This document shows positions 1 to 64,000 of a stretch of 64,000 nucleotides of DNA, piece by piece. Location: positions 1-64,000 of the forward strand of contig NZ_ADKM02000086.1 of NCBI RefSeq assembly GCF_000178155.2, read 5' to 3'. A program made the position numbers and the translations under genes. The notes beneath the pieces are model-generated. The model searched no databases and had not been told where the DNA came from. It saw only the letters and a program-made list of their open reading frames with translations. This stretch comes from Hominimerdicola alba 8. Lineage in GTDB: Bacteria > Bacillota > Clostridia > Oscillospirales > Ruminococcaceae. Each line of letters opens with the position of its first letter. The stretch's first letter is position 1.

Positions 1-1
1 T

Positions 2-544
2 TATCAGCAGTGCGCTGACAGCATTATAAGGCTTTACAGCGACTATTTCTACCAAAAAGGACAGTTTGACAAGATAACATTTCAGTTTTCAAACGGTGAT
101 GAATGCAATTATCCGCGTTGGCGCAAGGGCAGAAGAATGCTGGTTCTGGGGGACTTTTCCTGCGAGATACCTGCCGCACTGCCCGATGACAGCGAACAGC
201 AGTACCGAAATTACCTCAAAGAGGTAATTAATTATGCAGGCACACTGTCACTGCAAAAGGAGTCAGCTGTTATATCACCCGATGAACTGGGGATAGGCGA
301 CTTTATCTGCAACGACACCCATGTTGTAATGATAACAGATATGGCTGTCAATGACAAGGGCGAGAAAGTCTACCTGATAGGGCAGAGTTTTATACCCGCT
401 GTATGTTTCCATATAATCACCGACCTTGACGGCAGTGAACCGACCGCATGGTTCACCGAAGACAGGCTGAGAGAAGAGAAATTCCAAATCGGCGCTTTCA
501 GCTTTGAGCAAAAAGACATTCGCCGCTGGAAAGACGGCTTCTGA
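2..544 (+). CDS. DUF4846 family protein, 5' partial
   Basis: The reading frame is open from base 2 and the gene begins before the window. The visible 180 residues carry the DUF4846 pattern: YQQCADSIIRLYSDYFY near the start, FQFSNGDECNYPRWRKGRR, GDFS, a YAGTLSLQKE segment, IGDFI, and a later H-V-V-MITDMAVNDKGEKVYLIGQSFIPA stretch that is typical of the family C-terminal core. The family is usually extracytoplasmic, but its role is unknown and I cannot see the N-terminus to judge export. It ends just before a strong hairpin terminator. Confidence in the family assignment is high and in function none. Confidence 0.85.
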   Translation, partial: YQQCADSIIRLYSDYFYQKGQFDKITFQFSNGDECNYPRWRKGRRMLVLGDFSCEIPAALPDDSEQQYRNYLKEVINYAGTLSLQKESAVISPDELGIGDFICNDTHVVMITDMAVNDKGEKVYLIGQSFIPAVCFHIITDLDGSEPTAWFTEDRLREEKFQIGAFSFEQKDIRRWKDGF

Positions 545-545
545 T

Positions 546-584
546 AAAACCCCCGAAAGCTGTTATGGGCTTTCGGGGGTTTTA
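546..584 (+). terminator. Rho-independent terminator of the DUF4846 gene
   Basis: A perfect stem CCCCCGAAAGC / GCTTTCGGGGG with a short loop is followed by TTTTAATT, directly after the stop codon. Confidence 0.9.
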
Positions 585-633
585 ATTGTAGGATATATCT
601 AATTGTCAATATAAGATTTGTGCAGTCTAACGG

Positions 634-662
634 TTGAATTTGTGATGAATATGTGATAAAAT
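634..662 (+). promoter_or_regulatory. sigma-A type promoter
   Basis: TTGAAT (634-639) and TAAAAT (657-662) are separated by 17 bp, 45 bp upstream of the small sortase-substrate-like gene. Confidence 0.7.
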
Positions 663-706
663 AGTGATGTAAGATAGAATTATGTATAGTCAGGAAGTGA
701 TGCGGC

Positions 707-922
707 ATGAAAAAGAGGATATCAGCGTTTGTAATCTCTTTCGCTCTGCTTGTCGGCGGCGCATTGACTGCATCTGCTGAAAGTGCCGCTGAGTCTGAAA
801 AAGGCGGCGAAAAAGCAGTGGTCACTGCACAGGAAAATCCAAACACAGGTGCTGTGACACTAGGTACAGTCAGTGTGGCTTTGGCGGGCTGTGCAGTACT
901 GGTCTGCAAAAAACGGAAGTAA
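707..922 (+). CDS. Small secreted protein with NPNTG sorting-like tail
   Basis: This 71-residue protein is built almost only of targeting signals. It has a signal peptide (KKR, hydrophobic core residues 6-19, ASA cleavage site near 24), a mature part of about 25 residues rich in Glu, Ala and Lys, then ENPNTGA, a hydrophobic helix and a KKRK tail. That order matches cell-wall sorting signals of the NPxTG type seen in Clostridia, so a sortase may anchor it to the wall; this is inference. A GGAAGTG ribosome site sits 9 bp before the ATG. It has its own promoter and terminator. No enzymatic domain can fit in the mature part. Confidence 0.75.
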   Translation: MKKRISAFVISFALLVGGALTASAESAAESEKGGEKAVVTAQENPNTGAVTLGTVSVALAGCAVLVCKKRK

Positions 923-934
923 ATTTATATAACG

Positions 935-974
935 AGAACGCCCGCGCAGGTCAAGGCTTGCGTGGGCGTTCTTT
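935..974 (+). terminator. Terminator of the small secreted protein gene
   Basis: The inverted repeat AGAACGCCC-GCGCA / TGCGTGGGCGTTCT is followed by TTTC. The T-run is weak but the stem is long. Confidence 0.75.
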
Positions 975-1079
975 CATATGATCTCCTCAGAAATATGTAC
1001 AGGGTGTGCGGCGGGTGCGGAAAACAATACGAATGCCGCAATGATATCCTGTTCAGTGTGCAAGCGGGATCACACATAT

Positions 1080-1115
1080 AAAAAGTGCGCTGTCATATCC
1101 TGACTGCGCACTTTG
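1080..1115 (-). terminator. Terminator of the nucleobase salvage run
   Basis: The stem AAAGTGCGC / GCGCACTTT lies just past the stop codon of the purine PRTase gene, with a T-rich tail on the minus strand. It is the only clear terminator in the minus-strand run from 7.3 to 1.1 kb. Confidence 0.85.
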
Positions 1116-1121
1116 TGGTTT

Positions 1122-1658
1122 TTATTTGAAGAACAGCGGGAGTTTTTCGAGGAAGAAGATATCTGTCCTGTCTGCCGCATCGCCCTCAGCGAGAACTGCG
1201 CCCTTGCCGACTATATTGCCGCCTGCCGCTTTTACAAGCTGTTCGATAGCCGTCAGCGATTCGCCTGTGCTGATGACATCATCAAGTATCAGCACGCGCT
1301 TATCTTTAATTCTTGCAACATCTTCCTGCGAAAGGTAGAGTGTCTGCACATTGGCAGTGGTTATGGATTTTACCTGAACCGATATCGGGTCGGTCATATA
1401 CAGCTTGACCGACTTGCGGGCTACCACGTAATTCTTGCCCGACTGCCTTGCGGCTTCGTAAGCAAGGGGGATACCCTTAGACTCAGCGGTGATGATGACA
1501 TCGAAATCAGGGGCTTTTTTCAGCAGTTCCTCTGCCGCCTTAACTGTTATCTCAACATCTGAAAACATGATGAATGCCGCAATATCCAGCTTTTCGCCTG
1601 CCGCGCAGATAGGCAGTTCACGGGTCAGCCCGGCGACTTTCAATGTATAAGTTTCCAT
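1122..1658 (-). CDS. Purine phosphoribosyltransferase (adenine/xanthine type)
   Basis: A type I phosphoribosyltransferase of 178 residues. The PRPP-binding loop VLILDDVISTGESL lies near residues 117-130, preceded by the ITAESKGIPLAYEAARQ segment and the ARKSVKLYM segment used for base binding in this clostridial group. It transfers ribose-5-phosphate from PRPP to a purine base. Database names for close relatives vary between adenine and xanthine PRTase, so the substrate is left open. A longer frame starts at 1676, but AAGGAG lies inside it, 9 bp before the ATG at 1658, so 1658 is the better start. It is the last gene of the salvage run. Confidence 0.85.
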   Translation of the reverse strand: METYTLKVAGLTRELPICAAGEKLDIAAFIMFSDVEITVKAAEELLKKAPDFDVIITAESKGIPLAYEAARQSGKNYVVARKSVKLYMTDPISVQVKSITTANVQTLYLSQEDVARIKDKRVLILDDVISTGESLTAIEQLVKAAGGNIVGKGAVLAEGDAADRTDIFFLEKLPLFFK

Positions 1659-1675
1659 TTCAAACAACTCCTTCA

Positions 1676-2071
1676 TTAATCAAAACTTTCTATCGGATAT
1701 TCCTCTGATATCTCGTAAATGGTGAACCATGTGCATGTCCTGTCGGTTTCTTCTATGGCAAAGTCAGACTGGTCACTGTTTTTGCCATAGTATTCTTTAC
1801 CGTCAAGTTCATAGATCTTCTTATAGCCTTTATCCTCGAAATATTTGTCGTAATCATTCTTTTTTCTGCCGATGAATACTGACATTTCGCCATCGGTAGA
1901 AGTGTCAACGGTAACTCCCCGGCTGATATTGTAGAATACTTTTGTAGCGCCCCAGAGGTCAGAAGCGCTGTAGCCCATATCCGAAAGGGATTTTACCATC
2001 ATTATCTCTATCAGTGCAAGCCCAACTATGATAAGGGTCACGATAAGGCCTAAAAATCCTTTTTTCTCCAT
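1676..2071 (-). CDS. Small single-pass membrane protein, unknown
   Basis: A 131-residue protein with one N-terminal membrane helix (residues 6-26, FLGLIVTLIIVGLALIEIMM) and a soluble, charged outer part with several Tyr and Asp residues. I do not recognise a domain. It sits between the purine permease and the purine PRTase, with GGGAGG 6 bp before its ATG, and is probably cotranscribed with them. Linkage to purine transport is suggested only by position. A single-helix lipoprotein-like accessory is possible, but there is no lipobox cysteine. Confidence 0.7.
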   Translation of the reverse strand: MEKKGFLGLIVTLIIVGLALIEIMMVKSLSDMGYSASDLWGATKVFYNISRGVTVDTSTDGEMSVFIGRKKNDYDKYFEDKGYKKIYELDGKEYYGKNSDQSDFAIEETDRTCTWFTIYEISEEYPIESFD

Positions 2072-2086
2072 AAGTACCTCCCTTTA

Positions 2087-3442
2087 TCAGAGGAAAATGT
2101 ATTTCAGAACAAAAAGTACTGCAAGAACATACATTATCGGGTTTATCTTCTTCGCTTTGCCGCAGAAAAGATTTATGACCACATATGAGATAACGCCGAT
2201 GGAAATGCCCTCAGAAATGCTGTAGAACAGCGGCATAGCCAGTATGCAGAGGTATGCGGGTATTGCCGAAGCGTAATTTTCGGCATCGAACTTTATCTCG
2301 GTGATGGAACTGAACATCAAAAAGCCCACAACTATCAGTGCGGGGGCTGTCGCAAAGGACGGTATCGCAATGAATATCGGTGCGAACAGCATTGATGCCA
2401 GAAACAGTAAAGCTGTCGTTACAGCGGTAAGACCTGTTCTGCCGCCTGCGCCGACACCTGCGGCGGACTCGACAAATGTGGTGGTGGTGGAAGTACCAAG
2501 AACCGCACCGCCTGTGGTAGCGATAGCATCTGCCATAAGTGCGGGGCGTATACCGGGAAGTCTGCCCTCTTCATCGAGCATATCAGCTTTTGAAGCCACG
2601 CCTATCAGTGTGCCGAGAGTATCGAAGAGGTCAACGAACAGGAATGAGAACATTATCACGATGAAGTTGAACAAGCCCAGCGAATCGAAGTCAACATTGA
2701 AGCACTCACCGAAAGTCTTGCCGAGCGCCGAGAAATCGGTCATTCTGAAAGACGGGAAAAGTGAGAACCAGTTCTCGTTATCGGGCTTATATATGCCTGC
2801 CGCCTGACATATCATGCCAAGCACCCATGTGCCCAGAATGCCCAGCAGTATCGAACCCGGAACTTTCTTGATATAGAGAATGAACATGCCCAGCGTGCCA
2901 ATTACAGCCAGCAGTGCGCATATACCGCGTGTGGAGAAATCTTCGGTGAAGTCCACCAGTTCGACCAGTGTTGCGCCGCCTACGACCAGCTTTGCATTTT
3001 GCAGACCGATGAACGCGATGAACAGACCGATACCCACTGACACGGCTTTCTTCAGCGAAAGGGGTATGCTGTCAAATATAGCTTCGCGCACCTTTGTGAC
3101 TGACAGGATTATAAAGATGACACCCTCTAAGAACACTGCCAGCAGTGCAGCCTGCCAGGGATATCCCATAGAGCCGCAGACCGTGTACGCCATAAAAGCG
3201 TTCAGACCCATGCCCGCTGACAAAGCGAAAGGAAGGTTCGCCATAAGACCCATGCACATAGTACCGATGAAAGATGCAAGGCAGGTCGCAAGAAGCACCG
3301 CTGTGCTGTCCATGCCTGCCGCCGAAAGTACGCTTGGGTTGACCGCCAGAATGTATGCCATCGTCATGAACGTGGTCACGCCCGCCATTATCTCGGTGCG
3401 GACATCTGTACCATGCTCTTTTAGCTTAAAAAATCTATCCAC
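2087..3442 (-). CDS. pbuG: NCS2 family guanine/hypoxanthine permease (PbuG/AzgA-like)
   Basis: A 451-residue polytopic permease of the AzgA branch of NCS2. The N-terminal FFKLKEHGTDVRTEIMAGVTTFMTMAYILAVNP segment is diagnostic, followed by GMGLNAFMAYTV and LFDTLGTLIGVASKADM, and the C-terminal SAAGVGAGGRTGLTAV signature also fits. It imports purine bases by proton symport. Translation starts at GTG with GAGGAGG 8 bp upstream, 3 bp after the hpt stop, so it is coupled to hpt. The flanking salvage enzymes fit purine uptake and reuse. The exact substrate among hypoxanthine, guanine and adenine cannot be told from sequence. Confidence 0.92.
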   Translation of the reverse strand: MDRFFKLKEHGTDVRTEIMAGVTTFMTMAYILAVNPSVLSAAGMDSTAVLLATCLASFIGTMCMGLMANLPFALSAGMGLNAFMAYTVCGSMGYPWQAALLAVFLEGVIFIILSVTKVREAIFDSIPLSLKKAVSVGIGLFIAFIGLQNAKLVVGGATLVELVDFTEDFSTRGICALLAVIGTLGMFILYIKKVPGSILLGILGTWVLGMICQAAGIYKPDNENWFSLFPSFRMTDFSALGKTFGECFNVDFDSLGLFNFIVIMFSFLFVDLFDTLGTLIGVASKADMLDEEGRLPGIRPALMADAIATTGGAVLGTSTTTTFVESAAGVGAGGRTGLTAVTTALLFLASMLFAPIFIAIPSFATAPALIVVGFLMFSSITEIKFDAENYASAIPAYLCILAMPLFYSISEGISIGVISYVVINLFCGKAKKINPIMYVLAVLFVLKYIFL

Positions 3443-3445
3443 AGG

Positions 3446-3997
3446 CTATTCCTCCTCAAATTCTGCTATACACGGCAGATTGCGGTAATACTCACCGTAA
3501 TCAAGACCGTAGCCGATAACGAAATAGTCGGGTATGGTGAACAGCGAGTAGTCAGACTGCAAGTCTACCAGCCGTCTGTCGGGCTTATCCAGCATTGTCA
3601 CGACCTTGAGGGAAAGCGGCTTCTTGCCTGCGAGGTATTCCATGACCTTTTTGAGCGTTCTGCCTGTGTCGATTATATCTTCGACTATCACCACATGGTA
3701 TTTGCTGATATCCTGTGCAAGGTCGAGGGTTATCTCGACCTCACCACTGCTCTCGGTGCTCTCAAAATAGCTTTTTGCTGCCATGAAGCCTATCTCGTGC
3801 GGGATAGTGATGGCGCGGCTGAGGTCTGCCATAAAGATGAATGCGCCTTTCAGGATACTCACCAGCAGCAGGGGCTTGTCCTTATACTCCATGCTTAGTA
3901 TCTCGCCTGTGCGGGCGATGGCAGTTTTAAGTTCTTCTTCCGAGATTATCACGCGCTTGATGTGCTTGTGAAACTCGGACATATTTGTTATCTGCAT
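3446..3997 (-). CDS. hpt: Hypoxanthine (guanine) phosphoribosyltransferase
   Basis: A 183-residue HPRT of usual bacterial length. The PRPP loop VIVEDIIDTGRTL is near residues 101-113, LLLVSILKGAFIFMADL is the conserved N-terminal strand and loop, and VTMLDKPDRRLV with the PDYFVIGYGLDY segment is the C-terminal base-binding region. It converts hypoxanthine or guanine to IMP or GMP in the cytosol. AGGAG lies 9 bp before the ATG. It stands between upp and the purine permease in one minus-strand run. Confidence 0.95.
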   Translation of the reverse strand: MQITNMSEFHKHIKRVIISEEELKTAIARTGEILSMEYKDKPLLLVSILKGAFIFMADLSRAITIPHEIGFMAAKSYFESTESSGEVEITLDLAQDISKYHVVIVEDIIDTGRTLKKVMEYLAGKKPLSLKVVTMLDKPDRRLVDLQSDYSLFTIPDYFVIGYGLDYGEYYRNLPCIAEFEEE

Positions 3998-4019
3998 CAG
4001 TCATCTCTCCTTTCGGGGG

Positions 4020-4649
4020 TCACTTAGTACCGAATATCCTGTCGTCCGCATCGCCCAGACCAGGTACGATATAGGCGTTATCGTTCAGCTTTTCGTCAAG
4101 ACTGCCGACATAGATATCGATATCGGGGTGTGCCTTTTCAAGTGCAGCCAGACCTTCGGGGGCGGCGATGATGCACATGAACTTTATGTTGTTACAGCCA
4201 TGTTTTTTGATGAAATCCACCGCTGTTATGGCAGAACCGCCTGTTGCCAGCATCGGGTCGGGCAGGATAACAAGGCGCTCATCGATATTTTCGGGCAGTT
4301 TGCAGAAATACTCATGAGGTTCATGGGTGACTTCATCACGGTAAAGCCCGATATGACCGACTTTAGCCGACGGCACCAGTGCCAGTATGCCGTTTACCAT
4401 GCCAAGACCTGCCCTGAGTATCGGAACAACAGCCAGCTTTTTACCCGAAAGCATCGGCACTGCCGCTTCAGTTATGGGGGTCTTTACTTTGACCAGTTCG
4501 GTGGGCAGGTCGCGCAGGGCTTCATATCCCATCAGCATCGCGATCTCTTCCACCAGCACGCGGAAATCCCTTGTGCCTGTTTTTTCATCACGCAAAAGCG
4601 AAATTTTGTGCTTGATAAGGGGATGATCGATAACTGTTACTTTGCTCAT
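4020..4649 (-). CDS. upp: Uracil phosphoribosyltransferase
   Basis: A 209-residue UPRTase. The PRPP loop [10 protein letters not shown], the [11 protein letters not shown] segment and the C-terminal [13 protein letters not shown] uracil-binding tail are all intact. It makes UMP from uracil and PRPP. A frame from GTG at 4664 exists, but GTGAGG there acts as the ribosome site for the ATG at 4649, which also gives the standard family length. It follows the uracil permease gene and two unknown genes on the same strand, with a short repeat element in the leader. Confidence 0.96.
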
Positions 4650-4676
4650 TTTCAAAAACCTCACTTTATTTTATAT

Positions 4677-4798
4677 GACTATCCCTTTAGCACACCAGCT
4701 GAAAATGCTGTAAACAAAAGGATAATTGAGCACCATACGCCAACCACCTTAAGTTCTGTAAAACCGCCGTTTTTGTGGTGTGTCAGCGGGATAACCAC
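4677..4798. repeat. MITE-like element, family B, copy 1
   Basis: A 122-bp non-coding element nearly identical to 54217-54339. Its ends are imperfect inverted repeats, TATCCCTTTAGCACACC at one side and TATCCCGCTGACACACC read inward from the other. It lies between a 36-codon frame and upp, inside the presumed upp leader. No reading frame or transposase is present. Confidence 0.75.
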
Positions 4799-4799
4799 G

Positions 4800-4910
4800 T
4801 TATTTTATCATCACACTGTTACCCATTACCGACATGTCGGCGGGGCGTGATGCTTTATTTACTCCGTTTGATTTGGTGTTATATCGAAACTTGAAATATT
4901 CAGCGGTCAT
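4800..4910 (-). CDS. Possible 36-residue protein, unknown
   Basis: An ATG preceded by GGAGGAAAG at short spacing opens a frame starting MTAEYFKFRYNTKSNG and ending at TAA right beside the repeat element. The excellent ribosome site is the main support. The protein has no membrane helix and no recognised motif. It could equally be the head of a gene whose tail was lost when the element arrived. Confidence 0.35.
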   Translation of the reverse strand: MTAEYFKFRYNTKSNGVNKASRPADMSVMGNSVMIK

Positions 4911-4988
4911 CTTTCCTCCGCCGCAGGCATGTGAAGGATAGCATCAGCACAACATTTCCTTGTAATATAACGCTTTGCGGGGGTGTGA

Positions 4989-5513
4989 TTATGACTTTAT
5001 CATCAGCGACATGCAGTCGCCGTCTTCGCAATAAACTATCATGCGGTCGTATTTTTTTGATACAACATAGAAATCATCGAGAAAGCCGTCAGTTTCGCTG
5101 AGTACGGCAATGATCTCATCTATATTACCCTCATAGACCCAGCCCTGACTTAATATCAGCCAGTGCAGGTCAGAAAGGTTTTCAGGCGGTGTAAAAGTCT
5201 TTATATTGCTGATATGACTGCACCAGTCTTTGCCGCATATGATCTGCCGTTCAAGACAGATGTCATCGCGTATCCTCAGCCAGAGATAGCCGAGTTCGGT
5301 GCGGTCGGGCTTGCGGCAGTTCTCATAGTCGAAAAAGGTATAATAAAACTTGTCTATTACGTGAGCGAACTGCTGTTTCGATGCTTCATGAAAACGCCGC
5401 CTGTCGATGTTTTCCTCTTTGATGATCTCTTCGATCTCATCGCGTATCCAATATCTTGCGGGCTTGCTTTTCAGCTTTTCGCGCCACTGTGTATCGTTCC
5501 GATATTCTGACAT
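4989..5513 (-). CDS. Hypothetical protein, immunity-like
   Basis: A 174-residue soluble, acidic protein with many Trp, Tyr and Asp residues and no membrane segment. The C-terminal pattern LDDFYVVSKKYDRMIVYCEDGD recalls small clostridial proteins of the DUF6756/SUKH-like immunity kind, but this is a weak impression. AAAGG lies 9 bp before the ATG. It is 20 bp downstream of another small unknown gene and follows the uracil permease on the same strand, so transcription is probably shared. No toxin gene is adjacent. Confidence 0.65.
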   Translation of the reverse strand: MSEYRNDTQWREKLKSKPARYWIRDEIEEIIKEENIDRRRFHEASKQQFAHVIDKFYYTFFDYENCRKPDRTELGYLWLRIRDDICLERQIICGKDWCSHISNIKTFTPPENLSDLHWLILSQGWVYEGNIDEIIAVLSETDGFLDDFYVVSKKYDRMIVYCEDGDCMSLMIKS

Positions 5514-5533
5514 TATAATGACCTTTCAGCTAT

Positions 5534-5905
5534 TCACGCATATGGTTCGATACCCATAGAATACCGAACTTCTTTTACAATTTCTTCATAAGTCAGGTCA
5601 TATGGGAAAGGCTCGGCATCTTCCGTCGTGTTATTGACAAAGTCATCAAGAACGCCGAATTCTATGACTATGAACGGCTTCTGGCTGAAAAGCACTTCGT
5701 CAACTCTGAAAAACTCACCGTTATATACAAATACCTTTCTTTCAGAAGAAAAAGATTCCTCACACTTGCCCGATATGACAGACTTGACCGATCTGACGGG
5801 CAGATCAGCATCATATACTTCCGCGCCCAGAGCAATCATTATCTGCTCAACACTGTCTTTTGCTTTTTCAAATTCCGTCCTTGTAACATTCTTGTAATGC
5901 CACAT
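5534..5905 (-). CDS. Hypothetical protein
   Basis: A 123-residue soluble acidic protein with no recognised domain. It has an alternating strand-rich centre (KVFVYNGEFFRVDEVLF, FIVIEFG) and an acidic C-terminal half. Its ATG overlaps the stop codon of the uracil permease gene (TAATG), which implies translational coupling. With the next gene it forms a pair of small unknown proteins between uraA and upp, and no function can be assigned. Confidence 0.7.
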   Translation of the reverse strand: MWHYKNVTRTEFEKAKDSVEQIMIALGAEVYDADLPVRSVKSVISGKCEESFSSERKVFVYNGEFFRVDEVLFSQKPFIVIEFGVLDDFVNNTTEDAEPFPYDLTYEEIVKEVRYSMGIEPYA

Positions 5906-7272
5906 TATTCGCTCTCCTTGCTATCAGACTTTTTGGACAGCAAAAGATTTGTCAGTATACCGAGTACCAGTGCCGTTGCGACTTCTGTCAGCGTTACCGA
6001 GCCGAAATCAACGCTCAGTCCGCCGATGCCCGCTATGAATATCACCGAAGCGGTGAAGAGGTTGCGGTTACGGTCGAGGTCAACATCTTTAAGCATCTTA
6101 AGACCCGAAACTGCGATAAAACCATAAAGTGCGATGCAGACACCGCCCATAACGCAGGCGGGTATCGAGTCGATAAAAGCCACGAAAGGAGTCACGAAAG
6201 AGAACAGGATACAGCCTACAGCCGCCGCGATTATAGTCACTACAGATGCGTTGCCTGTTATTGCCACACAGCCCACACTTTCGCCGTAGGTGGTGTTCGG
6301 ACAGCCGCCGAAAACAGCGCCCGCCATCGAACCGACACCGTCACCGAGAAGAGTTCTTGCAAGACCCGGTTCTTTCAGCAGATCTCTGCCGATGACTGAG
6401 GAAAGGTTCTTGTGATCTGCTACATGTTCAGCAAAAACCACCAGTGCCACAGGCACATAAGCCACCAATACCGTCACAAGATAGCCGCCTGTAAGTTCAC
6501 CGAAGCCTTTGAAGCCCTCTAAGAACACAAGGTCGGGAAGTTTTACAAAGCTGGACAAAGTTACCTGACCATCGGGGAACATGACTGATGAAAACACTGA
6601 AAGATCCACTATCCTGAGCGCTTCGATATCGGCGGCAGTGCCTATCACAGTGAATATGACAGCTGTGCCGTAGCCTGCCAGAATTCCCAACACAAACGGC
6701 AGCAGCTTTAGCATTTTCCTTCCGTAGGTGGAAGCAAGCATTGTCACAGCTAGAGTGACCAGCCCGCAGAACATGGCAGTATAAGAAGAACCGCTCACAT
6801 CGGTGACATCGCTTTTCTGTAGGTCACCGATGGCGTTGCCTGCCAGCGAAAGTCCGATTATCGCCACAGTAGGTCCGATGACAACAGGCGGCATCAGCTT
6901 ATTCAGCCAATCTACGCCGACCGCGCCTATAAGTGCTGCAATAAGCACATAGACAAGTCCCGCAAAAAACGCACCGAGAATTATGCCCAGCATACCCAGC
7001 TGCATAGTTGCAGCACCGGCGAATGCAGCACTCATTGAGCCGATAAATGCAAAGGACGAACCCAGAAAAACAGGGCTTTTACGCTTAGTAAATCCCACAT
7101 AGACCAAAGTGCCGACACCCGCACCGAACATTGCCGCCGCAGGTGTAAGACCGTTCCCGATTATCACGGGTACAGCAATGGTCGCCGCGAGTATGGCAAG
7201 CATCTGCTGAAGTGCAAATACCACTATCTGCCCAAATTCAGGCTTATCTTCAACATCGTAAACCAGCTTCAT
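5905..7272 (-). CDS. uraA: Uracil permease (NCS2, UraA/PyrP-like)
   Basis: A 455-residue transporter of the nucleobase-cation symporter 2 family. Visible signatures are FALQQMLAILAATIAVP near residue 20, GSSFAFIGS, the conserved FAEHVADHKNLSSVIGRDLL loop and GGCPNTTYGESVGCVAITG. The His and Asn residues of the AEHVADH and PNTTYGES loops match uracil-type members. It imports uracil for upp further down the same strand. GTG at 7284 is an alternative start, but relatives start at MKL, so ATG at 7272 is preferred. A consensus promoter lies 46 bp upstream. Confidence 0.93.
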   Translation of the reverse strand: MKLVYDVEDKPEFGQIVVFALQQMLAILAATIAVPVIIGNGLTPAAAMFGAGVGTLVYVGFTKRKSPVFLGSSFAFIGSMSAAFAGAATMQLGMLGIILGAFFAGLVYVLIAALIGAVGVDWLNKLMPPVVIGPTVAIIGLSLAGNAIGDLQKSDVTDVSGSSYTAMFCGLVTLAVTMLASTYGRKMLKLLPFVLGILAGYGTAVIFTVIGTAADIEALRIVDLSVFSSVMFPDGQVTLSSFVKLPDLVFLEGFKGFGELTGGYLVTVLVAYVPVALVVFAEHVADHKNLSSVIGRDLLKEPGLARTLLGDGVGSMAGAVFGGCPNTTYGESVGCVAITGNASVVTIIAAAVGCILFSFVTPFVAFIDSIPACVMGGVCIALYGFIAVSGLKMLKDVDLDRNRNLFTASVIFIAGIGGLSVDFGSVTLTEVATALVLGILTNLLLSKKSDSKESE

Positions 7273-7317
7273 ACCCCAAAACACCGCCTTTCATCAAATC
7301 ATCACATTTATAGTTTT

Positions 7318-7346
7318 ATTTTATCACAACGCAGTCAGATTGTCAA
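7318..7346 (-). promoter_or_regulatory. Promoter of uraA and probably the salvage run
   Basis: On the minus strand TTGACA (7341-7346) and TAAAAT (7318-7323) have a 17-bp spacer. The leader is short, and I see no purine or pyrimidine riboswitch in it. Confidence 0.85.
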
Positions 7347-7405
7347 TAATAATATAGGATTTAAACCGTTTTTCGTATAAATTTAATATTCCTTCAGTCT
7401 TTTTA

Positions 7406-7439
7406 CAGAAAAGAACGCGCACCGATGAGGAGTGCGCGC
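7406..7439 (-). terminator. Terminator of the lipid module
   Basis: The minus-strand stem CGCGCAC / GTGCGCG (7416-7438) is followed by TTCTTTTCTG, directly after the stop of the permuted-papain gene. Confidence 0.8.
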
Positions 7440-7444
7440 TGATA

Positions 7445-8071
7445 TCATTTTTTTCTCGTAATAAGCCTTTTTATCAGCGGGAAGACCAGCTTTGCCATAC
7501 CTTTAAAGTACCGCCCCATTGAGAAACCTTCCATGTAATCGGGGTGTTGATCGGTGGGGCGTTTGCTTATCTTGCCCTCAAAAAACAAGTAAGCTGAAAG
7601 CAGTTCGTCCATATCCTTGATGGAGTATTTCCAGTAAGGCTTTTTGAGTTCTGTAACACCGCTGAGTTCTATTATCTGCGCGGTAAAGGACATGCAGTTT
7701 TCGGCACCCACTATGCGGAAGCCGTGTAACAGCGGCATGGTCGCCATAGAGAAGAGGTTGAAGAGATAGCCGCCCTTTTCGCGCTCATCTATAAACGCCA
7801 GAATCTTTCGGTAAGCCTGTTCGCCAACATTCAGTTTGAAGACTTTTGCGCCAAAATCGGCATGGTCGCCAAATGCGTAATAGTCGCGGTATTCGTGGGT
7901 GAAGCCTGCTTCAAAGGGGAAGTTATGGTATCTTCTCGAAAAGCTGATGAAGTCACGCAGACTTCCGTCAAGACTGACTGCGATGTGGGTGTACGGATAG
8001 CCCGTCAGCCAGCGTGCCGCGCCGCCAAGACCTGTGTGTGCTTTTATCAGCACGATGTAGATGTCTTTCAT
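7445..8071 (-). CDS. Permuted papain-fold protein (YiiX/LRAT-like), lipid-operon member
   Basis: A 208-residue protein with no signal peptide. The order of motifs suggests a circularly permuted NlpC/P60 (papain) fold: a His in YPYTHIAVSLD near residue 28 comes first and a Cys in GAENCMSFTAQIIEL near 122 comes second. Enzymes of this fold (YiiX, YaeF and the LRAT family) cleave or transfer acyl groups. It overlaps the CDP-alcohol phosphotransferase gene by ATGA and is last in a five-gene lipid run, so a lipid or lipid-linked substrate is a reasonable inference. The basic, hydrophobic C-terminus (residues 186-208) may bind membranes. Confidence 0.7.
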   Translation of the reverse strand: MKDIYIVLIKAHTGLGGAARWLTGYPYTHIAVSLDGSLRDFISFSRRYHNFPFEAGFTHEYRDYYAFGDHADFGAKVFKLNVGEQAYRKILAFIDEREKGGYLFNLFSMATMPLLHGFRIVGAENCMSFTAQIIELSGVTELKKPYWKYSIKDMDELLSAYLFFEGKISKRPTDQHPDYMEGFSMGRYFKGMAKLVFPLIKRLITRKK

Positions 8072-8739
8072 TTCTGACTCTCTTTCAGTCGGCGGAACAG
8101 TGCGACTGCCATGCGCACCATCTCGTAGTACATGGGTATCATGGCAATGTACATGAACATATCCACCAGCGTTACGCCGTGACCTGCCACAGCGAAAAGC
8201 TGTTTTCCGCCGAATATCATGGAGAGTATGGAGATGCCTGCATACATGAGATGGGCTTCGATGGGACCCAGACGCGGAAACTGAAATTCGTTGAAATAGA
8301 TGATGTAGTTCATCATAGTGACATTCATAACGCCGTAGAGGGGCGCCGCAAGTGCCGCAGGAAGCAGGTGCGCCGCAGGACTCAGACCCATAGCTATTAT
8401 CAGAAAAGTGGAGAAAAGTATATCGACCATAAGGTCATAATACGCCCCTGCCTTTGAGGAAAGCCCCCTTGTTCTTGCCGCGTAGCCGTCAAGGTCATCT
8501 GCCACCAGATGCACAGCCAGACCGATGATAGTGCCTATCCAGAAAAGTCTGCTGAAATTAGTCAGCAGCGTCATGACTATGGCGAACACGCCGCCCAGCG
8601 CACTTACCGTTGTGACCTGATTTGGTGTCACGCCATCGGGGATATGCGGACCCACATGCTTGTACAGAAATTGCTGAAAACCTGTTTCAAGTTTGCTGGG
8701 TATCATTTTCTTGACGGGATTTTTGTAAACTTCTGCCAT
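8068..8739 (-). CDS. CDP-alcohol phosphatidyltransferase family protein
   Basis: A 223-residue membrane enzyme. The catalytic CDP-alcohol motif is complete at about residues 81-106: DDLDGYAAR, eight residues, G, three, D, three, D. Around it lie roughly six membrane helices. The family joins a CDP-activated diacylglycerol to an alcohol, or a CDP-alcohol to a lipid acceptor, at the membrane. The acceptor here is unknown; the gene is not next to pgsA or pssA partners but within a run with an acyltransferase, an acyl ligase and a radical SAM enzyme. AGGA precedes the ATG, which is 1 bp from the radical SAM stop. Confidence 0.9.
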   Translation of the reverse strand: MAEVYKNPVKKMIPSKLETGFQQFLYKHVGPHIPDGVTPNQVTTVSALGGVFAIVMTLLTNFSRLFWIGTIIGLAVHLVADDLDGYAARTRGLSSKAGAYYDLMVDILFSTFLIIAMGLSPAAHLLPAALAAPLYGVMNVTMMNYIIYFNEFQFPRLGPIEAHLMYAGISILSMIFGGKQLFAVAGHGVTLVDMFMYIAMIPMYYEMVRMAVALFRRLKESQK

Positions 8740-8740
8740 G

Positions 8741-10072
8741 CTATCCTCCGAATTTAAAGAGATTTTTCACCATTGAACCGATGAAATATTTGTAGTCGAT
8801 AAAATCATATATACCCTGCCGCCATGCCCGCAGGAAGAGTTTTACCACCAAAATATGGTAGTGCATGTAATATCTGCGGACACTCATATGGGCGGGCTTT
8901 GCCACAACATGCAGGTAATCCCAGTGGGAGGGGTCGCGGGTGACAAGGCGGCTGCGGTACTCTTCAAAAAGTTCACTGCTCATTTCGGGGGTGAAGATGG
9001 ATATTGCGGCATGTTTCAGCTTATGCCGCCTTACCCAGCGGGAAATATCGCGGAAATCTTCGCCTTTGAAGTCGAGGTCAACTATGAACATGCCCATAGC
9101 ATTTATGCCAACATCATTGAGTATCTCCACAGCCGCGCTGTTGGCGTGCAGGTCGGACTTTTTATTGTAGCGGTAAAGGTGCTTGTCATCAGCGGCTTCA
9201 AGTCCCACAAGCACATAGTAGAAGCCGATATCTTTCAGTTCTTCCATAAGTTCGCGGTGCTTGGATATGAAATCCGCTCTGCCGTAGCAGACATATCTCT
9301 TGTGTATGCCGCGCTCTCTCACCAGTTCTATGAACCTTTGCAGTCGCTTTTCATTGAAGAGGAAATCGTCATCAACTATATAGATGTTCTCACAGTCGAT
9401 GGAAGCTATCTCGTCCACCACATCTTCGATATCGCGGGTGACATAAGTGCCGCAGTTCATTTTATTTCGACAGCAGAATTTACACCTGTAAGGACAGCAG
9501 TAAGCTGTTCTCACATGGGCGCATGGCTGTAATTCGAGATAGCGGTAGCGGGGGTGTGCGTAAAAATTAGTCCTGTCGGGGCGGGGCAGACGCTTGATGT
9601 CAAAGGGCTCGGAATCGTTCTCTATCCAGCCGCTCCCCTGCCTTCTGCTAAGACCGTTGACCGATGCAAGACCGCGCTCTTCAAGCACATTAAGTATGCC
9701 GAATATATCGAAACTGCGGAAGACGAAATCCACATAGCTTTCATAGAAGCGCTTATAGCTGGTATGGGCGTGCAGACCGCCTATCATGGTGACACAGCCC
9801 ATCGCTTTTGCCGCTTTGCAGTACTCTTTCATGAAATTTTCCTGTCTGGTGCGCCCGCAGATATAGACCGCGTAAGGTTTTATCTCAGCCAGTTTATCGG
9901 CAAAAGGTTCATCTGCCACCTGACCGTCCCAGATGAACGGTTCGTAGCCCGCGTCTTTCAGCATAGTCCAGATATATTCCAGTTCAAGCGGTTCATTGTC
10001 GATGATGCCGGCGAAATTGTACTTTGTGCGGGATATTTCGGGATGTACCAAAAGTATCTTCTTGTTTTCCAT
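8741..10072 (-). CDS. B12-binding-type radical SAM protein of the lipid module
   Basis: A 443-residue protein. Residues 1-130 look like a cobalamin-binding Rossmann domain (ILLVHPEISR at the start, VTMIGGLHAHT). The radical SAM core follows with the cluster motif CPYRCKFCC near residue 190, then IYIVDDDFLFN and FYYVLVGLEAADD. Class B relatives add methyl groups or make C-C bonds on lipids and other unactivated carbons. In this operon the substrate is most simply a fatty acyl chain or lipid head group, which is inference. AGGAG in the last codons of the upstream gene sets the ATG at 10072 rather than GTG at 10081. Confidence 0.85.
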   Translation of the reverse strand: MENKKILLVHPEISRTKYNFAGIIDNEPLELEYIWTMLKDAGYEPFIWDGQVADEPFADKLAEIKPYAVYICGRTRQENFMKEYCKAAKAMGCVTMIGGLHAHTSYKRFYESYVDFVFRSFDIFGILNVLEERGLASVNGLSRRQGSGWIENDSEPFDIKRLPRPDRTNFYAHPRYRYLELQPCAHVRTAYCCPYRCKFCCRNKMNCGTYVTRDIEDVVDEIASIDCENIYIVDDDFLFNEKRLQRFIELVRERGIHKRYVCYGRADFISKHRELMEELKDIGFYYVLVGLEAADDKHLYRYNKKSDLHANSAAVEILNDVGINAMGMFIVDLDFKGEDFRDISRWVRRHKLKHAAISIFTPEMSSELFEEYRSRLVTRDPSHWDYLHVVAKPAHMSVRRYYMHYHILVVKLFLRAWRQGIYDFIDYKYFIGSMVKNLFKFGG

Positions 10073-10077
10073 CACGC

Positions 10078-11712
10078 TCACTCCTCAGCTTTAAGCGCCA
10101 GATAATCTATCTTGCCCACCAGTGTTTTAGGCAGGCTGTCGCGGAAACGCAGTTCTCTCGGCAGTGCGTAGACTGCTATCTCCTTTTTGAGCATGTCCAT
10201 AAGTTCTGTACGAAGGACTTCACGGTTGACACCCTCTTTAGCAACAACGTATGCGCGTACAAGTTCACCCATTATCTTATCGGGAACGCCTACTGCCGCA
10301 CACATCACAACATCGCGGTGTGAGTTTATGACCTCTTCGATATTCTGCGGATAGATGTTATAACCGCCCGAAACTATCATTCTTTTAAGGCGCTGTCTGA
10401 AATACACATAACCGTCTTCGTCCATATAGCCCAGATCGCCTGTGTGGAGCCAGATATTGCCGTCTTCATCGGGGCGCAGAGCGTTGGCAGTTTCTTCGGG
10501 GGCTTTGTAGTAACCTTTCATCACTGATGGTCCGCGAAGTATTATCTCGCCTGTTTCGCCTGCGGGGACTTCCCTGCCGTCAGTGTCGATTATCTTATAG
10601 AAAGTATCTGCGTAGGGCAGACCAACGCTTTCGGGTTTATAGGCATCGGCAGGTGAAAGACAGCTTCCTGTCACGCATTCGGTCAGTCCATAGCCCTCAC
10701 GTACACGCGCTTTGCTGCAGCAGCCTGACAGCAGCTTGTTCAGCTTTATTTTGGTGGAAACTGACAGCGAGTCCCCGCCCGAAATAACGGTATGTATGAA
10801 GCTGAGGTCTTTATGGACAAGACTGCCCTTAGTCAGCAGCGCTTCGTAGATCGCAGGCACTCCCGCGATTATGTTGGGGCGGTACTTGAAAAGCAGCTTA
10901 TCGAAATCGGTTGCTGAGAATTTCGGCAGAATGACCGCTGTGCCGCCCAGCACCAGTATGGTATGTATGCAGACACCCAGTCCGAAGCCGTGAAATACTG
11001 GCATTACGGACAGCATTCGGTCGCCTGCACTAAGACCGCCGCAGCCGTCGATGCTTTGCATTGCAAGGGCGTTGAAATTGAGGTTCGTCAGCATTATGCC
11101 CTTCGGAACGCCTGTTGTTCCGCCGCTGTAGAGTATGGCGGCGGTGTCATCGGGGCGGGTGGTTATGCTTATGTTGTTTGTAACTTTTTTCGCACCCTTT
11201 ATGAAGTCAGACCAGCTGTCAAAGCCTGTGATATCGGGCTTTTTGCCTTTCAGCTTTGCGAGGTAGCCCGCCTTGATATGGGGCAGCATATAGTCGTCTG
11301 CGCCCACTGCAACTGCTTTTTCGGGGCTTACGCGCATGCAGACCTTTCTCAGCTTATCGGCGGTGCTGTCCAGTGCAAAGATATAGCGGCTCTCGGTCAG
11401 CTGCATATAGCGGACTATCTCATTTTCAGCTGAAAGCGGGTGTATCATATTGGCAACAGCGCCCACCTTATTGACCGCATAGAACAAAAACACCGCCTGC
11501 GGTATATTCGGCAGACATATGGAAATGCTGTCGCCTTTTTTTACGCCCATAGCGGTCAGCGCGCGTGCTGTGCGGCTTATCTCGCCTATCAGACGGCGGT
11601 AGTTTATCTTTCTCCCATAGTATTCAAGTGCGGTAAAGTCGGGGTACTGACGCGCCGTTTTCAGCAGAAAGCGGTACAGCGAAAGCTGCGGGTAATCAAG
11701 ATGTCTTTTCAT
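10078..11712 (-). CDS. AMP-binding acyl-CoA synthetase / acyl ligase
   Basis: A 544-residue ANL-superfamily ligase of normal length. The ATP P-loop YSGGTTGVPKG is near residue 190, GYGLTECV is the A5 motif, LHTGDLGYMDEDGYVYFRQR is the A7-A8 hinge region, and the catalytic lysine is in PKTLVGKIDY at the C-terminus. It activates a carboxylic acid, probably a fatty acid, as acyl-AMP and then passes it to CoA or a carrier. The gene overlaps the upstream acyltransferase by 17 bp. No acyl carrier gene is visible nearby. Confidence 0.9.
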   Translation of the reverse strand: MKRHLDYPQLSLYRFLLKTARQYPDFTALEYYGRKINYRRLIGEISRTARALTAMGVKKGDSISICLPNIPQAVFLFYAVNKVGAVANMIHPLSAENEIVRYMQLTESRYIFALDSTADKLRKVCMRVSPEKAVAVGADDYMLPHIKAGYLAKLKGKKPDITGFDSWSDFIKGAKKVTNNISITTRPDDTAAILYSGGTTGVPKGIMLTNLNFNALAMQSIDGCGGLSAGDRMLSVMPVFHGFGLGVCIHTILVLGGTAVILPKFSATDFDKLLFKYRPNIIAGVPAIYEALLTKGSLVHKDLSFIHTVISGGDSLSVSTKIKLNKLLSGCCSKARVREGYGLTECVTGSCLSPADAYKPESVGLPYADTFYKIIDTDGREVPAGETGEIILRGPSVMKGYYKAPEETANALRPDEDGNIWLHTGDLGYMDEDGYVYFRQRLKRMIVSGGYNIYPQNIEEVINSHRDVVMCAAVGVPDKIMGELVRAYVVAKEGVNREVLRTELMDMLKKEIAVYALPRELRFRDSLPKTLVGKIDYLALKAEE

Positions 11713-12346
11713 TTCGTGTTCTCCATTCTTCGTATGTGGTTATTTTTTTGTACTTATATTCTTCTTCGGGCATGACTTTTTTCAGCAGAGCGGCAACCTT
11801 ATCATACAGCTGTCTGTTGGTTTTATCGGCATCGCCTGTGGCTTTCATGGGTCTGCCGAAAATGATAGTCAGCCCGCCGAACGGCTTGTATCTGCCTGTG
11901 ATGGCGTATGGCACTATGACAGCACCCGTATCCTCTGCCATTACTGCCGCGCCGAACTTGAAAGGCAGCAGCAGTTCATCGGTGTAATTGCGCTTTGCTT
12001 CGGGCGAAACGTTTACCAGTTCACCCGATGAAAGTGCTTGTTTTGCCGCCTGCAAAGCCGCAGGATTATGTTTTGCGTGCAGATCAACGGGGATAGTGCC
12101 CGCGCTCCTGAAAAGCCAGCCGAAAGCGCCGTCATGTAGGTCTTTCTTAGCCAGTGTCCTGACGATGCGGCGGGTACTGATATCGATCAGTATAGGGTCG
12201 ATAGCGTGGGTGTGATTGCCCGCCAGCACTGCCGCGCCGTCTTTTGGTATATTCTGCCGACCAATGATACGCGGCTGGAACAGCAGCCACATCAGCGGTT
12301 CAAAAACGCACCTCAGCGCCCTGTATATTACTGCTCTGCTATCCAA
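11696..12346 (-). CDS. 1-acyl-glycerol-3-phosphate acyltransferase family (PlsC-like)
   Basis: A 216-residue LPLAT enzyme. The catalytic HX4D motif NHTHAIDP is near residue 44, VSPEAKR stands where the EGTR phosphate-binding motif is expected, and VIVPYAITG is the fourth block. Members transfer an acyl chain to a lysophospholipid or related alcohol at the membrane. The start codon is TTG with GGTGGTG upstream. It is the first gene of the lipid module, and a consensus promoter lies 36 bp upstream. Confidence 0.88.
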   Translation of the reverse strand: MDSRAVIYRALRCVFEPLMWLLFQPRIIGRQNIPKDGAAVLAGNHTHAIDPILIDISTRRIVRTLAKKDLHDGAFGWLFRSAGTIPVDLHAKHNPAALQAAKQALSSGELVNVSPEAKRNYTDELLLPFKFGAAVMAEDTGAVIVPYAITGRYKPFGGLTIIFGRPMKATGDADKTNRQLYDKVAALLKKVMPEEEYKYKKITTYEEWRTRNEKTS

Positions 12347-12381
12347 ATCTGTTCACCACCATAAACAATTTATTCACATTT

Positions 12382-12410
12382 ATTATAATATGCTTTACGG
12401 GAATTGTCAA
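12382..12410 (-). promoter_or_regulatory. Consensus promoter of the lipid module
   Basis: On the minus strand, perfect TTGACA (12405-12410) and TATAAT (12382-12387) have a 17-bp spacer. It is the only good promoter found for the five overlapping genes. Confidence 0.88.
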
Positions 12411-12420
12411 TAGATTTTGT

Positions 12421-12453
12421 AAAAATAAAAACAGCGGGGGCTGCCCGCTGTTT
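12421..12453 (-). terminator. Terminator of BspA-like gene 1
   Basis: The minus-strand stem AACAGCGGG / CCCGCTGTT is followed by TTTATTTTT. Confidence 0.88.
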
Positions 12454-12461
12454 GATGGATA

Positions 12462-13925
12462 TTACTTTATAGTGACTGTGAACTTGGTGTCATCAAGCTG
12501 GTTTTTGTACCACTTGCCACCTACTTTTGTGCAGATAGCCATTGTGTATTCACCTGCATCGCACTTGGGCGAGGTGAACTCATTCTTACTTCCGTCAACG
12601 TAAGCCTTTGCGATCCACTTACCGTCTTTGTACATGCAGACAGCGTACTGCTCAGCGGTATCGACAGGTCTCCATTCCACACTGAAACGGTTATGCTCTT
12701 TGTTATAACCCAGACCTCTGATCTTCGGTGTGGTATAATAAGTTCTTACAAAAATATTATTGGTGGAATTTCTGTTCCAAACGCCGTTTATTCTCGGGAA
12801 TACTGCCACTCTGTAGCTGGTATTGTATTTCAGACCCTTTAGCACGTAGGAAGTGCCGTCACCTGTTGCAAGGGACTTCCACTTGCCATCAACATAGCCC
12901 GCAACTGCGTATTTATCAGCACCCTCGACTGCGTCCCATGTCAGCTTGACACAGCCATCGCCCATTTCATAGGTGATCTCGGGCTTTATGCTCATATCAG
13001 CATCGTAAATATAAAGATCAAGACCATTATCAATGGCAAAAGACTCGGCATAAGAACCCGAATTGCAGTAGATAGTAGAATTATTGAAATTACCCAGCAA
13101 TACATCAGTAACACTGTCGGGCAGCATTACCTGTTCCAGCGCATCACAGTATGAAAATGCCTGTTCTCCGATATTCTTCACGCCATCACAGATGACAAGA
13201 TCATTAAGACTTGCGCACCCCATAAAGGCACACATCGGAATAGTTTCCAGACTGCCGGGTATATATGCCGCTATAAGATCTTCGCAACCTAAAAATACAT
13301 CTCTCCCCAGCGTTGTCAGACCATCCGGCAGACTAACTGTAACAAGACCGTTGAAAGAGAAAGCGTGAGTTCCGATAGTTTTTAGGCTTTTAGGAAATTC
13401 GATGTTTTGAAGACTTGTACACTCTGAAAACGCAAATTCTTCTATGGTCAACAGTCCTTCAGACAGTTTTACGCTCTCAAGACTATCACAACGACTAAAT
13501 GCCGCTCTCTCAATTATTTCAACGGTGGAAGGAAGTTCAACCTTTTTCAGATCTGACAAACCATAGAATGCGCCTTCACCGATATATGTCACACCCTCAG
13601 GTATCTTGACCTCTGTAAAAGTAATAGTATCCTCAAAAGCTGAACGTGCTATACCTGTAACTATATGACCATCGATCTCGGCGGGTATTTCGAGGATCGA
13701 ATCCGTACCGATGTATGATACTATGTCACAAGTACCATCTTCCTTTACGCCTATGAAATAATCTCCGCAAGAAATAGCTCCTCCGATATAAGTATCGCTG
13801 TCACCATTTTCAGCCGCGCTTGCCGACACCACAGCAATGTTATCCGCGTTCTTTTCGGGCAGTACCGCTCCGCCGAATACGAATGTCAGTGCCAACAGAC
13901 CTGCTACTAATCTTTTGTTCTTCAT
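12462..13925 (-). CDS. BspA-like leucine-rich repeat surface protein 1
   Basis: A 487-residue secreted protein. The signal peptide is KNKRLVAGLLALTFVFGGAV with a likely cut after the SASAA region. Residues about 80-300 hold at least eight LRR_5 repeats of the pattern L-x-x-I-x-x-x-A-F-x-x-C-x-x-L-x-x-V-x-L-P. Two fibronectin-III-like modules follow (about 315-400 and 400-487), each with the A-x-x-Y-A-V/A hallmark. There is no sortase motif, dockerin or anchor helix. Such proteins are thought to act in adhesion or substrate contact outside the cell. It is paralogous to the gene at 14161-15498 and shares its promoter module. Confidence 0.88.
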   Translation of the reverse strand: MKNKRLVAGLLALTFVFGGAVLPEKNADNIAVVSASAAENGDSDTYIGGAISCGDYFIGVKEDGTCDIVSYIGTDSILEIPAEIDGHIVTGIARSAFEDTITFTEVKIPEGVTYIGEGAFYGLSDLKKVELPSTVEIIERAAFSRCDSLESVKLSEGLLTIEEFAFSECTSLQNIEFPKSLKTIGTHAFSFNGLVTVSLPDGLTTLGRDVFLGCEDLIAAYIPGSLETIPMCAFMGCASLNDLVICDGVKNIGEQAFSYCDALEQVMLPDSVTDVLLGNFNNSTIYCNSGSYAESFAIDNGLDLYIYDADMSIKPEITYEMGDGCVKLTWDAVEGADKYAVAGYVDGKWKSLATGDGTSYVLKGLKYNTSYRVAVFPRINGVWNRNSTNNIFVRTYYTTPKIRGLGYNKEHNRFSVEWRPVDTAEQYAVCMYKDGKWIAKAYVDGSKNEFTSPKCDAGEYTMAICTKVGGKWYKNQLDDTKFTVTIK

Positions 13926-13962
13926 TTTTGTGTCCTCCTAAGTAAAAAAAGTTTACATATTC

Positions 13963-14002
13963 ATTTTATCATTTTTGTAACATTTTGTCAATGGATTTTC
14001 CA
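13963..14002 (-). promoter_or_regulatory. Promoter with TGGA-N3-TCCA box, LRR gene 1
   Basis: On the minus strand TTGACA (13986-13991) and TAAAAT (13963-13968) have a 17-bp spacer. The inverted repeat TGGAAAATCCA (13992-14002) abuts the -35. The same arrangement precedes LRR gene 2. Confidence 0.85.
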
Positions 14003-14109
14003 TACATATTTCGATATGGTCGATAAAAATTTTATCATATACATTTTTATATATAGACATTCCAAATAATGCAATAACTGCATTTCCGTTTGCTTTAACG
14101 ATCGTTTTT

Positions 14110-14153
14110 CCAAAAAACAAAATGACTGCATGACCTAAAAAGCCATGCAGTCG
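14110..14153 (-). terminator. Terminator of BspA-like gene 2
   Basis: The minus-strand stem GACTGCATG / CATGCAGTC is followed by ATTTTGTTTTTT. Confidence 0.87.
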
Positions 14154-14160
14154 GGGAATA

Positions 14161-15498
14161 TTATTTTACTGTTACTGTGAACGCTCTGCTGTTTATATTT
14201 GAAAGATCCCACTCGCCGTTAACTCTGGCGGCGATGAGGAGTTTATAGGTGTCACCTGCTTTCAGCTTGGGAGAGGTGAAAGTGGTCTTGTCGGTGTAGG
14301 TCTGGACTCTCCACTTGCCTGCTATGAATGCGGCTATGCCGTATTTGTCAGCGCCTTCAACGGGTGTCCATGACAGGCGGAACTGGTGATAGGTGGTGCT
14401 GTAGTCGATGTCGGTAACTTCGGGGTATTTGTATATCAGCTTATAGTTAATGCCGTTCTCAATTGCATACTGCTCAGCATATGAACCACTATAGCAACTA
14501 ATCGTAAGATCAGGGATAGGCGAATAAACTTTTTTCTCTCTATCATAGTAATGAAAAGCATTTTTTCCTATAGTTGTAACACTTTCAGGTATTGCGATAT
14601 CAATGATTCCGGTTTCATAAAAAGCATATACAGGCAAAGTTGACAAACTTTTTGGAATATTAATACTTTCAAGATTGGAACAATAACAAAACACATGATC
14701 ACCGAGATAAGTTAAGCCATCGGGCAAATAAACACTTTTGAGATTTTTACAACTATAAAATGCAGATCTCTCTATACGTGTAACACTATCTGGTATAACA
14801 ACTTCAGACATTGCACAGTATCTAAATGCATCTTCACCAATAATTGATGTACCTTCTGGTATATTAATATTCTTAAGTGAAGTTCCATAACCGAAAGCTG
14901 AATATCCAATGCTTGTTATACTGTTTGGTAACTCAACACTTTCAAGGCATGGACAAAATTCGAATGCATAATCACCTACAACTGTTACACCGTATGGTAT
15001 AGTAACAGAAGTAAGTTTTTCGCAATCCCGAAACGCTCCTTGGCTGATTGATGTCAAATTTTTCGATAAAACAACATGTTCAAGACTATCACAACCCATA
15101 AATACGAAGTCACCCAAGTTAACTACACTATCTGGTATTGTTACTTCAACCAAGTTATTACTGTCATCAAATGCCTCATCACCAATATTTGTAATGCCGT
15201 AAGGCATGATAACCCTTTTAAAACTTGTACAATAGAATGCTCTTTTTCCTATACTTGTTACAGCAACACCGTCTATCTCGCTGGGGATCTCGACTGCTGT
15301 TTCAGAACCGGTATATTTTGATATCTCAATAGTACCATCTTCAAGCATAGTGTACGTGAAGTTGCCGTATGTCAATTCTTCTGCACTAGCTGAAATAACA
15401 GTGTTGTTGCTTACCACGCCTGTTGGGAGAGCTGCCCCGCCGAATACGAATGTCAGTGCCAACAGACCTGCTGCGATTTTCTTATTTGTATTTACCAT
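14161..15498 (-). CDS. BspA-like leucine-rich repeat surface protein 2
   Basis: A 445-residue paralogue of the neighbouring LRR protein. The signal peptide (AAGLLALTFVFGGAALP) is almost the same, with about 36 identical bases in both genes, while the repeat region has diverged. Residues about 65-330 carry around ten LRR_5 repeats of the type IPDSV-x-x-L/I-G-x-x-x-F-x-x-C-x-x-L. One fibronectin-III-like module closes the protein, against two in the paralogue. It has no anchor motif. The LRR-coding DNA is more AT-rich than the ends of the gene, which may reflect recombination of the repeat block. GGAGG lies before the ATG, and the transcript leader is about 235 nt. Confidence 0.88.
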   Translation of the reverse strand: MVNTNKKIAAGLLALTFVFGGAALPTGVVSNNTVISASAEELTYGNFTYTMLEDGTIEISKYTGSETAVEIPSEIDGVAVTSIGKRAFYCTSFKRVIMPYGITNIGDEAFDDSNNLVEVTIPDSVVNLGDFVFMGCDSLEHVVLSKNLTSISQGAFRDCEKLTSVTIPYGVTVVGDYAFEFCPCLESVELPNSITSIGYSAFGYGTSLKNINIPEGTSIIGEDAFRYCAMSEVVIPDSVTRIERSAFYSCKNLKSVYLPDGLTYLGDHVFCYCSNLESINIPKSLSTLPVYAFYETGIIDIAIPESVTTIGKNAFHYYDREKKVYSPIPDLTISCYSGSYAEQYAIENGINYKLIYKYPEVTDIDYSTTYHQFRLSWTPVEGADKYGIAAFIAGKWRVQTYTDKTTFTSPKLKAGDTYKLLIAARVNGEWDLSNINSRAFTVTVK

Positions 15499-15735
15499 CT
15501 TTATAACCTCCGTAATTTTACTTTATACCCGTTTTTTCACGCGAATATGCGGTCTACGCCGCTTTTGGGAAGGCTTTTTCAGCCCAACTTTATAAAATCA
15601 ATCATTATACTGAAAACTTCCGAAATATAACTGTTTCGATATCACGACCTTTCCGAATGATGGATTTTTTCGGCTAAAGCTGCCGTTCTGCCGATGCGAA
15701 TTGTGAAGTATCCCCCTTTCGTTAAAAGATTACAC
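15499..15735 (-). other. Long 5' leader of LRR gene 2 with hairpins
   Basis: The gap between promoter and ATG is about 235 nt, against about 35 nt for LRR gene 1. It holds several inverted repeats (GGCT/AGCC within TTGGG/CCCAA, and CGGC/GCCG). I recognise no known riboswitch. Confidence 0.4.
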
Positions 15736-15739
15736 TTAT

Positions 15740-15779
15740 ATTTTATCATAGCCGTAATTTTTTGTCAATGGATTTTCCA
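15740..15779 (-). promoter_or_regulatory. Promoter with TGGA-N3-TCCA box, LRR gene 2
   Basis: On the minus strand TTGACA (15763-15768) and TAAAAT (15740-15745) have a 17-bp spacer, with TGGAAAATCCA (15769-15779) abutting the -35 exactly as in LRR gene 1. Confidence 0.85.
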
Positions 15780-15957
15780 TACATTATTAAACATAGCCAA
15801 TAAAAGTTTTAACATATATATTTATATATAGCAAGTAAAAACTACCGAAAAATCATTTTTAGCGCAAAAGGAAATTTCTGACAATGTGAAAGTGTCGTTA
15901 TGAGGAACTTTGCGTTTTTAGAGAAAATAGGGTTCAGCGCATTATTAGTCAACACTA

Positions 15958-15986
15958 TTGACATATTCAATTGTATATGGTATACT
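15958..15986 (+). promoter_or_regulatory. Promoter of the LysR gene
   Basis: TTGACA (15958-15963) and TATACT (15981-15986) have a 17-bp spacer, 38 bp before the start codon. Confidence 0.87.
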
Positions 15987-16024
15987 AAACACACGGATAT
16001 ATACTTTTTTACATGGAGGGCAAA

Positions 16025-16951
16025 ATGAATCTAACACATCTGCGTTATGTAGTCGAGGTCGAGCGGCTGGGTTCGATAACTAAGGCTGCATCGGCGCTTT
16101 ATATGGGTCAGCCGAACCTTTCAAAGGCTATAAAAGAACTTGAACATGAGGTAGGAGTACCGATATTCAAGCGTTCTGCTAAGGGAGTAGTTCCCACTGA
16201 CAAGGGCAAAGAGTTTTTGCAGTATGCGAAAGCCATACTCGTTCAGCTGGATAAAATGGAAGCGCTTTACAAAGACAACATCGCTGACACCGCCAGCTTT
16301 TCACTGCTTCTGCCGCGTGCAAGCTATGTCACCCATGCTTTCACGCTGTTTCTGAACCGACTTTCGGACAAGAAGGCTATGGACATAAAGATAAAAGAAA
16401 CGAACTCGATGGAAACGATAAATTCGGTGGTGGAATGCGAGTACGATCTGGGGATAATACGCTATCCCATCGCTTATGAGAGTTTTTTTCTGCCGCTTCT
16501 TGAAGAGAAAAATCTGGCAGTACATGACAGCTGGCAGTACGACTATGTGCTTATAATGAGCGAAAACAGTCCGCTGGCGCAGGAGAAAGAGATAACTGAG
16601 GAAGTGCTGGAAAAGTACATCGAGGTACTTCACGGTGACAATATCGTACCGAACATTTCGGAGGTCTACCAAAAAAAGAGTGCTGATTTCCACCGACCGC
16701 GCAGGCACATTTACGTTTATGAGAGGGGCAGTCAGTTCGACATACTGGCGGCGTGTCCCGAATCTTTCATGTGGGTATCACCGATGCCGCAGGAGATACT
16801 CGACCGATGCGGGCTGGTGCAGCGCAGGACTCCCCTTATAAGCAAGACCAACAAAGATGTGCTGATATATCAGTCAAGCTACAGACTTTCGGTCACTGAC
16901 AGAATGTTTCTGGAAGAGTTGGAGAGGGTCAGGAACGAGATAACCGAATAA
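16025..16951 (+). CDS. LysR family transcriptional regulator
   Basis: A 308-residue LysR protein. The winged helix-turn-helix is at residues 1-60 (LTHLRYVVEVERLGSITKAA, then QPNLSKAIKELEHEVG), and the substrate-binding-like effector domain fills residues 88-300. GGAGGG lies 4 bp before the ATG at 16025; the ATG at 16013 lies inside that site. It is divergent from LRR gene 2, the usual geometry for a LysR regulator and its target, but no T-N11-A site is obvious. The effector is unknown. Confidence 0.9.
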   Translation: MNLTHLRYVVEVERLGSITKAASALYMGQPNLSKAIKELEHEVGVPIFKRSAKGVVPTDKGKEFLQYAKAILVQLDKMEALYKDNIADTASFSLLLPRASYVTHAFTLFLNRLSDKKAMDIKIKETNSMETINSVVECEYDLGIIRYPIAYESFFLPLLEEKNLAVHDSWQYDYVLIMSENSPLAQEKEITEEVLEKYIEVLHGDNIVPNISEVYQKKSADFHRPRRHIYVYERGSQFDILAACPESFMWVSPMPQEILDRCGLVQRRTPLISKTNKDVLIYQSSYRLSVTDRMFLEELERVRNEITE

Positions 16952-16956
16952 CGCAA

Positions 16957-16990
16957 AACAGACACAGCGCAGCGCCGTGTCTGTTTTTTT
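16957..16990 (+). terminator. Terminator of the LysR gene
   Basis: The stem AACAGACAC-GGC / GCC-GTGTCTGTT (with a small internal mismatch) is followed by seven or more T. Confidence 0.9.
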
Positions 16991-17003
16991 ACAAAGTTGG
17001 AAA

Positions 17004-17094
17004 TAGTTATCCCTTTAATACACCACAAGAAAACGCCAACTATTGCTAATGCCTGCTGAAAGGCTGTTTGATGTGGTGTCAGCGAGATAATTAT
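17004..17094. repeat. MITE-like element, family B, divergent copy 2
   Basis: About 91 bp. Its ends match family B: TTATCCCTTTAATACACCACA and, read inward from the other side, TTATCTCGCTGACACCACA. The interior differs from copies 1 and 4 and has the inverted repeat GCCTGC/GCAGGC-like core. It sits between two terminators. Confidence 0.6.
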
Positions 17095-17103
17095 AGAGTT
17101 TAA

Positions 17104-17144
17104 TGCAGAAAACAGCGCACCCGCCAAAAAGACAAGTGCGCTGT
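17104..17144 (-). terminator. Terminator of gdhA
   Basis: The minus-strand stem ACAGCGCAC / GTGCGCTGT is followed by TTTTCTG. Confidence 0.85.
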
Positions 17145-17176
17145 ATATGGGATAAAGTTGTTTAAATGGCTTTAGA

Positions 17177-18529
17177 TCAAACTACGCCCTGAGCCTTCAT
17201 AGCTTCAGCGACCTTCAGGAAGCCTGCTATGTTAGCGCCTGCGATCAGGTCATCGCCCAGACCGTACTCGTGAGCAGCCTCGATAGAAGCGGAGAAGATG
17301 TTCTTCATGATCTGGTGCAGCTTAGCGTCAACTTCTTCAGCAGTCCAGTTGTATCTCATGGAGTTCTGGCTCATCTCCAGACCCGAAACTGCAACGCCGC
17401 CTGCGTTAACAGCCTTAGAAGGAGCAACGATAGCGCCGTTCTCTCTCAGGTAAGCAACAGCATCAGCAGTTGTAGGCATGTTGGAAACCTCAACATAGTA
17501 CTTAACGCCGTTTGCTACGATGTTCTTAGCATCGTCAATGTTAACTTCGTTCTGGGTAGCGCAAGGCATTACGATGTCAACCTTCTGCTCCCAAGGCTTC
17601 TTGCCTGCGAAGAAAGGAACACCGAACTTGTCAGCATAATCCTGAACTCTGTTTCTGCAGGAAGCTCTCATCTCCAGCAGGTAGTCAATCTTCTCAGGAG
17701 TGTTGATACCGTCAGCATCATAGATGTAACCGTCAGGACCGGAAATAGTAACTACCTTACCACCCAGTTCGTTTACCTTCTTGATAGTACCCCAAGCAAC
17801 GTTGCCGAAGCCGGATACTGCGAAGGTCTTGCCCTCGATGCTGTCACCGAAGTGCTTGAGCAGCTCAACAGTATAGTAAACAGCGCCGTAGCCTGTAGCC
17901 TCAGGTCTGATCAGAGAACCGCCGTACTGCTGACCCTTACCTGTCAGAACGCCTACGAACTCGTTTCTGATTCTCTTGTACTGACCGAACAGATAGCCGA
18001 TCTCTCTGCCGCCTACACCGATATCGCCTGCAGGAACGTCAGTATCAGCACCGATGTGCTTGCACAGCTCGGTCATGAAGCTCTGGCAGAAACGCATAAC
18101 TTCAGCGTCAGACTTGCCCTGAGGGTCAAAGTCAGAACCGCCCTTGCCGCCGCCCATAGGAAGGCTGGTCAGGCTGTTCTTGAAGATCTGCTCGAAGCCG
18201 AGGAACTTGATAACAGAAGCGCATACGGTTGGGTGGAATCTCAGACCGCCCTTGTAAGGACCGATAGCGGAGTTGAACTGGATACGGAAACCTCTGTTTA
18301 CCTGTACCTTGCCGTTATCATCTACCCAAGGAACACGGAACATTATCTGTCTTTCAGGCTCAACTATTCTGTCGAATACGCCTGCGTCGATAAGATCCTG
18401 TCTTTTATCTGCTACAGGAACAAGGCTCTCGAGAACCTCATAAACTGCCTGGTGGAATTCCTTCTCGCCGGGGTTTCTCTTCTCAACCTGCTCGTATACC
18501 TTCTGGAGGTACTCATTCTTCAATGCCAT
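17177..18529 (-). CDS. gdhA: NADP-type glutamate dehydrogenase
   Basis: A 450-residue hexameric-type GDH of standard length. The catalytic lysine lies in PMGGGKGGSDFDPQGKSD near residue 125, the dinucleotide fold begins at FAVSGFGNVAWGTIKK, and GGVAVSGLEMSQNSMR is the conserved C-terminal block. It aminates 2-oxoglutarate to glutamate, the main ammonia entry in many rumen and gut Clostridia. Codon use is highly biased, which suggests strong expression. A frame reaches back to 18586, but GGGAG 8 bp before the ATG at 18529 fixes the start. Confidence 0.96.
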   Translation of the reverse strand: MALKNEYLQKVYEQVEKRNPGEKEFHQAVYEVLESLVPVADKRQDLIDAGVFDRIVEPERQIMFRVPWVDDNGKVQVNRGFRIQFNSAIGPYKGGLRFHPTVCASVIKFLGFEQIFKNSLTSLPMGGGKGGSDFDPQGKSDAEVMRFCQSFMTELCKHIGADTDVPAGDIGVGGREIGYLFGQYKRIRNEFVGVLTGKGQQYGGSLIRPEATGYGAVYYTVELLKHFGDSIEGKTFAVSGFGNVAWGTIKKVNELGGKVVTISGPDGYIYDADGINTPEKIDYLLEMRASCRNRVQDYADKFGVPFFAGKKPWEQKVDIVMPCATQNEVNIDDAKNIVANGVKYYVEVSNMPTTADAVAYLRENGAIVAPSKAVNAGGVAVSGLEMSQNSMRYNWTAEEVDAKLHQIMKNIFSASIEAAHEYGLGDDLIAGANIAGFLKVAEAMKAQGVV

Positions 18530-18560
18530 TGTAAAAACTCCCATCTTTAATAAAATATCC

Positions 18561-18600
18561 GCGTCAAGCCCGCACTTGACGGACATTTGTCCGCGTCAGG
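18561..18600 (-). promoter_or_regulatory. Structured gdhA leader
   Basis: Between promoter and start the minus strand has a perfect 7-bp hairpin CGTCAAG / CTTGACG (18562-18581) and an adjacent GGACAAATGTCC palindrome. No known riboswitch fits. It could stabilise or control the mRNA. Confidence 0.45.
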
Positions 18601-18616
18601 CTCACACTGCCCTTAT

Positions 18617-18645
18617 ATTATAGCACACTATTTTTCATTTTGCAA
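18617..18645 (-). promoter_or_regulatory. Promoter of gdhA
   Basis: On the minus strand TTGCAA (18640-18645) and TATAAT (18617-18622) have a 17-bp spacer. Confidence 0.82.
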
Positions 18646-19056
18646 GTACCAAAGCGAAAAATTTCAGAATAAATTGAAATTTTATATCATTCGGAATAAT
18701 TCGCGCACTTTGAGTCGTAAGATTTATGCAAATAGTCGGAATTGTTTTGCATAAATGCAAAAGCACGTCTTCAAATAATAATATTTCTGTGCTTTCAAAC
18801 TCCCTGTTTTGCAGGAGTTTATGCAAAATGAATTTTAAAAGTGCCAATCCTGCAAAATTAGTTTACATGTACTGACATTGCACCGACATTCTGTGCGGCT
18901 ACTGATGGTGTGGGGGAGTTCCCAGCTTTACAATTTCAGAGTATTGTATATAATTTTTTCTAAAAACAAGTACATATATAAACCAAAGTTCCGTTTGTGA
19001 TTAGTCAAAATATATAATATTATGATTAAATACAACATCACAATGCTACACTATGC
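18646..19056. other. AT-rich gene-free stretch
   Basis: No convincing gene. It has repeated ATGCAAA words and two local inverted repeats (AAAGCAC/GTGCTTT and AACTCC/GGAGTT, about 18765-18830). A short RNA is possible, but no promoter-terminator pair frames one. Confidence 0.4.
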
Positions 19057-19085
19057 TTGACACTTAAAACATATTATGATATAAT
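19057..19085 (+). promoter_or_regulatory. Perfect consensus promoter of the lipoprotein gene
   Basis: TTGACA (19057-19062) and TATAAT (19080-19085) have a 17-bp spacer, 73 bp before the ATG. Confidence 0.88.
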
Positions 19086-19158
19086 TATGTAAATCTAACA
19101 CTAATGTTCACCATAAATTATTTACCTGTTAAAATCAAGAAAAAGAAAGGATGATATT

Positions 19159-20796
19159 ATGATTAAAATTAATAAAATTGGTTCTGTAATTATCGCCTTT
19201 GCGCTTCTTTTTCAATTATCGGCTTGTAGCCTTTCAGAAACAGCTAAGAATACTGCGTCCGCGGCTAAAGAAAAAGTAGGTGAAGCAAAAGATTATGTTG
19301 TTGGATTATATGATCAGATCGACGTGACCAAATTCAAAGACGGTTGGAATTCAACAGTTGATTTTGCTAGTTCTAAATTTTCTGCTGCAATTGGAAATCA
19401 ATATGTAACAGATGTCGGCAATGCAATCAATACATTAAAAAACAATATTAATGCTTCGGCGGGATCTGCTCGTACCACTGCACAAGAAGCGGGTCTTGTC
19501 GCTGAAAAATGGGTTGCTGACACATTCAACATCGATGCTATCGCCAGAGGTTCATCTAGCAGTGCTAATGTAGTAGGCTCAAATGGTATGGGATCCGTTG
19601 ATGTAAGCACTTCATATGGCGAAAACGCAAGTCTGAAATACTACAATTCCGGTTCGGGTAGTGCTGCCGCTCAAGCTACTGATATCCTTGAAGAATATGG
19701 TAAGTATAAATCGAAATCCAGTAAACCTATTTCACTTGATGAATACTTAAATAAATACAATGTTAAATCCGATGATCTTGATGCTCTTTATGCTTCTATT
19801 TATGAAGGACAAACTCGTATCATCCCCTCCGATCAATATAATGAAGCTGTTAAGTACTTAAATAGCAAGTATAATACATTTACTGAATACGAAAAAAATA
19901 CGGGCAGCGGTCGAGGTAAAGCAAGAAGTGAAGCATATGCAGAAACTCTTGATAATCTAAAGACGAAACTCGAAGCCCCTGATGGTACTTCATCAAAAGT
20001 CGCTACATACGATGAAATGCAAGCTATTGCAGAATTAGCACAAAAAGGAGATTTCGATCCATCTGACTTTGGTATCACCACATCTCAGATAATTACGCCG
20101 AAATATCTCGTAAAACAATCCGTTAATTCCGGATTAACATCGGCGGCATTGAACACAGTATTATCAATAGGACCGGATATTTTTTCAATTTTGAAACAAT
20201 CGGCTGAAAACGGTAAATTTGATGAAGCTCAGTTAAAGGAAACCGGAATGGAGGGACTGCTGGCTGCTTCAAATGGATTTGTTGAGGGTTCTGTAAGCTG
20301 TGCAATTTTCACTGCTTGTCAGGCAGGAAAACTTGGTGCAAAATTTAAGGATGTATCTCCTGATATAATAGGTACACTTACTGTTCTGACTATTGACGCT
20401 TTAAGATTTGGTTATTCTCTTTCTAAGGGAGAAATAACAGCACTTGACTACAGTAATCTTATGGCTGAAGAGGTTTTGGTTGCTGTCATTTCTCAAAGCT
20501 CAGGTGTTGCCTTATCAGCCTTGCTTCCAGCTATACCAGTTGCGTATATGGCAGGTAGTCTGGCAGGCGGAATGATAGCAACAGTTGGCTTTGAAATTAC
20601 CAAAGAACTTGTACTCGAAATTAAAGATGGCGGAGGGTTCGAGGCAATCGTTCCCAAAGATGCTGTTGACACAATAAATGTTATAACTGATAAGATTTCA
20701 AACCTTAACATCAAAGATCAAGTAACCACGTTCAAAGACATGGCTGTATCCACAGCTAATGATGGATATATAAAAATAAAATCCATTGTAAAATAA
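19159..20796 (+). CDS. Large lipoprotein with Gly/Ala-rich hydrophobic core, unknown
   Basis: A 545-residue protein with a lipoprotein signal (hydrophobic residues 8-18, lipobox LSAC, Cys 23). Residues 25-260 are Ser/Ala/Asn-rich with helical, low-complexity stretches. Residues about 330-490 form a weakly hydrophobic Gly/Ala-rich region (LTSAALNTVLSIGPD, then SALLPAIPVAYMAGSLAGGM) that resembles membrane-inserting domains of secreted toxins or phage tape-measure proteins; this likeness is only visual. The gene is clearly AT-rich relative to its neighbours and stands alone behind a perfect promoter, which points to horizontal gain. No immunity or secretion partner is adjacent. Confidence 0.8.
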   Translation: MIKINKIGSVIIAFALLFQLSACSLSETAKNTASAAKEKVGEAKDYVVGLYDQIDVTKFKDGWNSTVDFASSKFSAAIGNQYVTDVGNAINTLKNNINASAGSARTTAQEAGLVAEKWVADTFNIDAIARGSSSSANVVGSNGMGSVDVSTSYGENASLKYYNSGSGSAAAQATDILEEYGKYKSKSSKPISLDEYLNKYNVKSDDLDALYASIYEGQTRIIPSDQYNEAVKYLNSKYNTFTEYEKNTGSGRGKARSEAYAETLDNLKTKLEAPDGTSSKVATYDEMQAIAELAQKGDFDPSDFGITTSQIITPKYLVKQSVNSGLTSAALNTVLSIGPDIFSILKQSAENGKFDEAQLKETGMEGLLAASNGFVEGSVSCAIFTACQAGKLGAKFKDVSPDIIGTLTVLTIDALRFGYSLSKGEITALDYSNLMAEEVLVAVISQSSGVALSALLPAIPVAYMAGSLAGGMIATVGFEITKELVLEIKDGGGFEAIVPKDAVDTINVITDKISNLNIKDQVTTFKDMAVSTANDGYIKIKSIVK

Positions 20797-21039
20797 TGTA
20801 TTCTCTGCGCGAAATGTGCTGAAACAGCAGCGGCTTTTATCATATTCGGCTGGCTTATATACCTCGGGAAGAAGTACCATCTGATAAACGGTTTTTCTGA
20901 GGACTTTAAAGTGCGCCGCCGCGATGAAAGTTATGCAAGGCGCATTTGGTTTGCCGAACTGACCGAACGGAATACAGTGTTTACCGCATGGAATGATTTT
21001 AATTTTGGCGTGACAGTTCTGAAAAATCATGCCGTTTAG
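20797..21039 (+). pseudogene. Beheaded membrane-protein remnant
   Basis: Directly after the TAA of the lipoprotein gene, an 80-codon frame of normal base composition runs to a TAG with no start codon or ribosome site. It reads as a hydrophobic helix (AAAFIIFGWLIYLG), then KKYHLINGFSED and a charged tail, like the C-terminal part of a DUF3784-type small membrane protein. It looks like the tail of a gene whose front was replaced when the AT-rich lipoprotein block arrived. Confidence 0.55.
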
Positions 21040-21084
21040 TATATGACTGCGCTGATAACATCTTATAACAAAGGAGTGTTGACC

Positions 21085-21720
21085 ATGCCCGACTTCATTA
21101 CTGTAAACGAACAGAGCAGCATAAGGATAGCTGCTGAAAAGACGATATATTTCGACCCGCTTCACATAAGCGGTGAGCCGCATGATGCGGATATCGTCTT
21201 CATCACCCATGACCACTACGACCATTTTTCGCCTGAGGACATTGCTAAGGTCGCGAAGGCTGACACCAGATTTGTGGCACCGTCTTCACTTGAAAAAAGT
21301 TTTGCGAAAGCGGGCATCGGTGAGGGCATGACGACTTTCATGCACCCCGCGTACAGCGCTGAGGTCGAGGGTGTGCCGATAGATGCGGTGGCGGCATACA
21401 ATCTTATAAAACCTTTCCACCCGCGCAAAAACGGCTGGCTTGGCTATGTGGTGACTGTCATGGGCAAGCGGGTCTATGTATGCGGAGATACGGACATCAC
21501 AAACGAAGCGAGGGCGGTAAAGTGTGACATCATCTGCGTGCCTGTGGGCGGCACTTTTACCATGAACGCAAAGCAGGCGGCTGACCTGGTGAACATCATC
21601 AAGCCCGATATCGCCATACCGATACATTACGGCACTATGGCAGGCAAGCCGTCAGACGGTGATGCTTTTGCAGCGGCGGTTGAGAAGTCTGTAAAGGTGG
21701 AAAAGAAACTCAGTTTTTGA
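21085..21720 (+). CDS. MBL-fold metal-dependent hydrolase
   Basis: A 211-residue metallo-beta-lactamase-fold protein. The metal motif HDHYDHF (HxHxDH) is near residue 43, a further ligand Asp is in VCGDTDIT, and a His is in IPIHYGTMAG near the C-terminus. It belongs to the short UlaG/UPF0173-like branch, for which substrates are mostly unknown. AAAGGAG lies 8 bp before the ATG at 21085, so the longer frame from 21043 is not used. A HAD hydrolase gene follows 82 bp downstream on the same strand. Confidence 0.88.
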   Translation: MPDFITVNEQSSIRIAAEKTIYFDPLHISGEPHDADIVFITHDHYDHFSPEDIAKVAKADTRFVAPSSLEKSFAKAGIGEGMTTFMHPAYSAEVEGVPIDAVAAYNLIKPFHPRKNGWLGYVVTVMGKRVYVCGDTDITNEARAVKCDIICVPVGGTFTMNAKQAADLVNIIKPDIAIPIHYGTMAGKPSDGDAFAAAVEKSVKVEKKLSF

Positions 21721-21755
21721 GGGAGTTTTATACCTTAATAATATAGGGAACAACG

Positions 21756-21771
21756 GCGGATATATATCCGC
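21756..21771 (+). promoter_or_regulatory. Perfect 16-bp palindrome before the HAD gene
   Basis: GCGGATATATATCCGC lies between the MBL and HAD genes. It could be a small mRNA hairpin or an operator. Confidence 0.35.
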
Positions 21772-21802
21772 AGGCAATATTTACACGAAAGAGGTCTGAC
21801 TG

Positions 21803-22462
21803 ATGAAGATAAACGGTCTTATATTTGACATGGACGGGCTGATGGTAGATACCGAAAAACTGCTGACCCGTTTCTGGCGGGAAGCGGCAGCTTTCTACGG
21901 GTGGAACATGACGCAGGAACATGTGCTGGGCATACGTTCGCTGGCAGGCAAGTATGCGGGTCCGAAATTGCAGAAAGAGGTCGCGCCGGACTTTGACTAT
22001 GCAAAGGTCAGGCTGAAAAGGGTAGAACTTATGAATGCTTACATTGCCGAAAACGGCATAGAGAAGAAGGCGGGGCTTGATGAACTCATCGCATACGGCA
22101 AAGACAGCGGTCTTAAGCTGGCTGTAGCCACTGCGACCGACAATGTGCGTACAAAGCTGTATCTTGAGTCGATAGGCGTTTACCATCATTTTGATAAGAT
22201 AGTCTGCGGCAACATGGTGAAAAGTTCAAAGCCCGACCCTGACATTTATCTTACTGCATCGGCTGAACTGGGTCTTCCGCCTGCGGAATGTGTTGCGCTG
22301 GAGGACTCGCCCAACGGCATAAAGTCGGCAAAGAGTGCGGGCTGTGTGCCTGTTTTCGTGCCTGACCTGTCACAGCCCGACCCTGAAACTGCGGGGCTGA
22401 TGTTTGCATGCTGTGAAACACTGGCACATGTGATACCAGTCATCGAAGAACTGAACAGATAA
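21803..22462 (+). CDS. HAD-superfamily hydrolase (beta-phosphoglucomutase-like)
   Basis: A 219-residue HAD subfamily IA protein. Motif I FDMDGLMVDTE holds the nucleophile and acid Asp residues, motif II is in LAVATATDN, motif III lysine lies in GNMVKSSKPDPDIYL, and motif IV is LEDSPNGIKSA. The helical cap lies between residues 15 and 80. The family covers sugar-phosphate phosphatases and mutases, and the substrate cannot be read from sequence. GAAAGAGG lies before the ATG. Confidence 0.9.
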   Translation: MKINGLIFDMDGLMVDTEKLLTRFWREAAAFYGWNMTQEHVLGIRSLAGKYAGPKLQKEVAPDFDYAKVRLKRVELMNAYIAENGIEKKAGLDELIAYGKDSGLKLAVATATDNVRTKLYLESIGVYHHFDKIVCGNMVKSSKPDPDIYLTASAELGLPPAECVALEDSPNGIKSAKSAGCVPVFVPDLSQPDPETAGLMFACCETLAHVIPVIEELNR

Positions 22463-22468
22463 TAAAAG

Positions 22469-22493
22469 CCCCCATATCAGCGCGATATGGGGG
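22469..22493. terminator. Bidirectional terminator between convergent genes
   Basis: The stem CCCCCATAT / ATATGGGGG has flanking A/T on both sides. It serves the HAD gene and the minus-strand membrane protein gene. Confidence 0.75.
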
Positions 22494-22500
22494 TCAAGCA

Positions 22501-23322
22501 TTATTCGTCTTTTTCGGAAGTTTCGTTGGTTTCAATACTTTCGGTGCTGTCTTCGCTGTCTGTGGTCAATGAAGAACTTCCCTCTTCATCATTGCCGATG
22601 AAGATTTCTTTCAGCGCATCGCGGCGTTCATCGCCGTCCAGCTTTTTGCCGTCTATAGTGACATCTGCCGCTTTCAGCGATTTATATGCGAAGCCGTCAT
22701 GGACTACCTCTATGGTCACCGTTGCTGATTTTTCGGCGTGTTTGCCCGAATATTCGATGGTAAACTTACTGCCGTCTTTTGAACATTCGGTATCATAGCC
22801 GTCATCGAACCATGCTGTCAGCTGTTCGCCTATCACATTGTCAGATGTTCCCCTGAAATTGTTGAGTGCCGTTACCGAAGCGTTTTTCAGCTTATCGGGC
22901 AGAGTATTTTTATTTATCATCAGCCCTTGCGTGAAACCGTTGCCGAATATCGCCGCCGCCATAAGTATACCAAGTACCACGCCGCGATAACCCTCGCCTT
23001 TGCGCATCTCATCGCGGGTGAATATATAGGCAGGCGGGATAGGCAGGAGTTTTCTGAGTTTTTCAGCCTTTTCCTCAGAAAGCGACGGACTTATCTGCCG
23101 AAAATCAGCATAACAACCAAACCATATCAGTATCAAAACTGTCAGCCACAGTGCCGCGCCTGAATATCTGTCATTTGCGTAGAGTTCCATGAACAGACCT
23201 GCCACAGGTATGACAGTAACGCCCCACATTCCGCCCTCAGCCGAGCGTTCGCCTTTTGCGAGGGGCTTTTTTATGGGTTTTACGTAGTTTTTTGATGTCA
23301 AATGATCTATATTGAGATCCAT
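22501..23322 (-). CDS. Membrane protein, unknown
   Basis: A 273-residue protein with three membrane helices (about residues 33-50, 55-72 and 113-133), an ASVTALNNFRG segment that begins an exported domain, and an acidic Ser/Thr/Glu-rich tail. The outer part (about 135-240) has strand-like repeats (KFTIEYSGKH, ATVTIEVVHDG). I do not recognise the family. It starts 3 bp after the EFR1 ferredoxin gene and is presumably coexpressed with it. Confidence 0.7.
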   Translation of the reverse strand: MDLNIDHLTSKNYVKPIKKPLAKGERSAEGGMWGVTVIPVAGLFMELYANDRYSGAALWLTVLILIWFGCYADFRQISPSLSEEKAEKLRKLLPIPPAYIFTRDEMRKGEGYRGVVLGILMAAAIFGNGFTQGLMINKNTLPDKLKNASVTALNNFRGTSDNVIGEQLTAWFDDGYDTECSKDGSKFTIEYSGKHAEKSATVTIEVVHDGFAYKSLKAADVTIDGKKLDGDERRDALKEIFIGNDEEGSSSLTTDSEDSTESIETNETSEKDE

Positions 23323-23325
23323 ATA

Positions 23326-24093
23326 TTATCTCCATTCAATATCGGGCTTGCGTGTGCAGACATAACGCTCTTTGCCCACAGTTTTTTTGCCATACTCGAT
23401 GGCGGCAGTGGGACAGCCGTTTATACAGGACATGCAGTGGGTGCATTTTTCGCCCCAGACAGGTCTGCCGTCCACCAGTCTGATACTCTTGTAGGGACAG
23501 ACTTCGGCGCATTTGCCGCAGCCCACACAGCTGTCGGTCACACGGAACTTCTTTGAGGAAACGAAAGCGCCGTAGAACCACGGATTTATCATGGCGGTAA
23601 AGGGTTTGAGCATCTTCATATCAAGGGTATCTGTCAGCTTTTCGTCACTGTTGATGATATTTGCGATGCGGACTATCTCGCCGTTGGCGCGGCTGAATAT
23701 CTTTTTCTGCTCTTCCTTTGATGGGGCTTTGTACATGACAGTGTAGTTTTCGGGCATTGGTATGCCTGCAAAGCCCATGAATCTCATGCCTTTTTTCTCG
23801 CAGATGGCTTTGAGATACTTTGCCGCGTTGCCCGTCTGACTTTCGCAGGTGGCTACAAAGTAGACTTCATTCGAGCCCCAGAGATCGGAGTTCTCGATAA
23901 AACTCTCCACCAGCGGCGGAAAGCGCCATGCGTAGATCGGAGCGCAGAAAACATAAGGCTTATTGGAGTAAAATTTCACCCTTTTGCCTGTACGTATAAG
24001 TTTTTTCATATCTCTTGTTTCATCAAAGGTCAGTTCGCTGATGCACTCAGCGGCATAGCGGGTGTTGCCTGTACCCGAAAAATAAACTACCAT
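23326..24093 (-). CDS. EFR1 family ferredoxin: flavodoxin-like plus two 4Fe-4S clusters
   Basis: A 255-residue fusion. Residues 1-150 are flavodoxin-like, opening with VVYFSGTGNTRYAAE, which is the FMN phosphate loop. Residues about 185-235 hold two complete cluster motifs, CVGCGKCAEVCP and CTHCMSCINGCP. The protein shuttles electrons in the cytosol, and EFR1 proteins are common in anaerobic Firmicutes. The partner is unknown. It sits between a DUF2461 gene and a membrane protein gene on the same strand. Confidence 0.92.
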   Translation of the reverse strand: MVVYFSGTGNTRYAAECISELTFDETRDMKKLIRTGKRVKFYSNKPYVFCAPIYAWRFPPLVESFIENSDLWGSNEVYFVATCESQTGNAAKYLKAICEKKGMRFMGFAGIPMPENYTVMYKAPSKEEQKKIFSRANGEIVRIANIINSDEKLTDTLDMKMLKPFTAMINPWFYGAFVSSKKFRVTDSCVGCGKCAEVCPYKSIRLVDGRPVWGEKCTHCMSCINGCPTAAIEYGKKTVGKERYVCTRKPDIEWR

Positions 24094-24130
24094 GATGTCA
24101 CCTCTTTCTCGGAATTTTCTGTACCGACTA

Positions 24131-24805
24131 TCAGTTTTTAAAAGTTTCCATATCCTCTGCCTTAGCGAAAAGCACGTAGACAGGGGCTATCATCTTAAAA
24201 TCCGCGGCTACCCGCTCTTTCAGGTCATTGCTGAAAAAGATGTCGGGGTCGTCACTTTCATGCACCACTGCAAGATTTTTGCGGTTGAGCCAGTTCTTAT
24301 AATTATCGGGCTGTGCGGGAAATCTGTCGCGCTTGTACATTTCGCCGTCAAGGTTGAAAACTTTCTGCTTATCATATGTCTTTATGGCTTTGATGGCTGT
24401 TTCATCACCATCTGTTATCATAGTGCGGACATTTTCCATAACAGGTGTGGGGATATGATAGTACCCGCAGCCCCAGCCGAAATTATCAGGGTTTATCCAG
24501 AAGAAGAATTCGGGCTTGCTGACGAATGGCTCTTTAGGGCGCATAAGCGAGAACCAGATGGACTTTTTGAAAAACATGCCATCTTTCATCAGCCTGACAT
24601 CTTTATAGATACGGCTTATCTTTTTCGGTGAGCAGACTATCTGCGGGTCGATATCATTCATCAGCGGCGTGAGGTATTCTATCATCTCACGCATGGGTAT
24701 CAGGACTTCCTTTTCGTATATATCCTTATTCTCTTTGAACCATTCCTTATCGTTGCGGGTATAGTTCTCAAACAAAAACTGCGGTGCGTTCGGGGTGAAC
24801 GGCAT
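24131..24805 (-). CDS. DUF2461 family protein
   Basis: A 224-residue soluble protein with the DUF2461 pattern: FLFENYTRNDKEWFKENKDIYE near the start, ISRIYKDVRLMKDG, and the WINPDNFGWGCGYYHIP segment. The biochemical role of the family is not known. ATG at 24805 is chosen because GAGGTG lies 6 bp before it; a GTG at 24814 overlaps that site. It is the first gene of a three-gene minus-strand unit. Confidence 0.85.
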   Translation of the reverse strand: MPFTPNAPQFLFENYTRNDKEWFKENKDIYEKEVLIPMREMIEYLTPLMNDIDPQIVCSPKKISRIYKDVRLMKDGMFFKKSIWFSLMRPKEPFVSKPEFFFWINPDNFGWGCGYYHIPTPVMENVRTMITDGDETAIKAIKTYDKQKVFNLDGEMYKRDRFPAQPDNYKNWLNRKNLAVVHESDDPDIFFSNDLKERVAADFKMIAPVYVLFAKAEDMETFKN

Positions 24806-24891
24806 TATACACACCTCTTTTATAATTCATAATTATTGACAGGCATCACAGTATTGTGTTTCTGATAATATATTTTCCTTACATATATGAT

Positions 24892-24920
24892 AGTATACCA
24901 CATTTTCCCGCAAATGTAAA
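24892..24920 (-). promoter_or_regulatory. Promoter of the DUF2461-EFR1 unit
   Basis: On the minus strand TTTACA (24915-24920) and TATACT (24892-24897) have a 17-bp spacer. Confidence 0.75.
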
Positions 24921-24973
24921 GCCGCAAAAGATGTACACCAAAATGTACCCGAAATAATGTAATCAATATGTAA

Positions 24974-25002
24974 TTGACAAACCGAAGCTAATGTTTTATA
25001 AT
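24974..25002 (+). promoter_or_regulatory. Perfect consensus promoter of the DUF4272 gene
   Basis: TTGACA (24974-24979) and TATAAT (24997-25002) have a 17-bp spacer. Confidence 0.88.
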
Positions 25003-25034
25003 TAAATTAGGCAATATGACAAGGAGGTGTTTTT

Positions 25035-25697
25035 GTGACACCATCAGAAAGAAAAACCATCAGCGAAAACAAGCTGAAAGAACAGGGCATTGCGATCAAT
25101 CAATGGCTGCCGCTGCTGCCTGCTGAGGAAGAAGCAAGCATTCGCAGCTTTGATGAGATCTGCGGCAGGGCGGTGGCTTCACTGCTGATGATACAGCTTG
25201 CAATAGACACATCGAACGGTCAGTATGACGAAGGATTTGAAGTCATCGAAGAGATGCTTGACAAATTCGGCGTGAAAAGTGCGCTGAATACTGCTGAGAA
25301 AGAGGTCTTTGACGGCATAGCAGAACCGCAGACCGTTATGAACATTGCTTGGGAGTATGAGTGCTACTGGTCGCTGGTATGGGCGCTGGGGCTTATAGAT
25401 GATGCTGACTTGCAGGGCGCGGAAGACATCTGTGACTGTGAAAGGGCGATAAAGCTGGTCAGCAAATGCGATGGCATGCAGGCTTTCAAGGCGCAGTGCA
25501 AAATGCGTTCCGCTGAGGAGATACTGGCTATGGCAGACTATTTCTACCGTCTGCACTGGGCGTGTGTCGAACACCGCTTAAATCCCGAAACGCCCATCGG
25601 GGATATAAGTGAAGAAGTTGTTATGGAAAGGCGCAGAGGGCTTGAATGGCTTATCGGCGGCGGGAACGACTGGTTCGATATATCGCTTGATACGTGA
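25035..25697 (+). CDS. DUF4272 family protein
   Basis: A 220-residue soluble, acidic, helix-rich protein. The family pattern is visible in GRAVASLLMIQLA, the AWEYECYWSLVWALGL segment near residue 108, and MADYFYRLHWACVEHRLN near 166. Its function is unknown. Translation starts at GTG behind AAGGAGG. It heads a plus-strand unit with a cytidylate-kinase-like protein and YbaK, closed by one terminator. Confidence 0.82.
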   Translation: MTPSERKTISENKLKEQGIAINQWLPLLPAEEEASIRSFDEICGRAVASLLMIQLAIDTSNGQYDEGFEVIEEMLDKFGVKSALNTAEKEVFDGIAEPQTVMNIAWEYECYWSLVWALGLIDDADLQGAEDICDCERAIKLVSKCDGMQAFKAQCKMRSAEEILAMADYFYRLHWACVEHRLNPETPIGDISEEVVMERRRGLEWLIGGGNDWFDISLDT

Positions 25698-25754
25698 TAT
25701 ACGGCTGAAAAGCCGTTAAATAATGAAGTACAGGTATTGAAAGGAGAAAGGAAT

Positions 25755-26348
25755 ATGGCTAAGATAAAAGTTGTAACAATTGGTAGACTTTACTGTTCAG
25801 GCGGCAGTGACATCGGCAAAATGGTGGCTGAAAAGCTGGGTGTTCCCTGTTATGACAGGGAGATAATCGAGATGGCGGCTGAGAAGAGCGGTATCTCAAT
25901 GGCTGACATCAAAAAGTATGAGGAGAGCGTGCTCAATCCTCTGAAAAAATCGATCAACTTCTTCAGCCCTCCCGATGATATCACTGAGAGGATATTCGCG
26001 GCTGAAACTTCGGTGGTATATGAACTGGTGGAGAAAGGTCCATGCGTGATAGTGGGCAGGTGCGCGGATTTCATACTGAAAAACAAGGTGAAAACGCTGA
26101 ATGTGTTCATATATTCATCGCTTGACAAGCGCCGTCAGACTGCCACAAGTGAAAAGCACAATATTCCTGTGGACGAAGTGGAGAGCCGTCTGAAAAAGTA
26201 TGACAAGAAGCGCGGCGATTACTACAACGCCAACACCAACAAGAAGTGGGGCGCAAAAGCAAGCTACGACCTCTGCCTTGACAGCGGTACGCTGGGTTAT
26301 GAGATGTGCGCTGAACTTATCGCCCATGCGGTGGAGGTATCAAAATAA
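25755..26348 (+). CDS. Cytidylate kinase-like protein
   Basis: A 197-residue P-loop kinase of the cytidylate-kinase-2 type. The nucleotide-binding loop is IGRLYCSGGSDIGKMVAEKL near the start, where a degenerate GGSDIGK replaces the canonical GxxGxGK. Later come YDREIIEMAAEKSG and VIVGRCADFIL. Relatives are abundant in Clostridia, and their substrates are unproven. AAAGGAG and AAGGA precede the ATG at 25755. The stop codon overlaps the ybaK start (TAATG). Confidence 0.88.
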   Translation: MAKIKVVTIGRLYCSGGSDIGKMVAEKLGVPCYDREIIEMAAEKSGISMADIKKYEESVLNPLKKSINFFSPPDDITERIFAAETSVVYELVEKGPCVIVGRCADFILKNKVKTLNVFIYSSLDKRRQTATSEKHNIPVDEVESRLKKYDKKRGDYYNANTNKKWGAKASYDLCLDSGTLGYEMCAELIAHAVEVSK

Positions 26349-26845
26349 TGGCGAAGGAGAAAGATGTAAAGACCAACGCCATGCGCATTCTCGACCGAAA
26401 CAAGGTCAGCTACAAGGTCAATACCTACGAATGCGAAGAATTCATTGACGGCGTACAGATAGCCGATATGCTGGGTCAGCCTTATGAGATGACCTATAAG
26501 ACACTTGTAGCACAGGGCAGGAGCGGCGGATATTTTGTGTTCGTCATACCCATCGCGGAAGAACTGGACATGAAAAAGGCGGCTAGATCGGTGGGTGAAA
26601 AGTCGGTGGAACTGATACATGTCAAGGACATCAACAAGATAACCGGTTACATTCGCGGCGGGTGTACCCCGCTGGGCATGAAAAAACAGTTCCCTACTGT
26701 GGTGGACGACACTGCAAAAGCACTTGACGAAATAATAATCAGCGGCGGCAGACTGGGGTCGCAGATATTTCTTTCGCCAAAAGACCTTGTAAAGGTCACA
26801 GGCGGAAAGTTTGAGCAGATAATATTTGAGAGTCAGCAGGACTGA
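26348..26845 (+). CDS. ybaK: YbaK/EbsC family Cys-tRNA(Pro) deacylase
   Basis: A 165-residue protein of the ProRS-editing superfamily. KTNAMRILDRNKVSYKV opens the protein, YKTLVAQGRSGGYFVFVIP carries the active-site region, and the IRGGCTPLGMKKQFPTVVD segment is the family hallmark. It hydrolyses mischarged Cys-tRNA(Pro). It is coupled to the kinase-like gene upstream and followed by a strong terminator. Confidence 0.93.
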   Translation: MAKEKDVKTNAMRILDRNKVSYKVNTYECEEFIDGVQIADMLGQPYEMTYKTLVAQGRSGGYFVFVIPIAEELDMKKAARSVGEKSVELIHVKDINKITGYIRGGCTPLGMKKQFPTVVDDTAKALDEIIISGGRLGSQIFLSPKDLVKVTGGKFEQIIFESQQD

Positions 26846-26866
26846 ACATAATGCAGAAAAGATGAT

Positions 26867-26896
26867 GCGCGGCGGGTATATCCTGCCGCGCTTTTT
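26867..26896 (+). terminator. Terminator of ybaK
   Basis: The stem GCGCGGCGGG / CCTGCCGCGC is followed by TTTTT. Confidence 0.9.
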
Positions 26897-26903
26897 GGTA
26901 TAC

Positions 26904-27006
26904 TATAGCAATCCGCCTTAAAATTCAGACAAAATCCGGTCACAAAACCCATAAATCCGAGCTTTAGCGACCGGATTTTGTGAATTTAAATAGTTGGATT
27001 GCTATA
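26904..27006 (+). mobile_element. MITE family A, copy 1 (103 bp with TA repeats)
   Basis: The ends are TATAGCAATCC and GGATTGCTATA. The interior is a long imperfect hairpin of AAAATCC and GGATTTT arms. It lies just past the ybaK terminator, so it disrupts no gene. Confidence 0.9.
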
Positions 27007-27093
27007 TATATGGTGGTCTGTGTATCGTGTGGCGGCAGTTGCATCAGGCGGGGACGCCAATCTTGCCGTACAGGAGATATGGCTGAAAGAAAG

Positions 27094-27137
27094 ACGAAAA
27101 AATCCCCCTCCCGCATGTTCAGATGCGAAAGGGGAAC
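27094..27137 (-). terminator. Terminator of the formate/nitrite transporter gene
   Basis: The minus-strand stem TCCCC-CGCAT / ATGCG-GGGGA is followed by TTTTTTC. Confidence 0.8.
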
Positions 27138-27150
27138 AACCATTATTCTG

Positions 27151-27807
27151 TCAAGCCGCGCGTTTGTCGGCTTTTTCTGCACTCTTACTTACAATGAAAC
27201 CCTTACGGAGAAGCGGTATAAGAACGCCGCCTGCCGAGTTGCCTGCTGTCATGATAAGCAGTCTGCCGAATGATGCGGGTGACCACATTTTTGCGGCGGT
27301 GAAATAGAACATATTCGCAACACAATGCTCAAAACCGCAGAGAATGAACACTATGACAGGCAGGAAGATAGCGAGATGTCTGCCAAGACTGCTGTCTATG
27401 GTCTTGTAGCCCTCTGCCGCTATGAACATAAGTACACCGCAGAAGAATGCCAATATGAAAAGGCTGAGCAGAGAATCGCCCATTTTGACTTTGCAAAGTT
27501 CAGCCGCCTTTTCACCGATGCCTGCCGCGCGCGTGCAGAGGATAAGTCCGCCTGTGACCGCTGTGCCGACCAGATTGCCCAGCCATATAACAGCGAGATC
27601 TTTGAGATAACTCGGCTCACGCTCGACCGCGTAGCCGACTTTGCCTGTGTAAAGATTAAATCCAAAACTGAGTATCACGAACAGTCCCATACCGAAAAGC
27701 GCCGCACCTATGTACCTGTTATCACAGGAAAGGTAGACTACGCCGCCCACACCTATCATAAGCCCTGTGGCGACTGCCCGCAGAAATGTGTCTATTAATT
27801 TACTCAT
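27151..27807 (-). CDS. Formate/nitrite transporter family protein
   Basis: A 218-residue channel of the FocA/NirC family with six predicted helices. The central signature GFEHCVANMFYF near residue 157 includes the pore His, and TAGNSAGGVLI is the second conserved block. It passes formate, nitrite or a similar small anion through the membrane. AAAGG lies 8 bp before the ATG at 27807. No formate dehydrogenase or lyase gene is nearby, so the ion is uncertain. Confidence 0.92.
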   Translation of the reverse strand: MSKLIDTFLRAVATGLMIGVGGVVYLSCDNRYIGAALFGMGLFVILSFGFNLYTGKVGYAVEREPSYLKDLAVIWLGNLVGTAVTGGLILCTRAAGIGEKAAELCKVKMGDSLLSLFILAFFCGVLMFIAAEGYKTIDSSLGRHLAIFLPVIVFILCGFEHCVANMFYFTAAKMWSPASFGRLLIMTAGNSAGGVLIPLLRKGFIVSKSAEKADKRAA

Positions 27808-27898
27808 GATACCGACCTTTCTATATGTCATTCAGCCGCAGGTGTAAGATAGACAAAACAGATAACTGTCACACCGCCGTACTGCCGGACTATATAGA

Positions 27899-27927
27899 AT
27901 TATACCATGTCATTTCCCTGCTGTAAA
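27899..27927 (-). promoter_or_regulatory. Promoter of the formate/nitrite transporter gene
   Basis: On the minus strand TTTACA (27922-27927) and TATAAT (27899-27904) have a 17-bp spacer. Confidence 0.82.
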
Positions 27928-28319
27928 GGACAAAACGGTTCTTTTCCCAAATAAACATGACATATGCACCATTGGATATAGGTCAGAAGCAGGAAAACGG
28001 GATATTTTTACATATATTTCCTTTTTGACAGTGCAAAAAACTCTTATGAGCAATAGTGTACAGGAAACTATCATCGCAGATCTGTCAGGCAGATCCGTTA
28101 CAGCGGTATGACCATCACTAAAGGTCAGCGCGGGTATCGCTCGGTTTCTGAATAGCTTTGTTGAGAGAGCCGCTAAATAATTTTTTAGAAAGACCGCAAA
28201 CAGCATATTACAGACGAAAATTTCCAACAATGCGGCGGCGGAAAGATAACAGCAGGCAGGATATTTGCATATCTGCCAAAAAACTCCGATATATGCGCTA
28301 TTTTATGGCACTCTGCGAA
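27928..28319. other. Gene-free divergent spacer
   Basis: About 390 bp between the divergent transporter and GNAT promoters. A 106-codon minus frame here has no ribosome site and poor composition. I see nothing else definite. Confidence 0.4.
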
Positions 28320-28348
28320 TTGACTTTTTTACCGTGATAGTGTATAAT
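28320..28348 (+). promoter_or_regulatory. Promoter of the GNAT gene
   Basis: TTGACT (28320-28325) and TATAAT (28343-28348) have a 17-bp spacer. Confidence 0.83.
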
Positions 28349-28398
28349 ATATCGGTGGCATTTTTATGCTTATCTTACAAACGGCAGGTGTTGGTAGA

Positions 28399-28866
28399 AT
28401 GATCGTATTCAGAAAGATGTCTGCTGAGGACACAGAAATGCTGACAGATGTGCGCGTTACGGTACTGCGGGCGGCAAATCTGCTGAGTGATGATGCTGAT
28501 ATGTCTGAGATCGCAGAACAGTCGCGGCTTTACTACAAACGTGCGCTGAATGACGGCAGTCACACTGCATACCTCGCCTTTGACAGTGAAAAAGTCGTGG
28601 GCGCAGGCGGTGTCAGCTATTACACGGTGATGCCTACCTGCGATAATGTCACAGGCAGAAAAGCATACATAATGAACATGTACACCTCACCCGAATACCG
28701 CAGACAGGGCATAGCGCTGAAAATGCTGGATCTGCTGGTGAAAGATGCCAAAGAGCGCGGCATTACACACATCGCCCTGGAAGCTACGGCGGCGGGCAGA
28801 CCTCTTTATTTGAAGTACGGCTTTGTCCAGATGGAACATGAGATGATACTTCCGAAAGACGAGTGA
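28399..28866 (+). CDS. GNAT family N-acetyltransferase
   Basis: A 155-residue acetyltransferase. The acetyl-CoA motif A is MYTSPEYRRQGIALKMLD (R-x-x-G-x-A) near residue 98, preceded by the AYIMNM strand, and the C-terminal LYLKYGFV block is typical. The substrate amine is unknown. ATG at 28399 follows AGGTG at 8 bp; the upstream in-frame ATG at 28366 lacks a site. Confidence 0.9.
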   Translation: MIVFRKMSAEDTEMLTDVRVTVLRAANLLSDDADMSEIAEQSRLYYKRALNDGSHTAYLAFDSEKVVGAGGVSYYTVMPTCDNVTGRKAYIMNMYTSPEYRRQGIALKMLDLLVKDAKERGITHIALEATAAGRPLYLKYGFVQMEHEMILPKDE

Positions 28867-28872
28867 ATACAA

Positions 28873-29367
28873 GTGTACAAATATTCAGATAGCAGCTTTG
28901 AAAAAGTCAGCATCTGTGACTGCTTTGCCACTAAGCTGAAACACGATGAAAAAGCGCTGACCCTTGAGTTTGAAGAGGGCTTTTTCATTTTGACGGAGAA
29001 CAGTTCAAAATGGCAGTCAACGGGCATGTCGGAAGTGACGTTTTACATGAACGATACCGAGCGGGATATAAGCATAGAACTTCTGACTTTCCCGCGAGGC
29101 GGCGGTGATGTCATACTGACCGAGATGGCTCTGCAAAAGCTGGAACATCTCATGCAAAACAGTGCAAAGCTGGAGATCTTCGGTGAAAACAAGGAGAATG
29201 ACAGCTATCTCTTTGAAGGTGCTGTATATTACAAAGGCATGACAGGCACACAGAATTGTCAGATAAAGATAACAGCGAAGAAGATCACTTACCACTGGAA
29301 TGAAATAATGGTAATTTATAGCAATCCGCCTTATAATTCAGACAAAATCCAGTCACAAAACCCATAA
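28873..29367 (+). CDS. Unknown protein; stop codon destroyed by a MITE
   Basis: A 164-residue frame from GTG, 6 bp after the GNAT stop, with only a weak ribosome site. The protein is soluble, with alternating strand-like segments (EVTFYMNDTERDISIELL, CQIKITAKKITYHW), and I recognise no family. The last 16 residues (from YSNPP) are encoded by the inserted family A element. Removing the element and one TA restores ATT TAA, so the ancestral protein ended at NEIMVI. The change adds a tail but probably leaves the fold intact. Confidence 0.65.
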   Translation: MYKYSDSSFEKVSICDCFATKLKHDEKALTLEFEEGFFILTENSSKWQSTGMSEVTFYMNDTERDISIELLTFPRGGGDVILTEMALQKLEHLMQNSAKLEIFGENKENDSYLFEGAVYYKGMTGTQNCQIKITAKKITYHWNEIMVIYSNPPYNSDKIQSQNP

Positions 29368-29419
29368 ATCCCAGCTTTTGCGACTGGATTTTGTGAATTT
29401 AAAAAGTTGGATTGCTATA
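29317..29419 (+). mobile_element. MITE family A, copy 2, inserted in a stop codon
   Basis: 103 bp with TA repeats and ends TATAGCAATCC / GGATTGCTATA. The target TA was inside the TAA stop of the preceding gene. The far end lies 24 bp before the ABC-F start and places TATAAA upstream of it. Confidence 0.93.
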
Positions 29420-29443
29420 AATAGAGTAAGGAGTTTTAGTAGA

Positions 29444-31060
29444 ATGATAACAGTTTCAAACGTCAGCCTGTCCTTTGGCGGACAGCTTCTGTTCAAGGAC
29501 GTTGACCTCAAATTCACGAACGGCAACTGCTACGGCATAATCGGCGCAAACGGCGCGGGCAAATCGACTTTCCTGCGCATACTCAACGGCGAACTTGAAC
29601 CTACCACAGGCGAAGTTGCCATCACTAAGGGCGAAAGACTTTCAGTGCTGAAGCAGGATCACTTCGCATTTGACGAATACACTGTCCTCGACACGGTCAT
29701 AATGGGCAACAAGCGCCTTTATGACATTATGAAAGAGAAAGATGCACTGTACGCTAAAGAGGATTTCTCGGAAGAGGACGGCGACCGCGCAGGTCAGCTG
29801 GAGAGCGAGTTCGCAGAACTCAACGGCTGGGAGGCTGAGAGCGATGCTTCAAAGCTGATACAAGGTCTGGGTCTGCCTGAGGAACTGCTTTATCAGCAGA
29901 TGGCAGGACTTTCGGGCAATGAGAAAGTCAAGGTACTGCTGGCGCAGGCATTGTTCGGCAACCCCGATATAATCATGCTGGACGAGCCTACCAACCATCT
30001 TGATATAGATGCCATACGCTGGCTGGAGGATTTTCTGGCAGACTACTTCGGCACTGTGCTGGTCGTCAGCCACGACAGACACTTCCTCAACAATGTCTGC
30101 ACACATATAGTTGATATCGACTACACAAAGATAAAGATGTATGTGGGCAACTACGAATTCTGGTACGAGTCCTCACAGCTGATGCAGAGGCTCATCAAGA
30201 ACCAGAACAAGAAGGCTGAGGAAAAGATAAAGGAACTACAGGAATTCATCAATCGTTTCTCGGCAAACAAGTCAAAATCAAGACAGGCTACCGCAAGGCG
30301 CAAACTGCTGGACAAGCTGAGTGTCGAGGAAATGCCTGCATCTTCGAGAAAGTACCCGTTCATCGGCTTTAACATAGACCGTGAACTGGGCAAGGATATA
30401 CTCAAAGTCAACGGCATATCAAAGACTGTTGACGGCGTGAAGATGCTCAACAATGTCAGCTTCACACTTTCACGCACCGACAAGGTGGCGTTCATCGGTG
30501 AGAGCGAACAGGCTATAACACTGCTTTTCAAGATACTCGCAGAAGAAGTCGAACCTGACGAAGGCACTATAAAGTGGGGCGTTTCCACATCGCGTTCATA
30601 CTTCCCTGTGGACAACTCGGAGTATTTCAACGGGCATGACGAGAGCATCGTTGACTGGTTAAGACCCTATTCGACCTCAGAAGTCACCGACACTTTCCTG
30701 CGCGGTTTTCTGGGCAGGATGCTGTTCTCGGGTGACGAGATATACAAGCCTGTACAGGTATTGTCGGGCGGCGAGAAGGTAAGGTGCATGTTCAGCAGAA
30801 TGATGCTCTTCGGCTCGAATGTAATTCTGCTTGACAGACCCACCAACCACCTTGACCTTGAAAGCATCACCGCCGTGAACAATGCACTGCGCGATTTCAA
30901 GGGCGTTGTCATATTCGCAAGCCACGACCATGAGATAGTTCAGACCGTTGCAAACCGCATCATCGAGATAACTCCCGATGGCTGTATCGACCGCATGGGC
31001 ACTTACGAAGAATTCCTTGAGTGGAGAAGAGAACAGGGCATGAAGTCCTTTATAGAATAA
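29444..31060 (+). CDS. ABC-F family protein with degenerate second ATPase site
   Basis: A 538-residue soluble protein with two ABC domains and a linker, as in ribosome-acting ABC-F proteins (YbiT-like group). Domain 1 has an intact Walker A (GANGAGKS), an LSGNEKVKV signature and the Walker B region IIMLDEPTNHLD. The linker (about 235-310) is charged and helical. Domain 2 has GESEQAITLLFK in place of Walker A, so no lysine, a good LSGGEKVR signature, and LLDRPTNHLD, where Arg replaces the catalytic Glu. AAGGAG lies 10 bp before the ATG. The promoter region is occupied by a family A element. Confidence 0.9.
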   Translation: MITVSNVSLSFGGQLLFKDVDLKFTNGNCYGIIGANGAGKSTFLRILNGELEPTTGEVAITKGERLSVLKQDHFAFDEYTVLDTVIMGNKRLYDIMKEKDALYAKEDFSEEDGDRAGQLESEFAELNGWEAESDASKLIQGLGLPEELLYQQMAGLSGNEKVKVLLAQALFGNPDIIMLDEPTNHLDIDAIRWLEDFLADYFGTVLVVSHDRHFLNNVCTHIVDIDYTKIKMYVGNYEFWYESSQLMQRLIKNQNKKAEEKIKELQEFINRFSANKSKSRQATARRKLLDKLSVEEMPASSRKYPFIGFNIDRELGKDILKVNGISKTVDGVKMLNNVSFTLSRTDKVAFIGESEQAITLLFKILAEEVEPDEGTIKWGVSTSRSYFPVDNSEYFNGHDESIVDWLRPYSTSEVTDTFLRGFLGRMLFSGDEIYKPVQVLSGGEKVRCMFSRMMLFGSNVILLDRPTNHLDLESITAVNNALRDFKGVVIFASHDHEIVQTVANRIIEITPDGCIDRMGTYEEFLEWRREQGMKSFIE

Positions 31061-31064
31061 AAGA

Positions 31065-31101
31065 TAACTCCCCCGACCCACAAAGTCGAGGGAGTTTTTG
31101 G
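31065..31101 (+). terminator. Terminator of the ABC-F gene
   Basis: The stem AACTCCC-CGAC / GTCG-GGGAGTT is followed by TTTTTGG. Confidence 0.87.
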
Positions 31102-31109
31102 TACTTTTA

Positions 31110-31543
31110 TCATTTGGCAGATGGTTCGGACAGACCGCACCTGCCGCATTTTTCACCGATATTGAGCGCCTTGCACATCGGGCATTCCCAAGGTTTGCGC
31201 GTGCCGCATTCGGTGCAGAAATTGCCTGTGTTATGTGCAGAACATTTAAGACATATCCAACTTTTATAGCAATCCAACTATTTAAATTCACAAAATCCAG
31301 TCGCAAAAGCTCGGATCTATGGATTTTGTGACTGGATTTTGTCTGAATTTTAAGGCGGATTGCTATAGGTGCGCCGCACTGTTCGCAGAAATTGCCGCTT
31401 GCCATGAAACCGCAGCTGCACTGCCATAGCCCTAACACAGAGCCCATGCCCTGTGACATGAAAGTGGGGCGAGGGGAATCGGTGTGGGTGTTTGCCAGTA
31501 TCTTTTCAAGAAGTTCGCGCGGTATCTCTTTACGGTCGTTCAT
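31110..31543 (-). pseudogene. Zinc-ribbon protein gene split by a MITE
   Basis: The 5' part (31368-31543, AGGGAGG before ATG) encodes MNDRKEIPRELLEKILANT, then CSCGFMASGNFCEQCGAP. A family A element follows. The 3' part (31110-31264), in another frame, encodes ICLKCSAHNTGNFCTECGTR and further CxxC pairs, ending at SAK. Deleting the element and one TA joins them as CGAPKSWICLKC with no base left over. The parent had about 105 residues and four CxxC-type zinc knuckles, and resembles C-terminal ribbons of SPFH-like proteins. The present allele shifts frame after CGAP, so it is presumed inactive. Confidence 0.9.
31265..31367 (-). mobile_element. MITE family A, copy 3, inside the zinc-ribbon gene
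   Basis: 103 bp with TA repeats, opposite in orientation to the other copies. Net gain is 101 bp, hence the frameshift. The element proper is 99 bp. Confidence 0.95.
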
Positions 31544-31620
31544 TTTGTTACCTCCCTGATACTGATGCCGCACTGCGGGCATAAAGACGCAAGACGTATC
31601 TCGCCGCATTTATAGCCACT
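31540..31620 (-). pseudogene. Truncated upstream zinc-ribbon reading frame
   Basis: A frame ending at a TGA that overlaps the ATG of the zinc-ribbon gene (ATGA) reads SGYKCGEIRLASLCPQCG and on to EVTK, with CxxC-like pairs. It has no usable start; its upstream side meets a fragment of repeat family B. It looks like the tail of a coupled gene that lost its front. Confidence 0.5.
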
Positions 31621-31650
31621 GTTTTTGTGGTGTGTAAGCGGGATAACCAC
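31621..31650. repeat. Fragment of repeat family B
   Basis: GTTTTTGTGGTGTGT-AAGCGGGATAACCAC matches the right end of copies 1 and 4 with one base changed. No left end is visible nearby. Confidence 0.6.
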
Positions 31651-31724
31651 ATAACAAAATCTACCACAACACAAAAGTCAAATGCGAGTAAACAAAAACA
31701 GTCAATAAATTTATAAATAAGCCA

Positions 31725-31753
31725 TTGAACGGACGGCAGCATTGTGTTATAAT
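31725..31753 (+). promoter_or_regulatory. Promoter of the membrane protein gene
   Basis: TTGAAC (31725-31730) and TATAAT (31748-31753) have a 17-bp spacer. Confidence 0.8.
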
Positions 31754-31782
31754 TTTCACATACCAATTCAGAGGTGACTGTT

Positions 31783-32727
31783 TTGTCCGAAAAGAAAAAA
31801 CTGATACCCATACTTATCTCGGTCTGCCTGACCTTTTTCATGGTCGGTGTGGCTGAACTTACGGGTGAGCGGGAACTTATCTTCCCTGAGATAACAGCCA
31901 TCGCCATCGGTGCGCTGGCTGCACCTGCACAGGTCTGGAGCACTGACAGAAAAAGGCTTTTTATCCTTATTATGTCAGCCGCCGTCACTGGCATGGCGAT
32001 AGTTCGTTTCGTGCCGCTGCCGACTGTTTTGCAGATACCGATAGGTCTTGCCGCAGTTATGGGTCTGATAATAATTTCACATACAAGTTTTCTGCCTGCT
32101 ATATCGGCTTGCGTACTGCCGATAATGTTAGGCACGCGCAGCCCTTACTACCTGCTGTCTGTCGGAGTCATGACTGCACTTATACTACTGGCGCAAAAGC
32201 TGCTGGAAAAAGCAGGGCTTCGCGAGAAACGCGAGTTTATCCCCGAAAAGCCCGATGCTGCGCTGATAAAACTGAGGGCTGTGCAGGCGGCGACAGCTTC
32301 GGTGCTTTTTGCAATACCTGTGCTGATAGGTCAGCCGTTTTTTGCAGCACCGCCGCTGATAGTGGCATTCTGTGAACTGACGACACCCGAATGCAAGCTG
32401 ACGAAACGTCTGCCCGAAACATCAATAACCATTGCTATCGCTGCATTTATGGGCTGTTCATCAAGGCTGCTTTTATGTGAGATATTCGGTCTGCCGATGG
32501 CTGTAGCTGCTGCCCTGACCTGCTGTGCGATACTTTTCGGTGCGAAGTCTTCGGGTCTTTACTTTCCGCCATGCGGCGCAGTGGCAACGCTGCCGTTCCT
32601 TATCGCGCCTGAAATGCTGCTGAAATTCCCATTTGAGGTAACTGCGGGATTTCTGTGCTTTTTGCTGGTGATCCTTCTCTCGCTGAGATATCCCGCAAAA
32701 CACGGGACCGTTGTACACAACAGTTAA
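31783..32727 (+). CDS. Polytopic membrane protein, HPP-like, unknown
   Basis: A 314-residue protein with about nine hydrophobic helices. It appears to be an internal duplication: FPEITAIAIGALAAPAQVW in the first half parallels FAAPPLIVAFCELTTPECKL in the second. The FPPCGAVATLPFL stretch near the C-terminus recalls HPP-family membrane proteins. Its function is unknown. Start is TTG at 31783, set by GAGGTG 6 bp upstream; the frame also opens at GTG 31774, which overlaps that site. Confidence 0.75.
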   Translation: MSEKKKLIPILISVCLTFFMVGVAELTGERELIFPEITAIAIGALAAPAQVWSTDRKRLFILIMSAAVTGMAIVRFVPLPTVLQIPIGLAAVMGLIIISHTSFLPAISACVLPIMLGTRSPYYLLSVGVMTALILLAQKLLEKAGLREKREFIPEKPDAALIKLRAVQAATASVLFAIPVLIGQPFFAAPPLIVAFCELTTPECKLTKRLPETSITIAIAAFMGCSSRLLLCEIFGLPMAVAAALTCCAILFGAKSSGLYFPPCGAVATLPFLIAPEMLLKFPFEVTAGFLCFLLVILLSLRYPAKHGTVVHNS

Positions 32728-32733
32728 AACATA

Positions 32734-32770
32734 TGAAATGCCCCTGATGCTGCATCAGGGGCATTTTTTG
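32734..32770. terminator. Bidirectional terminator
   Basis: The perfect stem AAATGCCCCTGATG / CATCAGGGGCATTT has T-runs on both strands. It separates the convergent membrane protein and hybrid kinase genes. Confidence 0.92.
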
Positions 32771-32777
32771 TACTTTT

Positions 32778-35700
32778 TTACAGTTTGTCCCTAATCTCGC
32801 GGGCAAGTCTGCCAAGTTCTGCAAGCATAGCTTCGATATCGGGGCATTCCTGCGTTCTTCCGCGATAGAACATCTCTCCCTGATATGCCGTTTCGCCCAG
32901 TTCTTCAGCACCTACAGTACGCGCTGCGCCTTTCAGCGAATGAATCTTTATAGCAGCATTCTCACGGTCGTCAGCCGACACATATCTGCGTATGTCAGCC
33001 GCATACTCCTCAGCCGAATCAGCGAACGCACCCAGCGTTACACGGTAAAGTTCAGCACCGCCGCAGTGCTTTTCACCAACTTTTGTATCAAGACCTTTGA
33101 TGCTTTCAAGACCGCTGTGAAGTTCACTTTCATCCTGTGCAAGTTCTTCCAGCTTGCCGCTGCCCTGCCATATATCGGGGGTGAATCCCTGTTCGTTCAT
33201 GATATAGTCCTTGTCATCATCTATCATACGAACCATGCAGGCAGCAATATCGGGGTCAAACTGTGTGCCGCTGCACCTGATGAACTCAGCCCTGACCTTT
33301 TCCTGCGCCATTGGGTTAGAATAAGTACGTGTGGAAGTCATTGCATCATAGCAGTCAGCACAGCAGATTATACGCGCGGGTTCGGGAATATCCTTGCCTG
33401 CAAGACCATCAGGGTAGCCTGAACCATTGTATTTTTCGTGATGCGAACGCGCACCTATGGCAAGGTCGGGCATCTCCTTGATGGAAGAGAGTATCTCACT
33501 GCCGATTATCGTGTGACGCTTTATCTGCTCGAACTCTTCATCGGTCAGCCTTGAAGTCTTGTTGATTATATCTTCGCTGACACCTATCTTGCCTATATCG
33601 TGCATAAGTCCCATGCGGAATATCTGCTGTTGTTCAGCCTCGCTTTTGCCCATTCTGCGGGCAAGTTCGGCGGCATAAGTGGCAACGCGGTTGGAGTGAC
33701 CGTTGGTATAGTGGTCTTTTGCATCGACTGTCTTTGCCAGCGCCAGCATCATCTCCAGCGACAGCCGCTCACTGCGTATCTGCTGGCGGTCTACTTCACT
33801 CTTAAGACCTGTTTGCAGGTGGTACAGTTCGACCACGCGCTTTGTTCTCTGCATGAGGACTTCGGGAGCGAAAGGCTTTTTCACGAAATCTGCCGCGCCG
33901 TTTTTGAAGCCCGATGTTTCGGCATCGGCGCTGTCTTCACCCGTCACGAATATAACAGGTATATCGCGCAGTTCGGGATTCTCTTTAAGCCTGCTCAGCA
34001 CCTCAAAGCCCGACATGCCCGCAAGCCCGATATCAAGCAGTACTGCATCGGGACGAAGCCTGTTTGTAAGCGAAAGCGCTTCTTCACCCGTTGCAGTGGC
34101 AGTAACATCGAAAGTTCTGCCCAATATCTGCGAAGCCGCTGTGCGCACGACAGGATCATCATCGACCACAAGTACTTTCGGCGCGGTGCGGTGGGGTTTC
34201 TTTTCGGCGGCATGGCTCGTTTCCAGCTTGTCTTCGGGAAGGAGCGATGCTATCATCTTTTCAAGTCGTTCGCCGTCAACAGGCTTTGAAAGATAGTCGG
34301 TAAAGCCCTCACTGATATAAAATTCTCTTGCGCCCGAAACCGCGTTGGCAGTCAGCGCGATGCACTTTGCATCTTCATGTCCCTCCATCGCCCGCAGACG
34401 TTTCAGCGTTTCCACGCCGTCCATATCGGGCATCATGTGGTCTATGAAAAAGATGTCATACTCGTTCAGTTCAGCCAGCCGCAGAGCCTCACGCCCTGTG
34501 GAAGCGGTATCTATACCGATGCGGGTCTTTTTGAGCAGACCCTTGAAAACTGTCAGGTTCATGGCATTGTCGTCCACCACCAGCAGTCTTGCATTCGGTG
34601 CGTGGAAGAGTTCGTGGTAAAGGCGCACTCCCCTGCCGCCGTTTTCAAAGCGCTTGGCGTAATCGCCTATCTGCGCCCATCTGACGACTTTCTGCTCGAC
34701 TGCGAAAGAGAAAGTCGAGCCTTTGCCGTAGGTGCTGTCAACGTCCAGCTTACTGCCCATCAGTTCAAGAAGCTGGACAGTTATGCTCATACCAAGACCT
34801 GTGCCCTCTATCGAACGGTTTTTGCCCTCTTCGATGCGCGAGAATGGCGAGAACAGCTTTTCCATGTCCTCTTCCCTGATGCCCGCGCCTGTGTCGGCAA
34901 TGGTAAATCTCAGCTTTATCGACTTCTCACCGCTCTTCTCAAACCCGACCTCAAACCTGACACTGCCTTTTTCGGTATACTTGACAGCATTTGTCAGCAG
35001 ATTGAGTGCGCACTGCTTGACCCTTATCTCATCGCCGTAGAGCAGGTGCGGCATTTTCGGGTCAACCTTTACCTCGAATTTCAGACCCTTTTTGTCTGCG
35101 CGGGGGCGCACCATGTTCACAAGGTCGTTTATCGCAGAACCGAGTTCGTACTGTGTGGGTACAAGTTCCATTTTTCCCTGTTCGACCTTTGAGAAGTCGA
35201 GGATATCGTTTATCAGCGAAAGCAGAGTCCTGCCCGCAGTGCGGATATCTTCGGCATATCCGATTATCTGGCGTTCACTGCTCTCACGCAGTATCATCTC
35301 GTCCATACCCAGCACCGCATTTATGGGTGTGCGTATCTCGTGGGACATGCTTGCAAGAAATGCAGATTTCGCCTTGTTTGCGCGGTCTGCCAGCTGTCTT
35401 TGTTCTTTCAGCTGTTCCATGTACTTATAATGCTCGGTATCGTCCACCAGCATATACAGACTTCCGAAACTGTCGCCCTCAAATTCAAGTTCATTAACGC
35501 ATGGCGTGTAGATGCGGTCAGCTATCTCGATCGTCTGCCCCTCACTTATAGCCTGCTCGATGACCTCAACTGTTTCGGCAGGTGTTTCGGTCAGCTGAGG
35601 GTAGAGCGCCTTTGCAGGTTCGTTGAAATATCTGACTCTTCCGTCAGTATCAACAGCGATGATGCCCTCAGACAGCTTATCGACAACGTACTCATGGGTG

Positions 35701-36389
35701 AGTTCCAAAGTATCCAGCAGGTCATACTTGAATATGGCGATGAGCATTACCACCGTACTTATGGAGTAGCCCAGAACAGTCACATTATAGCCCTTTGTGA
35801 CACCTGTCAGATAGATAATATAGAATGTCACCTGTACCACGATAGATGCGGCGATATACCTGAGCCGTTTGCGGTTTTTAGCGTTTTTCTCTTTGAGAAG
35901 GTTCAAAAACAGGATGACAAGACCGTAGACGATATAGCTTATCAGCAGCATGGTGTAGATGTGGTGCCAGGGTCCTGCATCGTAGGTGAGATGCGGGTGA
36001 ACGCCATCTTTCGTGAAGCCGATGTTTTGATAATAAAGATGATGCCAGTCATTGGTCATGACCGCCACATAAGTCGCGGCATGCAGCGAACCAAGCAGCA
36101 GCATGGTGTTGCGCTTGTGCCTTATACCGCAGAGTTCCACCAGAAACAGCAGCAGTGAAAAAGGTATCCAGACCGTACCGATGTATGAAAGTTTCTGGGC
36201 GGTCATGGCTTCATCAAGGTTGTCAGATGTCATCACTTGCAGAACACCCGCGTTGTTTACAAGAGTCGCGGTGCAGTTCAGCAGAAGATAGCCGTGTATC
36301 TTGCTGTGCCAGTTACGGAAAATATATGCGCTTTCAAAAAGCAGTATAAATATACTGACGTATTGAATAAACAGTACCGTCATGTACAT
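32778..36389 (-). CDS. Hybrid histidine kinase with two receivers, HD-GYP and HPt
   Basis: A 1203-residue signalling protein. Order: seven-helix membrane sensor (1-225); PAS-like domain (about 235-330); HisKA with the phospho-acceptor in MSHEIRTPINAVLG (near 352); HATPase with DTGAGI and GTGLGMSI; receiver 1 (LLVVDDNAMN, then IDHMMPDMDG); receiver 2 (VLVVDDDPVV, then LLDIGLAGMSG); an HD-GYP domain with GLMHDIGKIGV and HHEKYNGSGYPDG (near 900-960); and a C-terminal HPt with IHSLKGAARTVG. HD-GYP domains hydrolyse cyclic di-GMP, so sensing, phosphorelay and second-messenger turnover may be joined in one chain. GGGGTGA precedes the ATG. Confidence 0.93.
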   Translation of the reverse strand: MYMTVLFIQYVSIFILLFESAYIFRNWHSKIHGYLLLNCTATLVNNAGVLQVMTSDNLDEAMTAQKLSYIGTVWIPFSLLLFLVELCGIRHKRNTMLLLGSLHAATYVAVMTNDWHHLYYQNIGFTKDGVHPHLTYDAGPWHHIYTMLLISYIVYGLVILFLNLLKEKNAKNRKRLRYIAASIVVQVTFYIIYLTGVTKGYNVTVLGYSISTVVMLIAIFKYDLLDTLELTHEYVVDKLSEGIIAVDTDGRVRYFNEPAKALYPQLTETPAETVEVIEQAISEGQTIEIADRIYTPCVNELEFEGDSFGSLYMLVDDTEHYKYMEQLKEQRQLADRANKAKSAFLASMSHEIRTPINAVLGMDEMILRESSERQIIGYAEDIRTAGRTLLSLINDILDFSKVEQGKMELVPTQYELGSAINDLVNMVRPRADKKGLKFEVKVDPKMPHLLYGDEIRVKQCALNLLTNAVKYTEKGSVRFEVGFEKSGEKSIKLRFTIADTGAGIREEDMEKLFSPFSRIEEGKNRSIEGTGLGMSITVQLLELMGSKLDVDSTYGKGSTFSFAVEQKVVRWAQIGDYAKRFENGGRGVRLYHELFHAPNARLLVVDDNAMNLTVFKGLLKKTRIGIDTASTGREALRLAELNEYDIFFIDHMMPDMDGVETLKRLRAMEGHEDAKCIALTANAVSGAREFYISEGFTDYLSKPVDGERLEKMIASLLPEDKLETSHAAEKKPHRTAPKVLVVDDDPVVRTAASQILGRTFDVTATATGEEALSLTNRLRPDAVLLDIGLAGMSGFEVLSRLKENPELRDIPVIFVTGEDSADAETSGFKNGAADFVKKPFAPEVLMQRTKRVVELYHLQTGLKSEVDRQQIRSERLSLEMMLALAKTVDAKDHYTNGHSNRVATYAAELARRMGKSEAEQQQIFRMGLMHDIGKIGVSEDIINKTSRLTDEEFEQIKRHTIIGSEILSSIKEMPDLAIGARSHHEKYNGSGYPDGLAGKDIPEPARIICCADCYDAMTSTRTYSNPMAQEKVRAEFIRCSGTQFDPDIAACMVRMIDDDKDYIMNEQGFTPDIWQGSGKLEELAQDESELHSGLESIKGLDTKVGEKHCGGAELYRVTLGAFADSAEEYAADIRRYVSADDRENAAIKIHSLKGAARTVGAEELGETAYQGEMFYRGRTQECPDIEAMLAELGRLAREIRDKL

Positions 36390-36499
36390 AGTATCACCCC
36401 AAAATATATCTGTTACCCGATATACCGCCGTTTTACGCCGTTGGCAGAGCGGTTACCGTACTCTATATAAATATGGCTGTTCAGCCGTTTTCCCACTCT

Positions 36500-36528
36500 A
36501 TTATACAATATTATATATAGATTGTCAA
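36500..36528 (-). promoter_or_regulatory. Perfect consensus promoter of the hybrid kinase gene
   Basis: On the minus strand TTGACA (36523-36528) and TATAAT (36500-36505) have a 17-bp spacer. The leader of about 105 nt has ACGG/CCGT-type repeats but no recognisable cyclic di-GMP riboswitch. Confidence 0.87.
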
Positions 36529-36884
36529 TAAGTTCATCAAGTTATGTACGGAGGCAGAATATCGCGGAACACAGAGAAAAGAACAGGTGCAGCGTCAGCA
36601 GATAGCGGTGCTGAGTGTATTTTTCAAGCATATACAGCATACTGTCATTTTCCGAAAGATAAGGAATAAAAATTGCATCAGGCAGTATTCATTGAACGAA
36701 TTGTGTAAAACATATAATTTTTTACAGAAAATTTCTACACCCGCCAATATCCATATCTGCGAAGAAGTCAATATAGTTATGTGATATGATGAAATCAAGG
36801 CAAACAGCACATTGCGGCGCTGAGAAAAAGTCCATATAAACATAAAAGATGACTGCTTTTTGCTTGAAATTTATTAAAAAACAC
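36529..36884. other. Gene-free spacer
   Basis: About 355 bp between the divergent kinase and PIN-protein promoters. The frames here lack starts with ribosome sites, and I see no repeat or RNA. Confidence 0.5.
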
Positions 36885-36913
36885 TTGAATAATAGTTATT
36901 TGTGTGCTATAAT
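36885..36913 (+). promoter_or_regulatory. Promoter of the PIN-like protein gene
   Basis: TTGAAT (36885-36890) and TATAAT (36908-36913) have a 17-bp spacer. Confidence 0.82.
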
Positions 36914-36919
36914 GATAAT

Positions 36920-37101
36920 GACGGCGTATATCATGGAACATCACGCCGATTACAAGCGGTATCGCGGGAAGTTTTCGTTCTGCGGCTGCACGAAACGATT
37001 TGTGCCGACTGACCTGCATGTCTACCCGGCGCGGAGAGTCTTGTGTGGGCTGCATCTCACAGCTTTGCTGCGCTGCTGCAAGATACCGAAAGGAAAAGGA
37101 T
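36920..37101 (+). other. GC-rich 180-nt leader of the PIN-like gene
   Basis: This GC-rich leader contains GGCGT/ACGCC and GCAC/GTGC hairpins and repeated GCTGC words. An open frame crosses it but has no ribosome site. No known riboswitch or SRP signature was found. Confidence 0.4.
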
Positions 37102-38937
37102 ATGAAGATCTATCTTATCGACTTTGAAAATGTAAAGTCAAAGGGACTTACAGGCATCGACAGCCTTACTGAGTACGACCGTGTCATAATCTTTTACAGC
37201 GAAAACGCTGATACCATCAACTTTGAGATGCACCAGAAAGTGCTTATCTCAAAAGCTGAGGTAGAGTATTTCAAGGTACATGTAGGCGGCAAGAATGCGC
37301 TGGATTTCCAGCTTTCGACTTTGCTGGGCTACCTTGTCAGCAAGAATTATTACAGCCACATCTTCGTTATCAGCAACGACAAAAGTTTTGATTTCCTGCA
37401 TGATTTCTGGCATGGCAAGTACATAGCTGCGCCCGACTGCATAGTATACCGCACCAAGACCATCGCACAGGCGATAAACTACGCGGGCGGCAAAAAGCAG
37501 GCTGTGGCTGATGATGACAGCGAAACTTCCGATACAGAGGTATTTGCATCTGCTGAAACAGCTGCGGCTGAGGAAAATGCTGAAAATCCTGCGGCAGAAG
37601 AGGTAAAGGTGACTGTGCCGGATATCACTGAGGCGAAGGCTGTTCACGAAAAGAAAGAGACTGAGAAGAAACCCGCCGCAAAGAGCGCACCTTCGGCTGA
37701 CAGCGAGAAGTTCACCGAAAAGCGTGCTGCAAAGCCTGCACCGAAGAAAGAACGTCCCGAAAAGAACAGCAAAAAGTTCGACAAGAGCGATGATGTGGAA
37801 TTTGATGTGACAATCAGCGCGGAAGAACTGAATGCTCTCGAAGCATCGTTCAGCGCTTACACCATCATAAAGCCTGAGGATATATCTGCCCCCAAGCAGG
37901 CAGAAAAGCCCGCAGAGAACAAGGCTGAAAAGCCTGTTGAAACGGTCAAGGCACAGCCTGCTGAGGATAAGAATGCAGTGGAAAAGCCTGCCGCTGATGC
38001 AAAGCAGGAACAGTCTGCTGATGCAAAGGCTGAAAAGCCTAAGCAAAAGCCTGTCAAGGAATTTTACCCTGCACTTAAGGAAACGCTGAAAAGTACAGGT
38101 CTTAAGCCCACTGAGGTGAACCACATCTCGCAGCTGCTTATAAACTCCGACACAAAAGAAGAATTCCACAATGCGCTGGCAAAGGACTACAAGCAGGATG
38201 CCACCGAGCTTTACAAGATACTTCGCCCGAAGTACCTGCGTCTGAAAGAGATGTATGCAGCAGAACACCCGGAATATGTTTCGCCCGACACAGTTGTTGT
38301 CAGCAACGAAGAACCTGCTAAATCTGAGGAAAAGACCGCAGAGCAGACAGTCGAGGTGAAGGCGGAAGAAGTCAAGGCAGAGGAAACGATAGCTGAAACT
38401 GTTGCTGAAACTACAGCTGAACAGGCTGAGATAAAACAGGAAGAAGCTATTGCCGAAGAAAAGGCAGAAGTACCTGCTGAGGAGAAGCCCGCAAAGGCTA
38501 AAAAGACAAGCACGAAGAAGTCGGCGGCTAAGACTGAGAAATCTGAAAAGGCTGAGAAGGAAGAAAAGCCCAAGAAGACAGCTAAGGCTGATAAGACAGA
38601 CAAGGAAGAGAAGCCAAAGGCTAAGAAGTCAGCTAAGGCTGAAAAGACTGCTGAGGAAAAGCCCGCTAAAGCTAAGAAGACAAGCACAAAGAAGTCTGCT
38701 AAGGCTGAAAAGCCCGCAGAAGTTCCTGCGACGGCAGGCGGCGACAGGCTGGCTGAACTGCTTGACGGCAAGTGCAGTTCGGAAGAGGTCGAACTTATCC
38801 GTCAGCTGTTCAGGGAAGTTCCTTCGCGTCAGCAGCTTTATATCAGAATGATAAAACAGTTCGGCAAAAAGGACGGCTGTGTATACTACAACGCCATAAA
38901 GCCCGAATATGAGGCTCTGAGTACGGCTATAAAATGA
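37102..38937 (+). CDS. PIN-like domain protein with histone-H1-like Lys/Ala region
   Basis: A 611-residue protein. Residues 1-125 form a PIN/NYN-like nuclease domain with acidic residues in YLIDFENVKS, FYSENADTINF and VISNDKSFDFL. Residues 130-320 and 400-545 are low-complexity Lys/Ala/Glu/Pro segments; KAKKTSTKKSA occurs twice, as in histone H1 tails. Two related helical blocks of about 55 residues close each half: LKPTEVNHISQLLINSDTKE with ILRPKYLRLKEM, and CSSEEVELIRQLF with AIKPEYEALS. Such a layout suggests nucleic-acid binding with possible cleavage. AAAGGAAAAGGAT precedes the ATG at 37102. Confidence 0.85.
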   Translation: MKIYLIDFENVKSKGLTGIDSLTEYDRVIIFYSENADTINFEMHQKVLISKAEVEYFKVHVGGKNALDFQLSTLLGYLVSKNYYSHIFVISNDKSFDFLHDFWHGKYIAAPDCIVYRTKTIAQAINYAGGKKQAVADDDSETSDTEVFASAETAAAEENAENPAAEEVKVTVPDITEAKAVHEKKETEKKPAAKSAPSADSEKFTEKRAAKPAPKKERPEKNSKKFDKSDDVEFDVTISAEELNALEASFSAYTIIKPEDISAPKQAEKPAENKAEKPVETVKAQPAEDKNAVEKPAADAKQEQSADAKAEKPKQKPVKEFYPALKETLKSTGLKPTEVNHISQLLINSDTKEEFHNALAKDYKQDATELYKILRPKYLRLKEMYAAEHPEYVSPDTVVVSNEEPAKSEEKTAEQTVEVKAEEVKAEETIAETVAETTAEQAEIKQEEAIAEEKAEVPAEEKPAKAKKTSTKKSAAKTEKSEKAEKEEKPKKTAKADKTDKEEKPKAKKSAKAEKTAEEKPAKAKKTSTKKSAKAEKPAEVPATAGGDRLAELLDGKCSSEEVELIRQLFREVPSRQQLYIRMIKQFGKKDGCVYYNAIKPEYEALSTAIK

Positions 38938-39243
38938 TGACCGATGAAAATTGCAAGGCGCTTCCTGTTCTGAAAAAGCAGGCAGTCACCCGCATAACAA
39001 AGTCGGACGAGAACGGCTTTACACATACATTTCCCGTGTATACGGGAGTCAAAAAAGCTGTGGCGCGATAAATTCACAGCGCTGGGGCTTGACGACATCG
39101 ACTACACAAAGTACGATGATATTCTGCAAAGAAAGCCGATAGATGAGTTAGACCGTGACGAAGTTATCGCGTATCCGGTCATGCTGATGCGGCGGAGAGC
39201 GGCAAAACAGAAGCCCTCTGCATGCGCCTGCACTAAACAGTAA
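38937..39243 (+). pseudogene. Frameshifted small gene after the PIN-like gene
   Basis: An ATG overlapping the PIN-gene stop (ATGATGA layout) opens MTDENCKALPVLKK and runs to FPVYTGVKK before a TAA at 39071. In the +1 frame coding resumes as LWRDKFTALGLDDIDY and runs to a TAA at 39243. The junction is a run of six A at 39051-39056; one A fewer joins the halves as GVKKLWRDKF, giving about 101 residues. It may be a true frameshift, transcriptional slippage or a sequencing error. No family recognised. Confidence 0.7.
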
Positions 39244-39252
39244 AATAACACC

Positions 39253-39278
39253 TATCCCCCGTCAGCCGATGGGGGATA
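39253..39278 (+). promoter_or_regulatory. Inverted repeat before uvrC
   Basis: TATCCCCC / GGGGGATA with a 10-nt loop ends just before the uvrC ribosome site. It could be a weak terminator or hairpin. Confidence 0.5.
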
Positions 39279-39295
39279 ATTTGTAAGGAGAGCAC

Positions 39296-41140
39296 ATGTA
39301 TATCACCGATGATGACAACCCGCGTCTGCCTTTTCTGCGGGACAAGACCTCAAAGCTGACCACCTCGCCGGGTGTCTACATAATGAAAGACAAGAGCGGC
39401 AAGATAATATATATCGGCAAGGCAAAGAACCTGCACAACCGCGTGACTTCGTATTTCAGGCGGGGACAGGACCATCTGCCGAAAGTGTGGAAGATGGTAT
39501 CGAATGTCAACGACTATGAGTTCATCGTAACGGACAGCGAGTTTGAAGCGCTGGTGCTGGAATGCTCGCTGATAAAACTGCACACGCCGAAGTATAACAT
39601 TCTGCTGAAAGATGACAAGGGGTACAGCTACATTCGGGTGACTGACGAGCCGTATCCCCGCATACAGGCGGTATTGCAGAAAAGTGATGACAGCGCCGAG
39701 TACATCGGACCGTACACAAGTTCTTTTGCGGTAAAACAGGCGGTGGAAGAAGCGAACAAAGTTTTCAGACTGCCTACCTGCACCCGCGTTTTTCCGAGAG
39801 ATATAAAAAAGCAAAGACCCTGCCTTAACTTCCACATCAAACGGTGCATGGGTGTCTGTACAGGGAATTTTTCGGAAGAAGAATATCGCGCCGCAGTAAA
39901 ACAGGCGATAGAATACATCAAAAACGGCTCCGAGATGTCGGTGGAAAAGCTGACTGCCGAAATGGAGAGAGCGGCAGAAGACCTGGAATTTGAACTGGCG
40001 GCGCGTCTTCGGGACAGGATAGCCGCCATACAGAAAGCCGCAGAAAGCCAGAAGATAATCGACCGCACGATACCCGACTGCGACATAATAGCCATATCGC
40101 AGAATGTTGACATCGCCTGCGCCAGCGTGATAATGTATCGTGGCGGCAGGCTTACCGATAAGGCTGACTATTTTCTGGGTGACAGGGCTGAACCCGCGCA
40201 GATGATGGAAGAATTTGTGCTTAGTTACTACGCCATGAAAGATGATGCTCCCAAAACTATACTGCTGGAAGAAGAGCCGTCCGATATAGAGATGTTACAG
40301 CAATATCTGCGTGAGAAGTACGACCACGCAGTATACGTGAACGTACCGAAGAAGGGGCATCTGGTACAGCTGACCACACTCGCTAAGAACAACGCGAACG
40401 AGTTCATATCGGTGAGAGTGGGCAGGACACGCCGTGAGGTTGCAGGTCTGGAAGAACTGGCAAGGGCGCTGGGAATGGAGAAGCCGCCACGCTTCATCGA
40501 GTGCTACGACATATCAAATCTGGCATCTACAAACATGGTGGCGGGCATGGTGGTTTTTGAGAACGGAAGACCATGCAAAAAGCGCTACAAAAAGTTCAGC
40601 ATAAAGACGGTGCTTGAACAGAACGACTACGCCTGCATGACTGAGGTCATCGAAAGGCGCTTCGGTGAGTATTTCAAGGGCGAGGACGAAGGCTTTGCAC
40701 AGCTTCCCGACCTGATACTGCTGGACGGCGGAAACGGTCATGTGAACACCATAAAGCCTGTTCTTGAAAGGCTGAAAGTCAGTGTGCCGCTGTACGGTCT
40801 GGTAAAGGACGATCACCACCGCACCCGCGCCATTGCTACGGGGGACGGCGAGATCTCACTGCTGAAAAGCCGCGCGGCGTTCAACCTTGTGACGCAGATA
40901 CAGGACGAAGTCCACCGCGTTGCCATTACCTACCAGAAAGCAAAGCGCAAAAGATCGACATTTTCACTGGAACTGACGAAAGTTCGCGGTGTGGGCGAAA
41001 AAAAGGCTCAAAAGCTGATAACAGCGTTCAAGACAAAAGAGGCGCTAAAAAAAGCATCTGTGGAGGAACTGCGGGCTGTTGCGGGCATCAGCGAGGACAC
41101 TGCGAAAGAACTGAAAAATATCATAGATGAAATGAGCTGA
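39296..41140 (+). CDS. uvrC: Excinuclease ABC subunit C
   Basis: A 614-residue UvrC of full length. The N-terminal GIY-YIG nuclease has GVYIMKDKSGKIIYIGKAKNL, the UVR motif lies near residues 205-240, the RNase H-like half has CYDISNLASTNMVAGMVVF, and the tandem helix-hairpin-helix is at the C-terminus (VRGVGEKKAQKLITAF). It makes both cuts in nucleotide excision repair with UvrA and UvrB, which are not in this window. AAGGAG lies before the ATG. Confidence 0.97.
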   Translation: MYITDDDNPRLPFLRDKTSKLTTSPGVYIMKDKSGKIIYIGKAKNLHNRVTSYFRRGQDHLPKVWKMVSNVNDYEFIVTDSEFEALVLECSLIKLHTPKYNILLKDDKGYSYIRVTDEPYPRIQAVLQKSDDSAEYIGPYTSSFAVKQAVEEANKVFRLPTCTRVFPRDIKKQRPCLNFHIKRCMGVCTGNFSEEEYRAAVKQAIEYIKNGSEMSVEKLTAEMERAAEDLEFELAARLRDRIAAIQKAAESQKIIDRTIPDCDIIAISQNVDIACASVIMYRGGRLTDKADYFLGDRAEPAQMMEEFVLSYYAMKDDAPKTILLEEEPSDIEMLQQYLREKYDHAVYVNVPKKGHLVQLTTLAKNNANEFISVRVGRTRREVAGLEELARALGMEKPPRFIECYDISNLASTNMVAGMVVFENGRPCKKRYKKFSIKTVLEQNDYACMTEVIERRFGEYFKGEDEGFAQLPDLILLDGGNGHVNTIKPVLERLKVSVPLYGLVKDDHHRTRAIATGDGEISLLKSRAAFNLVTQIQDEVHRVAITYQKAKRKRSTFSLELTKVRGVGEKKAQKLITAFKTKEALKKASVEELRAVAGISEDTAKELKNIIDEMS

Positions 41141-41144
41141 TAAA

Positions 41145-41555
41145 ATGGTAAAAGAGATAGTCAAGGACATTATCTTCCTGAAAAAGAAGTCCGTAAAAGC
41201 GGACACAAAGGACATGCAGATCATCACCGATTTACAGGACACACTGAAAGCTAACCACGACCGCTGTGTGGGCATGGCGGCAAACATGATAGGCTACAGC
41301 AAGAGGATAATAATCTTCACGGCGGGCATAATGGACATCGTAATGATAAACCCCGTGATAGTGAAGAAAGCCCGTCCCTACGAAACGGAAGAAGGCTGTC
41401 TTTCGCTGACAGGCGTGCGAAAGACAAAGCGCTGGGAGATGATAACTGTTGAATATCTGGACACAAGTTTCAAGAAAAAGCGCGGCGATTTCACGGGATT
41501 TGTAGCGCAGATAATCCAGCACGAGTGCGACCATCTTGATGGGATAATAATATGA
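41145..41555 (+). CDS. Peptide deformylase-like protein
   Basis: A 136-residue short deformylase homologue. Motif 2 EGCLSL and motif 3 QHECDHLDGI are intact, giving the Cys and two His metal ligands and the catalytic Glu. Motif 1 is GMAANMIG, where the usual Gln that stabilises the reaction intermediate is Met. The shorter body and this change place it in the clostridial def-like branch, whose deformylase activity is not certain. It begins 4 bp after uvrC and is closed by a terminator. Confidence 0.8.
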   Translation: MVKEIVKDIIFLKKKSVKADTKDMQIITDLQDTLKANHDRCVGMAANMIGYSKRIIIFTAGIMDIVMINPVIVKKARPYETEEGCLSLTGVRKTKRWEMITVEYLDTSFKKKRGDFTGFVAQIIQHECDHLDGIII

Positions 41556-41558
41556 AAC

Positions 41559-41593
41559 ATCGGCAGAGGAAAAACTCCCCTGCCGATTTTTTT
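41559..41593 (+). terminator. Terminator of the uvrC-def unit
   Basis: The stem ATCGGCAG-GG / CC-CTGCCGAT is followed by seven T. Confidence 0.9.
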
Positions 41594-41635
41594 GCATATA
41601 TACTTTCGTTTATTATCATATCCCAATTTGGTTGT

Positions 41636-41671
41636 GTATTGTTTCCCCACCAAAGGCGTGGGAAACAATAC
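41636..41671. repeat. Strong isolated inverted repeat
   Basis: GTATTGTTTCCC and GGGAAACAATAC form a perfect 12-bp stem, with no T-run on either side. It is not a standard terminator, and its role is unknown. Confidence 0.55.
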
Positions 41672-41722
41672 GAAAAAACAGCCTTTTTGTATCATCAGCA
41701 ATACGCATCAAAATCGTGAGAT

Positions 41723-41750
41723 AAAAAAAGAGATGTCCTAAGACATCTCT
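41723..41750 (-). terminator. Terminator of the tRNA operon
   Basis: The minus-strand stem AGAGATGTC / GACATCTCT is followed by seven T, just past tRNA-Cys. Confidence 0.92.
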
Positions 41751-41755
41751 CATAG

Positions 41756-41826
41756 AGGCGCCGACCGGATTTGAACCGGTGGTCAGGGTGTTGCAGACCC
41801 ACGCCTTACCCCTTGGCTACAGCGCC
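41756..41826 (-). tRNA. tRNA-Cys (GCA)
   Basis: 71 nt. The acceptor stem GGCGCTG / CGGCGCC, the anticodon loop CTGCAAC (GCA) and the T-loop TTCAAAT are present. CCA is not encoded. Last of four tRNAs. Confidence 0.95.
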
Positions 41827-41835
41827 ATAAAAAAG

Positions 41836-41908
41836 AGCGGATTACGAGGCTCGAACTCGCTACCTCCACCTTGGCAAGGTGGCGCTCTACCAGATGAGCT
41901 AAATCCGC
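41836..41908 (-). tRNA. tRNA-Gly (GCC)
   Basis: 73 nt. The acceptor GCGGATT / AATCCGC pairs fully, the anticodon loop is TTGCCAA and the T-loop is TTCGAGC. CCA is not encoded. Confidence 0.96.
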
Positions 41909-41952
41909 AAGTGCTGAACTATCAGCTTTTTTATGAAGTGGTTACCCACAAG

Positions 41953-42026
41953 CGACCCGGATGAGACTCGAACTCACGACCTCCGCCGTGACAGGGCGGC
42001 GTTCTAACCAACTGAACTACCGGGCC
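41953..42026 (-). tRNA. tRNA-Asp (GTC)
   Basis: 74 nt. The acceptor GGCCCGG pairs with CCGGGTC, the anticodon loop is CTGTCAC and the T-loop is TTCGAGT. CCA is not encoded. Confidence 0.96.
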
Positions 42027-42052
42027 GTAGAGTTGTTCAAGACAACTCTTAA

Positions 42053-42128
42053 TGGTGGGGACTACAGGGCTCGAACCTGTGACCCTCTGCTTGTAAGGCA
42101 GATGCTCTCCCAGCTGAGCTAAACCCCC
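42053..42128 (-). tRNA. tRNA-Val (TAC)
   Basis: 76 nt including an encoded CCA, unlike the other three. The anticodon loop is CTTACAA and the T-loop is TTCGAGC. First gene of the tRNA operon. Confidence 0.96.
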
Positions 42129-42181
42129 AGATTTTCTTTGTCGTGAGTTTCGTTTTTGTTTTGTCCCTCACAACAGTATCT

Positions 42182-42210
42182 ATTATACACCATATCGTTC
42201 GATTTGTCAA
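42182..42210 (-). promoter_or_regulatory. Perfect consensus promoter of the tRNA operon
   Basis: On the minus strand TTGACA (42205-42210) and TATAAT (42182-42187) have a 17-bp spacer. Confidence 0.9.
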
Positions 42211-42280
42211 CCCCTTTTTTCAAAAAAAATAATATTTTTTTGTTTTAATTTTTTCATTGTTTATTAAATGCAATATCGGC

Positions 42281-42313
42281 AAAAAAACGCCCGTCAGATG
42301 GAAAACGGGCGGT
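42281..42313 (-). terminator. Terminator of the AT-rich lipoprotein unit
   Basis: The minus-strand stem CGCCCGT / ACGGGCG is followed by seven T. Confidence 0.9.
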
Positions 42314-42353
42314 CTTATCCTTTTATATTTTCATTAAAATCTTGCGCTGCAAC

Positions 42354-42515
42354 TTAATCAATTAGTGTAGTATAATTTCCATTTTTGAAACCCTGAACAA
42401 CTGACTTTACAGTAAAAGATTCAGAAATATTTTTAGCCTCATCGTATTCAACATAAAGCTCATTAAAATATGCGATATTATCCAATAATACCAATTCTTC
42501 ATTGCTTAAATTCAT
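42354..42515 (-). CDS. 53-residue AT-rich protein, possible truncated head
   Basis: The frame begins MNLSNEELVLLDNIAYF and ends GNYTTLID at TAA, with a terminator right after. The opening resembles the start of larger clostridial proteins that begin MNLS-x-EEL-x-LLD, so this may be a truncated head or a stand-alone small protein. A 16-bp tandem duplication (TGAATTTAAGCAA twice) lies across the start and moves the GAGGT ribosome site about 22 bp from the ATG. It follows the lipoprotein gene by 28 bp, and both share a low GC content. Confidence 0.55.
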   Translation of the reverse strand: MNLSNEELVLLDNIAYFNELYVEYDEAKNISESFTVKSVVQGFKNGNYTTLID

Positions 42516-42543
42516 TTTTGCTTAAATTCAATTTTACCTCATG

Positions 42544-43308
42544 CTAATTTAGTTCAGTTATTAATATTTTTTCTATTCTTTCATAAATAAAGTTTTGACC
42601 ATTAGTTATTCTGGAATAATCATCATCCTTACATACATTAAGGCAAACTTCCATATTTTCGTTAATTAAGCTGACATCTGATTTGAGTTCTGAAAACTCT
42701 CTTTCAATATCACTAATTTTTTCATATTCGCTTTGAGGAATAATTAAATCAAAAATTATTTTGGGGCTTTCTTTTTTATCCTCTATTTCGCCTGCCGATT
42801 TAATTATTTCTTCCGCGGAATAATCGGCATCAAATTCACTTGGAAAATAAATGGTTGAACTAGATAAGAATGATATATAATACTCCTCAATATTTGTTTT
42901 TTTCACATATCTATTAAGCCATTCTTCCATTCTATCTTTTATTACCTTGCTATAATATGCTTTCTTTTTTACATATAACTCTTCGTTATCATTCGCATAT
43001 ACATCCACAAAATACTCTTCTTCATTGATATTCACAGTTACATGATAATACAAACCTTTTGACTTACCTAAAAAAACACCGCCTGCAATCCCTTTATGTG
43101 TAACTACAGCTTTTATCCCATATTTATCATTAAAATATTCTTCAACTAATGGGTCAACTTCTTCTTCAAGTTTTTCCAGTTCAGGACGAGATAATTTCTT
43201 TGGTTCATTATTGTCGGTTTTAAAAATCGAACAGCCTGTTAAAATTAATAGTCCCACAACGATCGCTGCTGACAATATTTTTGAAAGGCTTTTCCGTAGA
43301 TATTTCAA
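42544..43308 (-). CDS. AT-rich lipoprotein, unknown
   Basis: A 254-residue lipoprotein with signal segment ILSAAIVVGLLILTGC (lipobox LTGC, Cys 26). The mature part is charged and Glu/Lys-rich, with a strand-like first half (VVTHKGIAGGVFLGKSKGLYYHVTVNI) and a coiled, acidic second half. No known family. TTG at 43308 is the likely start, as GAGGTG lies 6 bp before it; GTG at 43317 overlaps that site. The whole 42.3-43.6 kb block is AT-rich relative to its flanks, and a family A element sits in its leader. Confidence 0.75.
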   Translation of the reverse strand: MKYLRKSLSKILSAAIVVGLLILTGCSIFKTDNNEPKKLSRPELEKLEEEVDPLVEEYFNDKYGIKAVVTHKGIAGGVFLGKSKGLYYHVTVNINEEEYFVDVYANDNEELYVKKKAYYSKVIKDRMEEWLNRYVKKTNIEEYYISFLSSSTIYFPSEFDADYSAEEIIKSAGEIEDKKESPKIIFDLIIPQSEYEKISDIEREFSELKSDVSLINENMEVCLNVCKDDDYSRITNGQNFIYERIEKILITELN

Positions 43309-43327
43309 TATTGTCACCTCACTCTAT

Positions 43328-43417
43328 TATAGCAATCCGCCTTAAAATTCAGACAAAATCCATAGATCCGAGCTTTTGCGACTGGATTTTGTGAATTTAA
43401 ATAGTTGGATTGCTATA
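43328..43417 (+). mobile_element. MITE family A, copy 4, with 13-bp deletion
   Basis: 90 bp against 103 in the others. AGTCACAAAATCC is missing from the left arm, between two AAAATCCA words, as expected of slippage. It lies in the leader of the lipoprotein gene, 19 bp from the start codon. Confidence 0.92.
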
Positions 43418-43547
43418 GTGTTTTCAACTTGAATATTGTCTAAAAATCAGCTTGTGATCTATAGTCCCAACATTCATCGTCTTCTTCTTTCTTATTTATT
43501 TGTAAGAATTGTACAATTTGTTTTATATATAATGTACAATTGAAATT

Positions 43548-43576
43548 ATTATATCACCGTTCACGAGCCTTGTCAA
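43548..43576 (-). promoter_or_regulatory. Perfect consensus promoter of the lipoprotein unit
   Basis: On the minus strand TTGACA (43571-43576) and TATAAT (43548-43553) have a 17-bp spacer, about 240 bp before the gene. Two TGTACAAT words lie downstream of it, and the MITE lies between promoter and gene. Confidence 0.85.
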
Positions 43577-43661
43577 CGAAATATTCGACAATTCGTGATT
43601 ATAAACTTAATATCTCAAATCAGATTATTGTTATTGGTAATTTTGTGGAAATTTCTGCTAG

Positions 43662-43700
43662 TAAAAAAACGGACTGAAAACCGCCTTTCAGTCCGTTTTG
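43662..43700 (-). terminator. Terminator of hslO
   Basis: The minus-strand stem AAAACGGACTGAAA / TTTCAGTCCGTTTT is followed by TTT. Confidence 0.9.
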
Positions 43701-43707
43701 ATATTCA

Positions 43708-44586
43708 TTATTTCTTGCTCTCTTCCAGCAGTTTTCTGACCTCATCGGGGGTGAAACTGTAGTGTTTGCCGCAGAAGTGGCATTTGATATCCACATCGCC
43801 GTCCTTGATGATATCATTAAGTTCCTGTTCGCCCAATGAGATCAGCACCCGCTCTGTGCGCTCGCGGGAACAGTCACAGCGATAATCCACCTTGAAATCG
43901 TCAAGCACGTTTGGTTCTAAGCCGTCAAGCGCCATCAGCGCGATCTCATCGGTAGTGCGGCCGTCTTCCATCAGCTTTGTGACAGACTGCATCTTAGCTA
44001 TGTTCTGCTCTATCTGCGTGATTATCTCATCGCTTGCAAAAGGAAGCACCTGTATCAGGAAGCCGCCTGCGTTCTTCACCGTGAGGTCGGGGTTTATCAG
44101 CACGCCCAGAGCCGTAACGCTGGGCACCTGCTCGCTCTGTGCGAGGTATGCGGTGATATCCTCAGCTATTTCGCCGCTGACAAGGGGCACCTGACCCACA
44201 TAAGGTTCTTTAAGCCCCAGATCCTTTATAACGGTTATCGCGCCGTCAACACCAACTGCGCCTGCAACATCAAGTTTACCGATGGAGTTTGGCGGAAGTT
44301 CGACCACAGGCTGCATGACATCAGCCTTGACATTACCGTAGCTGTCAGCGACCGCGATAAGCTGACCCGCAGGTCCGCCGCCGTCTATCTTGACAGTCAC
44401 CCTGTCGTCCTCGCCTTTCATGCCGAAACCCATCAGCGAAGTACCCATAGCCAGTCTGCCCAGCGCCGCAGTCACCACCGCCGACGACTGATGAACACGC
44501 TCTATCTCACAGACTATATCCTTGCCATCGATGGCAGAGCATACCACCGAAGCGTCCTTTGAAATTGCTCTTACGATTCTTCCCAA
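43708..44586 (-). CDS. hslO: Redox-regulated chaperone Hsp33
   Basis: A 292-residue Hsp33. The C-terminal zinc switch is complete: CDC near residue 233, then CHFC near 266. The N-terminal half has GRLAMGTSLMGF and KIDGGGPAGQLI. It holds unfolding proteins under oxidative stress. The likely start is TTG at 44586, with GGGAG 9 bp upstream; this gives MGRIVRAI, in line with relatives. It is the last gene of a unit with a TrpR-family regulator, a methyltransferase and a disrupted membrane protein gene. Confidence 0.94.
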   Translation of the reverse strand: MGRIVRAISKDASVVCSAIDGKDIVCEIERVHQSSAVVTAALGRLAMGTSLMGFGMKGEDDRVTVKIDGGGPAGQLIAVADSYGNVKADVMQPVVELPPNSIGKLDVAGAVGVDGAITVIKDLGLKEPYVGQVPLVSGEIAEDITAYLAQSEQVPSVTALGVLINPDLTVKNAGGFLIQVLPFASDEIITQIEQNIAKMQSVTKLMEDGRTTDEIALMALDGLEPNVLDDFKVDYRCDCSRERTERVLISLGEQELNDIIKDGDVDIKCHFCGKHYSFTPDEVRKLLEESKK

Positions 44587-44609
44587 TTTAACTATCTCCC
44601 ATGTCAAAG

Positions 44610-45007
44610 TTAAAATATGCCCATATTGTAAAACAAAGCCGCCGCCACAATACAGACCACAAAGAATATGCTCTCGGCATTATCGGCACATCTGTGCGGT
44701 TCACGGCGCTTGTCAAACAGCGATGCACCGCACCTGTTCCACCAAAAGCCCGCCGCTGCGGGTATATAGCAATCCGCCTTAAAATTCAGACAAAATCCAG
44801 TCACAAAATCCATAGATCCGAGCTTTTGCGACTGGATTTTGTGAATTTAAATAGTTGGATTGCTATAATTATCATAACAGCCGTCGGCACACTGCCAAAT
44901 TTCCCATCGGGAAATTTTACGCCGACGATCAGTGCAATAAAAAGCATAATGGCGGACATTCCGCCTGCTATCCCGAAACCGCGCGGCACTCGGCGGAAGT
45001 CATTCAT
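44610..45007 (-). pseudogene. Small membrane protein gene split by a MITE
   Basis: The 5' part encodes MNDFRRVPRGFGIAGGMSAI and a helix up to VMII. A family A element follows. The 3' part encodes IPAAAGFWWNRCGASLFDKR and a last helix to MGIF. Removing the element plus one TA joins ATT ATA CCC exactly in frame, restoring a protein of about 99 residues with three hydrophobic helices. The family is not recognised. The gene overlaps the methyltransferase end and lies before hslO, so the element also sits in the hslO transcript. Confidence 0.88.
44765..44867 (+). mobile_element. MITE family A, copy 5, inside the membrane protein gene
   Basis: 103 bp with TA repeats and ends TATAGCAATCC / GGATTGCTATA. 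Net gain is 101 bp, so the reading frame is broken. Confidence 0.95.
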
Positions 45008-45758
45008 CTGTCCCACGCGCTTTGCGCCTGCACACGTACAACTCACGCTGAGTTGTATCGCAGGGCGGTTCTTCGGTCAGACCATCACAGACCTCAACTA
45101 TCTCAAAGCCGAACTCATCGACCGTCTGCACTATCAGGTCACGCGGCAGAAGTATCTCGCTGATATACTCGCTCTCACGGGTGTATCTGCCGTCTTCGCC
45201 CTCTGCGAAAAAATCAAGCACCATATCGACCCGACCGTCTGTCCGACACTGATTGCGCCAACTGCAAAAAAGCCCGTCAAGTTCATAGACGAAGCTGTTA
45301 TCGCCCAGTACCTTACGGTGCTTATACTCGGTGTTCACATCAAAAATGAACAGCCCGCCGTCACAGATGAACATCGCCGCACGCTTGACCGCGCGCCTGA
45401 AAGCCTCAGTATAAGGCAGATGGTTCATGCCGTCCAGCACACAGACAATGATATCAGCCGCCCCCCAGAGGTCAAGTTCGGTCATATCCTGCAAAACGTA
45501 GGTTATCTCGCTGTCAGCCGACTTTGCACGTTCAGCTTCCTCAAGCATTTCAGCAGATATGTCAACACCGATGACATCGAAGCCCAGTTTTTCGAGTTCG
45601 CGGCAAAGTCTGCCTGTACCGCACCCAAGTTCCACCACGACTTCATTCTCGCTGCTGTATTTCTGACCCAGCTGCCTTATCCGACCTGCTATGCTGCTGT
45701 ATGGCACATCAGCCTGCAAAGCATCGTAGTACTTGGCAAAACTACCGTAACCGCTCAC
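45000..45758 (-). CDS. Class I SAM-dependent methyltransferase
   Basis: A 252-residue methyltransferase. Motif I VVELGCGTGRLCRELEKLG is near residue 40, motif II is VIGVDISAEMLEEA, and the ITYVLQDMTEL segment follows, then a C-terminal FCSW segment with beta strands. The substrate is unknown. It starts at GTG overlapping the stop of the TrpR-family gene (GTGA), so the two are translationally coupled. Confidence 0.9.
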   Translation of the reverse strand: MSGYGSFAKYYDALQADVPYSSIAGRIRQLGQKYSSENEVVVELGCGTGRLCRELEKLGFDVIGVDISAEMLEEAERAKSADSEITYVLQDMTELDLWGAADIIVCVLDGMNHLPYTEAFRRAVKRAAMFICDGGLFIFDVNTEYKHRKVLGDNSFVYELDGLFCSWRNQCRTDGRVDMVLDFFAEGEDGRYTRESEYISEILLPRDLIVQTVDEFGFEIVEVCDGLTEEPPCDTTQRELYVCRRKARGTDE

Positions 45759-46063
45759 TTTCCGCTGTCCTTCTTCTTTTCCAGACGGTCAAATACGATA
45801 TTGTAACCGCCGCTGCCGTCATAAGAAAGTGACCTGTTGACGCGGCTGATGGTCGCGGTGGAAGCGCCTGTTTCCTTGACTATATCGCTGTATACATGCT
45901 TGTCGGTCAGCATTCTCGCGACCTGAAAGCGCTGTGAGAAACTCTTAAGTTCAGGCACAGTGCATAGGTCTTTAAAGAAAAGCCTGCACTCTTCCAGTGT
46001 TTCAAGGCAGAGTATTGCTTCATAAAGTTCGTCCAGATTTGATATCTCTAATTTATCGCGCAT
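45755..46063 (-). CDS. TrpR/YerC/YecD family DNA-binding protein
   Basis: A 102-residue regulator of the TrpR-like superfamily. FFKDLCTVPELKSFSQRFQVA and the helix-turn-helix YSDIVKETGASTATISRVNRS at about residues 60-81 match the YerC/YecD pattern. It probably represses its own operon: a 9-bp perfect inverted repeat overlaps the promoter -10. AAGGAG lies 8 bp before the ATG at 46063; the longer frame from 46132 begins inside the operator. The ligand is unknown, and tryptophan is not implied by this subfamily. Confidence 0.88.
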   Translation of the reverse strand: MRDKLEISNLDELYEAILCLETLEECRLFFKDLCTVPELKSFSQRFQVARMLTDKHVYSDIVKETGASTATISRVNRSLSYDGSGGYNIVFDRLEKKKDSGK

Positions 46064-46104
46064 AAAAAACACTCCTTTACATTTGCCGCTTTTCATATTG
46101 TAAA

Positions 46105-46151
46105 GTGCTAAAACATATTTATATTTTAGCACATTACAGCGTAAATGTAAA
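46105..46151 (-). promoter_or_regulatory. Promoter with overlapping palindromic operator
   Basis: On the minus strand TTTACA (46146-46151) and TAAAAT (46123-46128) have a 17-bp spacer. GTGCTAAAA (46105-46113) and TTTTAGCAC (46124-46132) form a perfect 9-bp inverted repeat covering the -10. Confidence 0.85.
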
Positions 46152-46191
46152 GGGGTATATTGAATATTTTGTGTGAATAAACTAACTGATA

Positions 46192-46920
46192 TTACTTTTT
46201 GCGGTTAGGTGTCAGGAAGCCTGTAAAATCGCTGTCATCATCATCTTCGTCAGAGGCGCTGTCAATTTCAGCCGCTTCTTCTGCTGACGTTTCTGCACGA
46301 ATTTCTTCGCCGTATGTATCGAACCAGTCCTGACGCACCTCTTCGATGACCGCTTTCAATTCGTCAACGCCCTCGCCGGTCACAGCCGAGAAAGGTATAC
46401 AGTGTATATCCTCAAAACAGGGTATCTCTTCAGCAAAAGCCGCCATACGCGCCTTGCGTGCGGTGGGTTTCAGCTTGTCAGCCTTAGTAAGCACGATGAC
46501 AAAAGGCATCTCATTGTCGATGAGATAGTTTATCATCTGGATATCGTCCTTGCTGGGGGCATGGCGCATGTCTATCAGCTGGAATACTATCTCAACATAG
46601 CGCTCAAAATCGCCCAGATAGCCGCCTATAAGTTCGCCCCACTTGCCTTTTTCGGCTTTTGAAACGTTAGCATAGCCGTAGCCCGGCAGGTCAACGAAAT
46701 AAACGTCCTCCACCGAGAAAAAGTTGATAGTCACCGTTTTTCCCGGAACAGAGCTGACCCTTGCCATGTTTTTGCGGTTGAATATTTTGTTTATCAGTGA
46801 AGATTTGCCCACATTCGACCGACCTGAGAATGCAAATTCGGGGCGGTCAGACTTTGGTATCTGCGAGAATTTGCCGTAAGAGGTCACAAATTCTGCCTTG
46901 TTGAAATTCAGCGGCTTCAT
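46192..46920 (-). CDS. engB: Ribosome biogenesis GTPase YsxC/EngB
   Basis: A 242-residue TRAFAC GTPase. G1 GRSNVGKSS, a conserved T in G2, G3 DLPGYG, G4 TKAD and G5 SAVTGEGV are all present in order. It acts in assembly of the large ribosomal subunit. An acidic extension of about 40 residues (EEAAEIDSASDEDDDDSD) follows the GTPase fold, which is longer than usual for the family. It lies 58 bp after lon on the same strand, a common pairing in Firmicutes. Confidence 0.95.
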   Translation of the reverse strand: MKPLNFNKAEFVTSYGKFSQIPKSDRPEFAFSGRSNVGKSSLINKIFNRKNMARVSSVPGKTVTINFFSVEDVYFVDLPGYGYANVSKAEKGKWGELIGGYLGDFERYVEIVFQLIDMRHAPSKDDIQMINYLIDNEMPFVIVLTKADKLKPTARKARMAAFAEEIPCFEDIHCIPFSAVTGEGVDELKAVIEEVRQDWFDTYGEEIRAETSAEEAAEIDSASDEDDDDSDFTGFLTPNRKK

Positions 46921-46978
46921 CTCATTCTCCTTTCACGATAACGGGGGCAGACTTTGCCGCCCCCACCTTTATGCTTTA

Positions 46979-49408
46979 TCAGACTGTCTTTCTTGCTCTG
47001 CCGCGTCTTTTTACGGGCAGGACTTCGGGCATCATCTCAGGCATTACCTCAGCCTGCGGCGGTTTAACAAGAGCCGCTCTCAGAACATCATCGATGGTCT
47101 TCGCGAAAACGAACTCAACATTCTCCTTGACGATATCTTCGACTTCGTCAAGGTCGCCCCTGTTCTTTTCGGGTACAACGACTGTCTTCATTCCCGCCTT
47201 GTAAGCAGCCATAGTCTTCTCACGCAGACCGCCTATCGGCAGGACTCTGCCTGTCAGAGTTATCTCGCCTGTCATAGCCAGATCACCGCGGACCTTTATG
47301 CCGCTCAGTGCGGAAACAAGTGCTGTTATCATAGTTACGCCCGCAGACGGACCGTCCTTTGGAACAGCGCCCTCAGGTGCGTGTATATGCAGATCTTTCT
47401 TCTCATGGAAGTCTTTCTGTATTCCGTACTCGTCTGCGATGCTTCTGCAATAGCTTACAGCTATCCTTGCGCTTTCCTTCATAACATCGCCCAGCGAACC
47501 TGTAAGTTCTAATGCGCCCTTACCGTCCATGACAAGCACTTCCAGAGGGAGCAACACGCCGCCTACAGAAGTCCACGCCATGCCGTTGACATAGCCAACG
47601 CGGTCTTCCTTATCGGCATCGTCATCAAGGAACTTGATATGACCCAGATAATCAGGGATATTCTTTGCAGAGAATGTGACTTTCGACACATCTTTCTCGA
47701 TTATCTCCTTAGCCGCCTTTCGGCAGAGCGAACCGATATTTCTTTCGAGAGTTCTCACGCCCGCCTCACGGGTGTAGCCGTCTATCAGCATATACAGACC
47801 ATCGTTTGTTATGCGCATCATCGAACTTGTAAGACCATGCTTTTCAAGCTGTTTTTTCAGCAGATGTTTTTTTGCGATATTGAACTTCTCCTCGCGGGTA
47901 TAACTGGAGAGTTCGATTATCTCCATTCTGTCACGCAGAGGACCTGCCACTGTATCAAGAGTATTGGCAGTGGTTATGAACAGCACATCACTGAGGTCAT
48001 AAGGCACTTCAAGGTAATGGTCACGGAAAGCATTGTTCTGCTCACTGTCGAGAACTTCGAGCATAGCCGCAGAGGGGTCACCCCTGAAATCGTTGCTCAT
48101 CTTATCTATTTCGTCCAACAGCATAACGGGGTTTGAAGAGCCTGCAATCTTCATGCCGTTGATTATACGGCCGGGCATAGCACCTATATAGGTCTTTCTG
48201 TGACCTCTGATATCGCTCTCGTCCCTGACACCGCCCAGCGACACGCGCACGAATTTCTTATCAAGCGCCCTTGCCACCGACTTTGCAACAGAAGTCTTAC
48301 CGACACCGGGAGGTCCGACAAGGCAGATTATCTGACCCTTGATATCGGGGGTCAGCTGTCTTACCGCGAGATTCTCCAGTATCCTCTCCTTGACACGCTT
48401 AAGACCATAGTGGTCTTTATCCAGCACGTTCTGTGCTTTTTTGATATCGGTGGTATCTTTTGTATAAACGCCCCAGGGCAGACCCAACACAGTATCGAGA
48501 TAACCTCTGATAACGACCGCTTCTGCGGAAGAACCTGCCATTCTCGAAAGGCGCTTGACCTCTTCATTGAGTTTTTCCTTTATCTCATCAGAAGCCTGCA
48601 TCTCGGTTATTTTTTCGTAATAGCGCTGTATCTCGCCTTCGTCAGAGCCGTCTAGACTGCCCTCGCCCAATTCATTCTGGAGAGCCTTTATCTGCTCACG
48701 TATATAGTATTCACGCTGATTATCTTCTATCTGGTTCTGGACTTGTTCGTGGATATCCCTTTCGAGGGACAGCACATCTATCTCGCGGGCAAGAATAGTC
48801 ATCAGCAGCACCAGCTTTTCGCCTGCTGACGGTGATTCCAGCAACGACTGCCTGTCATTGAAAGCCAGCGGAACATTGAACGCCACAGCTTCAAACAGAT
48901 CTTCAGCCGACTTTGAGCCCATCACCGCATTGTATATCTCCTGCGGCATTTTTGGCATAAGCTGAGAATACTCTTCAAAAGCCTTGCGCACTTCCCTCTC
49001 GACAGCATCCAGTTCATGAGCATAGAGTTTATCTTTTGAATAGTTGGGCATCGGCTTGATGACTGCCTCATAGCAGTCGTCATGGACTATCATATCCACA
49101 AGTTTTGCCTTGCGAACGCCGCGAACCATACACCTGCAAACTCCGCCGGGACTTTTTATGACCTGCCTGATATTTGCAACAGTGCCCACCTTGTACATAT
49201 CGCTTTTTTCGGGAGATTCTACATTAACATCTTTCTGTGCACAGAGGAACACATCGCCCGAAAAATCATTTCTGGCATTCTGCAAACTCTGCACAGACAT
49301 TTCTCTGCCCACATCAAAATTGACGCTCATACCGGGAAAAACGACCAGATCTCTTGTAGGTATCATCGGCATTACAGTGCCGTTTTTTATTTCAATTTGC
49401 TTATCCAT
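46979..49408 (-). CDS. lon: ATP-dependent protease Lon
   Basis: An 809-residue LonA. The N-terminal substrate domain begins MPMIPTRDLVVFPGM, the AAA+ module has Walker A GPPGVGKT and Walker B LLDEIDKM, and the C-terminal protease has the Ser/Lys dyad in PKDGPSAGVTM and REKTMAAYKAG. It degrades damaged and regulatory proteins in the cytosol. AAAGGAG lies 5 bp before the ATG at 49408. No CtsR or CIRCE-type heat-shock operator is seen at its promoter. Confidence 0.97.
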   Translation of the reverse strand: MDKQIEIKNGTVMPMIPTRDLVVFPGMSVNFDVGREMSVQSLQNARNDFSGDVFLCAQKDVNVESPEKSDMYKVGTVANIRQVIKSPGGVCRCMVRGVRKAKLVDMIVHDDCYEAVIKPMPNYSKDKLYAHELDAVEREVRKAFEEYSQLMPKMPQEIYNAVMGSKSAEDLFEAVAFNVPLAFNDRQSLLESPSAGEKLVLLMTILAREIDVLSLERDIHEQVQNQIEDNQREYYIREQIKALQNELGEGSLDGSDEGEIQRYYEKITEMQASDEIKEKLNEEVKRLSRMAGSSAEAVVIRGYLDTVLGLPWGVYTKDTTDIKKAQNVLDKDHYGLKRVKERILENLAVRQLTPDIKGQIICLVGPPGVGKTSVAKSVARALDKKFVRVSLGGVRDESDIRGHRKTYIGAMPGRIINGMKIAGSSNPVMLLDEIDKMSNDFRGDPSAAMLEVLDSEQNNAFRDHYLEVPYDLSDVLFITTANTLDTVAGPLRDRMEIIELSSYTREEKFNIAKKHLLKKQLEKHGLTSSMMRITNDGLYMLIDGYTREAGVRTLERNIGSLCRKAAKEIIEKDVSKVTFSAKNIPDYLGHIKFLDDDADKEDRVGYVNGMAWTSVGGVLLPLEVLVMDGKGALELTGSLGDVMKESARIAVSYCRSIADEYGIQKDFHEKKDLHIHAPEGAVPKDGPSAGVTMITALVSALSGIKVRGDLAMTGEITLTGRVLPIGGLREKTMAAYKAGMKTVVVPEKNRGDLDEVEDIVKENVEFVFAKTIDDVLRAALVKPPQAEVMPEMMPEVLPVKRRGRARKTV

Positions 49409-49469
49409 ATTAACTCCTTTCGTCTGACAACTCACACAAAAACAGTATATCTTACTTTCCTGCTATCTT

Positions 49470-49498
49470 ATTATAACATATATCCTCCTGCATTGCAA
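49470..49498 (-). promoter_or_regulatory. Promoter of lon
   Basis: On the minus strand TTGCAA (49493-49498) and TATAAT (49470-49475) have a 17-bp spacer. Confidence 0.82.
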
Positions 49499-49563
49499 CA
49501 GGAAATAAAAGCAATATCTATCTCACAAAACGCAGGTGCAAAAGGCAGTATATCTGCCGCTTG

Positions 49564-49583
49564 CATCTGCCTTTTGGCAGATG
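49564..49583. repeat. Short perfect hairpin between lon and rpsR
   Basis: CATCTGCC-TTTT-GGCAGATG lies in the lon upstream region, downstream of the rpsR terminator. Its role is unclear. Confidence 0.5.
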
Positions 49584-49586
49584 GTA

Positions 49587-49615
49587 CAAAAACGAGGTAC
49601 CCCGAAGGATACCTC
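49587..49615 (-). terminator. Terminator of the rpsF-ssb-rpsR operon
   Basis: The minus-strand stem GAGGTA / TACCTC (extended by CC/GG) is followed by TTTTTG. Confidence 0.85.
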
Positions 49616-49628
49616 ATCAAAACGCATA

Positions 49629-49880
49629 TTAATCAGCTACATATGGGAGCAGAGCTACGTGTCTTGCTCTCTTGATAGCCTTTGTCAGCTCTCTCTGGTG
49701 ATAAGCGCAGGTGCCTGTTACACGGCGGGGCAGTATCTTAGCCCTTTCTGTCATGCACTTTCTGAGCTTTGCGATATCCTTATAATCGATCTTCTCAGCT
49801 CTGTCAACACAGAACATGCAAACCTTCTTGCGGCCTCTCTTTACAGGTCTGCCGCCGGTTCTTTCCTTATCCATAGCCAT
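49629..49880 (-). CDS. rpsR: Ribosomal protein S18
   Basis: An 83-residue S18 with the conserved core [29 protein letters not shown] near residues 30-58. The N-terminal part has cysteines (CMFC), the zinc-type form, with a third in GTC and a fourth residue as His. It is part of the 30S platform with S6. GAGGAGGG precedes the ATG. It is third in the classical rpsF-ssb-rpsR operon. Confidence 0.97.
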
Positions 49881-49935
49881 CGTATATTTCCCTCCTCGTC
49901 AAGGAATTACTAAATTCAAATTAATGATCTTTGGA

Positions 49936-50556
49936 TCAGAACGGTACTCCGTCATCTGAGATAACATCTTCAAATTCCGAGAGATCGCCGATATTCAGCG
50001 CATCGTTAGCGGGTGCCTGATTATTGCCGCCGAAATTGTTCTGGTCACCGCCAAAGTTATTCTGATTGCCGCCATTGAAACCGCCGTTTCCGCCGAAGTT
50101 GTTACCGCCATAATTGTTATTACCGCCGTAATTTCCTCCGCCGTTGCCAAAGCCGCCGTTTCCGCCGTAACTATTGTTACCGCCGTTAAAACCGCCGTTG
50201 CCGTAATTATTTGAGTAATTACCGCCGCCCTGATTGGCTTTTTCGCCTGTAAACGAAGCATTGTCCACATAGACCTCAGTCACATAATGCTTAGTACCAT
50301 TCTTGTCCTCATAAGTCCTGCTTCTGAGAGTGCCTTCAAGTGCGATCATTCTGCCCTTGCCGAAATACCTGCCAATAAACTCAGCAGTCTGACGCCAAGC
50401 TACGCATGTGATAAAATCAGACTGATATTGTCCGTTCTGATCCTTGAAGTTACGGTCAACTGCAACATTAAAAGTCAGAGCAGATACACCGTTGGGTGTC
50501 TGTCTTACTTCGAGATCCTGTGTGATCCTTCCCATCAAAATAACTCTGTTCAGCAT
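49936..50556 (-). CDS. ssb: Single-stranded DNA-binding protein
   Basis: A 206-residue SSB. The OB fold occupies residues 1-108 (MLNRVILMGRITQDLEVRQT, then FITCVAWRQTAEFIGRYFGKG). A Gly/Asn-rich linker of about 75 residues follows, and the acidic tip ends DDGVPF, the partner-binding tail. It coats single-stranded DNA in replication and repair. The linker DNA is a repetitive GGCGGTAAC-type sequence that explains local repeats here. Confidence 0.97.
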   Translation of the reverse strand: MLNRVILMGRITQDLEVRQTPNGVSALTFNVAVDRNFKDQNGQYQSDFITCVAWRQTAEFIGRYFGKGRMIALEGTLRSRTYEDKNGTKHYVTEVYVDNASFTGEKANQGGGNYSNNYGNGGFNGGNNSYGGNGGFGNGGGNYGGNNNYGGNNFGGNGGFNGGNQNNFGGDQNNFGGNNQAPANDALNIGDLSEFEDVISDDGVPF

Positions 50557-50635
50557 GATCCTAGTTCCTTTCCATTAACAAATCATCATTCCGTTCACTG
50601 CTGATCCTCTCTGATCCTGCTCCTGTCCCCTACAA

Positions 50636-50926
50636 TTACTTTGTGGTTATCAGGAAACGAATAACGCCGTCGGTGATGCCCAGTACTCTCTCCAGCTCTG
50701 CGGGGAATTCGGTCTTGCTGTTGAAAGACCACAGTACATAGGTGCCCTCAGACTCGTAGTTGATCTCGTAAGCGAGCTTTCTCTTGCCCCATACGTTCAG
50801 CTCTACGTTCTCGGCGTTAGCCTTGATCATGTCATCGAACTTAGTAGTCAGAGCGTTAACGCCCTCCTCGTCGAGCTTCTGGCTGAAAATAACCATAGCC
50901 TCATAGTTCTCATTGATCTTTGCCAT
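50636..50926 (-). CDS. rpsF: Ribosomal protein S6
   Basis: A 96-residue S6: YEAMVIFSQKLDEEG at the start, the NVWGKRKLAYEINYESEGTYVLW core and the GVIRFLITTK end. AGGAGG lies before the ATG at 50926; an artificial upstream extension to 51073 has no ribosome site. First gene of the rpsF-ssb-rpsR operon. Confidence 0.97.
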   Translation of the reverse strand: MAKINENYEAMVIFSQKLDEEGVNALTTKFDDMIKANAENVELNVWGKRKLAYEINYESEGTYVLWSFNSKTEFPAELERVLGITDGVIRFLITTK

Positions 50927-50987
50927 TTCTTGTACACCTCCTTTTGGATTTCGCCTGCAATTACAGCAAGCAAGGATTAACTCGTAT

Positions 50988-51016
50988 ATTATAACATCTT
51001 TCGCCGTATCTGTCAA
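50988..51016 (-). promoter_or_regulatory. Perfect consensus promoter of rpsF operon
   Basis: On the minus strand TTGACA (51011-51016) and TATAAT (50988-50993) have a 17-bp spacer. The 60-nt leader could hold an S6:S18-type hairpin, but I cannot confirm its characteristic bulge. Confidence 0.88.
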
Positions 51017-51151
51017 GTCCCGCGCGAAAGAAATTATAAACTTTTTGTAAATTTCATCTTCATCTGCCTGCAAGCATGATATCCCGCTTTACAGAACTGT
51101 CTTCCCCCGCCGCAGGCAGAGAAAGACAGCCGATAAACATATAAAACAGCG

Positions 51152-52108
51152 CTACATCAGCTTACCTATCAGCACTATCGAACCAAAAGATATCATCGTA
51201 TATATAAGGTATGCCAAAAGCACGTTGCCCAGTGAGGTACCGCCCGCGAGAATTATCTCACGGTTGAGGTCATCTGCCTGCTTGTCCTCGCCCTGTGCAC
51301 GTATCTTGGTGATATCACGCCGCGCCTGCTTGTAGTAGATATAATTTGCGAAAAAGCCTGCAAGCAGTTTCAGCACCATTGTCAGGTAAAGCATTATCTG
51401 TGTCAGCAGGACGAAACTGTGCGACTTTATGTCGATGCCCAGATCGATCCTGAAATCGTAATACTCGCCGCTGGACAGCAGCACGATCATATCCGGGATA
51501 CTCAGAAGTGCCATTATTATCGCTGCTGCTATGCCCCAGCCTTTCATCTTTCGGAACATGAAATACACCGGTGTGAACAGGAACGCAAAGAAATTCATTG
51601 ATATCTTCCTGCCTGTTTTGGCAAATCTGATGAAGCTGGGCAGGAAGCCAATGGGATTTGTGCCCACATATCTTGCAAGGTCACCCAGAGTCACACCGTC
51701 GATATCGGAATCCTGATTGAGTGTGACAGCTGTGAAGCCGCTTTCGCCCAGCGGGTCATTTTCGTGGTCAGTCCTGAGAGGTTCTCGTTCCTCATTAAAC
51801 GGTCTGGGGCTGTCCATATTTATCAGAGGTGTGCCGCACTGTTCGCAATAGCGAAGTTCCGCGGGATTTTCAGCCCCGCACCTGATACAGCGTTTAACGC
51901 TTGAAGCTGCAACGGGAGTCGTTTCCTCAGCACCGTCGGGCAGCCAGCTCACATTTTTCTCATGCAGTGAGGTATTTATGCACTTTCCCTCTTTGATATA
52001 GCATTCTCTGTGGTAAGGTGTACCGCACTCGGGGCAGACGACTATATCATCACCGTCAGCAAACCTTTCGCCGCAGCATATACATTTTGAACCTGTATAC
52101 TTTGTCAT
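51152..52108 (-). CDS. RING-finger/zinc-ribbon DUF2628 membrane protein
   Basis: A 318-residue protein. Residues 8-45 form a prokaryotic RING-type zinc finger (CICCGERF, VVCPECGTPYHRECYIKEGKC). A second zinc ribbon (CIRCGAENPAELRYCEQCG) lies near residues 74-93. Four membrane helices follow in the DUF2628 region, from about residue 170 (FFAFLFTPVYFMF) on. The zinc fingers face the cytosol by inference. The family is common in Ruminococcaceae and its role is unknown. It has its own promoter. Confidence 0.85.
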   Translation of the reverse strand: MTKYTGSKCICCGERFADGDDIVVCPECGTPYHRECYIKEGKCINTSLHEKNVSWLPDGAEETTPVAASSVKRCIRCGAENPAELRYCEQCGTPLINMDSPRPFNEEREPLRTDHENDPLGESGFTAVTLNQDSDIDGVTLGDLARYVGTNPIGFLPSFIRFAKTGRKISMNFFAFLFTPVYFMFRKMKGWGIAAAIIMALLSIPDMIVLLSSGEYYDFRIDLGIDIKSHSFVLLTQIMLYLTMVLKLLAGFFANYIYYKQARRDITKIRAQGEDKQADDLNREIILAGGTSLGNVLLAYLIYTMISFGSIVLIGKLM

Positions 52109-52157
52109 CTTAACTTTCCTTTCTCAATAATGCGGGGTCTTAGCCTATATTTTATAT

Positions 52158-52186
52158 ATTATAACACAGTGCTTCAAAAAATGCAA
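52158..52186 (-). promoter_or_regulatory. Promoter of the RING/DUF2628 gene
   Basis: On the minus strand TTGCAT (52181-52186) and TATAAT (52158-52163) have a 17-bp spacer. Confidence 0.78.
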
Positions 52187-52463
52187 GAGGGGCAATTGTT
52201 AATTCACGGAAATCTGTGTTTCGGGACAATAATGAAGGCAAAACAGTCGGGATACACGGTAAAAAGCCTGTTTCCAACGTTTGTGTCCTGAAAAGCAGAA
52301 AAAACACATCATCTTTTTGCGAATATTTTACATTAGCTTTTAAGATCCGAAATGTGCGAGATTGCCTGTTCTTGTACCAAAAACTGTCCTTGATAATGCT
52401 AATTCTAACTAAATACTCTAAAAATAGCCCTCTTTTGAGGTTTTAATTCGTGCGTTTTGTGTG
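52187..52463. other. Gene-free divergent spacer
   Basis: About 275 bp with no convincing gene, repeat or RNA. Only a small CCTC-TTTT-GAGG hairpin is visible near 52430. Confidence 0.45.
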
Positions 52464-52492
52464 TTGTAATTTTCTGAGAATTGGGCTATAAT
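52464..52492 (+). promoter_or_regulatory. Promoter of the LCP gene
   Basis: TTGTAA (52464-52469) and TATAAT (52487-52492) have a 17-bp spacer. The leader is about 155 nt. Confidence 0.78.
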
Positions 52493-52653
52493 ATTATTTG
52501 TGTTTATCGGCTGGTCTATTTGTATTTACTTTATTTCGGGCTATTTTTCGCCCGACATACACAGCCGTATCACATTCGGGTTTTATAATAAGGATAACTG
52601 ATCATAATTTCGGGCAGTTGATGCCCTCTCCGATAAAAAAGGGGATACGTTTG

Positions 52654-54150
52654 ATGAATGATAATAAAGAGCAGACCATTGCGTCTGCTGAACTGAGGGA
52701 AATGATCTCACACGCTATAATCACCACGCAGAACGGTGAAGCGGACGAGGAACTGAAACAGAGCATTTCCCGCGCTATGGGCAGATCAGCCGAAACTGCC
52801 GAAGAGCAGGACGGCGATGAAGATGTGCCCCATAAAAAAAGCCGCAAAAGATCGGCAAAAAAGCACGACGGTACAGAAAAACGTTCTGCAAACCTGAAAG
52901 GCGGCTGGAGCGTCCGCAAAAAGACGGGCGTAACGCTGGGATTTATTTTTCTGGCACTGGTGCTGGTAATGGGTATCGCAGTTGTGCTGTTCTTCTATTA
53001 CACAGGTCTGCTGAAAGAACGTGACAACCACATCAGGACAGACCCGCCTCCCGTTGACAGCCGCGATCTGGTCGATGGCGAGGACACTCTCGATGAAGAA
53101 GCGCAGGAGAAGGAACTGCGCGCGCTTCTCGAACAGAAGTCAAGAAAGATATCTGACGAGAATGTAATGAATGTGCTGCTGATAGGTGAAGATATCCGTG
53201 ACACAGCCTCTCAGGACAGAGGCAACACCGATGTTATGATGCTTATCTCCCTCAACAAGGAGAACAAGACTGTCACACTGACCTCACTGATGCGCGATAT
53301 CTGGGTGTATATGGAGAAATTCGATATCAACGAGAAGCTGAATCAGGCTTACTGGTACGGCGGAGCCGAATATCTGGCTGAGGTCGTAGAGGATTATTTC
53401 AGTATCTCCATCGACAGGACGGTAAAGGTGAATTTCAAGCAGTTCATCGACATCGTTGAAACTGTCGGCGGACTTGATTTTGATGTGAGTTACACCGAAG
53501 CAGTCGCAATGCGCGACCCGCTTGACGAGCAGAACTACTACCTCAAAAATCCCGATGGCACAGATTATATCGATCTGAAACAGTATGGCAAGGACGAATC
53601 TGTAAATTACTATGATTACGAAGGCAAATTCTGCACCATTATTGAATATCAGTCGGAGGACGACAACGAGATACACATGCACCTGAATGGCAATCAGGCG
53701 CTTGCTTACGCCCGTGTAAGATACGGCTGCGGAGATGATTACGGCAGAACGATGCGTCAGCGCGAGTCTATTGAAAAGATAGTGCAGAAAGCAAAGAAAC
53801 TCAGTCTGATAGAACTTGATGCTCTGGCAAAGCTGGTGCTGCCCGAAGTTGAGACCGACCTCACTGAAGGCGAGATAGCCGAGCTTCTGCTGAATGCCTT
53901 TGAGTACATGGGTTATGATATACAGCAGATGAGAGTTCCCGCTGATAATTATTACAGACCTGACATTATCAACAGCCAGAGTTGTCTTGCAATGAACACA
54001 TGGCAGTTCCAGGCGAATGCTGCATTCCTGAGATACATAATTTACGGTGAATGCGCTAATGTCGATGAAGCGATAACACAATATCAGCAAGAGATAGATG
54101 ACGGCACGTTCTATGAAAATAACGATTTTCAGCCGCCTGTTAACTGGTAG
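52654..54150 (+). CDS. LytR-CpsA-Psr family wall-polymer ligase
   Basis: A 498-residue LCP protein. A cytosolic N-terminal part of about 90 residues is Lys/Arg-rich, then one membrane helix (about 97-119, TLGFIFLALVLVMGIAVVLFF without the last residues). The LCP domain begins at NVLLIGEDIRDT, with RGNTDVMMLISLN, SLMRDIWVYM, and ALAYARVRYGCGDDYGRTMRQ with the conserved Arg residues. It attaches anionic polymers to peptidoglycan from lipid-linked precursors. ATG at 52654 follows AGGGG; the upstream in-frame extension to 52498 is untranslated leader. Confidence 0.93.
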   Translation: MNDNKEQTIASAELREMISHAIITTQNGEADEELKQSISRAMGRSAETAEEQDGDEDVPHKKSRKRSAKKHDGTEKRSANLKGGWSVRKKTGVTLGFIFLALVLVMGIAVVLFFYYTGLLKERDNHIRTDPPPVDSRDLVDGEDTLDEEAQEKELRALLEQKSRKISDENVMNVLLIGEDIRDTASQDRGNTDVMMLISLNKENKTVTLTSLMRDIWVYMEKFDINEKLNQAYWYGGAEYLAEVVEDYFSISIDRTVKVNFKQFIDIVETVGGLDFDVSYTEAVAMRDPLDEQNYYLKNPDGTDYIDLKQYGKDESVNYYDYEGKFCTIIEYQSEDDNEIHMHLNGNQALAYARVRYGCGDDYGRTMRQRESIEKIVQKAKKLSLIELDALAKLVLPEVETDLTEGEIAELLLNAFEYMGYDIQQMRVPADNYYRPDIINSQSCLAMNTWQFQANAAFLRYIIYGECANVDEAITQYQQEIDDGTFYENNDFQPPVNW

Positions 54151-54154
54151 CAAA

Positions 54155-54184
54155 AGCCGCAGGATATTTTTCCTGCGGCTTTAT
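54155..54184 (+). terminator. Terminator of the LCP gene
   Basis: The stem AAAGCCGCAGGA / TCCTGCGGCTTT is followed by ATCTG. The T-run is short. Confidence 0.8.
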
Positions 54185-54216
54185 CTGTTGTCTAAAAAAG
54201 TTTCCGAATAAATTAT

Positions 54217-54339
54217 GACTATCCCTTTAGCACACCGGCTGAAAATGCTGTAAACAAAAGGATAATTGAGCGCCCATACGCCAACCACCTTAAGTTCTGT
54301 AAAACCGCCGTTTTTGTGGTGTGTCAGCGGGATAACCAC
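54217..54339. repeat. MITE-like element, family B, copy 4
   Basis: 123 bp, nearly identical to 4677-4798, with one extra base and a few substitutions. It sits between two terminators, so it is silent by position. Confidence 0.8.
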
Positions 54340-54342
54340 GAA

Positions 54343-54387
54343 ATAAAAAGACAGATCCGCACAATGGCACGTTCTGTCTTTACATAT
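54343..54387 (-). terminator. Terminator of the Xre gene
   Basis: The minus-strand stem AAAGACAGA / TCTGTCTTT with a long loop is followed by TTATTT. Confidence 0.75.
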
Positions 54388-54424
54388 TTATGATATTTTC
54401 ATAAAGCCATATAACACAGCAAGA

Positions 54425-54646
54425 TCAGCTGTGAGAATCTTTCCTGTGCAGCCGTCTGCCTGCAAGATAATCAAGACTTACCTTATAAAAGTCTGCCAGC
54501 TTGATAAAAAGATGCATGGGCATCTCGCGCTTCCCGCACTCGTATAACTGATATTGTTGTCTGGTCACTTCCGGATAGTCTGCGACTTTCTGCTGTGACA
54601 GGTCATTGTCCTCTCGCAGGTCGCGTATTCGCTGGTAGAAATACAT
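54425..54646 (-). CDS. Xre-type helix-turn-helix regulator
   Basis: A 73-residue single-domain repressor-like protein: IRDLREDNDLSQQKVADYPEVTRQQYQLYECGKREMP spans the five-helix HTH (residues 5-60), ending VSLDYLAGRR. AAGGAGGG lies before the ATG at 54646, so the longer frame to 54691 is not used. It is monocistronic with no toxin partner nearby. Its target is unknown. Confidence 0.9.
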   Translation of the reverse strand: MYFYQRIRDLREDNDLSQQKVADYPEVTRQQYQLYECGKREMPMHLFIKLADFYKVSLDYLAGRRLHRKDSHS

Positions 54647-54699
54647 ACTATCCCTCCTTCGGTGTATGTTTAAATAGAACCGTTTCAGCAATCACCTCA

Positions 54700-55129
54700 C
54701 CATTACACATATTTTAACATATAAATATTTACAAATTCATATTTTGCACCTCTTTGTATGCTCTAAAAAAGCATTAATTTTACTTGAACATTTTGTGTAC
54801 GTTCACGAAGAAATTAAACCATTAAAAATATTGTATTCGGTTGATCTGCAAAAATCAACCGAATAATGCTTATCATCACACTGCGGCATAAGTTTGTATT
54901 TTCATCGGCTGAGATATCTGCACTGCCAAATAACAACAGATCATGAACAAGACAGAATAGTTGATAGTATTCAATCAATTAATAAATCTGCCGACTTGTG
55001 ACGATGCTGTTTATAAGGCATTCAGAATTTATATAACCGATATAAGCATGATATGCGGCGAAATATCTGCTTAAGAGCCGCAAATTTCGGCTTTACTTAT
55101 GAACGTTACGGCACTCGTCCGTAAGAATA
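54700..55129. other. Gene-free stretch with a strong inverted repeat
   Basis: About 430 bp with no convincing gene. A perfect 12-bp inverted repeat, TATTCGGTTGAT / ATCAACCGAATA, lies at 54834-54865 with an 8-nt loop and no T-run. Confidence 0.5.
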
Positions 55130-55158
55130 TTGACAAAACCACTGAAAAATGATACAAT
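55130..55158 (+). promoter_or_regulatory. Promoter of the glycosyltransferase gene
   Basis: TTGACA (55130-55135) and TACAAT (55153-55158) have a 17-bp spacer. Confidence 0.85.
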
Positions 55159-55191
55159 AACGATGTATGAAGTTTCACGGAGGTGTGTGCT

Positions 55192-56025
55192 ATGGAAAGA
55201 AAAGGCGTTAAACTGCCGCAATACAGCGTGCTGATGTCTGTCTACAGCGGCGAGAAGCCCGAATTTTTCAGGGCATGCGTTGAAAGTATGCTGGGACAGA
55301 CCTTTGTGACAGATGACTTTGTGCTGGTCTGCGACGGTCCTCTCACCCATGAACTTGATGAGATAGTCAGCGAATATGAGCGCAGATACAGCTTTTTCCG
55401 ACCGCTCAGACTTCCCAAAAATGTGGGGGTCGGTGAGTGTGCAAATGCAGGTCTGGCAGTGTGCAGGAATGAGTATATCGTCAAGATGGATTCGGACGAC
55501 ATTGCTTTGCCCGAAAGGTGCGAACTTTCGCTCTACCTGCTGGCAAAACATCCGGGAGTGGATATGCTGGGCGCTTACATCAGCGAATTTGACAGCGCTA
55601 CAGGCGAAGAGATAGCGGTGAAGAAAACTCCGCTGGGGAATGCTGCAATACGCAAATACGCGCGGCGCAGGAATCCTTTCAACAATCCGACACTGGTATA
55701 CAAAAAATCTTTTGTGGAAAATATCGGCGGGTATTCGACTGTAAGACGGTGCGAGGATTACGACTTCGTAGTTAGAATGCTGTCGGCGGGAGCTGTGGGA
55801 CGCAATATTCCGAAAGTTCTTGTGAAATACCGCATCACAGGCGGAAATTATGACAGGCGGCGCAACTGGGCTAACACCAAGTCATTTATAGCGGTGCGCT
55901 GGAAGATACATCGTTCGGGCTTTTCAAGCCTGTGGGACTTTCTTGTTACGACGGGCGCACAGCTGGTGATGTTCGCGATGCCGAGTTCGCTCACGGGAAA
56001 ATTCTACAAGAAACTGCTGAGATAA
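55192..56025 (+). CDS. Glycosyltransferase family 2
   Basis: A 277-residue GT-A enzyme. The donor fold begins YSVLMSVYSGEKPEFF, the DxD metal motif is in VKMDSDDIALPER near residue 96, and RRCEDYDFVVRML (the ED motif with catalytic Asp) is near 185. It moves a sugar from a nucleotide donor to a surface polymer or lipid. GGAGG precedes the ATG at 55192; the GTG at 55183 overlaps that site. It is monocistronic between the Xre and PASTA genes, so its polymer is unknown. Confidence 0.92.
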   Translation: MERKGVKLPQYSVLMSVYSGEKPEFFRACVESMLGQTFVTDDFVLVCDGPLTHELDEIVSEYERRYSFFRPLRLPKNVGVGECANAGLAVCRNEYIVKMDSDDIALPERCELSLYLLAKHPGVDMLGAYISEFDSATGEEIAVKKTPLGNAAIRKYARRRNPFNNPTLVYKKSFVENIGGYSTVRRCEDYDFVVRMLSAGAVGRNIPKVLVKYRITGGNYDRRRNWANTKSFIAVRWKIHRSGFSSLWDFLVTTGAQLVMFAMPSSLTGKFYKKLLR

Positions 56026-56127
56026 AAAGATCAAAACGGCAAAGCAGATGAATGTAACAGATGCCGCGCCAAATCTTACAGAAATAATACAAATTGTTGC
56101 ACAACAAGTACATTTAAGTAAATCTGC

Positions 56128-56156
56128 TTGACATTGTGCCGAAAAGTTGGTAAGAT
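56128..56156 (+). promoter_or_regulatory. Promoter of the PASTA pseudokinase gene
   Basis: TTGACA (56128-56133) and TAAGAT (56151-56156) have a 17-bp spacer. An imperfect palindrome, TTGTTG-CA-CAACAA, lies at 56094-56107. Confidence 0.8.
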
Positions 56157-56246
56157 ATAAAAAGTCGCCTCGAAAAGGCGGATAATGTCATTAATTGGCA
56201 TTTACTGCGGTATCTGCCGCATAAATTTTTAGTAAGGAGGTTCGGT

Positions 56247-58157
56247 ATGGAACCGAGTGTTAAGCTGTGCATGGGCTGCATGAACGAGCTGGACGCCGAC
56301 GGACGCTGCCATCATTGCAGCTATTCGGACGATATCCCCCATTTGCAGTCTTATTTAGCACCGAAAACTGTGCTGGACAATAGATATGTCGTGGGCAAGA
56401 TGCTCTCGTATAACGGCGAGGGTGCTTCCTACATCTGCTATGATATGGTGGGCAAATGCAAATGCGTCTGCCGAGAATATATGCCCGATACCCTCTGTGA
56501 ACGTGATGCTGACGGACTGAGCATCAAAGTAAACAAGGACTGCCTTGCAAAGTACAAGACTTTTATGTCGGAATTTGCCGACATGAACAAGCTGCTGTCA
56601 AAAATGCGCAACCTTGACCATCTTGTGACCGCGAAGGATATGTTCGCAGAAAACAACACCACATATGTGATACTTGAATACATCGAAGGCGTTTCGCTGA
56701 AGAAATTCTTGCAGTCGAATACGGGCTTCCTCACATGGGAACAGGTGAAGAAGCTGTTCGTGCCGCTGTTCACCACACTCAATATAATACACAATTCGGG
56801 TATAATACACAGAGGTATATCACCTGAGAACATAATCGTCACCACAGACGGAGAACTGAAGCTGACAGGCTTCTGCATAAGTTCGATACGCACATCCAAT
56901 ACAGGAATGATGCCCGAATTCTATTCGGGTTATACTGCTCCCGAACAGTATTCTTCGCTGCAGTGGCAGGGCACATGGACTGATGTGTACGCTGTGGCTG
57001 CGGTCATCTACCGCATACTGACAGGCTGCATGCCGCTCGATGCCAACACAAGGATACACAATGATACACTTGTGGAAGCAAACCGCATCAATCCCCGCAT
57101 ACCGCGGCATATCTCCGATGCGCTGACCAAAGCGCTGGCAGTTCGCGGCGAGGAGAGGACACAGACGGTCACCGAACTTGTATCGGGTCTGTTTGAACAG
57201 CCATCACGCATGGAACATTCAAAAGGTTCGACCCAGACAATACCGATACAGCATGTTCCGAGAGAGGAAAGACAGCGCCGCTACGAGGCTGAAAACAAAA
57301 TCGAGCAGAGATACGGGCAGAAGAAGAAAGGAAGCCGTGTGGCTACTATCGTGGGCTTCTGCGTGCTGGCTGTACTGCTGGCTATAGGTATCTACCTTAT
57401 GACCCAGCTGTTCGCACCGCCCGAAGAAAACGGCAGCACCGTTTCAAAGAGTTCTTCCTCCGAATATGTATACGTTGATAGCGAAGAAGAAGATGACTAC
57501 GAATACGGCACCACCACTACTCAGGCTACCAAACCGGTTGATGATACGGAATTCGGTATGGGTTCGATAATGCCGAATGTCGTAGGCATGCTGTACTCGG
57601 AAGTAGAGAAGAAGATGGGCGGCGAGTTCACGCTCAAACCAAAGTATTATTACTCAGAAGTGGACGAGCGCGGCTATGTCAAGAGCCAGAGCATACCTGA
57701 GGGCGTTGACTACGACCCCGCCCGCAAGAACGAACTGGTGGTGGATGTATGTGCAGGTCCCCCAAGCATACCTGTACCCGACTGCTCGGGCTACAGCAAA
57801 AAGGACTATCTCAGTCTGCTGGACAGCCTGAACATAAAGTACAGCATATCTAATGAAAAATCCAGCTATGTCGAGGTGGATATGGTCATCAGGACGAGTA
57901 TTCCCGCAGGCAGTTATATCAATATAGAAAAGGGCGAAGTGCTGACAGTTGTTGTCTGCAACGGCAAGATATCTGTGACCCAGTCGGCAACAGTCACCCA
58001 AAGTGCTATGCAGAGTGCGACTCAGAGCGTCACCGAAACGCAGGCATGGTCTGATACACAGACCGAGTGGAGCGATACTCAGCCTGTGATAACAGACACT
58101 GAACCTGTAGTCACCGAACAGCCCCAGACTGACGAAGGATTTTACAATAACTGGTAG
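56247..58157 (+). CDS. PASTA-domain protein kinase homologue lacking catalytic residues
   Basis: A 636-residue membrane protein. A zinc ribbon (CMGCMNELDADGRCHHC) is followed by a kinase-like domain (about 40-310), a cytosolic linker, one membrane helix (about 366-387), two PASTA repeats (IMPNVVGMLYSEVEKK and onward; IPVPDCSGYSKKDYL and onward) and a Ser/Thr/Gln-rich tail. The key kinase residues are absent: VCREYM in place of VAIKEY (Lys to Arg), HRGISPEN in place of HRDISPEN, and LTGFC in place of I/V-DFG. Kinase Asp residues of both loops are gone, so phosphotransfer is unlikely. PASTA repeats usually bind muropeptides, which suggests a wall sensor or scaffold. Confidence 0.92.
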   Translation: MEPSVKLCMGCMNELDADGRCHHCSYSDDIPHLQSYLAPKTVLDNRYVVGKMLSYNGEGASYICYDMVGKCKCVCREYMPDTLCERDADGLSIKVNKDCLAKYKTFMSEFADMNKLLSKMRNLDHLVTAKDMFAENNTTYVILEYIEGVSLKKFLQSNTGFLTWEQVKKLFVPLFTTLNIIHNSGIIHRGISPENIIVTTDGELKLTGFCISSIRTSNTGMMPEFYSGYTAPEQYSSLQWQGTWTDVYAVAAVIYRILTGCMPLDANTRIHNDTLVEANRINPRIPRHISDALTKALAVRGEERTQTVTELVSGLFEQPSRMEHSKGSTQTIPIQHVPREERQRRYEAENKIEQRYGQKKKGSRVATIVGFCVLAVLLAIGIYLMTQLFAPPEENGSTVSKSSSSEYVYVDSEEEDDYEYGTTTTQATKPVDDTEFGMGSIMPNVVGMLYSEVEKKMGGEFTLKPKYYYSEVDERGYVKSQSIPEGVDYDPARKNELVVDVCAGPPSIPVPDCSGYSKKDYLSLLDSLNIKYSISNEKSSYVEVDMVIRTSIPAGSYINIEKGEVLTVVVCNGKISVTQSATVTQSAMQSATQSVTETQAWSDTQTEWSDTQPVITDTEPVVTEQPQTDEGFYNNW

Positions 58158-58182
58158 TTTTTAGCTGTTCCAAAAAGAAATA

Positions 58183-58252
58183 TTAAACGTTTTCGGAAAA
58201 ATGTAAAAAAACATGAACTTCATCTAAAACGTTTTTGAAAAAATGTGAAAAC
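58183..58252 (+). repeat. Tandem AACGTTTT-type direct repeats upstream of pfkA
   Basis: Two similar words of about 26 bp begin TAAACGTTTTCGGAAAAATG (58183) and AAAACGTTTTTGAAAAAATG (58226). AAACGTTTTCGGA recurs at 60169. They partly resemble catabolite-repression (cre) sites, but not perfectly. Confidence 0.5.
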
Positions 58253-58258
58253 CTACGC

Positions 58259-58294
58259 AAAGCCCTTGACAAGTCGAGGGCTTTGTGCTATTCT
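58259..58294 (+). promoter_or_regulatory. pfkA promoter embedded in a hairpin
   Basis: TTGACA (58266-58271) and TATTCT (58289-58294) have a 17-bp spacer. AAAGCCCT-GAC / GTC-AGGGCTTT (58259-58284) forms an inverted repeat covering the -35 and spacer. The repeat may also end the upstream transcript. Confidence 0.7.
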
Positions 58295-58364
58295 ATGTTA
58301 TGGAAAATAAGTGAAAAAGGGCATGAAATAGTGGAATTTCTGCCAAAATTTGGAGGTACATATT

Positions 58365-59327
58365 ATGGCAAAGAAGATCGGCGTTCTCACAAGCGGCGGT
58401 GATGCTCCCGGCATGAACGCTGCTGTAAGAGCAGTATGCAGAGCAGCACTGGCAAGAGGTATGGAAGTAGTTGGCATCAAGCGCGGATACAATGGTCTGC
58501 TGAATGGTGAGATCATTGAAATGAATGCAAGGACTGTTTCCAACATAATCCAGCGCGGCGGCACATGCCTTTACACTGCAAGATGCCCCGAGTTCAGAAA
58601 CAAAGAGGGCGTTCAGAAGGGCGCTGACAAGTGCCGTGAGATCGGTCTTGACGGTATCGTTGTTATCGGCGGTGACGGTTCTTTTAGAGGCGCAGCTGAT
58701 CTGTCTGCTATGGGTATCCCCTGCATCGGTCTGCCGGGTACTATCGATAACGATATCTCCTGCACAGAGTACACCATCGGTTACGATACAGCTATGAACA
58801 CCGCTATGGAAATGATCGACAAGATCAGAGATACTGCACAGTCCCACGACAGATGCTCTGTTGTTGAGGTAATGGGCAGAAATGCAGGCTATATCGCTAT
58901 AAATGTTGGTCTGGCTGTCGGTGCTGAGGCTGTTATCACTCCTGAAGAGGACTACGATCTCGATGCTATCTGCGCTAAGATGCAGAAAGTTATGAAGAGC
59001 GGCAAGACTCACTTCCTGATAGTTGTTGCTGAGGGTGTTGGCAAGACCGAAGAGATCACAAAGCTGATACAGGAAAAGACCGGTGTTGAAACAAGAGCGA
59101 CAATTCTCGGTCATGTACAGAGAGGCGGCTCGCCTACAGTAAGAGATAGAGTTATCGCAACTCAGATGGGTTACCACGCTGTTGAACTGCTCGAAAAGGG
59201 CATCGGCAACAGAGTAGTTGGTATGCGCGACAACAAGATCTATGATGTTGATATCCAGGAGGCTCTGTCGATGACTAAGCCTTTCGAGGATGAGCTGTAC
59301 GCTATCCTGAACGATACCGCGTTCTAA
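58365..59327 (+). CDS. pfkA: ATP-dependent 6-phosphofructokinase
   Basis: A 320-residue PfkA of typical bacterial length. GVLTSGGDAPGMNAAVRA at the N-terminus binds ATP, GGDGSFRGA carries the nucleotide loop, GLPGTIDNDISCTEYTIGYDTA includes the catalytic Asp and substrate contacts, and VVEVMGRNAGYIA follows. GGDGS with Gly after Asp indicates ATP rather than pyrophosphate as donor. It commits glucose carbon to glycolysis. GGAGG lies 8 bp before the ATG at 58365. Confidence 0.97.
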   Translation: MAKKIGVLTSGGDAPGMNAAVRAVCRAALARGMEVVGIKRGYNGLLNGEIIEMNARTVSNIIQRGGTCLYTARCPEFRNKEGVQKGADKCREIGLDGIVVIGGDGSFRGAADLSAMGIPCIGLPGTIDNDISCTEYTIGYDTAMNTAMEMIDKIRDTAQSHDRCSVVEVMGRNAGYIAINVGLAVGAEAVITPEEDYDLDAICAKMQKVMKSGKTHFLIVVAEGVGKTEEITKLIQEKTGVETRATILGHVQRGGSPTVRDRVIATQMGYHAVELLEKGIGNRVVGMRDNKIYDVDIQEALSMTKPFEDELYAILNDTAF

Positions 59328-59357
59328 AAACGGTCATTTGCCGCAGATGCGGCTGAC

Positions 59358-59522
59358 ATATACAGAGTAGAGTGCCCTGCGTTAAGTGTCTGTCAGACGG
59401 GGAGTTGCTGACAGGACGAAAAGCATGTATGCTTGCGGTTCGGTGCTCGCATCCCGCTGAATGTGTAAAAGAGAGCTTTTCATGGACTACTCCTTTATAC
59501 ACGAAGCTGTTGTAAAAAGGAG
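59358..59522 (+). promoter_or_regulatory. THF riboswitch with ribosome-site sequestration
   Basis: The aptamer is at about 59358-59462. GAGTAG, then GCGTTAAGTGTC, then GGGGAGTTG with GACGAAAAGC, and GCTTGCGGTTCG with GCATCCCGCT match the tetrahydrofolate riboswitch consensus in order. Downstream, CTCCTTT (59490-59496) is complementary to AAAGGAG (59516-59522), the folT ribosome site, so folate binding probably blocks translation start. Confidence 0.92.
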
Positions 59523-59531
59523 GATATATCT

Positions 59532-60170
59532 ATGAAGAGCTTTTTTTCATCATTCAGAAAATCAGCAAACGAGTTCACTGACCTGAGAAGCCTGTCTATC
59601 ACGGGCATTTTCATCGCAATGTCGGTGGTGCTGGAGTCGGTGACGATCAACACACCGTACTTCAAGATCAGCTTTGCTTACCTAGCGGCTGCCTGCATCG
59701 GTTTGCTTTTCGGACCAACTGTCGGTTTTGCATCGGGGCTTATCTGCGATGTGCTGGGCTTTATGGTCAATCCGGGCGGTGCGCCTTTCCTGCCGATATA
59801 CACGCTGGTACAGGGCTTGTCGGGACTTATCTATGGTGCAGTGCTGTACTATAAAACGGACTATATGCAGTTCAGAAACATTTCAGACAAGTACGGACAC
59901 GGCAGGGATAAATACGGTCTTGGCGTACAGTTTTTTGTACGAATAGTTATTGCAAAACTACTGAATGTCATATTTATCAATATTCTTATCAACACCGCGC
60001 TGAACATGCACTACGGATTTATCCCGAAACAGGCGTACAGCGCAGCCATCGTTGCAAGAGTGATAAAAAATCTGGTTCAGCTTGCTGCTGATATACCGCT
60101 GATGTGTGTTATACTCCCCACTGTTTTTGTCATCTACAAGCGGACTTTCGGCAAGAAGGCAACTGCATAA
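59532..60170 (+). CDS. folT: Folate ECF transporter S component
   Basis: A 212-residue membrane protein with about six helices. SLSITGIFIAMSVVLESVTIN at the N-terminus with FGPTVGFASGLICDVLGF is the S-component pattern, and the FLPIYTLVQGLSGLIYGAVL segment is close to folate-type members. It captures folates and works with a shared EcfA-A'-T module, not present in this window. The THF riboswitch directly upstream gives strong support for folate as ligand. An insertion of charged residues (RNISDKYGHGRDKYG) lies in a loop near residue 115. Confidence 0.93.
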   Translation: MKSFFSSFRKSANEFTDLRSLSITGIFIAMSVVLESVTINTPYFKISFAYLAAACIGLLFGPTVGFASGLICDVLGFMVNPGGAPFLPIYTLVQGLSGLIYGAVLYYKTDYMQFRNISDKYGHGRDKYGLGVQFFVRIVIAKLLNVIFINILINTALNMHYGFIPKQAYSAAIVARVIKNLVQLAADIPLMCVILPTVFVIYKRTFGKKATA

Positions 60171-60178
60171 ACGTTTTC

Positions 60179-60207
60179 GGAGCGGTCTATTGATCGCTCC
60201 TTTTTGT
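60179..60207 (+). terminator. Terminator of folT
   Basis: The stem GGAGCG-GTC / GAT-CGCTCC is followed by TTTTTGT. Confidence 0.88.
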
Positions 60208-60396
60208 AAATTTTTTATAAATTTACAATTGATACTATGGAGTGCTTGAACACACCTCAGATCAGGTCAAATACTTGAAATTTCCTTTTTAATTGTACAA
60301 AACATCGTCAAGTTGCACGCTAATAATGTTCTCAACATGTATATTTGTACAATTCGCATCAAAAAAGACGACATTAATTAATATTTTTACGTAAAC

Positions 60397-60445
60397 GTAC
60401 AACCGATTGACAAACGGCTACGAAAACGTTATAATTAGGTTGTAC
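60397..60445 (+). promoter_or_regulatory. Consensus promoter flanked by an inverted operator pair
   Basis: TTGACA (60407-60412) and TATAAT (60430-60435) have a 17-bp spacer. GTACAACC (60397-60404) and GGTTGTAC (60438-60445) form a perfect 8-bp inverted repeat just outside the -35 and near the expected transcript start. Related TGTACAA words lie at 60294-60300 and 60345-60351. Confidence 0.8.
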
Positions 60446-60554
60446 TTGGGGAAGTATACTTTTATAAAGGCGGGGAGAAGTCATAGTGTTGGATAAACAC
60501 GGACATTTCCGAAACTTAACGGCTGCAGCTTCGGCTTGCAGCCGCTTTCTTTTT
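60442..60554 (+). ncRNA. Candidate small RNA, about 113 nt
   Basis: A promoter and a terminator (GGCTGCA / TGCAGCC stem at 60520-60543 followed by TTTCTTTTT) frame about 113 nt with no convincing gene. The interior is G-rich (GGCGGGGAG) with a GTGTTGGATAAACAC hairpin. A short frame begins near GGGGAG but reads through the terminator. No known RNA family is recognised. Confidence 0.55.
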
Positions 60555-60576
60555 GCACAAATACGCAAAAAAAGAC

Positions 60577-60605
60577 TTGAATATTTGTGGAAAATGTAGT
60601 ATAAT
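60577..60605 (+). promoter_or_regulatory. Promoter of proC
   Basis: TTGAAT (60577-60582) and TATAAT (60600-60605) have a 17-bp spacer. Confidence 0.83.
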
Positions 60606-60661
60606 AAATATGTTAAAGTGCTCGATAGAGTACAAAAATTTACCCGAACGGAGTGTTTGAT

Positions 60662-61465
60662 ATGAAATATAATGTAGGTTTTATCGGTGCGGGCAACATG
60701 GGCTTCGCCATAATGAAAGGCATCACAGGCAGCAGCATGGCTGATGACATAGCGCTGCACGTTTTTGACCCTTCGCAGGAAGCTATGGTAAGGGCTGAAC
60801 AGCTGGGTGCGGCTTCCGAAAAGAATAGTGCTGAACTGGTCAGCAAGTGTGGCTACATTTTTCTGGCGGTAAAGCCTCAGCAGCTTGACGAAGTTCTGGC
60901 TGATATAAAGGACGAGGTCACTGCTGACAAGGTCATCGTATCGATATGTGCAGGCATAACTGACGATTACATCGCATCGAAAACGATCGCGGGTGCAAAA
61001 GTCGTAATGGTAATGCCAAACACTCCCCTGCTGCTGGGCGAAGGCGCAACTGCGCTGGCAAAGTCTGACAGCGTCAGCGAAAACGAGTTCGGGCTGGTAT
61101 GCAGCATATTCGGATCATGCGGGATCTACTCAGTTCTGCCAAAGGACAAGATGAAAGAGGTCATCGCTATAAACGGTTCTTCACCTGCATTCATCTACCT
61201 GTATGCGCAGAGTTTCATCGAGTACGCAAAATCTGTCGGCATAGACGAAAAAGCGGCTACTGACCTGTTTGCCAAATCGCTGATAGGTTCTGCCAAGATG
61301 ATAACAGACAGCGGCAGAACGATAGACGAACTGATAACGATGGTTTCCTCAAAGGGCGGCACCACCATCGCGGGACTTGAAAAGCTGCGCGAAAACGATT
61401 TAGATAAGGCAGTCCGCGAATGCTGTGAGGCATGTACAAAGCGCGCTTACGAACTTTCTAAATAA
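60662..61465 (+). CDS. proC: Pyrroline-5-carboxylate reductase
   Basis: A 267-residue P5C reductase. The NAD(P) loop GFIGAGNMGFAI is at the N-terminus, FLAVKPQQLDEVL and VVMVMPNTPLLLGEGATAL are conserved, and the C-terminal TMVSSKGGTTIAGLEKL signature is complete. It makes proline from pyrroline-5-carboxylate. No proA or proB is in this window. GGAG lies 8 bp before the ATG at 60662. Confidence 0.96.
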   Translation: MKYNVGFIGAGNMGFAIMKGITGSSMADDIALHVFDPSQEAMVRAEQLGAASEKNSAELVSKCGYIFLAVKPQQLDEVLADIKDEVTADKVIVSICAGITDDYIASKTIAGAKVVMVMPNTPLLLGEGATALAKSDSVSENEFGLVCSIFGSCGIYSVLPKDKMKEVIAINGSSPAFIYLYAQSFIEYAKSVGIDEKAATDLFAKSLIGSAKMITDSGRTIDELITMVSSKGGTTIAGLEKLRENDLDKAVRECCEACTKRAYELSK

Positions 61466-61512
61466 AGCATAATTCCCTCACCTGACGCATAATTATTACT
61501 GAGGTGATGATG

Positions 61513-62124
61513 ATGCAGACAAGCATTGAAAGGGTCGAGGGTGAAAAAACGGTCTACAGACGAGGCAGCTTCGCTTTTTTATGCGGCGCGGCGATAGTAG
61601 GTGTGCTGCTGGGTGCGATGTGTTTCTGCCTGAACAGCGAACAGGCTGGCAGGCTGATGTTCTTCGGGACAAGTCTTGGCGAACGTGCCGCGATGGACTA
61701 CGGTCGGCTGATGGCTGGTTCTCTGCTGGGCAGCACTGCTTTCCTGCTGGGGCTGGCTCTGGCGGGATTTTGTGCGCTGGGTCAGCCTTTTGAACTTGCG
61801 CTGCTGGTGCTGCGTGGAATGGGTCTGGGCTGCATGCTGACAGAAGTTTACTCAGCGGTCGGAAAAAGCAATGTGCTGTATGCAGCCGGTCTGCTGCTTC
61901 CCGGTGCGATCATTTCGCTGCTGGGGCTGGTAGCTGCGGCGCGTGAAGCACTCTGCCTGTCGAACATTTACCTGCGGGTGACGCTTTCTTCGAGGGGCGG
62001 AGAGGGTCTTGTGGCAGCAGTGAAGCTGTACGGTGCAAAACTGCTCGTCATTGAAGCTATACTCGCACTTGCAGCGGGTGTTGATACCATTTGCAGTTAC
62101 CTGTTCATCGGCAGACTGGTCTGA
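61513..62124 (+). CDS. SpoIIM-like membrane protein
   Basis: A 203-residue protein with about five membrane helices. The layout and FGTSLGERAAMDYGRLM loop resemble SpoIIM-type proteins, part of the engulfment machinery in spore formers, but conserved residues are few and the assignment is tentative. GAGG lies 8 bp before the third of three consecutive ATGs (61513), the preferred start. It is followed 53 bp later by a DUF624-like gene. Confidence 0.6.
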   Translation: MQTSIERVEGEKTVYRRGSFAFLCGAAIVGVLLGAMCFCLNSEQAGRLMFFGTSLGERAAMDYGRLMAGSLLGSTAFLLGLALAGFCALGQPFELALLVLRGMGLGCMLTEVYSAVGKSNVLYAAGLLLPGAIISLLGLVAAAREALCLSNIYLRVTLSSRGGEGLVAAVKLYGAKLLVIEAILALAAGVDTICSYLFIGRLV

Positions 62125-62177
62125 CAAGCGGGAATATCTTCAAAGATCATACAAAGGCAAAATTCAAGGAGTTAAAA

Positions 62178-63056
62178 ATGGCATTATTCGGAAATTACAA
62201 TACACCGGGTCGCGGCGTGCTGAAAACGCCCCACGAAAAGCGTCCGTTCTTCAAGTTCTGGGAGATCTATTTCAGGCATTGCTGGCAGCTGATGGGGCTG
62301 AACATGCTCTATTTTCTGTTTACGATACCGCTTTTCGCCACTGTGATACTGGCGGGTGAGAACCTGAAATGGCTGGCTCTTATGGCGGTTTCGGGCATAA
62401 TGGGACCAGCCACCGCCGCCATGACGCGGGTGGTGCGAAACTTCTCGCAGGAGCGCCCGACATTTATGATGCACGACTTTTTCAGGGCGTTCAAGCTGAA
62501 CTTCAAACAGGGGCTTATAATGGGCTATATCGACACGGTTGTGGTCATCAGCTTTATAATCGGTGTGCCGATGTACCAGCAAATGGCGCAGAACAACACC
62601 GCGATGTACGTGCCTTACGTCATTACACTGGCGTGCATGCTGGTATTTCTGATGATGCACTTCTACATCTATCAGATGATGTGTTCGACCAATCTCACCA
62701 TGATGCAGATACTTCGCAATTCGCTTTTTCTTGTGAGTGTCGGGCTGAAGTCAACGATATTCACTCTGCTGACGACCCTTTTCGTAGTGATCTTCTGTTA
62801 CCTGATGCTTCTGGTGACACCTGCGGTCGGAATTGCACTGGTGATGATAATGCCTTTCACGTTCCTGACTTTTGTGGCGTGCTTCAACTGCTACCCTGTT
62901 ATCAGAAAGAATGTAATACAGCCGTATTACGACCAGCGCGGCGAACAGAACCCCGAAGAAGCCACTGTTGAGGGCGAAGCGCTCTTTGAGGACAAGGCGG
63001 CTGAGGAAGAAGCACCTGTTGCCGAGAAAAAGACCAAGCGCAAAACAATACGATAA
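62178..63056 (+). CDS. DUF624 (YesL-like) membrane protein
   Basis: A 292-residue protein with about six membrane helices and an acidic then basic C-terminal tail of about 50 residues. FFKFWEIYFRHCWQLMGLNMLYFLF and GIMGPATAAMTRVVRNFSQE are typical of DUF624, whose members often sit beside sugar transporters. Here it follows a SpoIIM-like gene. AAGGAG lies before the ATG at 62178. The role is unknown. Confidence 0.82.
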   Translation: MALFGNYNTPGRGVLKTPHEKRPFFKFWEIYFRHCWQLMGLNMLYFLFTIPLFATVILAGENLKWLALMAVSGIMGPATAAMTRVVRNFSQERPTFMMHDFFRAFKLNFKQGLIMGYIDTVVVISFIIGVPMYQQMAQNNTAMYVPYVITLACMLVFLMMHFYIYQMMCSTNLTMMQILRNSLFLVSVGLKSTIFTLLTTLFVVIFCYLMLLVTPAVGIALVMIMPFTFLTFVACFNCYPVIRKNVIQPYYDQRGEQNPEEATVEGEALFEDKAAEEEAPVAEKKTKRKTIR

Positions 63057-63067
63057 GAGATCAAAAA

Positions 63068-63107
63068 CAGCGTATGCAAAAAACTGCATACGCTGTGATT
63101 TTTTATT
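63068..63107. terminator. Bidirectional terminator
   Basis: The stem CAGCGTATGCA / TGCATACGCTG is followed by TGATTTTTTATT on the plus strand, with A-rich sequence (minus T-run) on the other side. Confidence 0.88.
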
Positions 63108-63999
63108 AGTTTTTCTCTATCTTGCCCAGTGAGAGCGCTTTGAGATAAGCGTTTATGAAACCGTCAAGATCTCCGTCCATGACTGCTTTGACATTGTTGT
63201 ATTCATAGCCTGTGCGCAGGTCTTTAACAAGAGTGTAGGGCATGAATACGTAGGAACGTATCTGAGAACCCCAAGCTATCTCCTTCTGCACGCCCTTGAT
63301 GTCCTCTATCTTTTCCAGATGCTCGCGCTCTTTTATCTCGATGAGTTTTGCTTTCAGCATCTTCATAGCGTAGTCCCTGTTCTGGAACTGCGAACGCTGG
63401 GTCTGGCAGGCAGTTACTATGCCTGTGGGCTTGTGTATCAGTCTTACCGCAGATGAAGTCTTGTTGATGTGCTGACCGCCCGCACCGCTCGCACGATAAA
63501 CTTCCATCTCGATATCTTCGGGTCTTATCTCGACTTCGATATTGTCATCGAGTTCGGGCATTACCTCGACCGCCGAGAAAGAAGTATGTCTGCTTCCCGA
63601 ACTGTCAAAAGGCGAAATGCGCACAAGTCTGTGAATACCCGACTCACTCTTAAGATAGCCATAGGCATTCTCACCCTCAATGAACATAGAACAACTCTTG
63701 ATACCTGCATCGCCGCCCTCTAAGATATCCATTATCTTAGCATTGAAGCCGTGAGAATCAGCCCACTTGGTATACATTCTTATGAGCATCTCCGTCCAGT
63801 CCTGCGCCTCAGTACCGCCTGCGCCCGCATGGAAGTTCAGTATGGCGTTGCTGTGGTCATACTCCCCTGTCAGCAGAGTTTCCAGCGATGCCGCATCCAG
63901 GTCGGCTTTCAGCTTGTCAAGTTCAGCCTTTATCTCTTCAACAAGTTCAGCCTGAGTATCTTCGTCCTCTTCGCCCGCCATCTCTATCATTACCTCGAT
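63106..63999 (-). CDS. prfB: Peptide chain release factor 2, 5' partial
   Basis: The C-terminal 298 residues of RF2; the N-terminus lies beyond the window. The stop-recognition tripeptide region SPFDSSGSRHTSF is near the middle, and the peptidyl-transferase motif GAGGQHINKTSSAVR follows. It ends translation at UGA and UAA. The site of the usual programmed frameshift would be outside the window. The frame is open to the edge, so the ATG at 63990 is internal. Confidence 0.95.
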   Translation of the reverse strand: MEVMIEMAGEEDEDTQAELVEEIKAELDKLKADLDAASLETLLTGEYDHSNAILNFHAGAGGTEAQDWTEMLIRMYTKWADSHGFNAKIMDILEGGDAGIKSCSMFIEGENAYGYLKSESGIHRLVRISPFDSSGSRHTSFSAVEVMPELDDNIEVEIRPEDIEMEVYRASGAGGQHINKTSSAVRLIHKPTGIVTACQTQRSQFQNRDYAMKMLKAKLIEIKEREHLEKIEDIKGVQKEIAWGSQIRSYVFMPYTLVKDLRTGYEYNNVKAVMDGDLDGFINAYLKALSLGKIEKN

Positions 64000-64000
64000 A

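Follow-up and report, generated by a model that had tools for sequence, protein, structure and literature searches.

Family A in the window

The window analysed here, a stretch of 64,000 nucleotides, is part of contig C51 of a draft genome of 4.05 Mb (136 contigs, 98.8% complete; G000 below). It carries five copies of a short element, family A. Copies 2 and 3 flank an ABC ATPase gene (ABC_tran, ABC_tran_Xtn), copy 2 lying just upstream and copy 3 downstream of it; copy 5 is located upstream of an HSP33 gene. The copies and the parts of copy 5 are as follows.

26904..27006, + strand: family A copy 1, 103 bp including both TA, 95% identical to copy 3, DNA fold z −7.3
29317..29419, + strand: family A copy 2, 103 bp, 95% identical to copy 3, site empty in G024
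31265..31367, − strand: family A copy 3, 103 bp, 100% identical to copy 5 in the opposite orientation, site empty in G024
43328..43417, + strand: family A copy 4, the 90-bp form, without 13 bp between two CAAAATCC repeats
44765..44867, + strand: family A copy 5, 103 bp, clean empty site in G024
44765..44775, + strand: left terminal inverted repeat of copy 5 with the flanking TA (TA + TAGCAATCC), from the ends as read and the 11-mer count
44857..44867, − strand: right terminal inverted repeat of copy 5 with the flanking TA, from the same two sources
44804..44828, + strand: apical hairpin of copy 5, CAAAATCCATAGATCCGAGCTTTTG, the part common to elements of other genera

All five copies were read from TATA to TATA and are present as the initial annotation described them, with lengths of 103, 103, 103, 90 and 103 bp. 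Each possesses perfect 11-bp ends, TATAGCAATCC and GGATTGCTATA; the 11-mer end (at most one mismatch) is matched 10 times in the window, compared with a mean of 1.28 and a largest value of 5 in shuffled sequence, none of the 100 shuffles reaching 10. Copies 1, 2, 4 and 5 point one way and copy 3 the other. The 90-bp form was seen at 4 of the 39 own-genome sites examined. A length under about 200 bp, terminal inverted repeats, the lack of coding capacity and the dispersal of similar copies are all features of a MITE, and family A has each of them.

Distribution in the genome

The exact end TATAGCAATCC occurs 225 times in G000 (115 + 110; control 1 + 0), which corresponds to about a hundred family A copies or more, and the apical 25-mer (at most two mismatches) occurs 68 + 74 times (control 0). 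If the genome total is 115, about 1.8 copies are expected in the window (Poisson P = 0.038 for five), so that the window is at most mildly enriched. Among 181 candidate own-genome copies, the best 40, the only ones scored, each share 96% identity or more with copy 5, and 11 of these 40, copy 5 itself included, are identical to it. Such identical copies are found, among the 40 scored, on 8 further contigs. The earlier suggestion of recent movement within about 18 kb is therefore not borne out, and local amplification was rejected in favour of dispersal across the genome.

A nucleotide search with copy 5 gave matches at E ≤ 0.01 in 12 of 61 genomes, own genome included; four of the 12 are weak (best E 6.5e-5 to 0.009) and the strong ones belong to the same genus. 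No phage, plasmid or viral copies were found for the family A element or the patterns tried. At four loci (L017, L026, L027 and L030) family A copies lie between two ends of another palindrome family (TRTGGTTATCCC).

Empty sites and target preference

Comparison with relatives, which in the window covered copies 2, 3, 4 and 5, reveals sites without the element. In G024, where the aligned flanks are 84–97% identical, nothing is inserted at the sites of copies 2, 3 and 5. At the copy 5 site (L183 in G024), the empty sequence GCGGGTA-TA-ATTATC corresponds to the filled GCGGGTA-TA[TAGC...GCTA]TA-ATTATC. The empty site of copy 2 (L209) reads ATT-TA-GATAG, with small flank differences, and that of copy 3 reads TG where TA is expected, fitting a doubling of TA less simply. 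For copy 4 no empty site could be aligned, as the relative's flank failed to align. Elsewhere in the own genome, an insertion at L019 splits a gene that is a single 123-aa frame in G002, where the empty site (L052) reads AC-TA-AGG, in agreement with a doubled TA; in the reverse case, a G002-filled site in L052 against L019, the comparison is not clean. The 2-bp duplication of an IS630-type MITE is thus seen as TA at L019 and at copies 2 and 5, and copy 3 shows TG. Family A ends (at most one mismatch) are absent from all 10 scanned relatives' loci around the gene next to copies 2 and 3 (L209–L218) and from 6 of the 7 around the gene next to copies 4 and 5 (L183–L189), the seventh (L188) having one single end. 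Most simply, family A inserted at these places after the lineage had parted from G024; such sites could also result if the relatives had lost the element by precise excision.

The target is not a random TA. Across 39 sites (78 flanks), the base outward of the TA is A in 46%, G in 46%, T in 8% and C in 0% (P = 6e-16); A or G stands there in 72 of the 78 flanks, giving the target Y-TA-R. An open frame of at least 120 codons is hit by 12 of the 39 sites, compared with 666 of 780 control TA sites (P = 2e-13). The empty sites and this preference support the initial annotation's reading of gene-less elements that insert at TA and were moved from elsewhere; orthologous copies without empty sites, which it had named as contrary evidence, were not what the relatives showed.

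Sister families and the apical loop

The sequence CAAAAYCCATATATSNRAGCTTTTG, or a near form of it, is also the centre of palindromes of nearly equal length in other genera. The apical 25-mer (at most two mismatches) is present in 12 of 297 genomes of the bacterial family, representing 8 genera, with no control matches. It was also found in 39 stretches of a named sequence collection, with Oscillospiraceae, Ruminococcus, Roseburia and Lachnospiraceae among the titles, which are those of MAGs, so that contamination is possible. Six of these 39 matches are cut by a stretch end; in the other 33, the outer arms pair at 11 or more of 14 positions in 23 and at 8–10 positions in 10. The ends of elements sharing the apex vary, including TATAGCAATCC, TACTAAACACC, TACTAATCCCC, TAGTAAACGACAT and others.

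The sister family of G030 has the end TATACTAAACACC, which is found there 131 + 131 times (at most one mismatch; control 2 + 1). The 28 G030 elements that were read have 99–101 nt between the duplications, or 116–117 nt with an extra small loop hairpin. In the sister families with TACTAA ends, direct TAA or TTA flanks are present in 48 of 56 cases; a 3-bp duplication would give this pattern, and so would TA with a fixed base beside it, in contrast to the plain TA of family A.

From genus to genus the apical loop (ATATAT..RAG) is retained, and the stems change on both sides. The ATAT is kept in 20 of 20 standard-length G030 elements from the 28 chosen by their ends, a less biased set, as most of its stretches were taken from places other than apex hits. 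Two IS630 elements with complete ends lack the loop (best match 8–9 mismatches of 25), so that it would belong to the MITEs alone. It is possible, on a tentative reading, that the central loop (CCATATAT..RAG) is the working part of a cross-genus superfamily of palindromic MITEs of about 100 bp, acting as a hinge, a single-strand site or a protein-binding site that movement or upkeep requires, and that it stays the same as ends and stems are exchanged and re-paired to suit different transposases. Without the duplication, the elements are about 86, 99–102 or 116–117 nt long; these lengths are not whole helix turns apart, and a strict looping constraint looks unlikely.

Folding and paired changes

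The three copies folded as DNA (1, 4 and 5) have z values of −7.3, −5.7 and −8.2. In alignment A1, comprising 20 hand-chosen elements, most of them found via the apex itself, 93% of 517 cells pair, compared with a mean of 75% after shuffling and 37–47% in slid controls. Changes on both sides with pairing kept are present at 20 of the 26 consensus pairs, in terminal and inner stems alike. Covariation in the terminal stems would follow from the need of both ends to fit one transposase, and that in the inner stems could reflect either selection on the hairpin or template-switch correction.

Correction of quasi-palindromes by template switching is a known mutational behaviour. The compensatory changes might accordingly stem from mutation, template switching perfecting imperfect palindromes, a reading that concerns the stems only and is compatible with a MITE. 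The spread of covariation over terminal and inner stems alike is in its favour; the conserved unpaired loop is left unexplained by it. This origin of the stem changes is a serious possibility, if not the one we would back.

An IS630-family element with sister-family ends

The initial annotation ascribed mobilisation to an IS630/Tc1-mariner transposase. The sister families support this, but for family A itself neither G000 nor 29 genomes of the genus yielded an IS630 element bounded by TATAGCAATCC. All of these are draft assemblies, of which the 136-contig G000 may miss repeated 1-kb elements. PF13358 has no match in G000 and none over the cut-off in the 29 genus genomes, where two weak hits lack family A ends. 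The IS630 model NF033545 is likewise without a match in G000; it is found at E ≤ 1e-5 in 48 of the 297 genomes of the bacterial family, 13 of them over the cut-off. A longer autonomous copy behind unpaired TATAGCAATCC ends was sought in 20 stretches, 19 of them at unpaired ends, among the 100 ends listed of the 225, and none of these was long: for 16 of the 19, a partner end with one or two mismatches lies at the 103-bp distance, and the other three belong to truncated copies (L066, L069 and L071).

The G162 genome contains an IS630-family gene (L242/L269) between the ends TAATACTAAACACCGATTAAACTATAGACAAAA and TATACTAAACACCATTTAAAAACAGGATAAAA, of the TACTAAACACC type, 1,134 bp apart including TA. 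The left end resembles the G030 MITE L103 (TAATACTAAACACCAATAAAACTATAGACAAAA) over about 31 of the first 33 bp, and the right end resembles the G030 MITE L159 (TTATACTAAACACCATTTAAAA) over about 21 bp, with the same extra base at one side. The two frames of the element match HTH_23/HTH_33 and DDE_3 (82 bits, cut-off 28.6), and NF033545 gives 141.7 bits (cut-off 100). The gene reads in two frames, and stops were counted inside the match there and in the copies of G240 and G030. An element 78% identical, with both ends present, is found in G240 (L273), and G030 has two half-copies with one such end each (L267 and L268). Sister-family ends therefore bound an IS630-family element on both sides in G162 (L269) and G240 (L273). 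None of the 29 genus genomes matches the G162 DDE protein, in a search run without a positive control. Viral contigs contain two relatives of this protein with 71–72% identity, both cut by contig ends, one of which (L284) runs on to an end reading GAGTTTAGTATTA; 1,251 plasmid records match the protein, all with less than 60% identity.

The sister elements are closely similar to family A in the apical 25-mer and in length, and as they carry the ends of the 1,134-bp element, family A is most likely a RUP-like IS630-type MITE. Its tie to IS630 runs through this likeness to the sister elements and not through a partner found. Its partner could have escaped assembly or have been lost, or another IS630 lineage might serve family A.

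Another TA-choosing family, for example of the IS5/IS427 type (DDE_Tnp_1), could have moved elements of the same MITE anatomy. The target of IS5 is also YTAR, which counts towards this possibility, as does the lack of an IS630 partner for family A ends, and a search of 10 genomes found DDE_Tnp_1 genes in 7, with two matches in G000. However, none of 16 DDE_Tnp_1 loci in the 10 genomes has TATAGC- or TACTAA-type ends bounding the gene (at most 1.5 kb on each side), for which reason these transposases were rejected as the partner, and the sister families of the same apex carry IS630 ends. Movement by such a family is improbable.

Interpretation

The elements might instead be maintained for a role in cis as RNA hairpins (terminators, processing sites or regulators), with spread being secondary. 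The strong folds, the 20 of 26 consensus pairs with two-sided changes, the conservation of the loop in end-chosen copies and the location of sites mostly outside open frames could all be read in this way. However, the 20 sites between co-directional genes show no strand preference relative to their neighbours (9 same, 11 opposite, by crude gene calling), which speaks against a strand-specific RNA role and had already weakened this explanation, and the insertions are lineage-specific. Rfam gives five matches in the window (a THF riboswitch and four tRNAs), none overlapping a copy, and no match in 8 related loci, weak matches being below the cut-off; a conserved RNA family, which the initial annotation had also held to be contrary to its reading, is consequently absent from the copies at the gathering score. 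Maintenance as RNA hairpins is very improbable. REP/REPIN elements with a tyrosine transposase (a GTAG-tagged hairpin next to a RAYT gene) are an unlikely identity, since family A has inverted ends with TA duplication.

Family A is, with high probability, a MITE of the IS630/Tc1-mariner type, similar to RUP. An IS630-type transposase acting in trans would bind the TAGCAATCC ends, cut out the 99-bp element and paste it into a TA, which would be doubled on repair. The long palindrome and the conserved central loop would serve the element through bending, hairpin formation or protein binding. Two observations are less simply accommodated: no such transposase was found for family A at the level of the genus, and the sister families have TAA/TTA flanks.

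For Ruminococcus, this adds a high-copy MITE family with lineage-specific insertions, for which empty sites, a preferred target and a plausible partner lineage within IS630 are described. The family may also account for part of the fragmentation of draft genomes in the group; in MAG RUG10798, 7 of the 14 stretches located through the apex end within 32–41 bases of it. The conserved loop poses a testable question, namely what short palindromic MITEs need besides their ends.

Comparison with known systems

No description of MITE/IS630 palindromes in Ruminococcus or Ruminococcaceae was found in the open-access literature, outside which most subscription papers lie; in the available part of PMC10969869, IS630 and Ruminococcus are unmentioned. 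ISY100 and the IS630 family, as far as the available text of PMC2170065 describes them, double a TA target and have a transposase with two HTH motifs and a DDE domain. A preference of IS630 for TA in CTAG, stated in a title cited there, fits the Y-TA-R of family A. Unlike family A, which is gene-less, these are full insertion sequences; TA flanks the copies of ISY100, in contrast to the direct TAA/TTA at most TACTAA sister elements.

According to the available part of PMC2229807, ERIC is a small mobile repeat with TIR, TSD and TA termini, and Rickettsia palindromic elements (RPE) are 105–146 bp long, with long stem-loops and, in some, TA ends. Both are likened to family A by description and differ in having no IS630 link in that part of the text. 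The Correia/NEMIS elements of Neisseria are closer, with a form of about 107 bp, TIRs, a TSD and 5′TA termini, in which they resemble family A, and with stem-loop transcripts; they differ in their own 24-bp TIR, a 155-bp form with an internal 50-bp sequence and a proposed RNase III role (PMC2229807, same part).

RUP of pneumococcus, associated with IS630-Spn1, is described in the available parts of PMC2229807 and PMC3049150 as a 107-bp element in 108–110 copies, without a reading frame, with TA at its targets, IS630-like ends and tight folds. Family A matches it in length, copy number, absence of a gene, TA target and folds. The host and, by eye, the sequence are different, the likeness being one of anatomy alone, and the partner proposed for RUP occurs in the same host as RUP, whereas none was found for family A. 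In the same parts of these sources RUP is said to insert near IS elements, and in G030 two sister copies, whole 100-bp MITEs, adjoin DDE_Tnp_1 transposase gene fragments (L177 and L180). Family A is most likely a further RUP-like IS630-type MITE family, spread genome-wide, with one unexplained conserved feature, the apical loop.

Other palindromes and a riboswitch in the window

Besides family A, the window contains members of a second palindrome family and a THF riboswitch:

4674-4799, palindrome of the second family, about 126 bp, ends TRTGGTTATCCC (at most two mismatches)
31640-31651, single TRTGGTTATCCC end of the second family
54214-54340, palindrome of the second family, about 126 bp, ends TRTGGTTATCCC (at most two mismatches)
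59361-59461, THF riboswitch (Rfam match, 83.7 bits vs. a gathering threshold of 36)

In four loci (L017, L026, L027 and L030), family A copies sit inside a pair of TRTGGTTATCCC ends; in a fifth, L023, the copy adjoins one such end. The ends and interiors of the palindromes seem to be exchangeable, since TATAGTAAACGACAT ends enclose a different interior in 102-bp palindromes of the H. alba genome (L065, 4712-4813) and of genome G020 (L236, 192-293), but enclose the conserved apical loop in L082 and L134.

Copies in relation to genes and genome structure

On contig C27 of the H. alba draft genome (56390-57319, L008/L066), a complete copy is followed about 0.8 kb further on by a right-end fragment; the two have a common right flank, as if the element had been used in duplication or recombination. 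Another copy (L019, 1501-1603) splits a small gene and contributes an ATG opening a 111-aa frame that reads into the remainder of that gene. In the metagenome-assembled genome RUG10798, the sequence ends 32-41 bases from the apex in seven of the 14 stretches (L108, L127, L129, L136, L139, L143 and L145), as if the assembly had been broken by these repeats.

Sister elements of genome G030

Three elements of G030 (L146, L151 and L152) are 116-117 nt long, and their apical loop carries an additional small hairpin. Fragments of DDE_Tnp_1 transposase genes adjoin whole 100-bp MITE copies in L177 and L180; in the latter, MITE copies flank the gene fragment on both sides.
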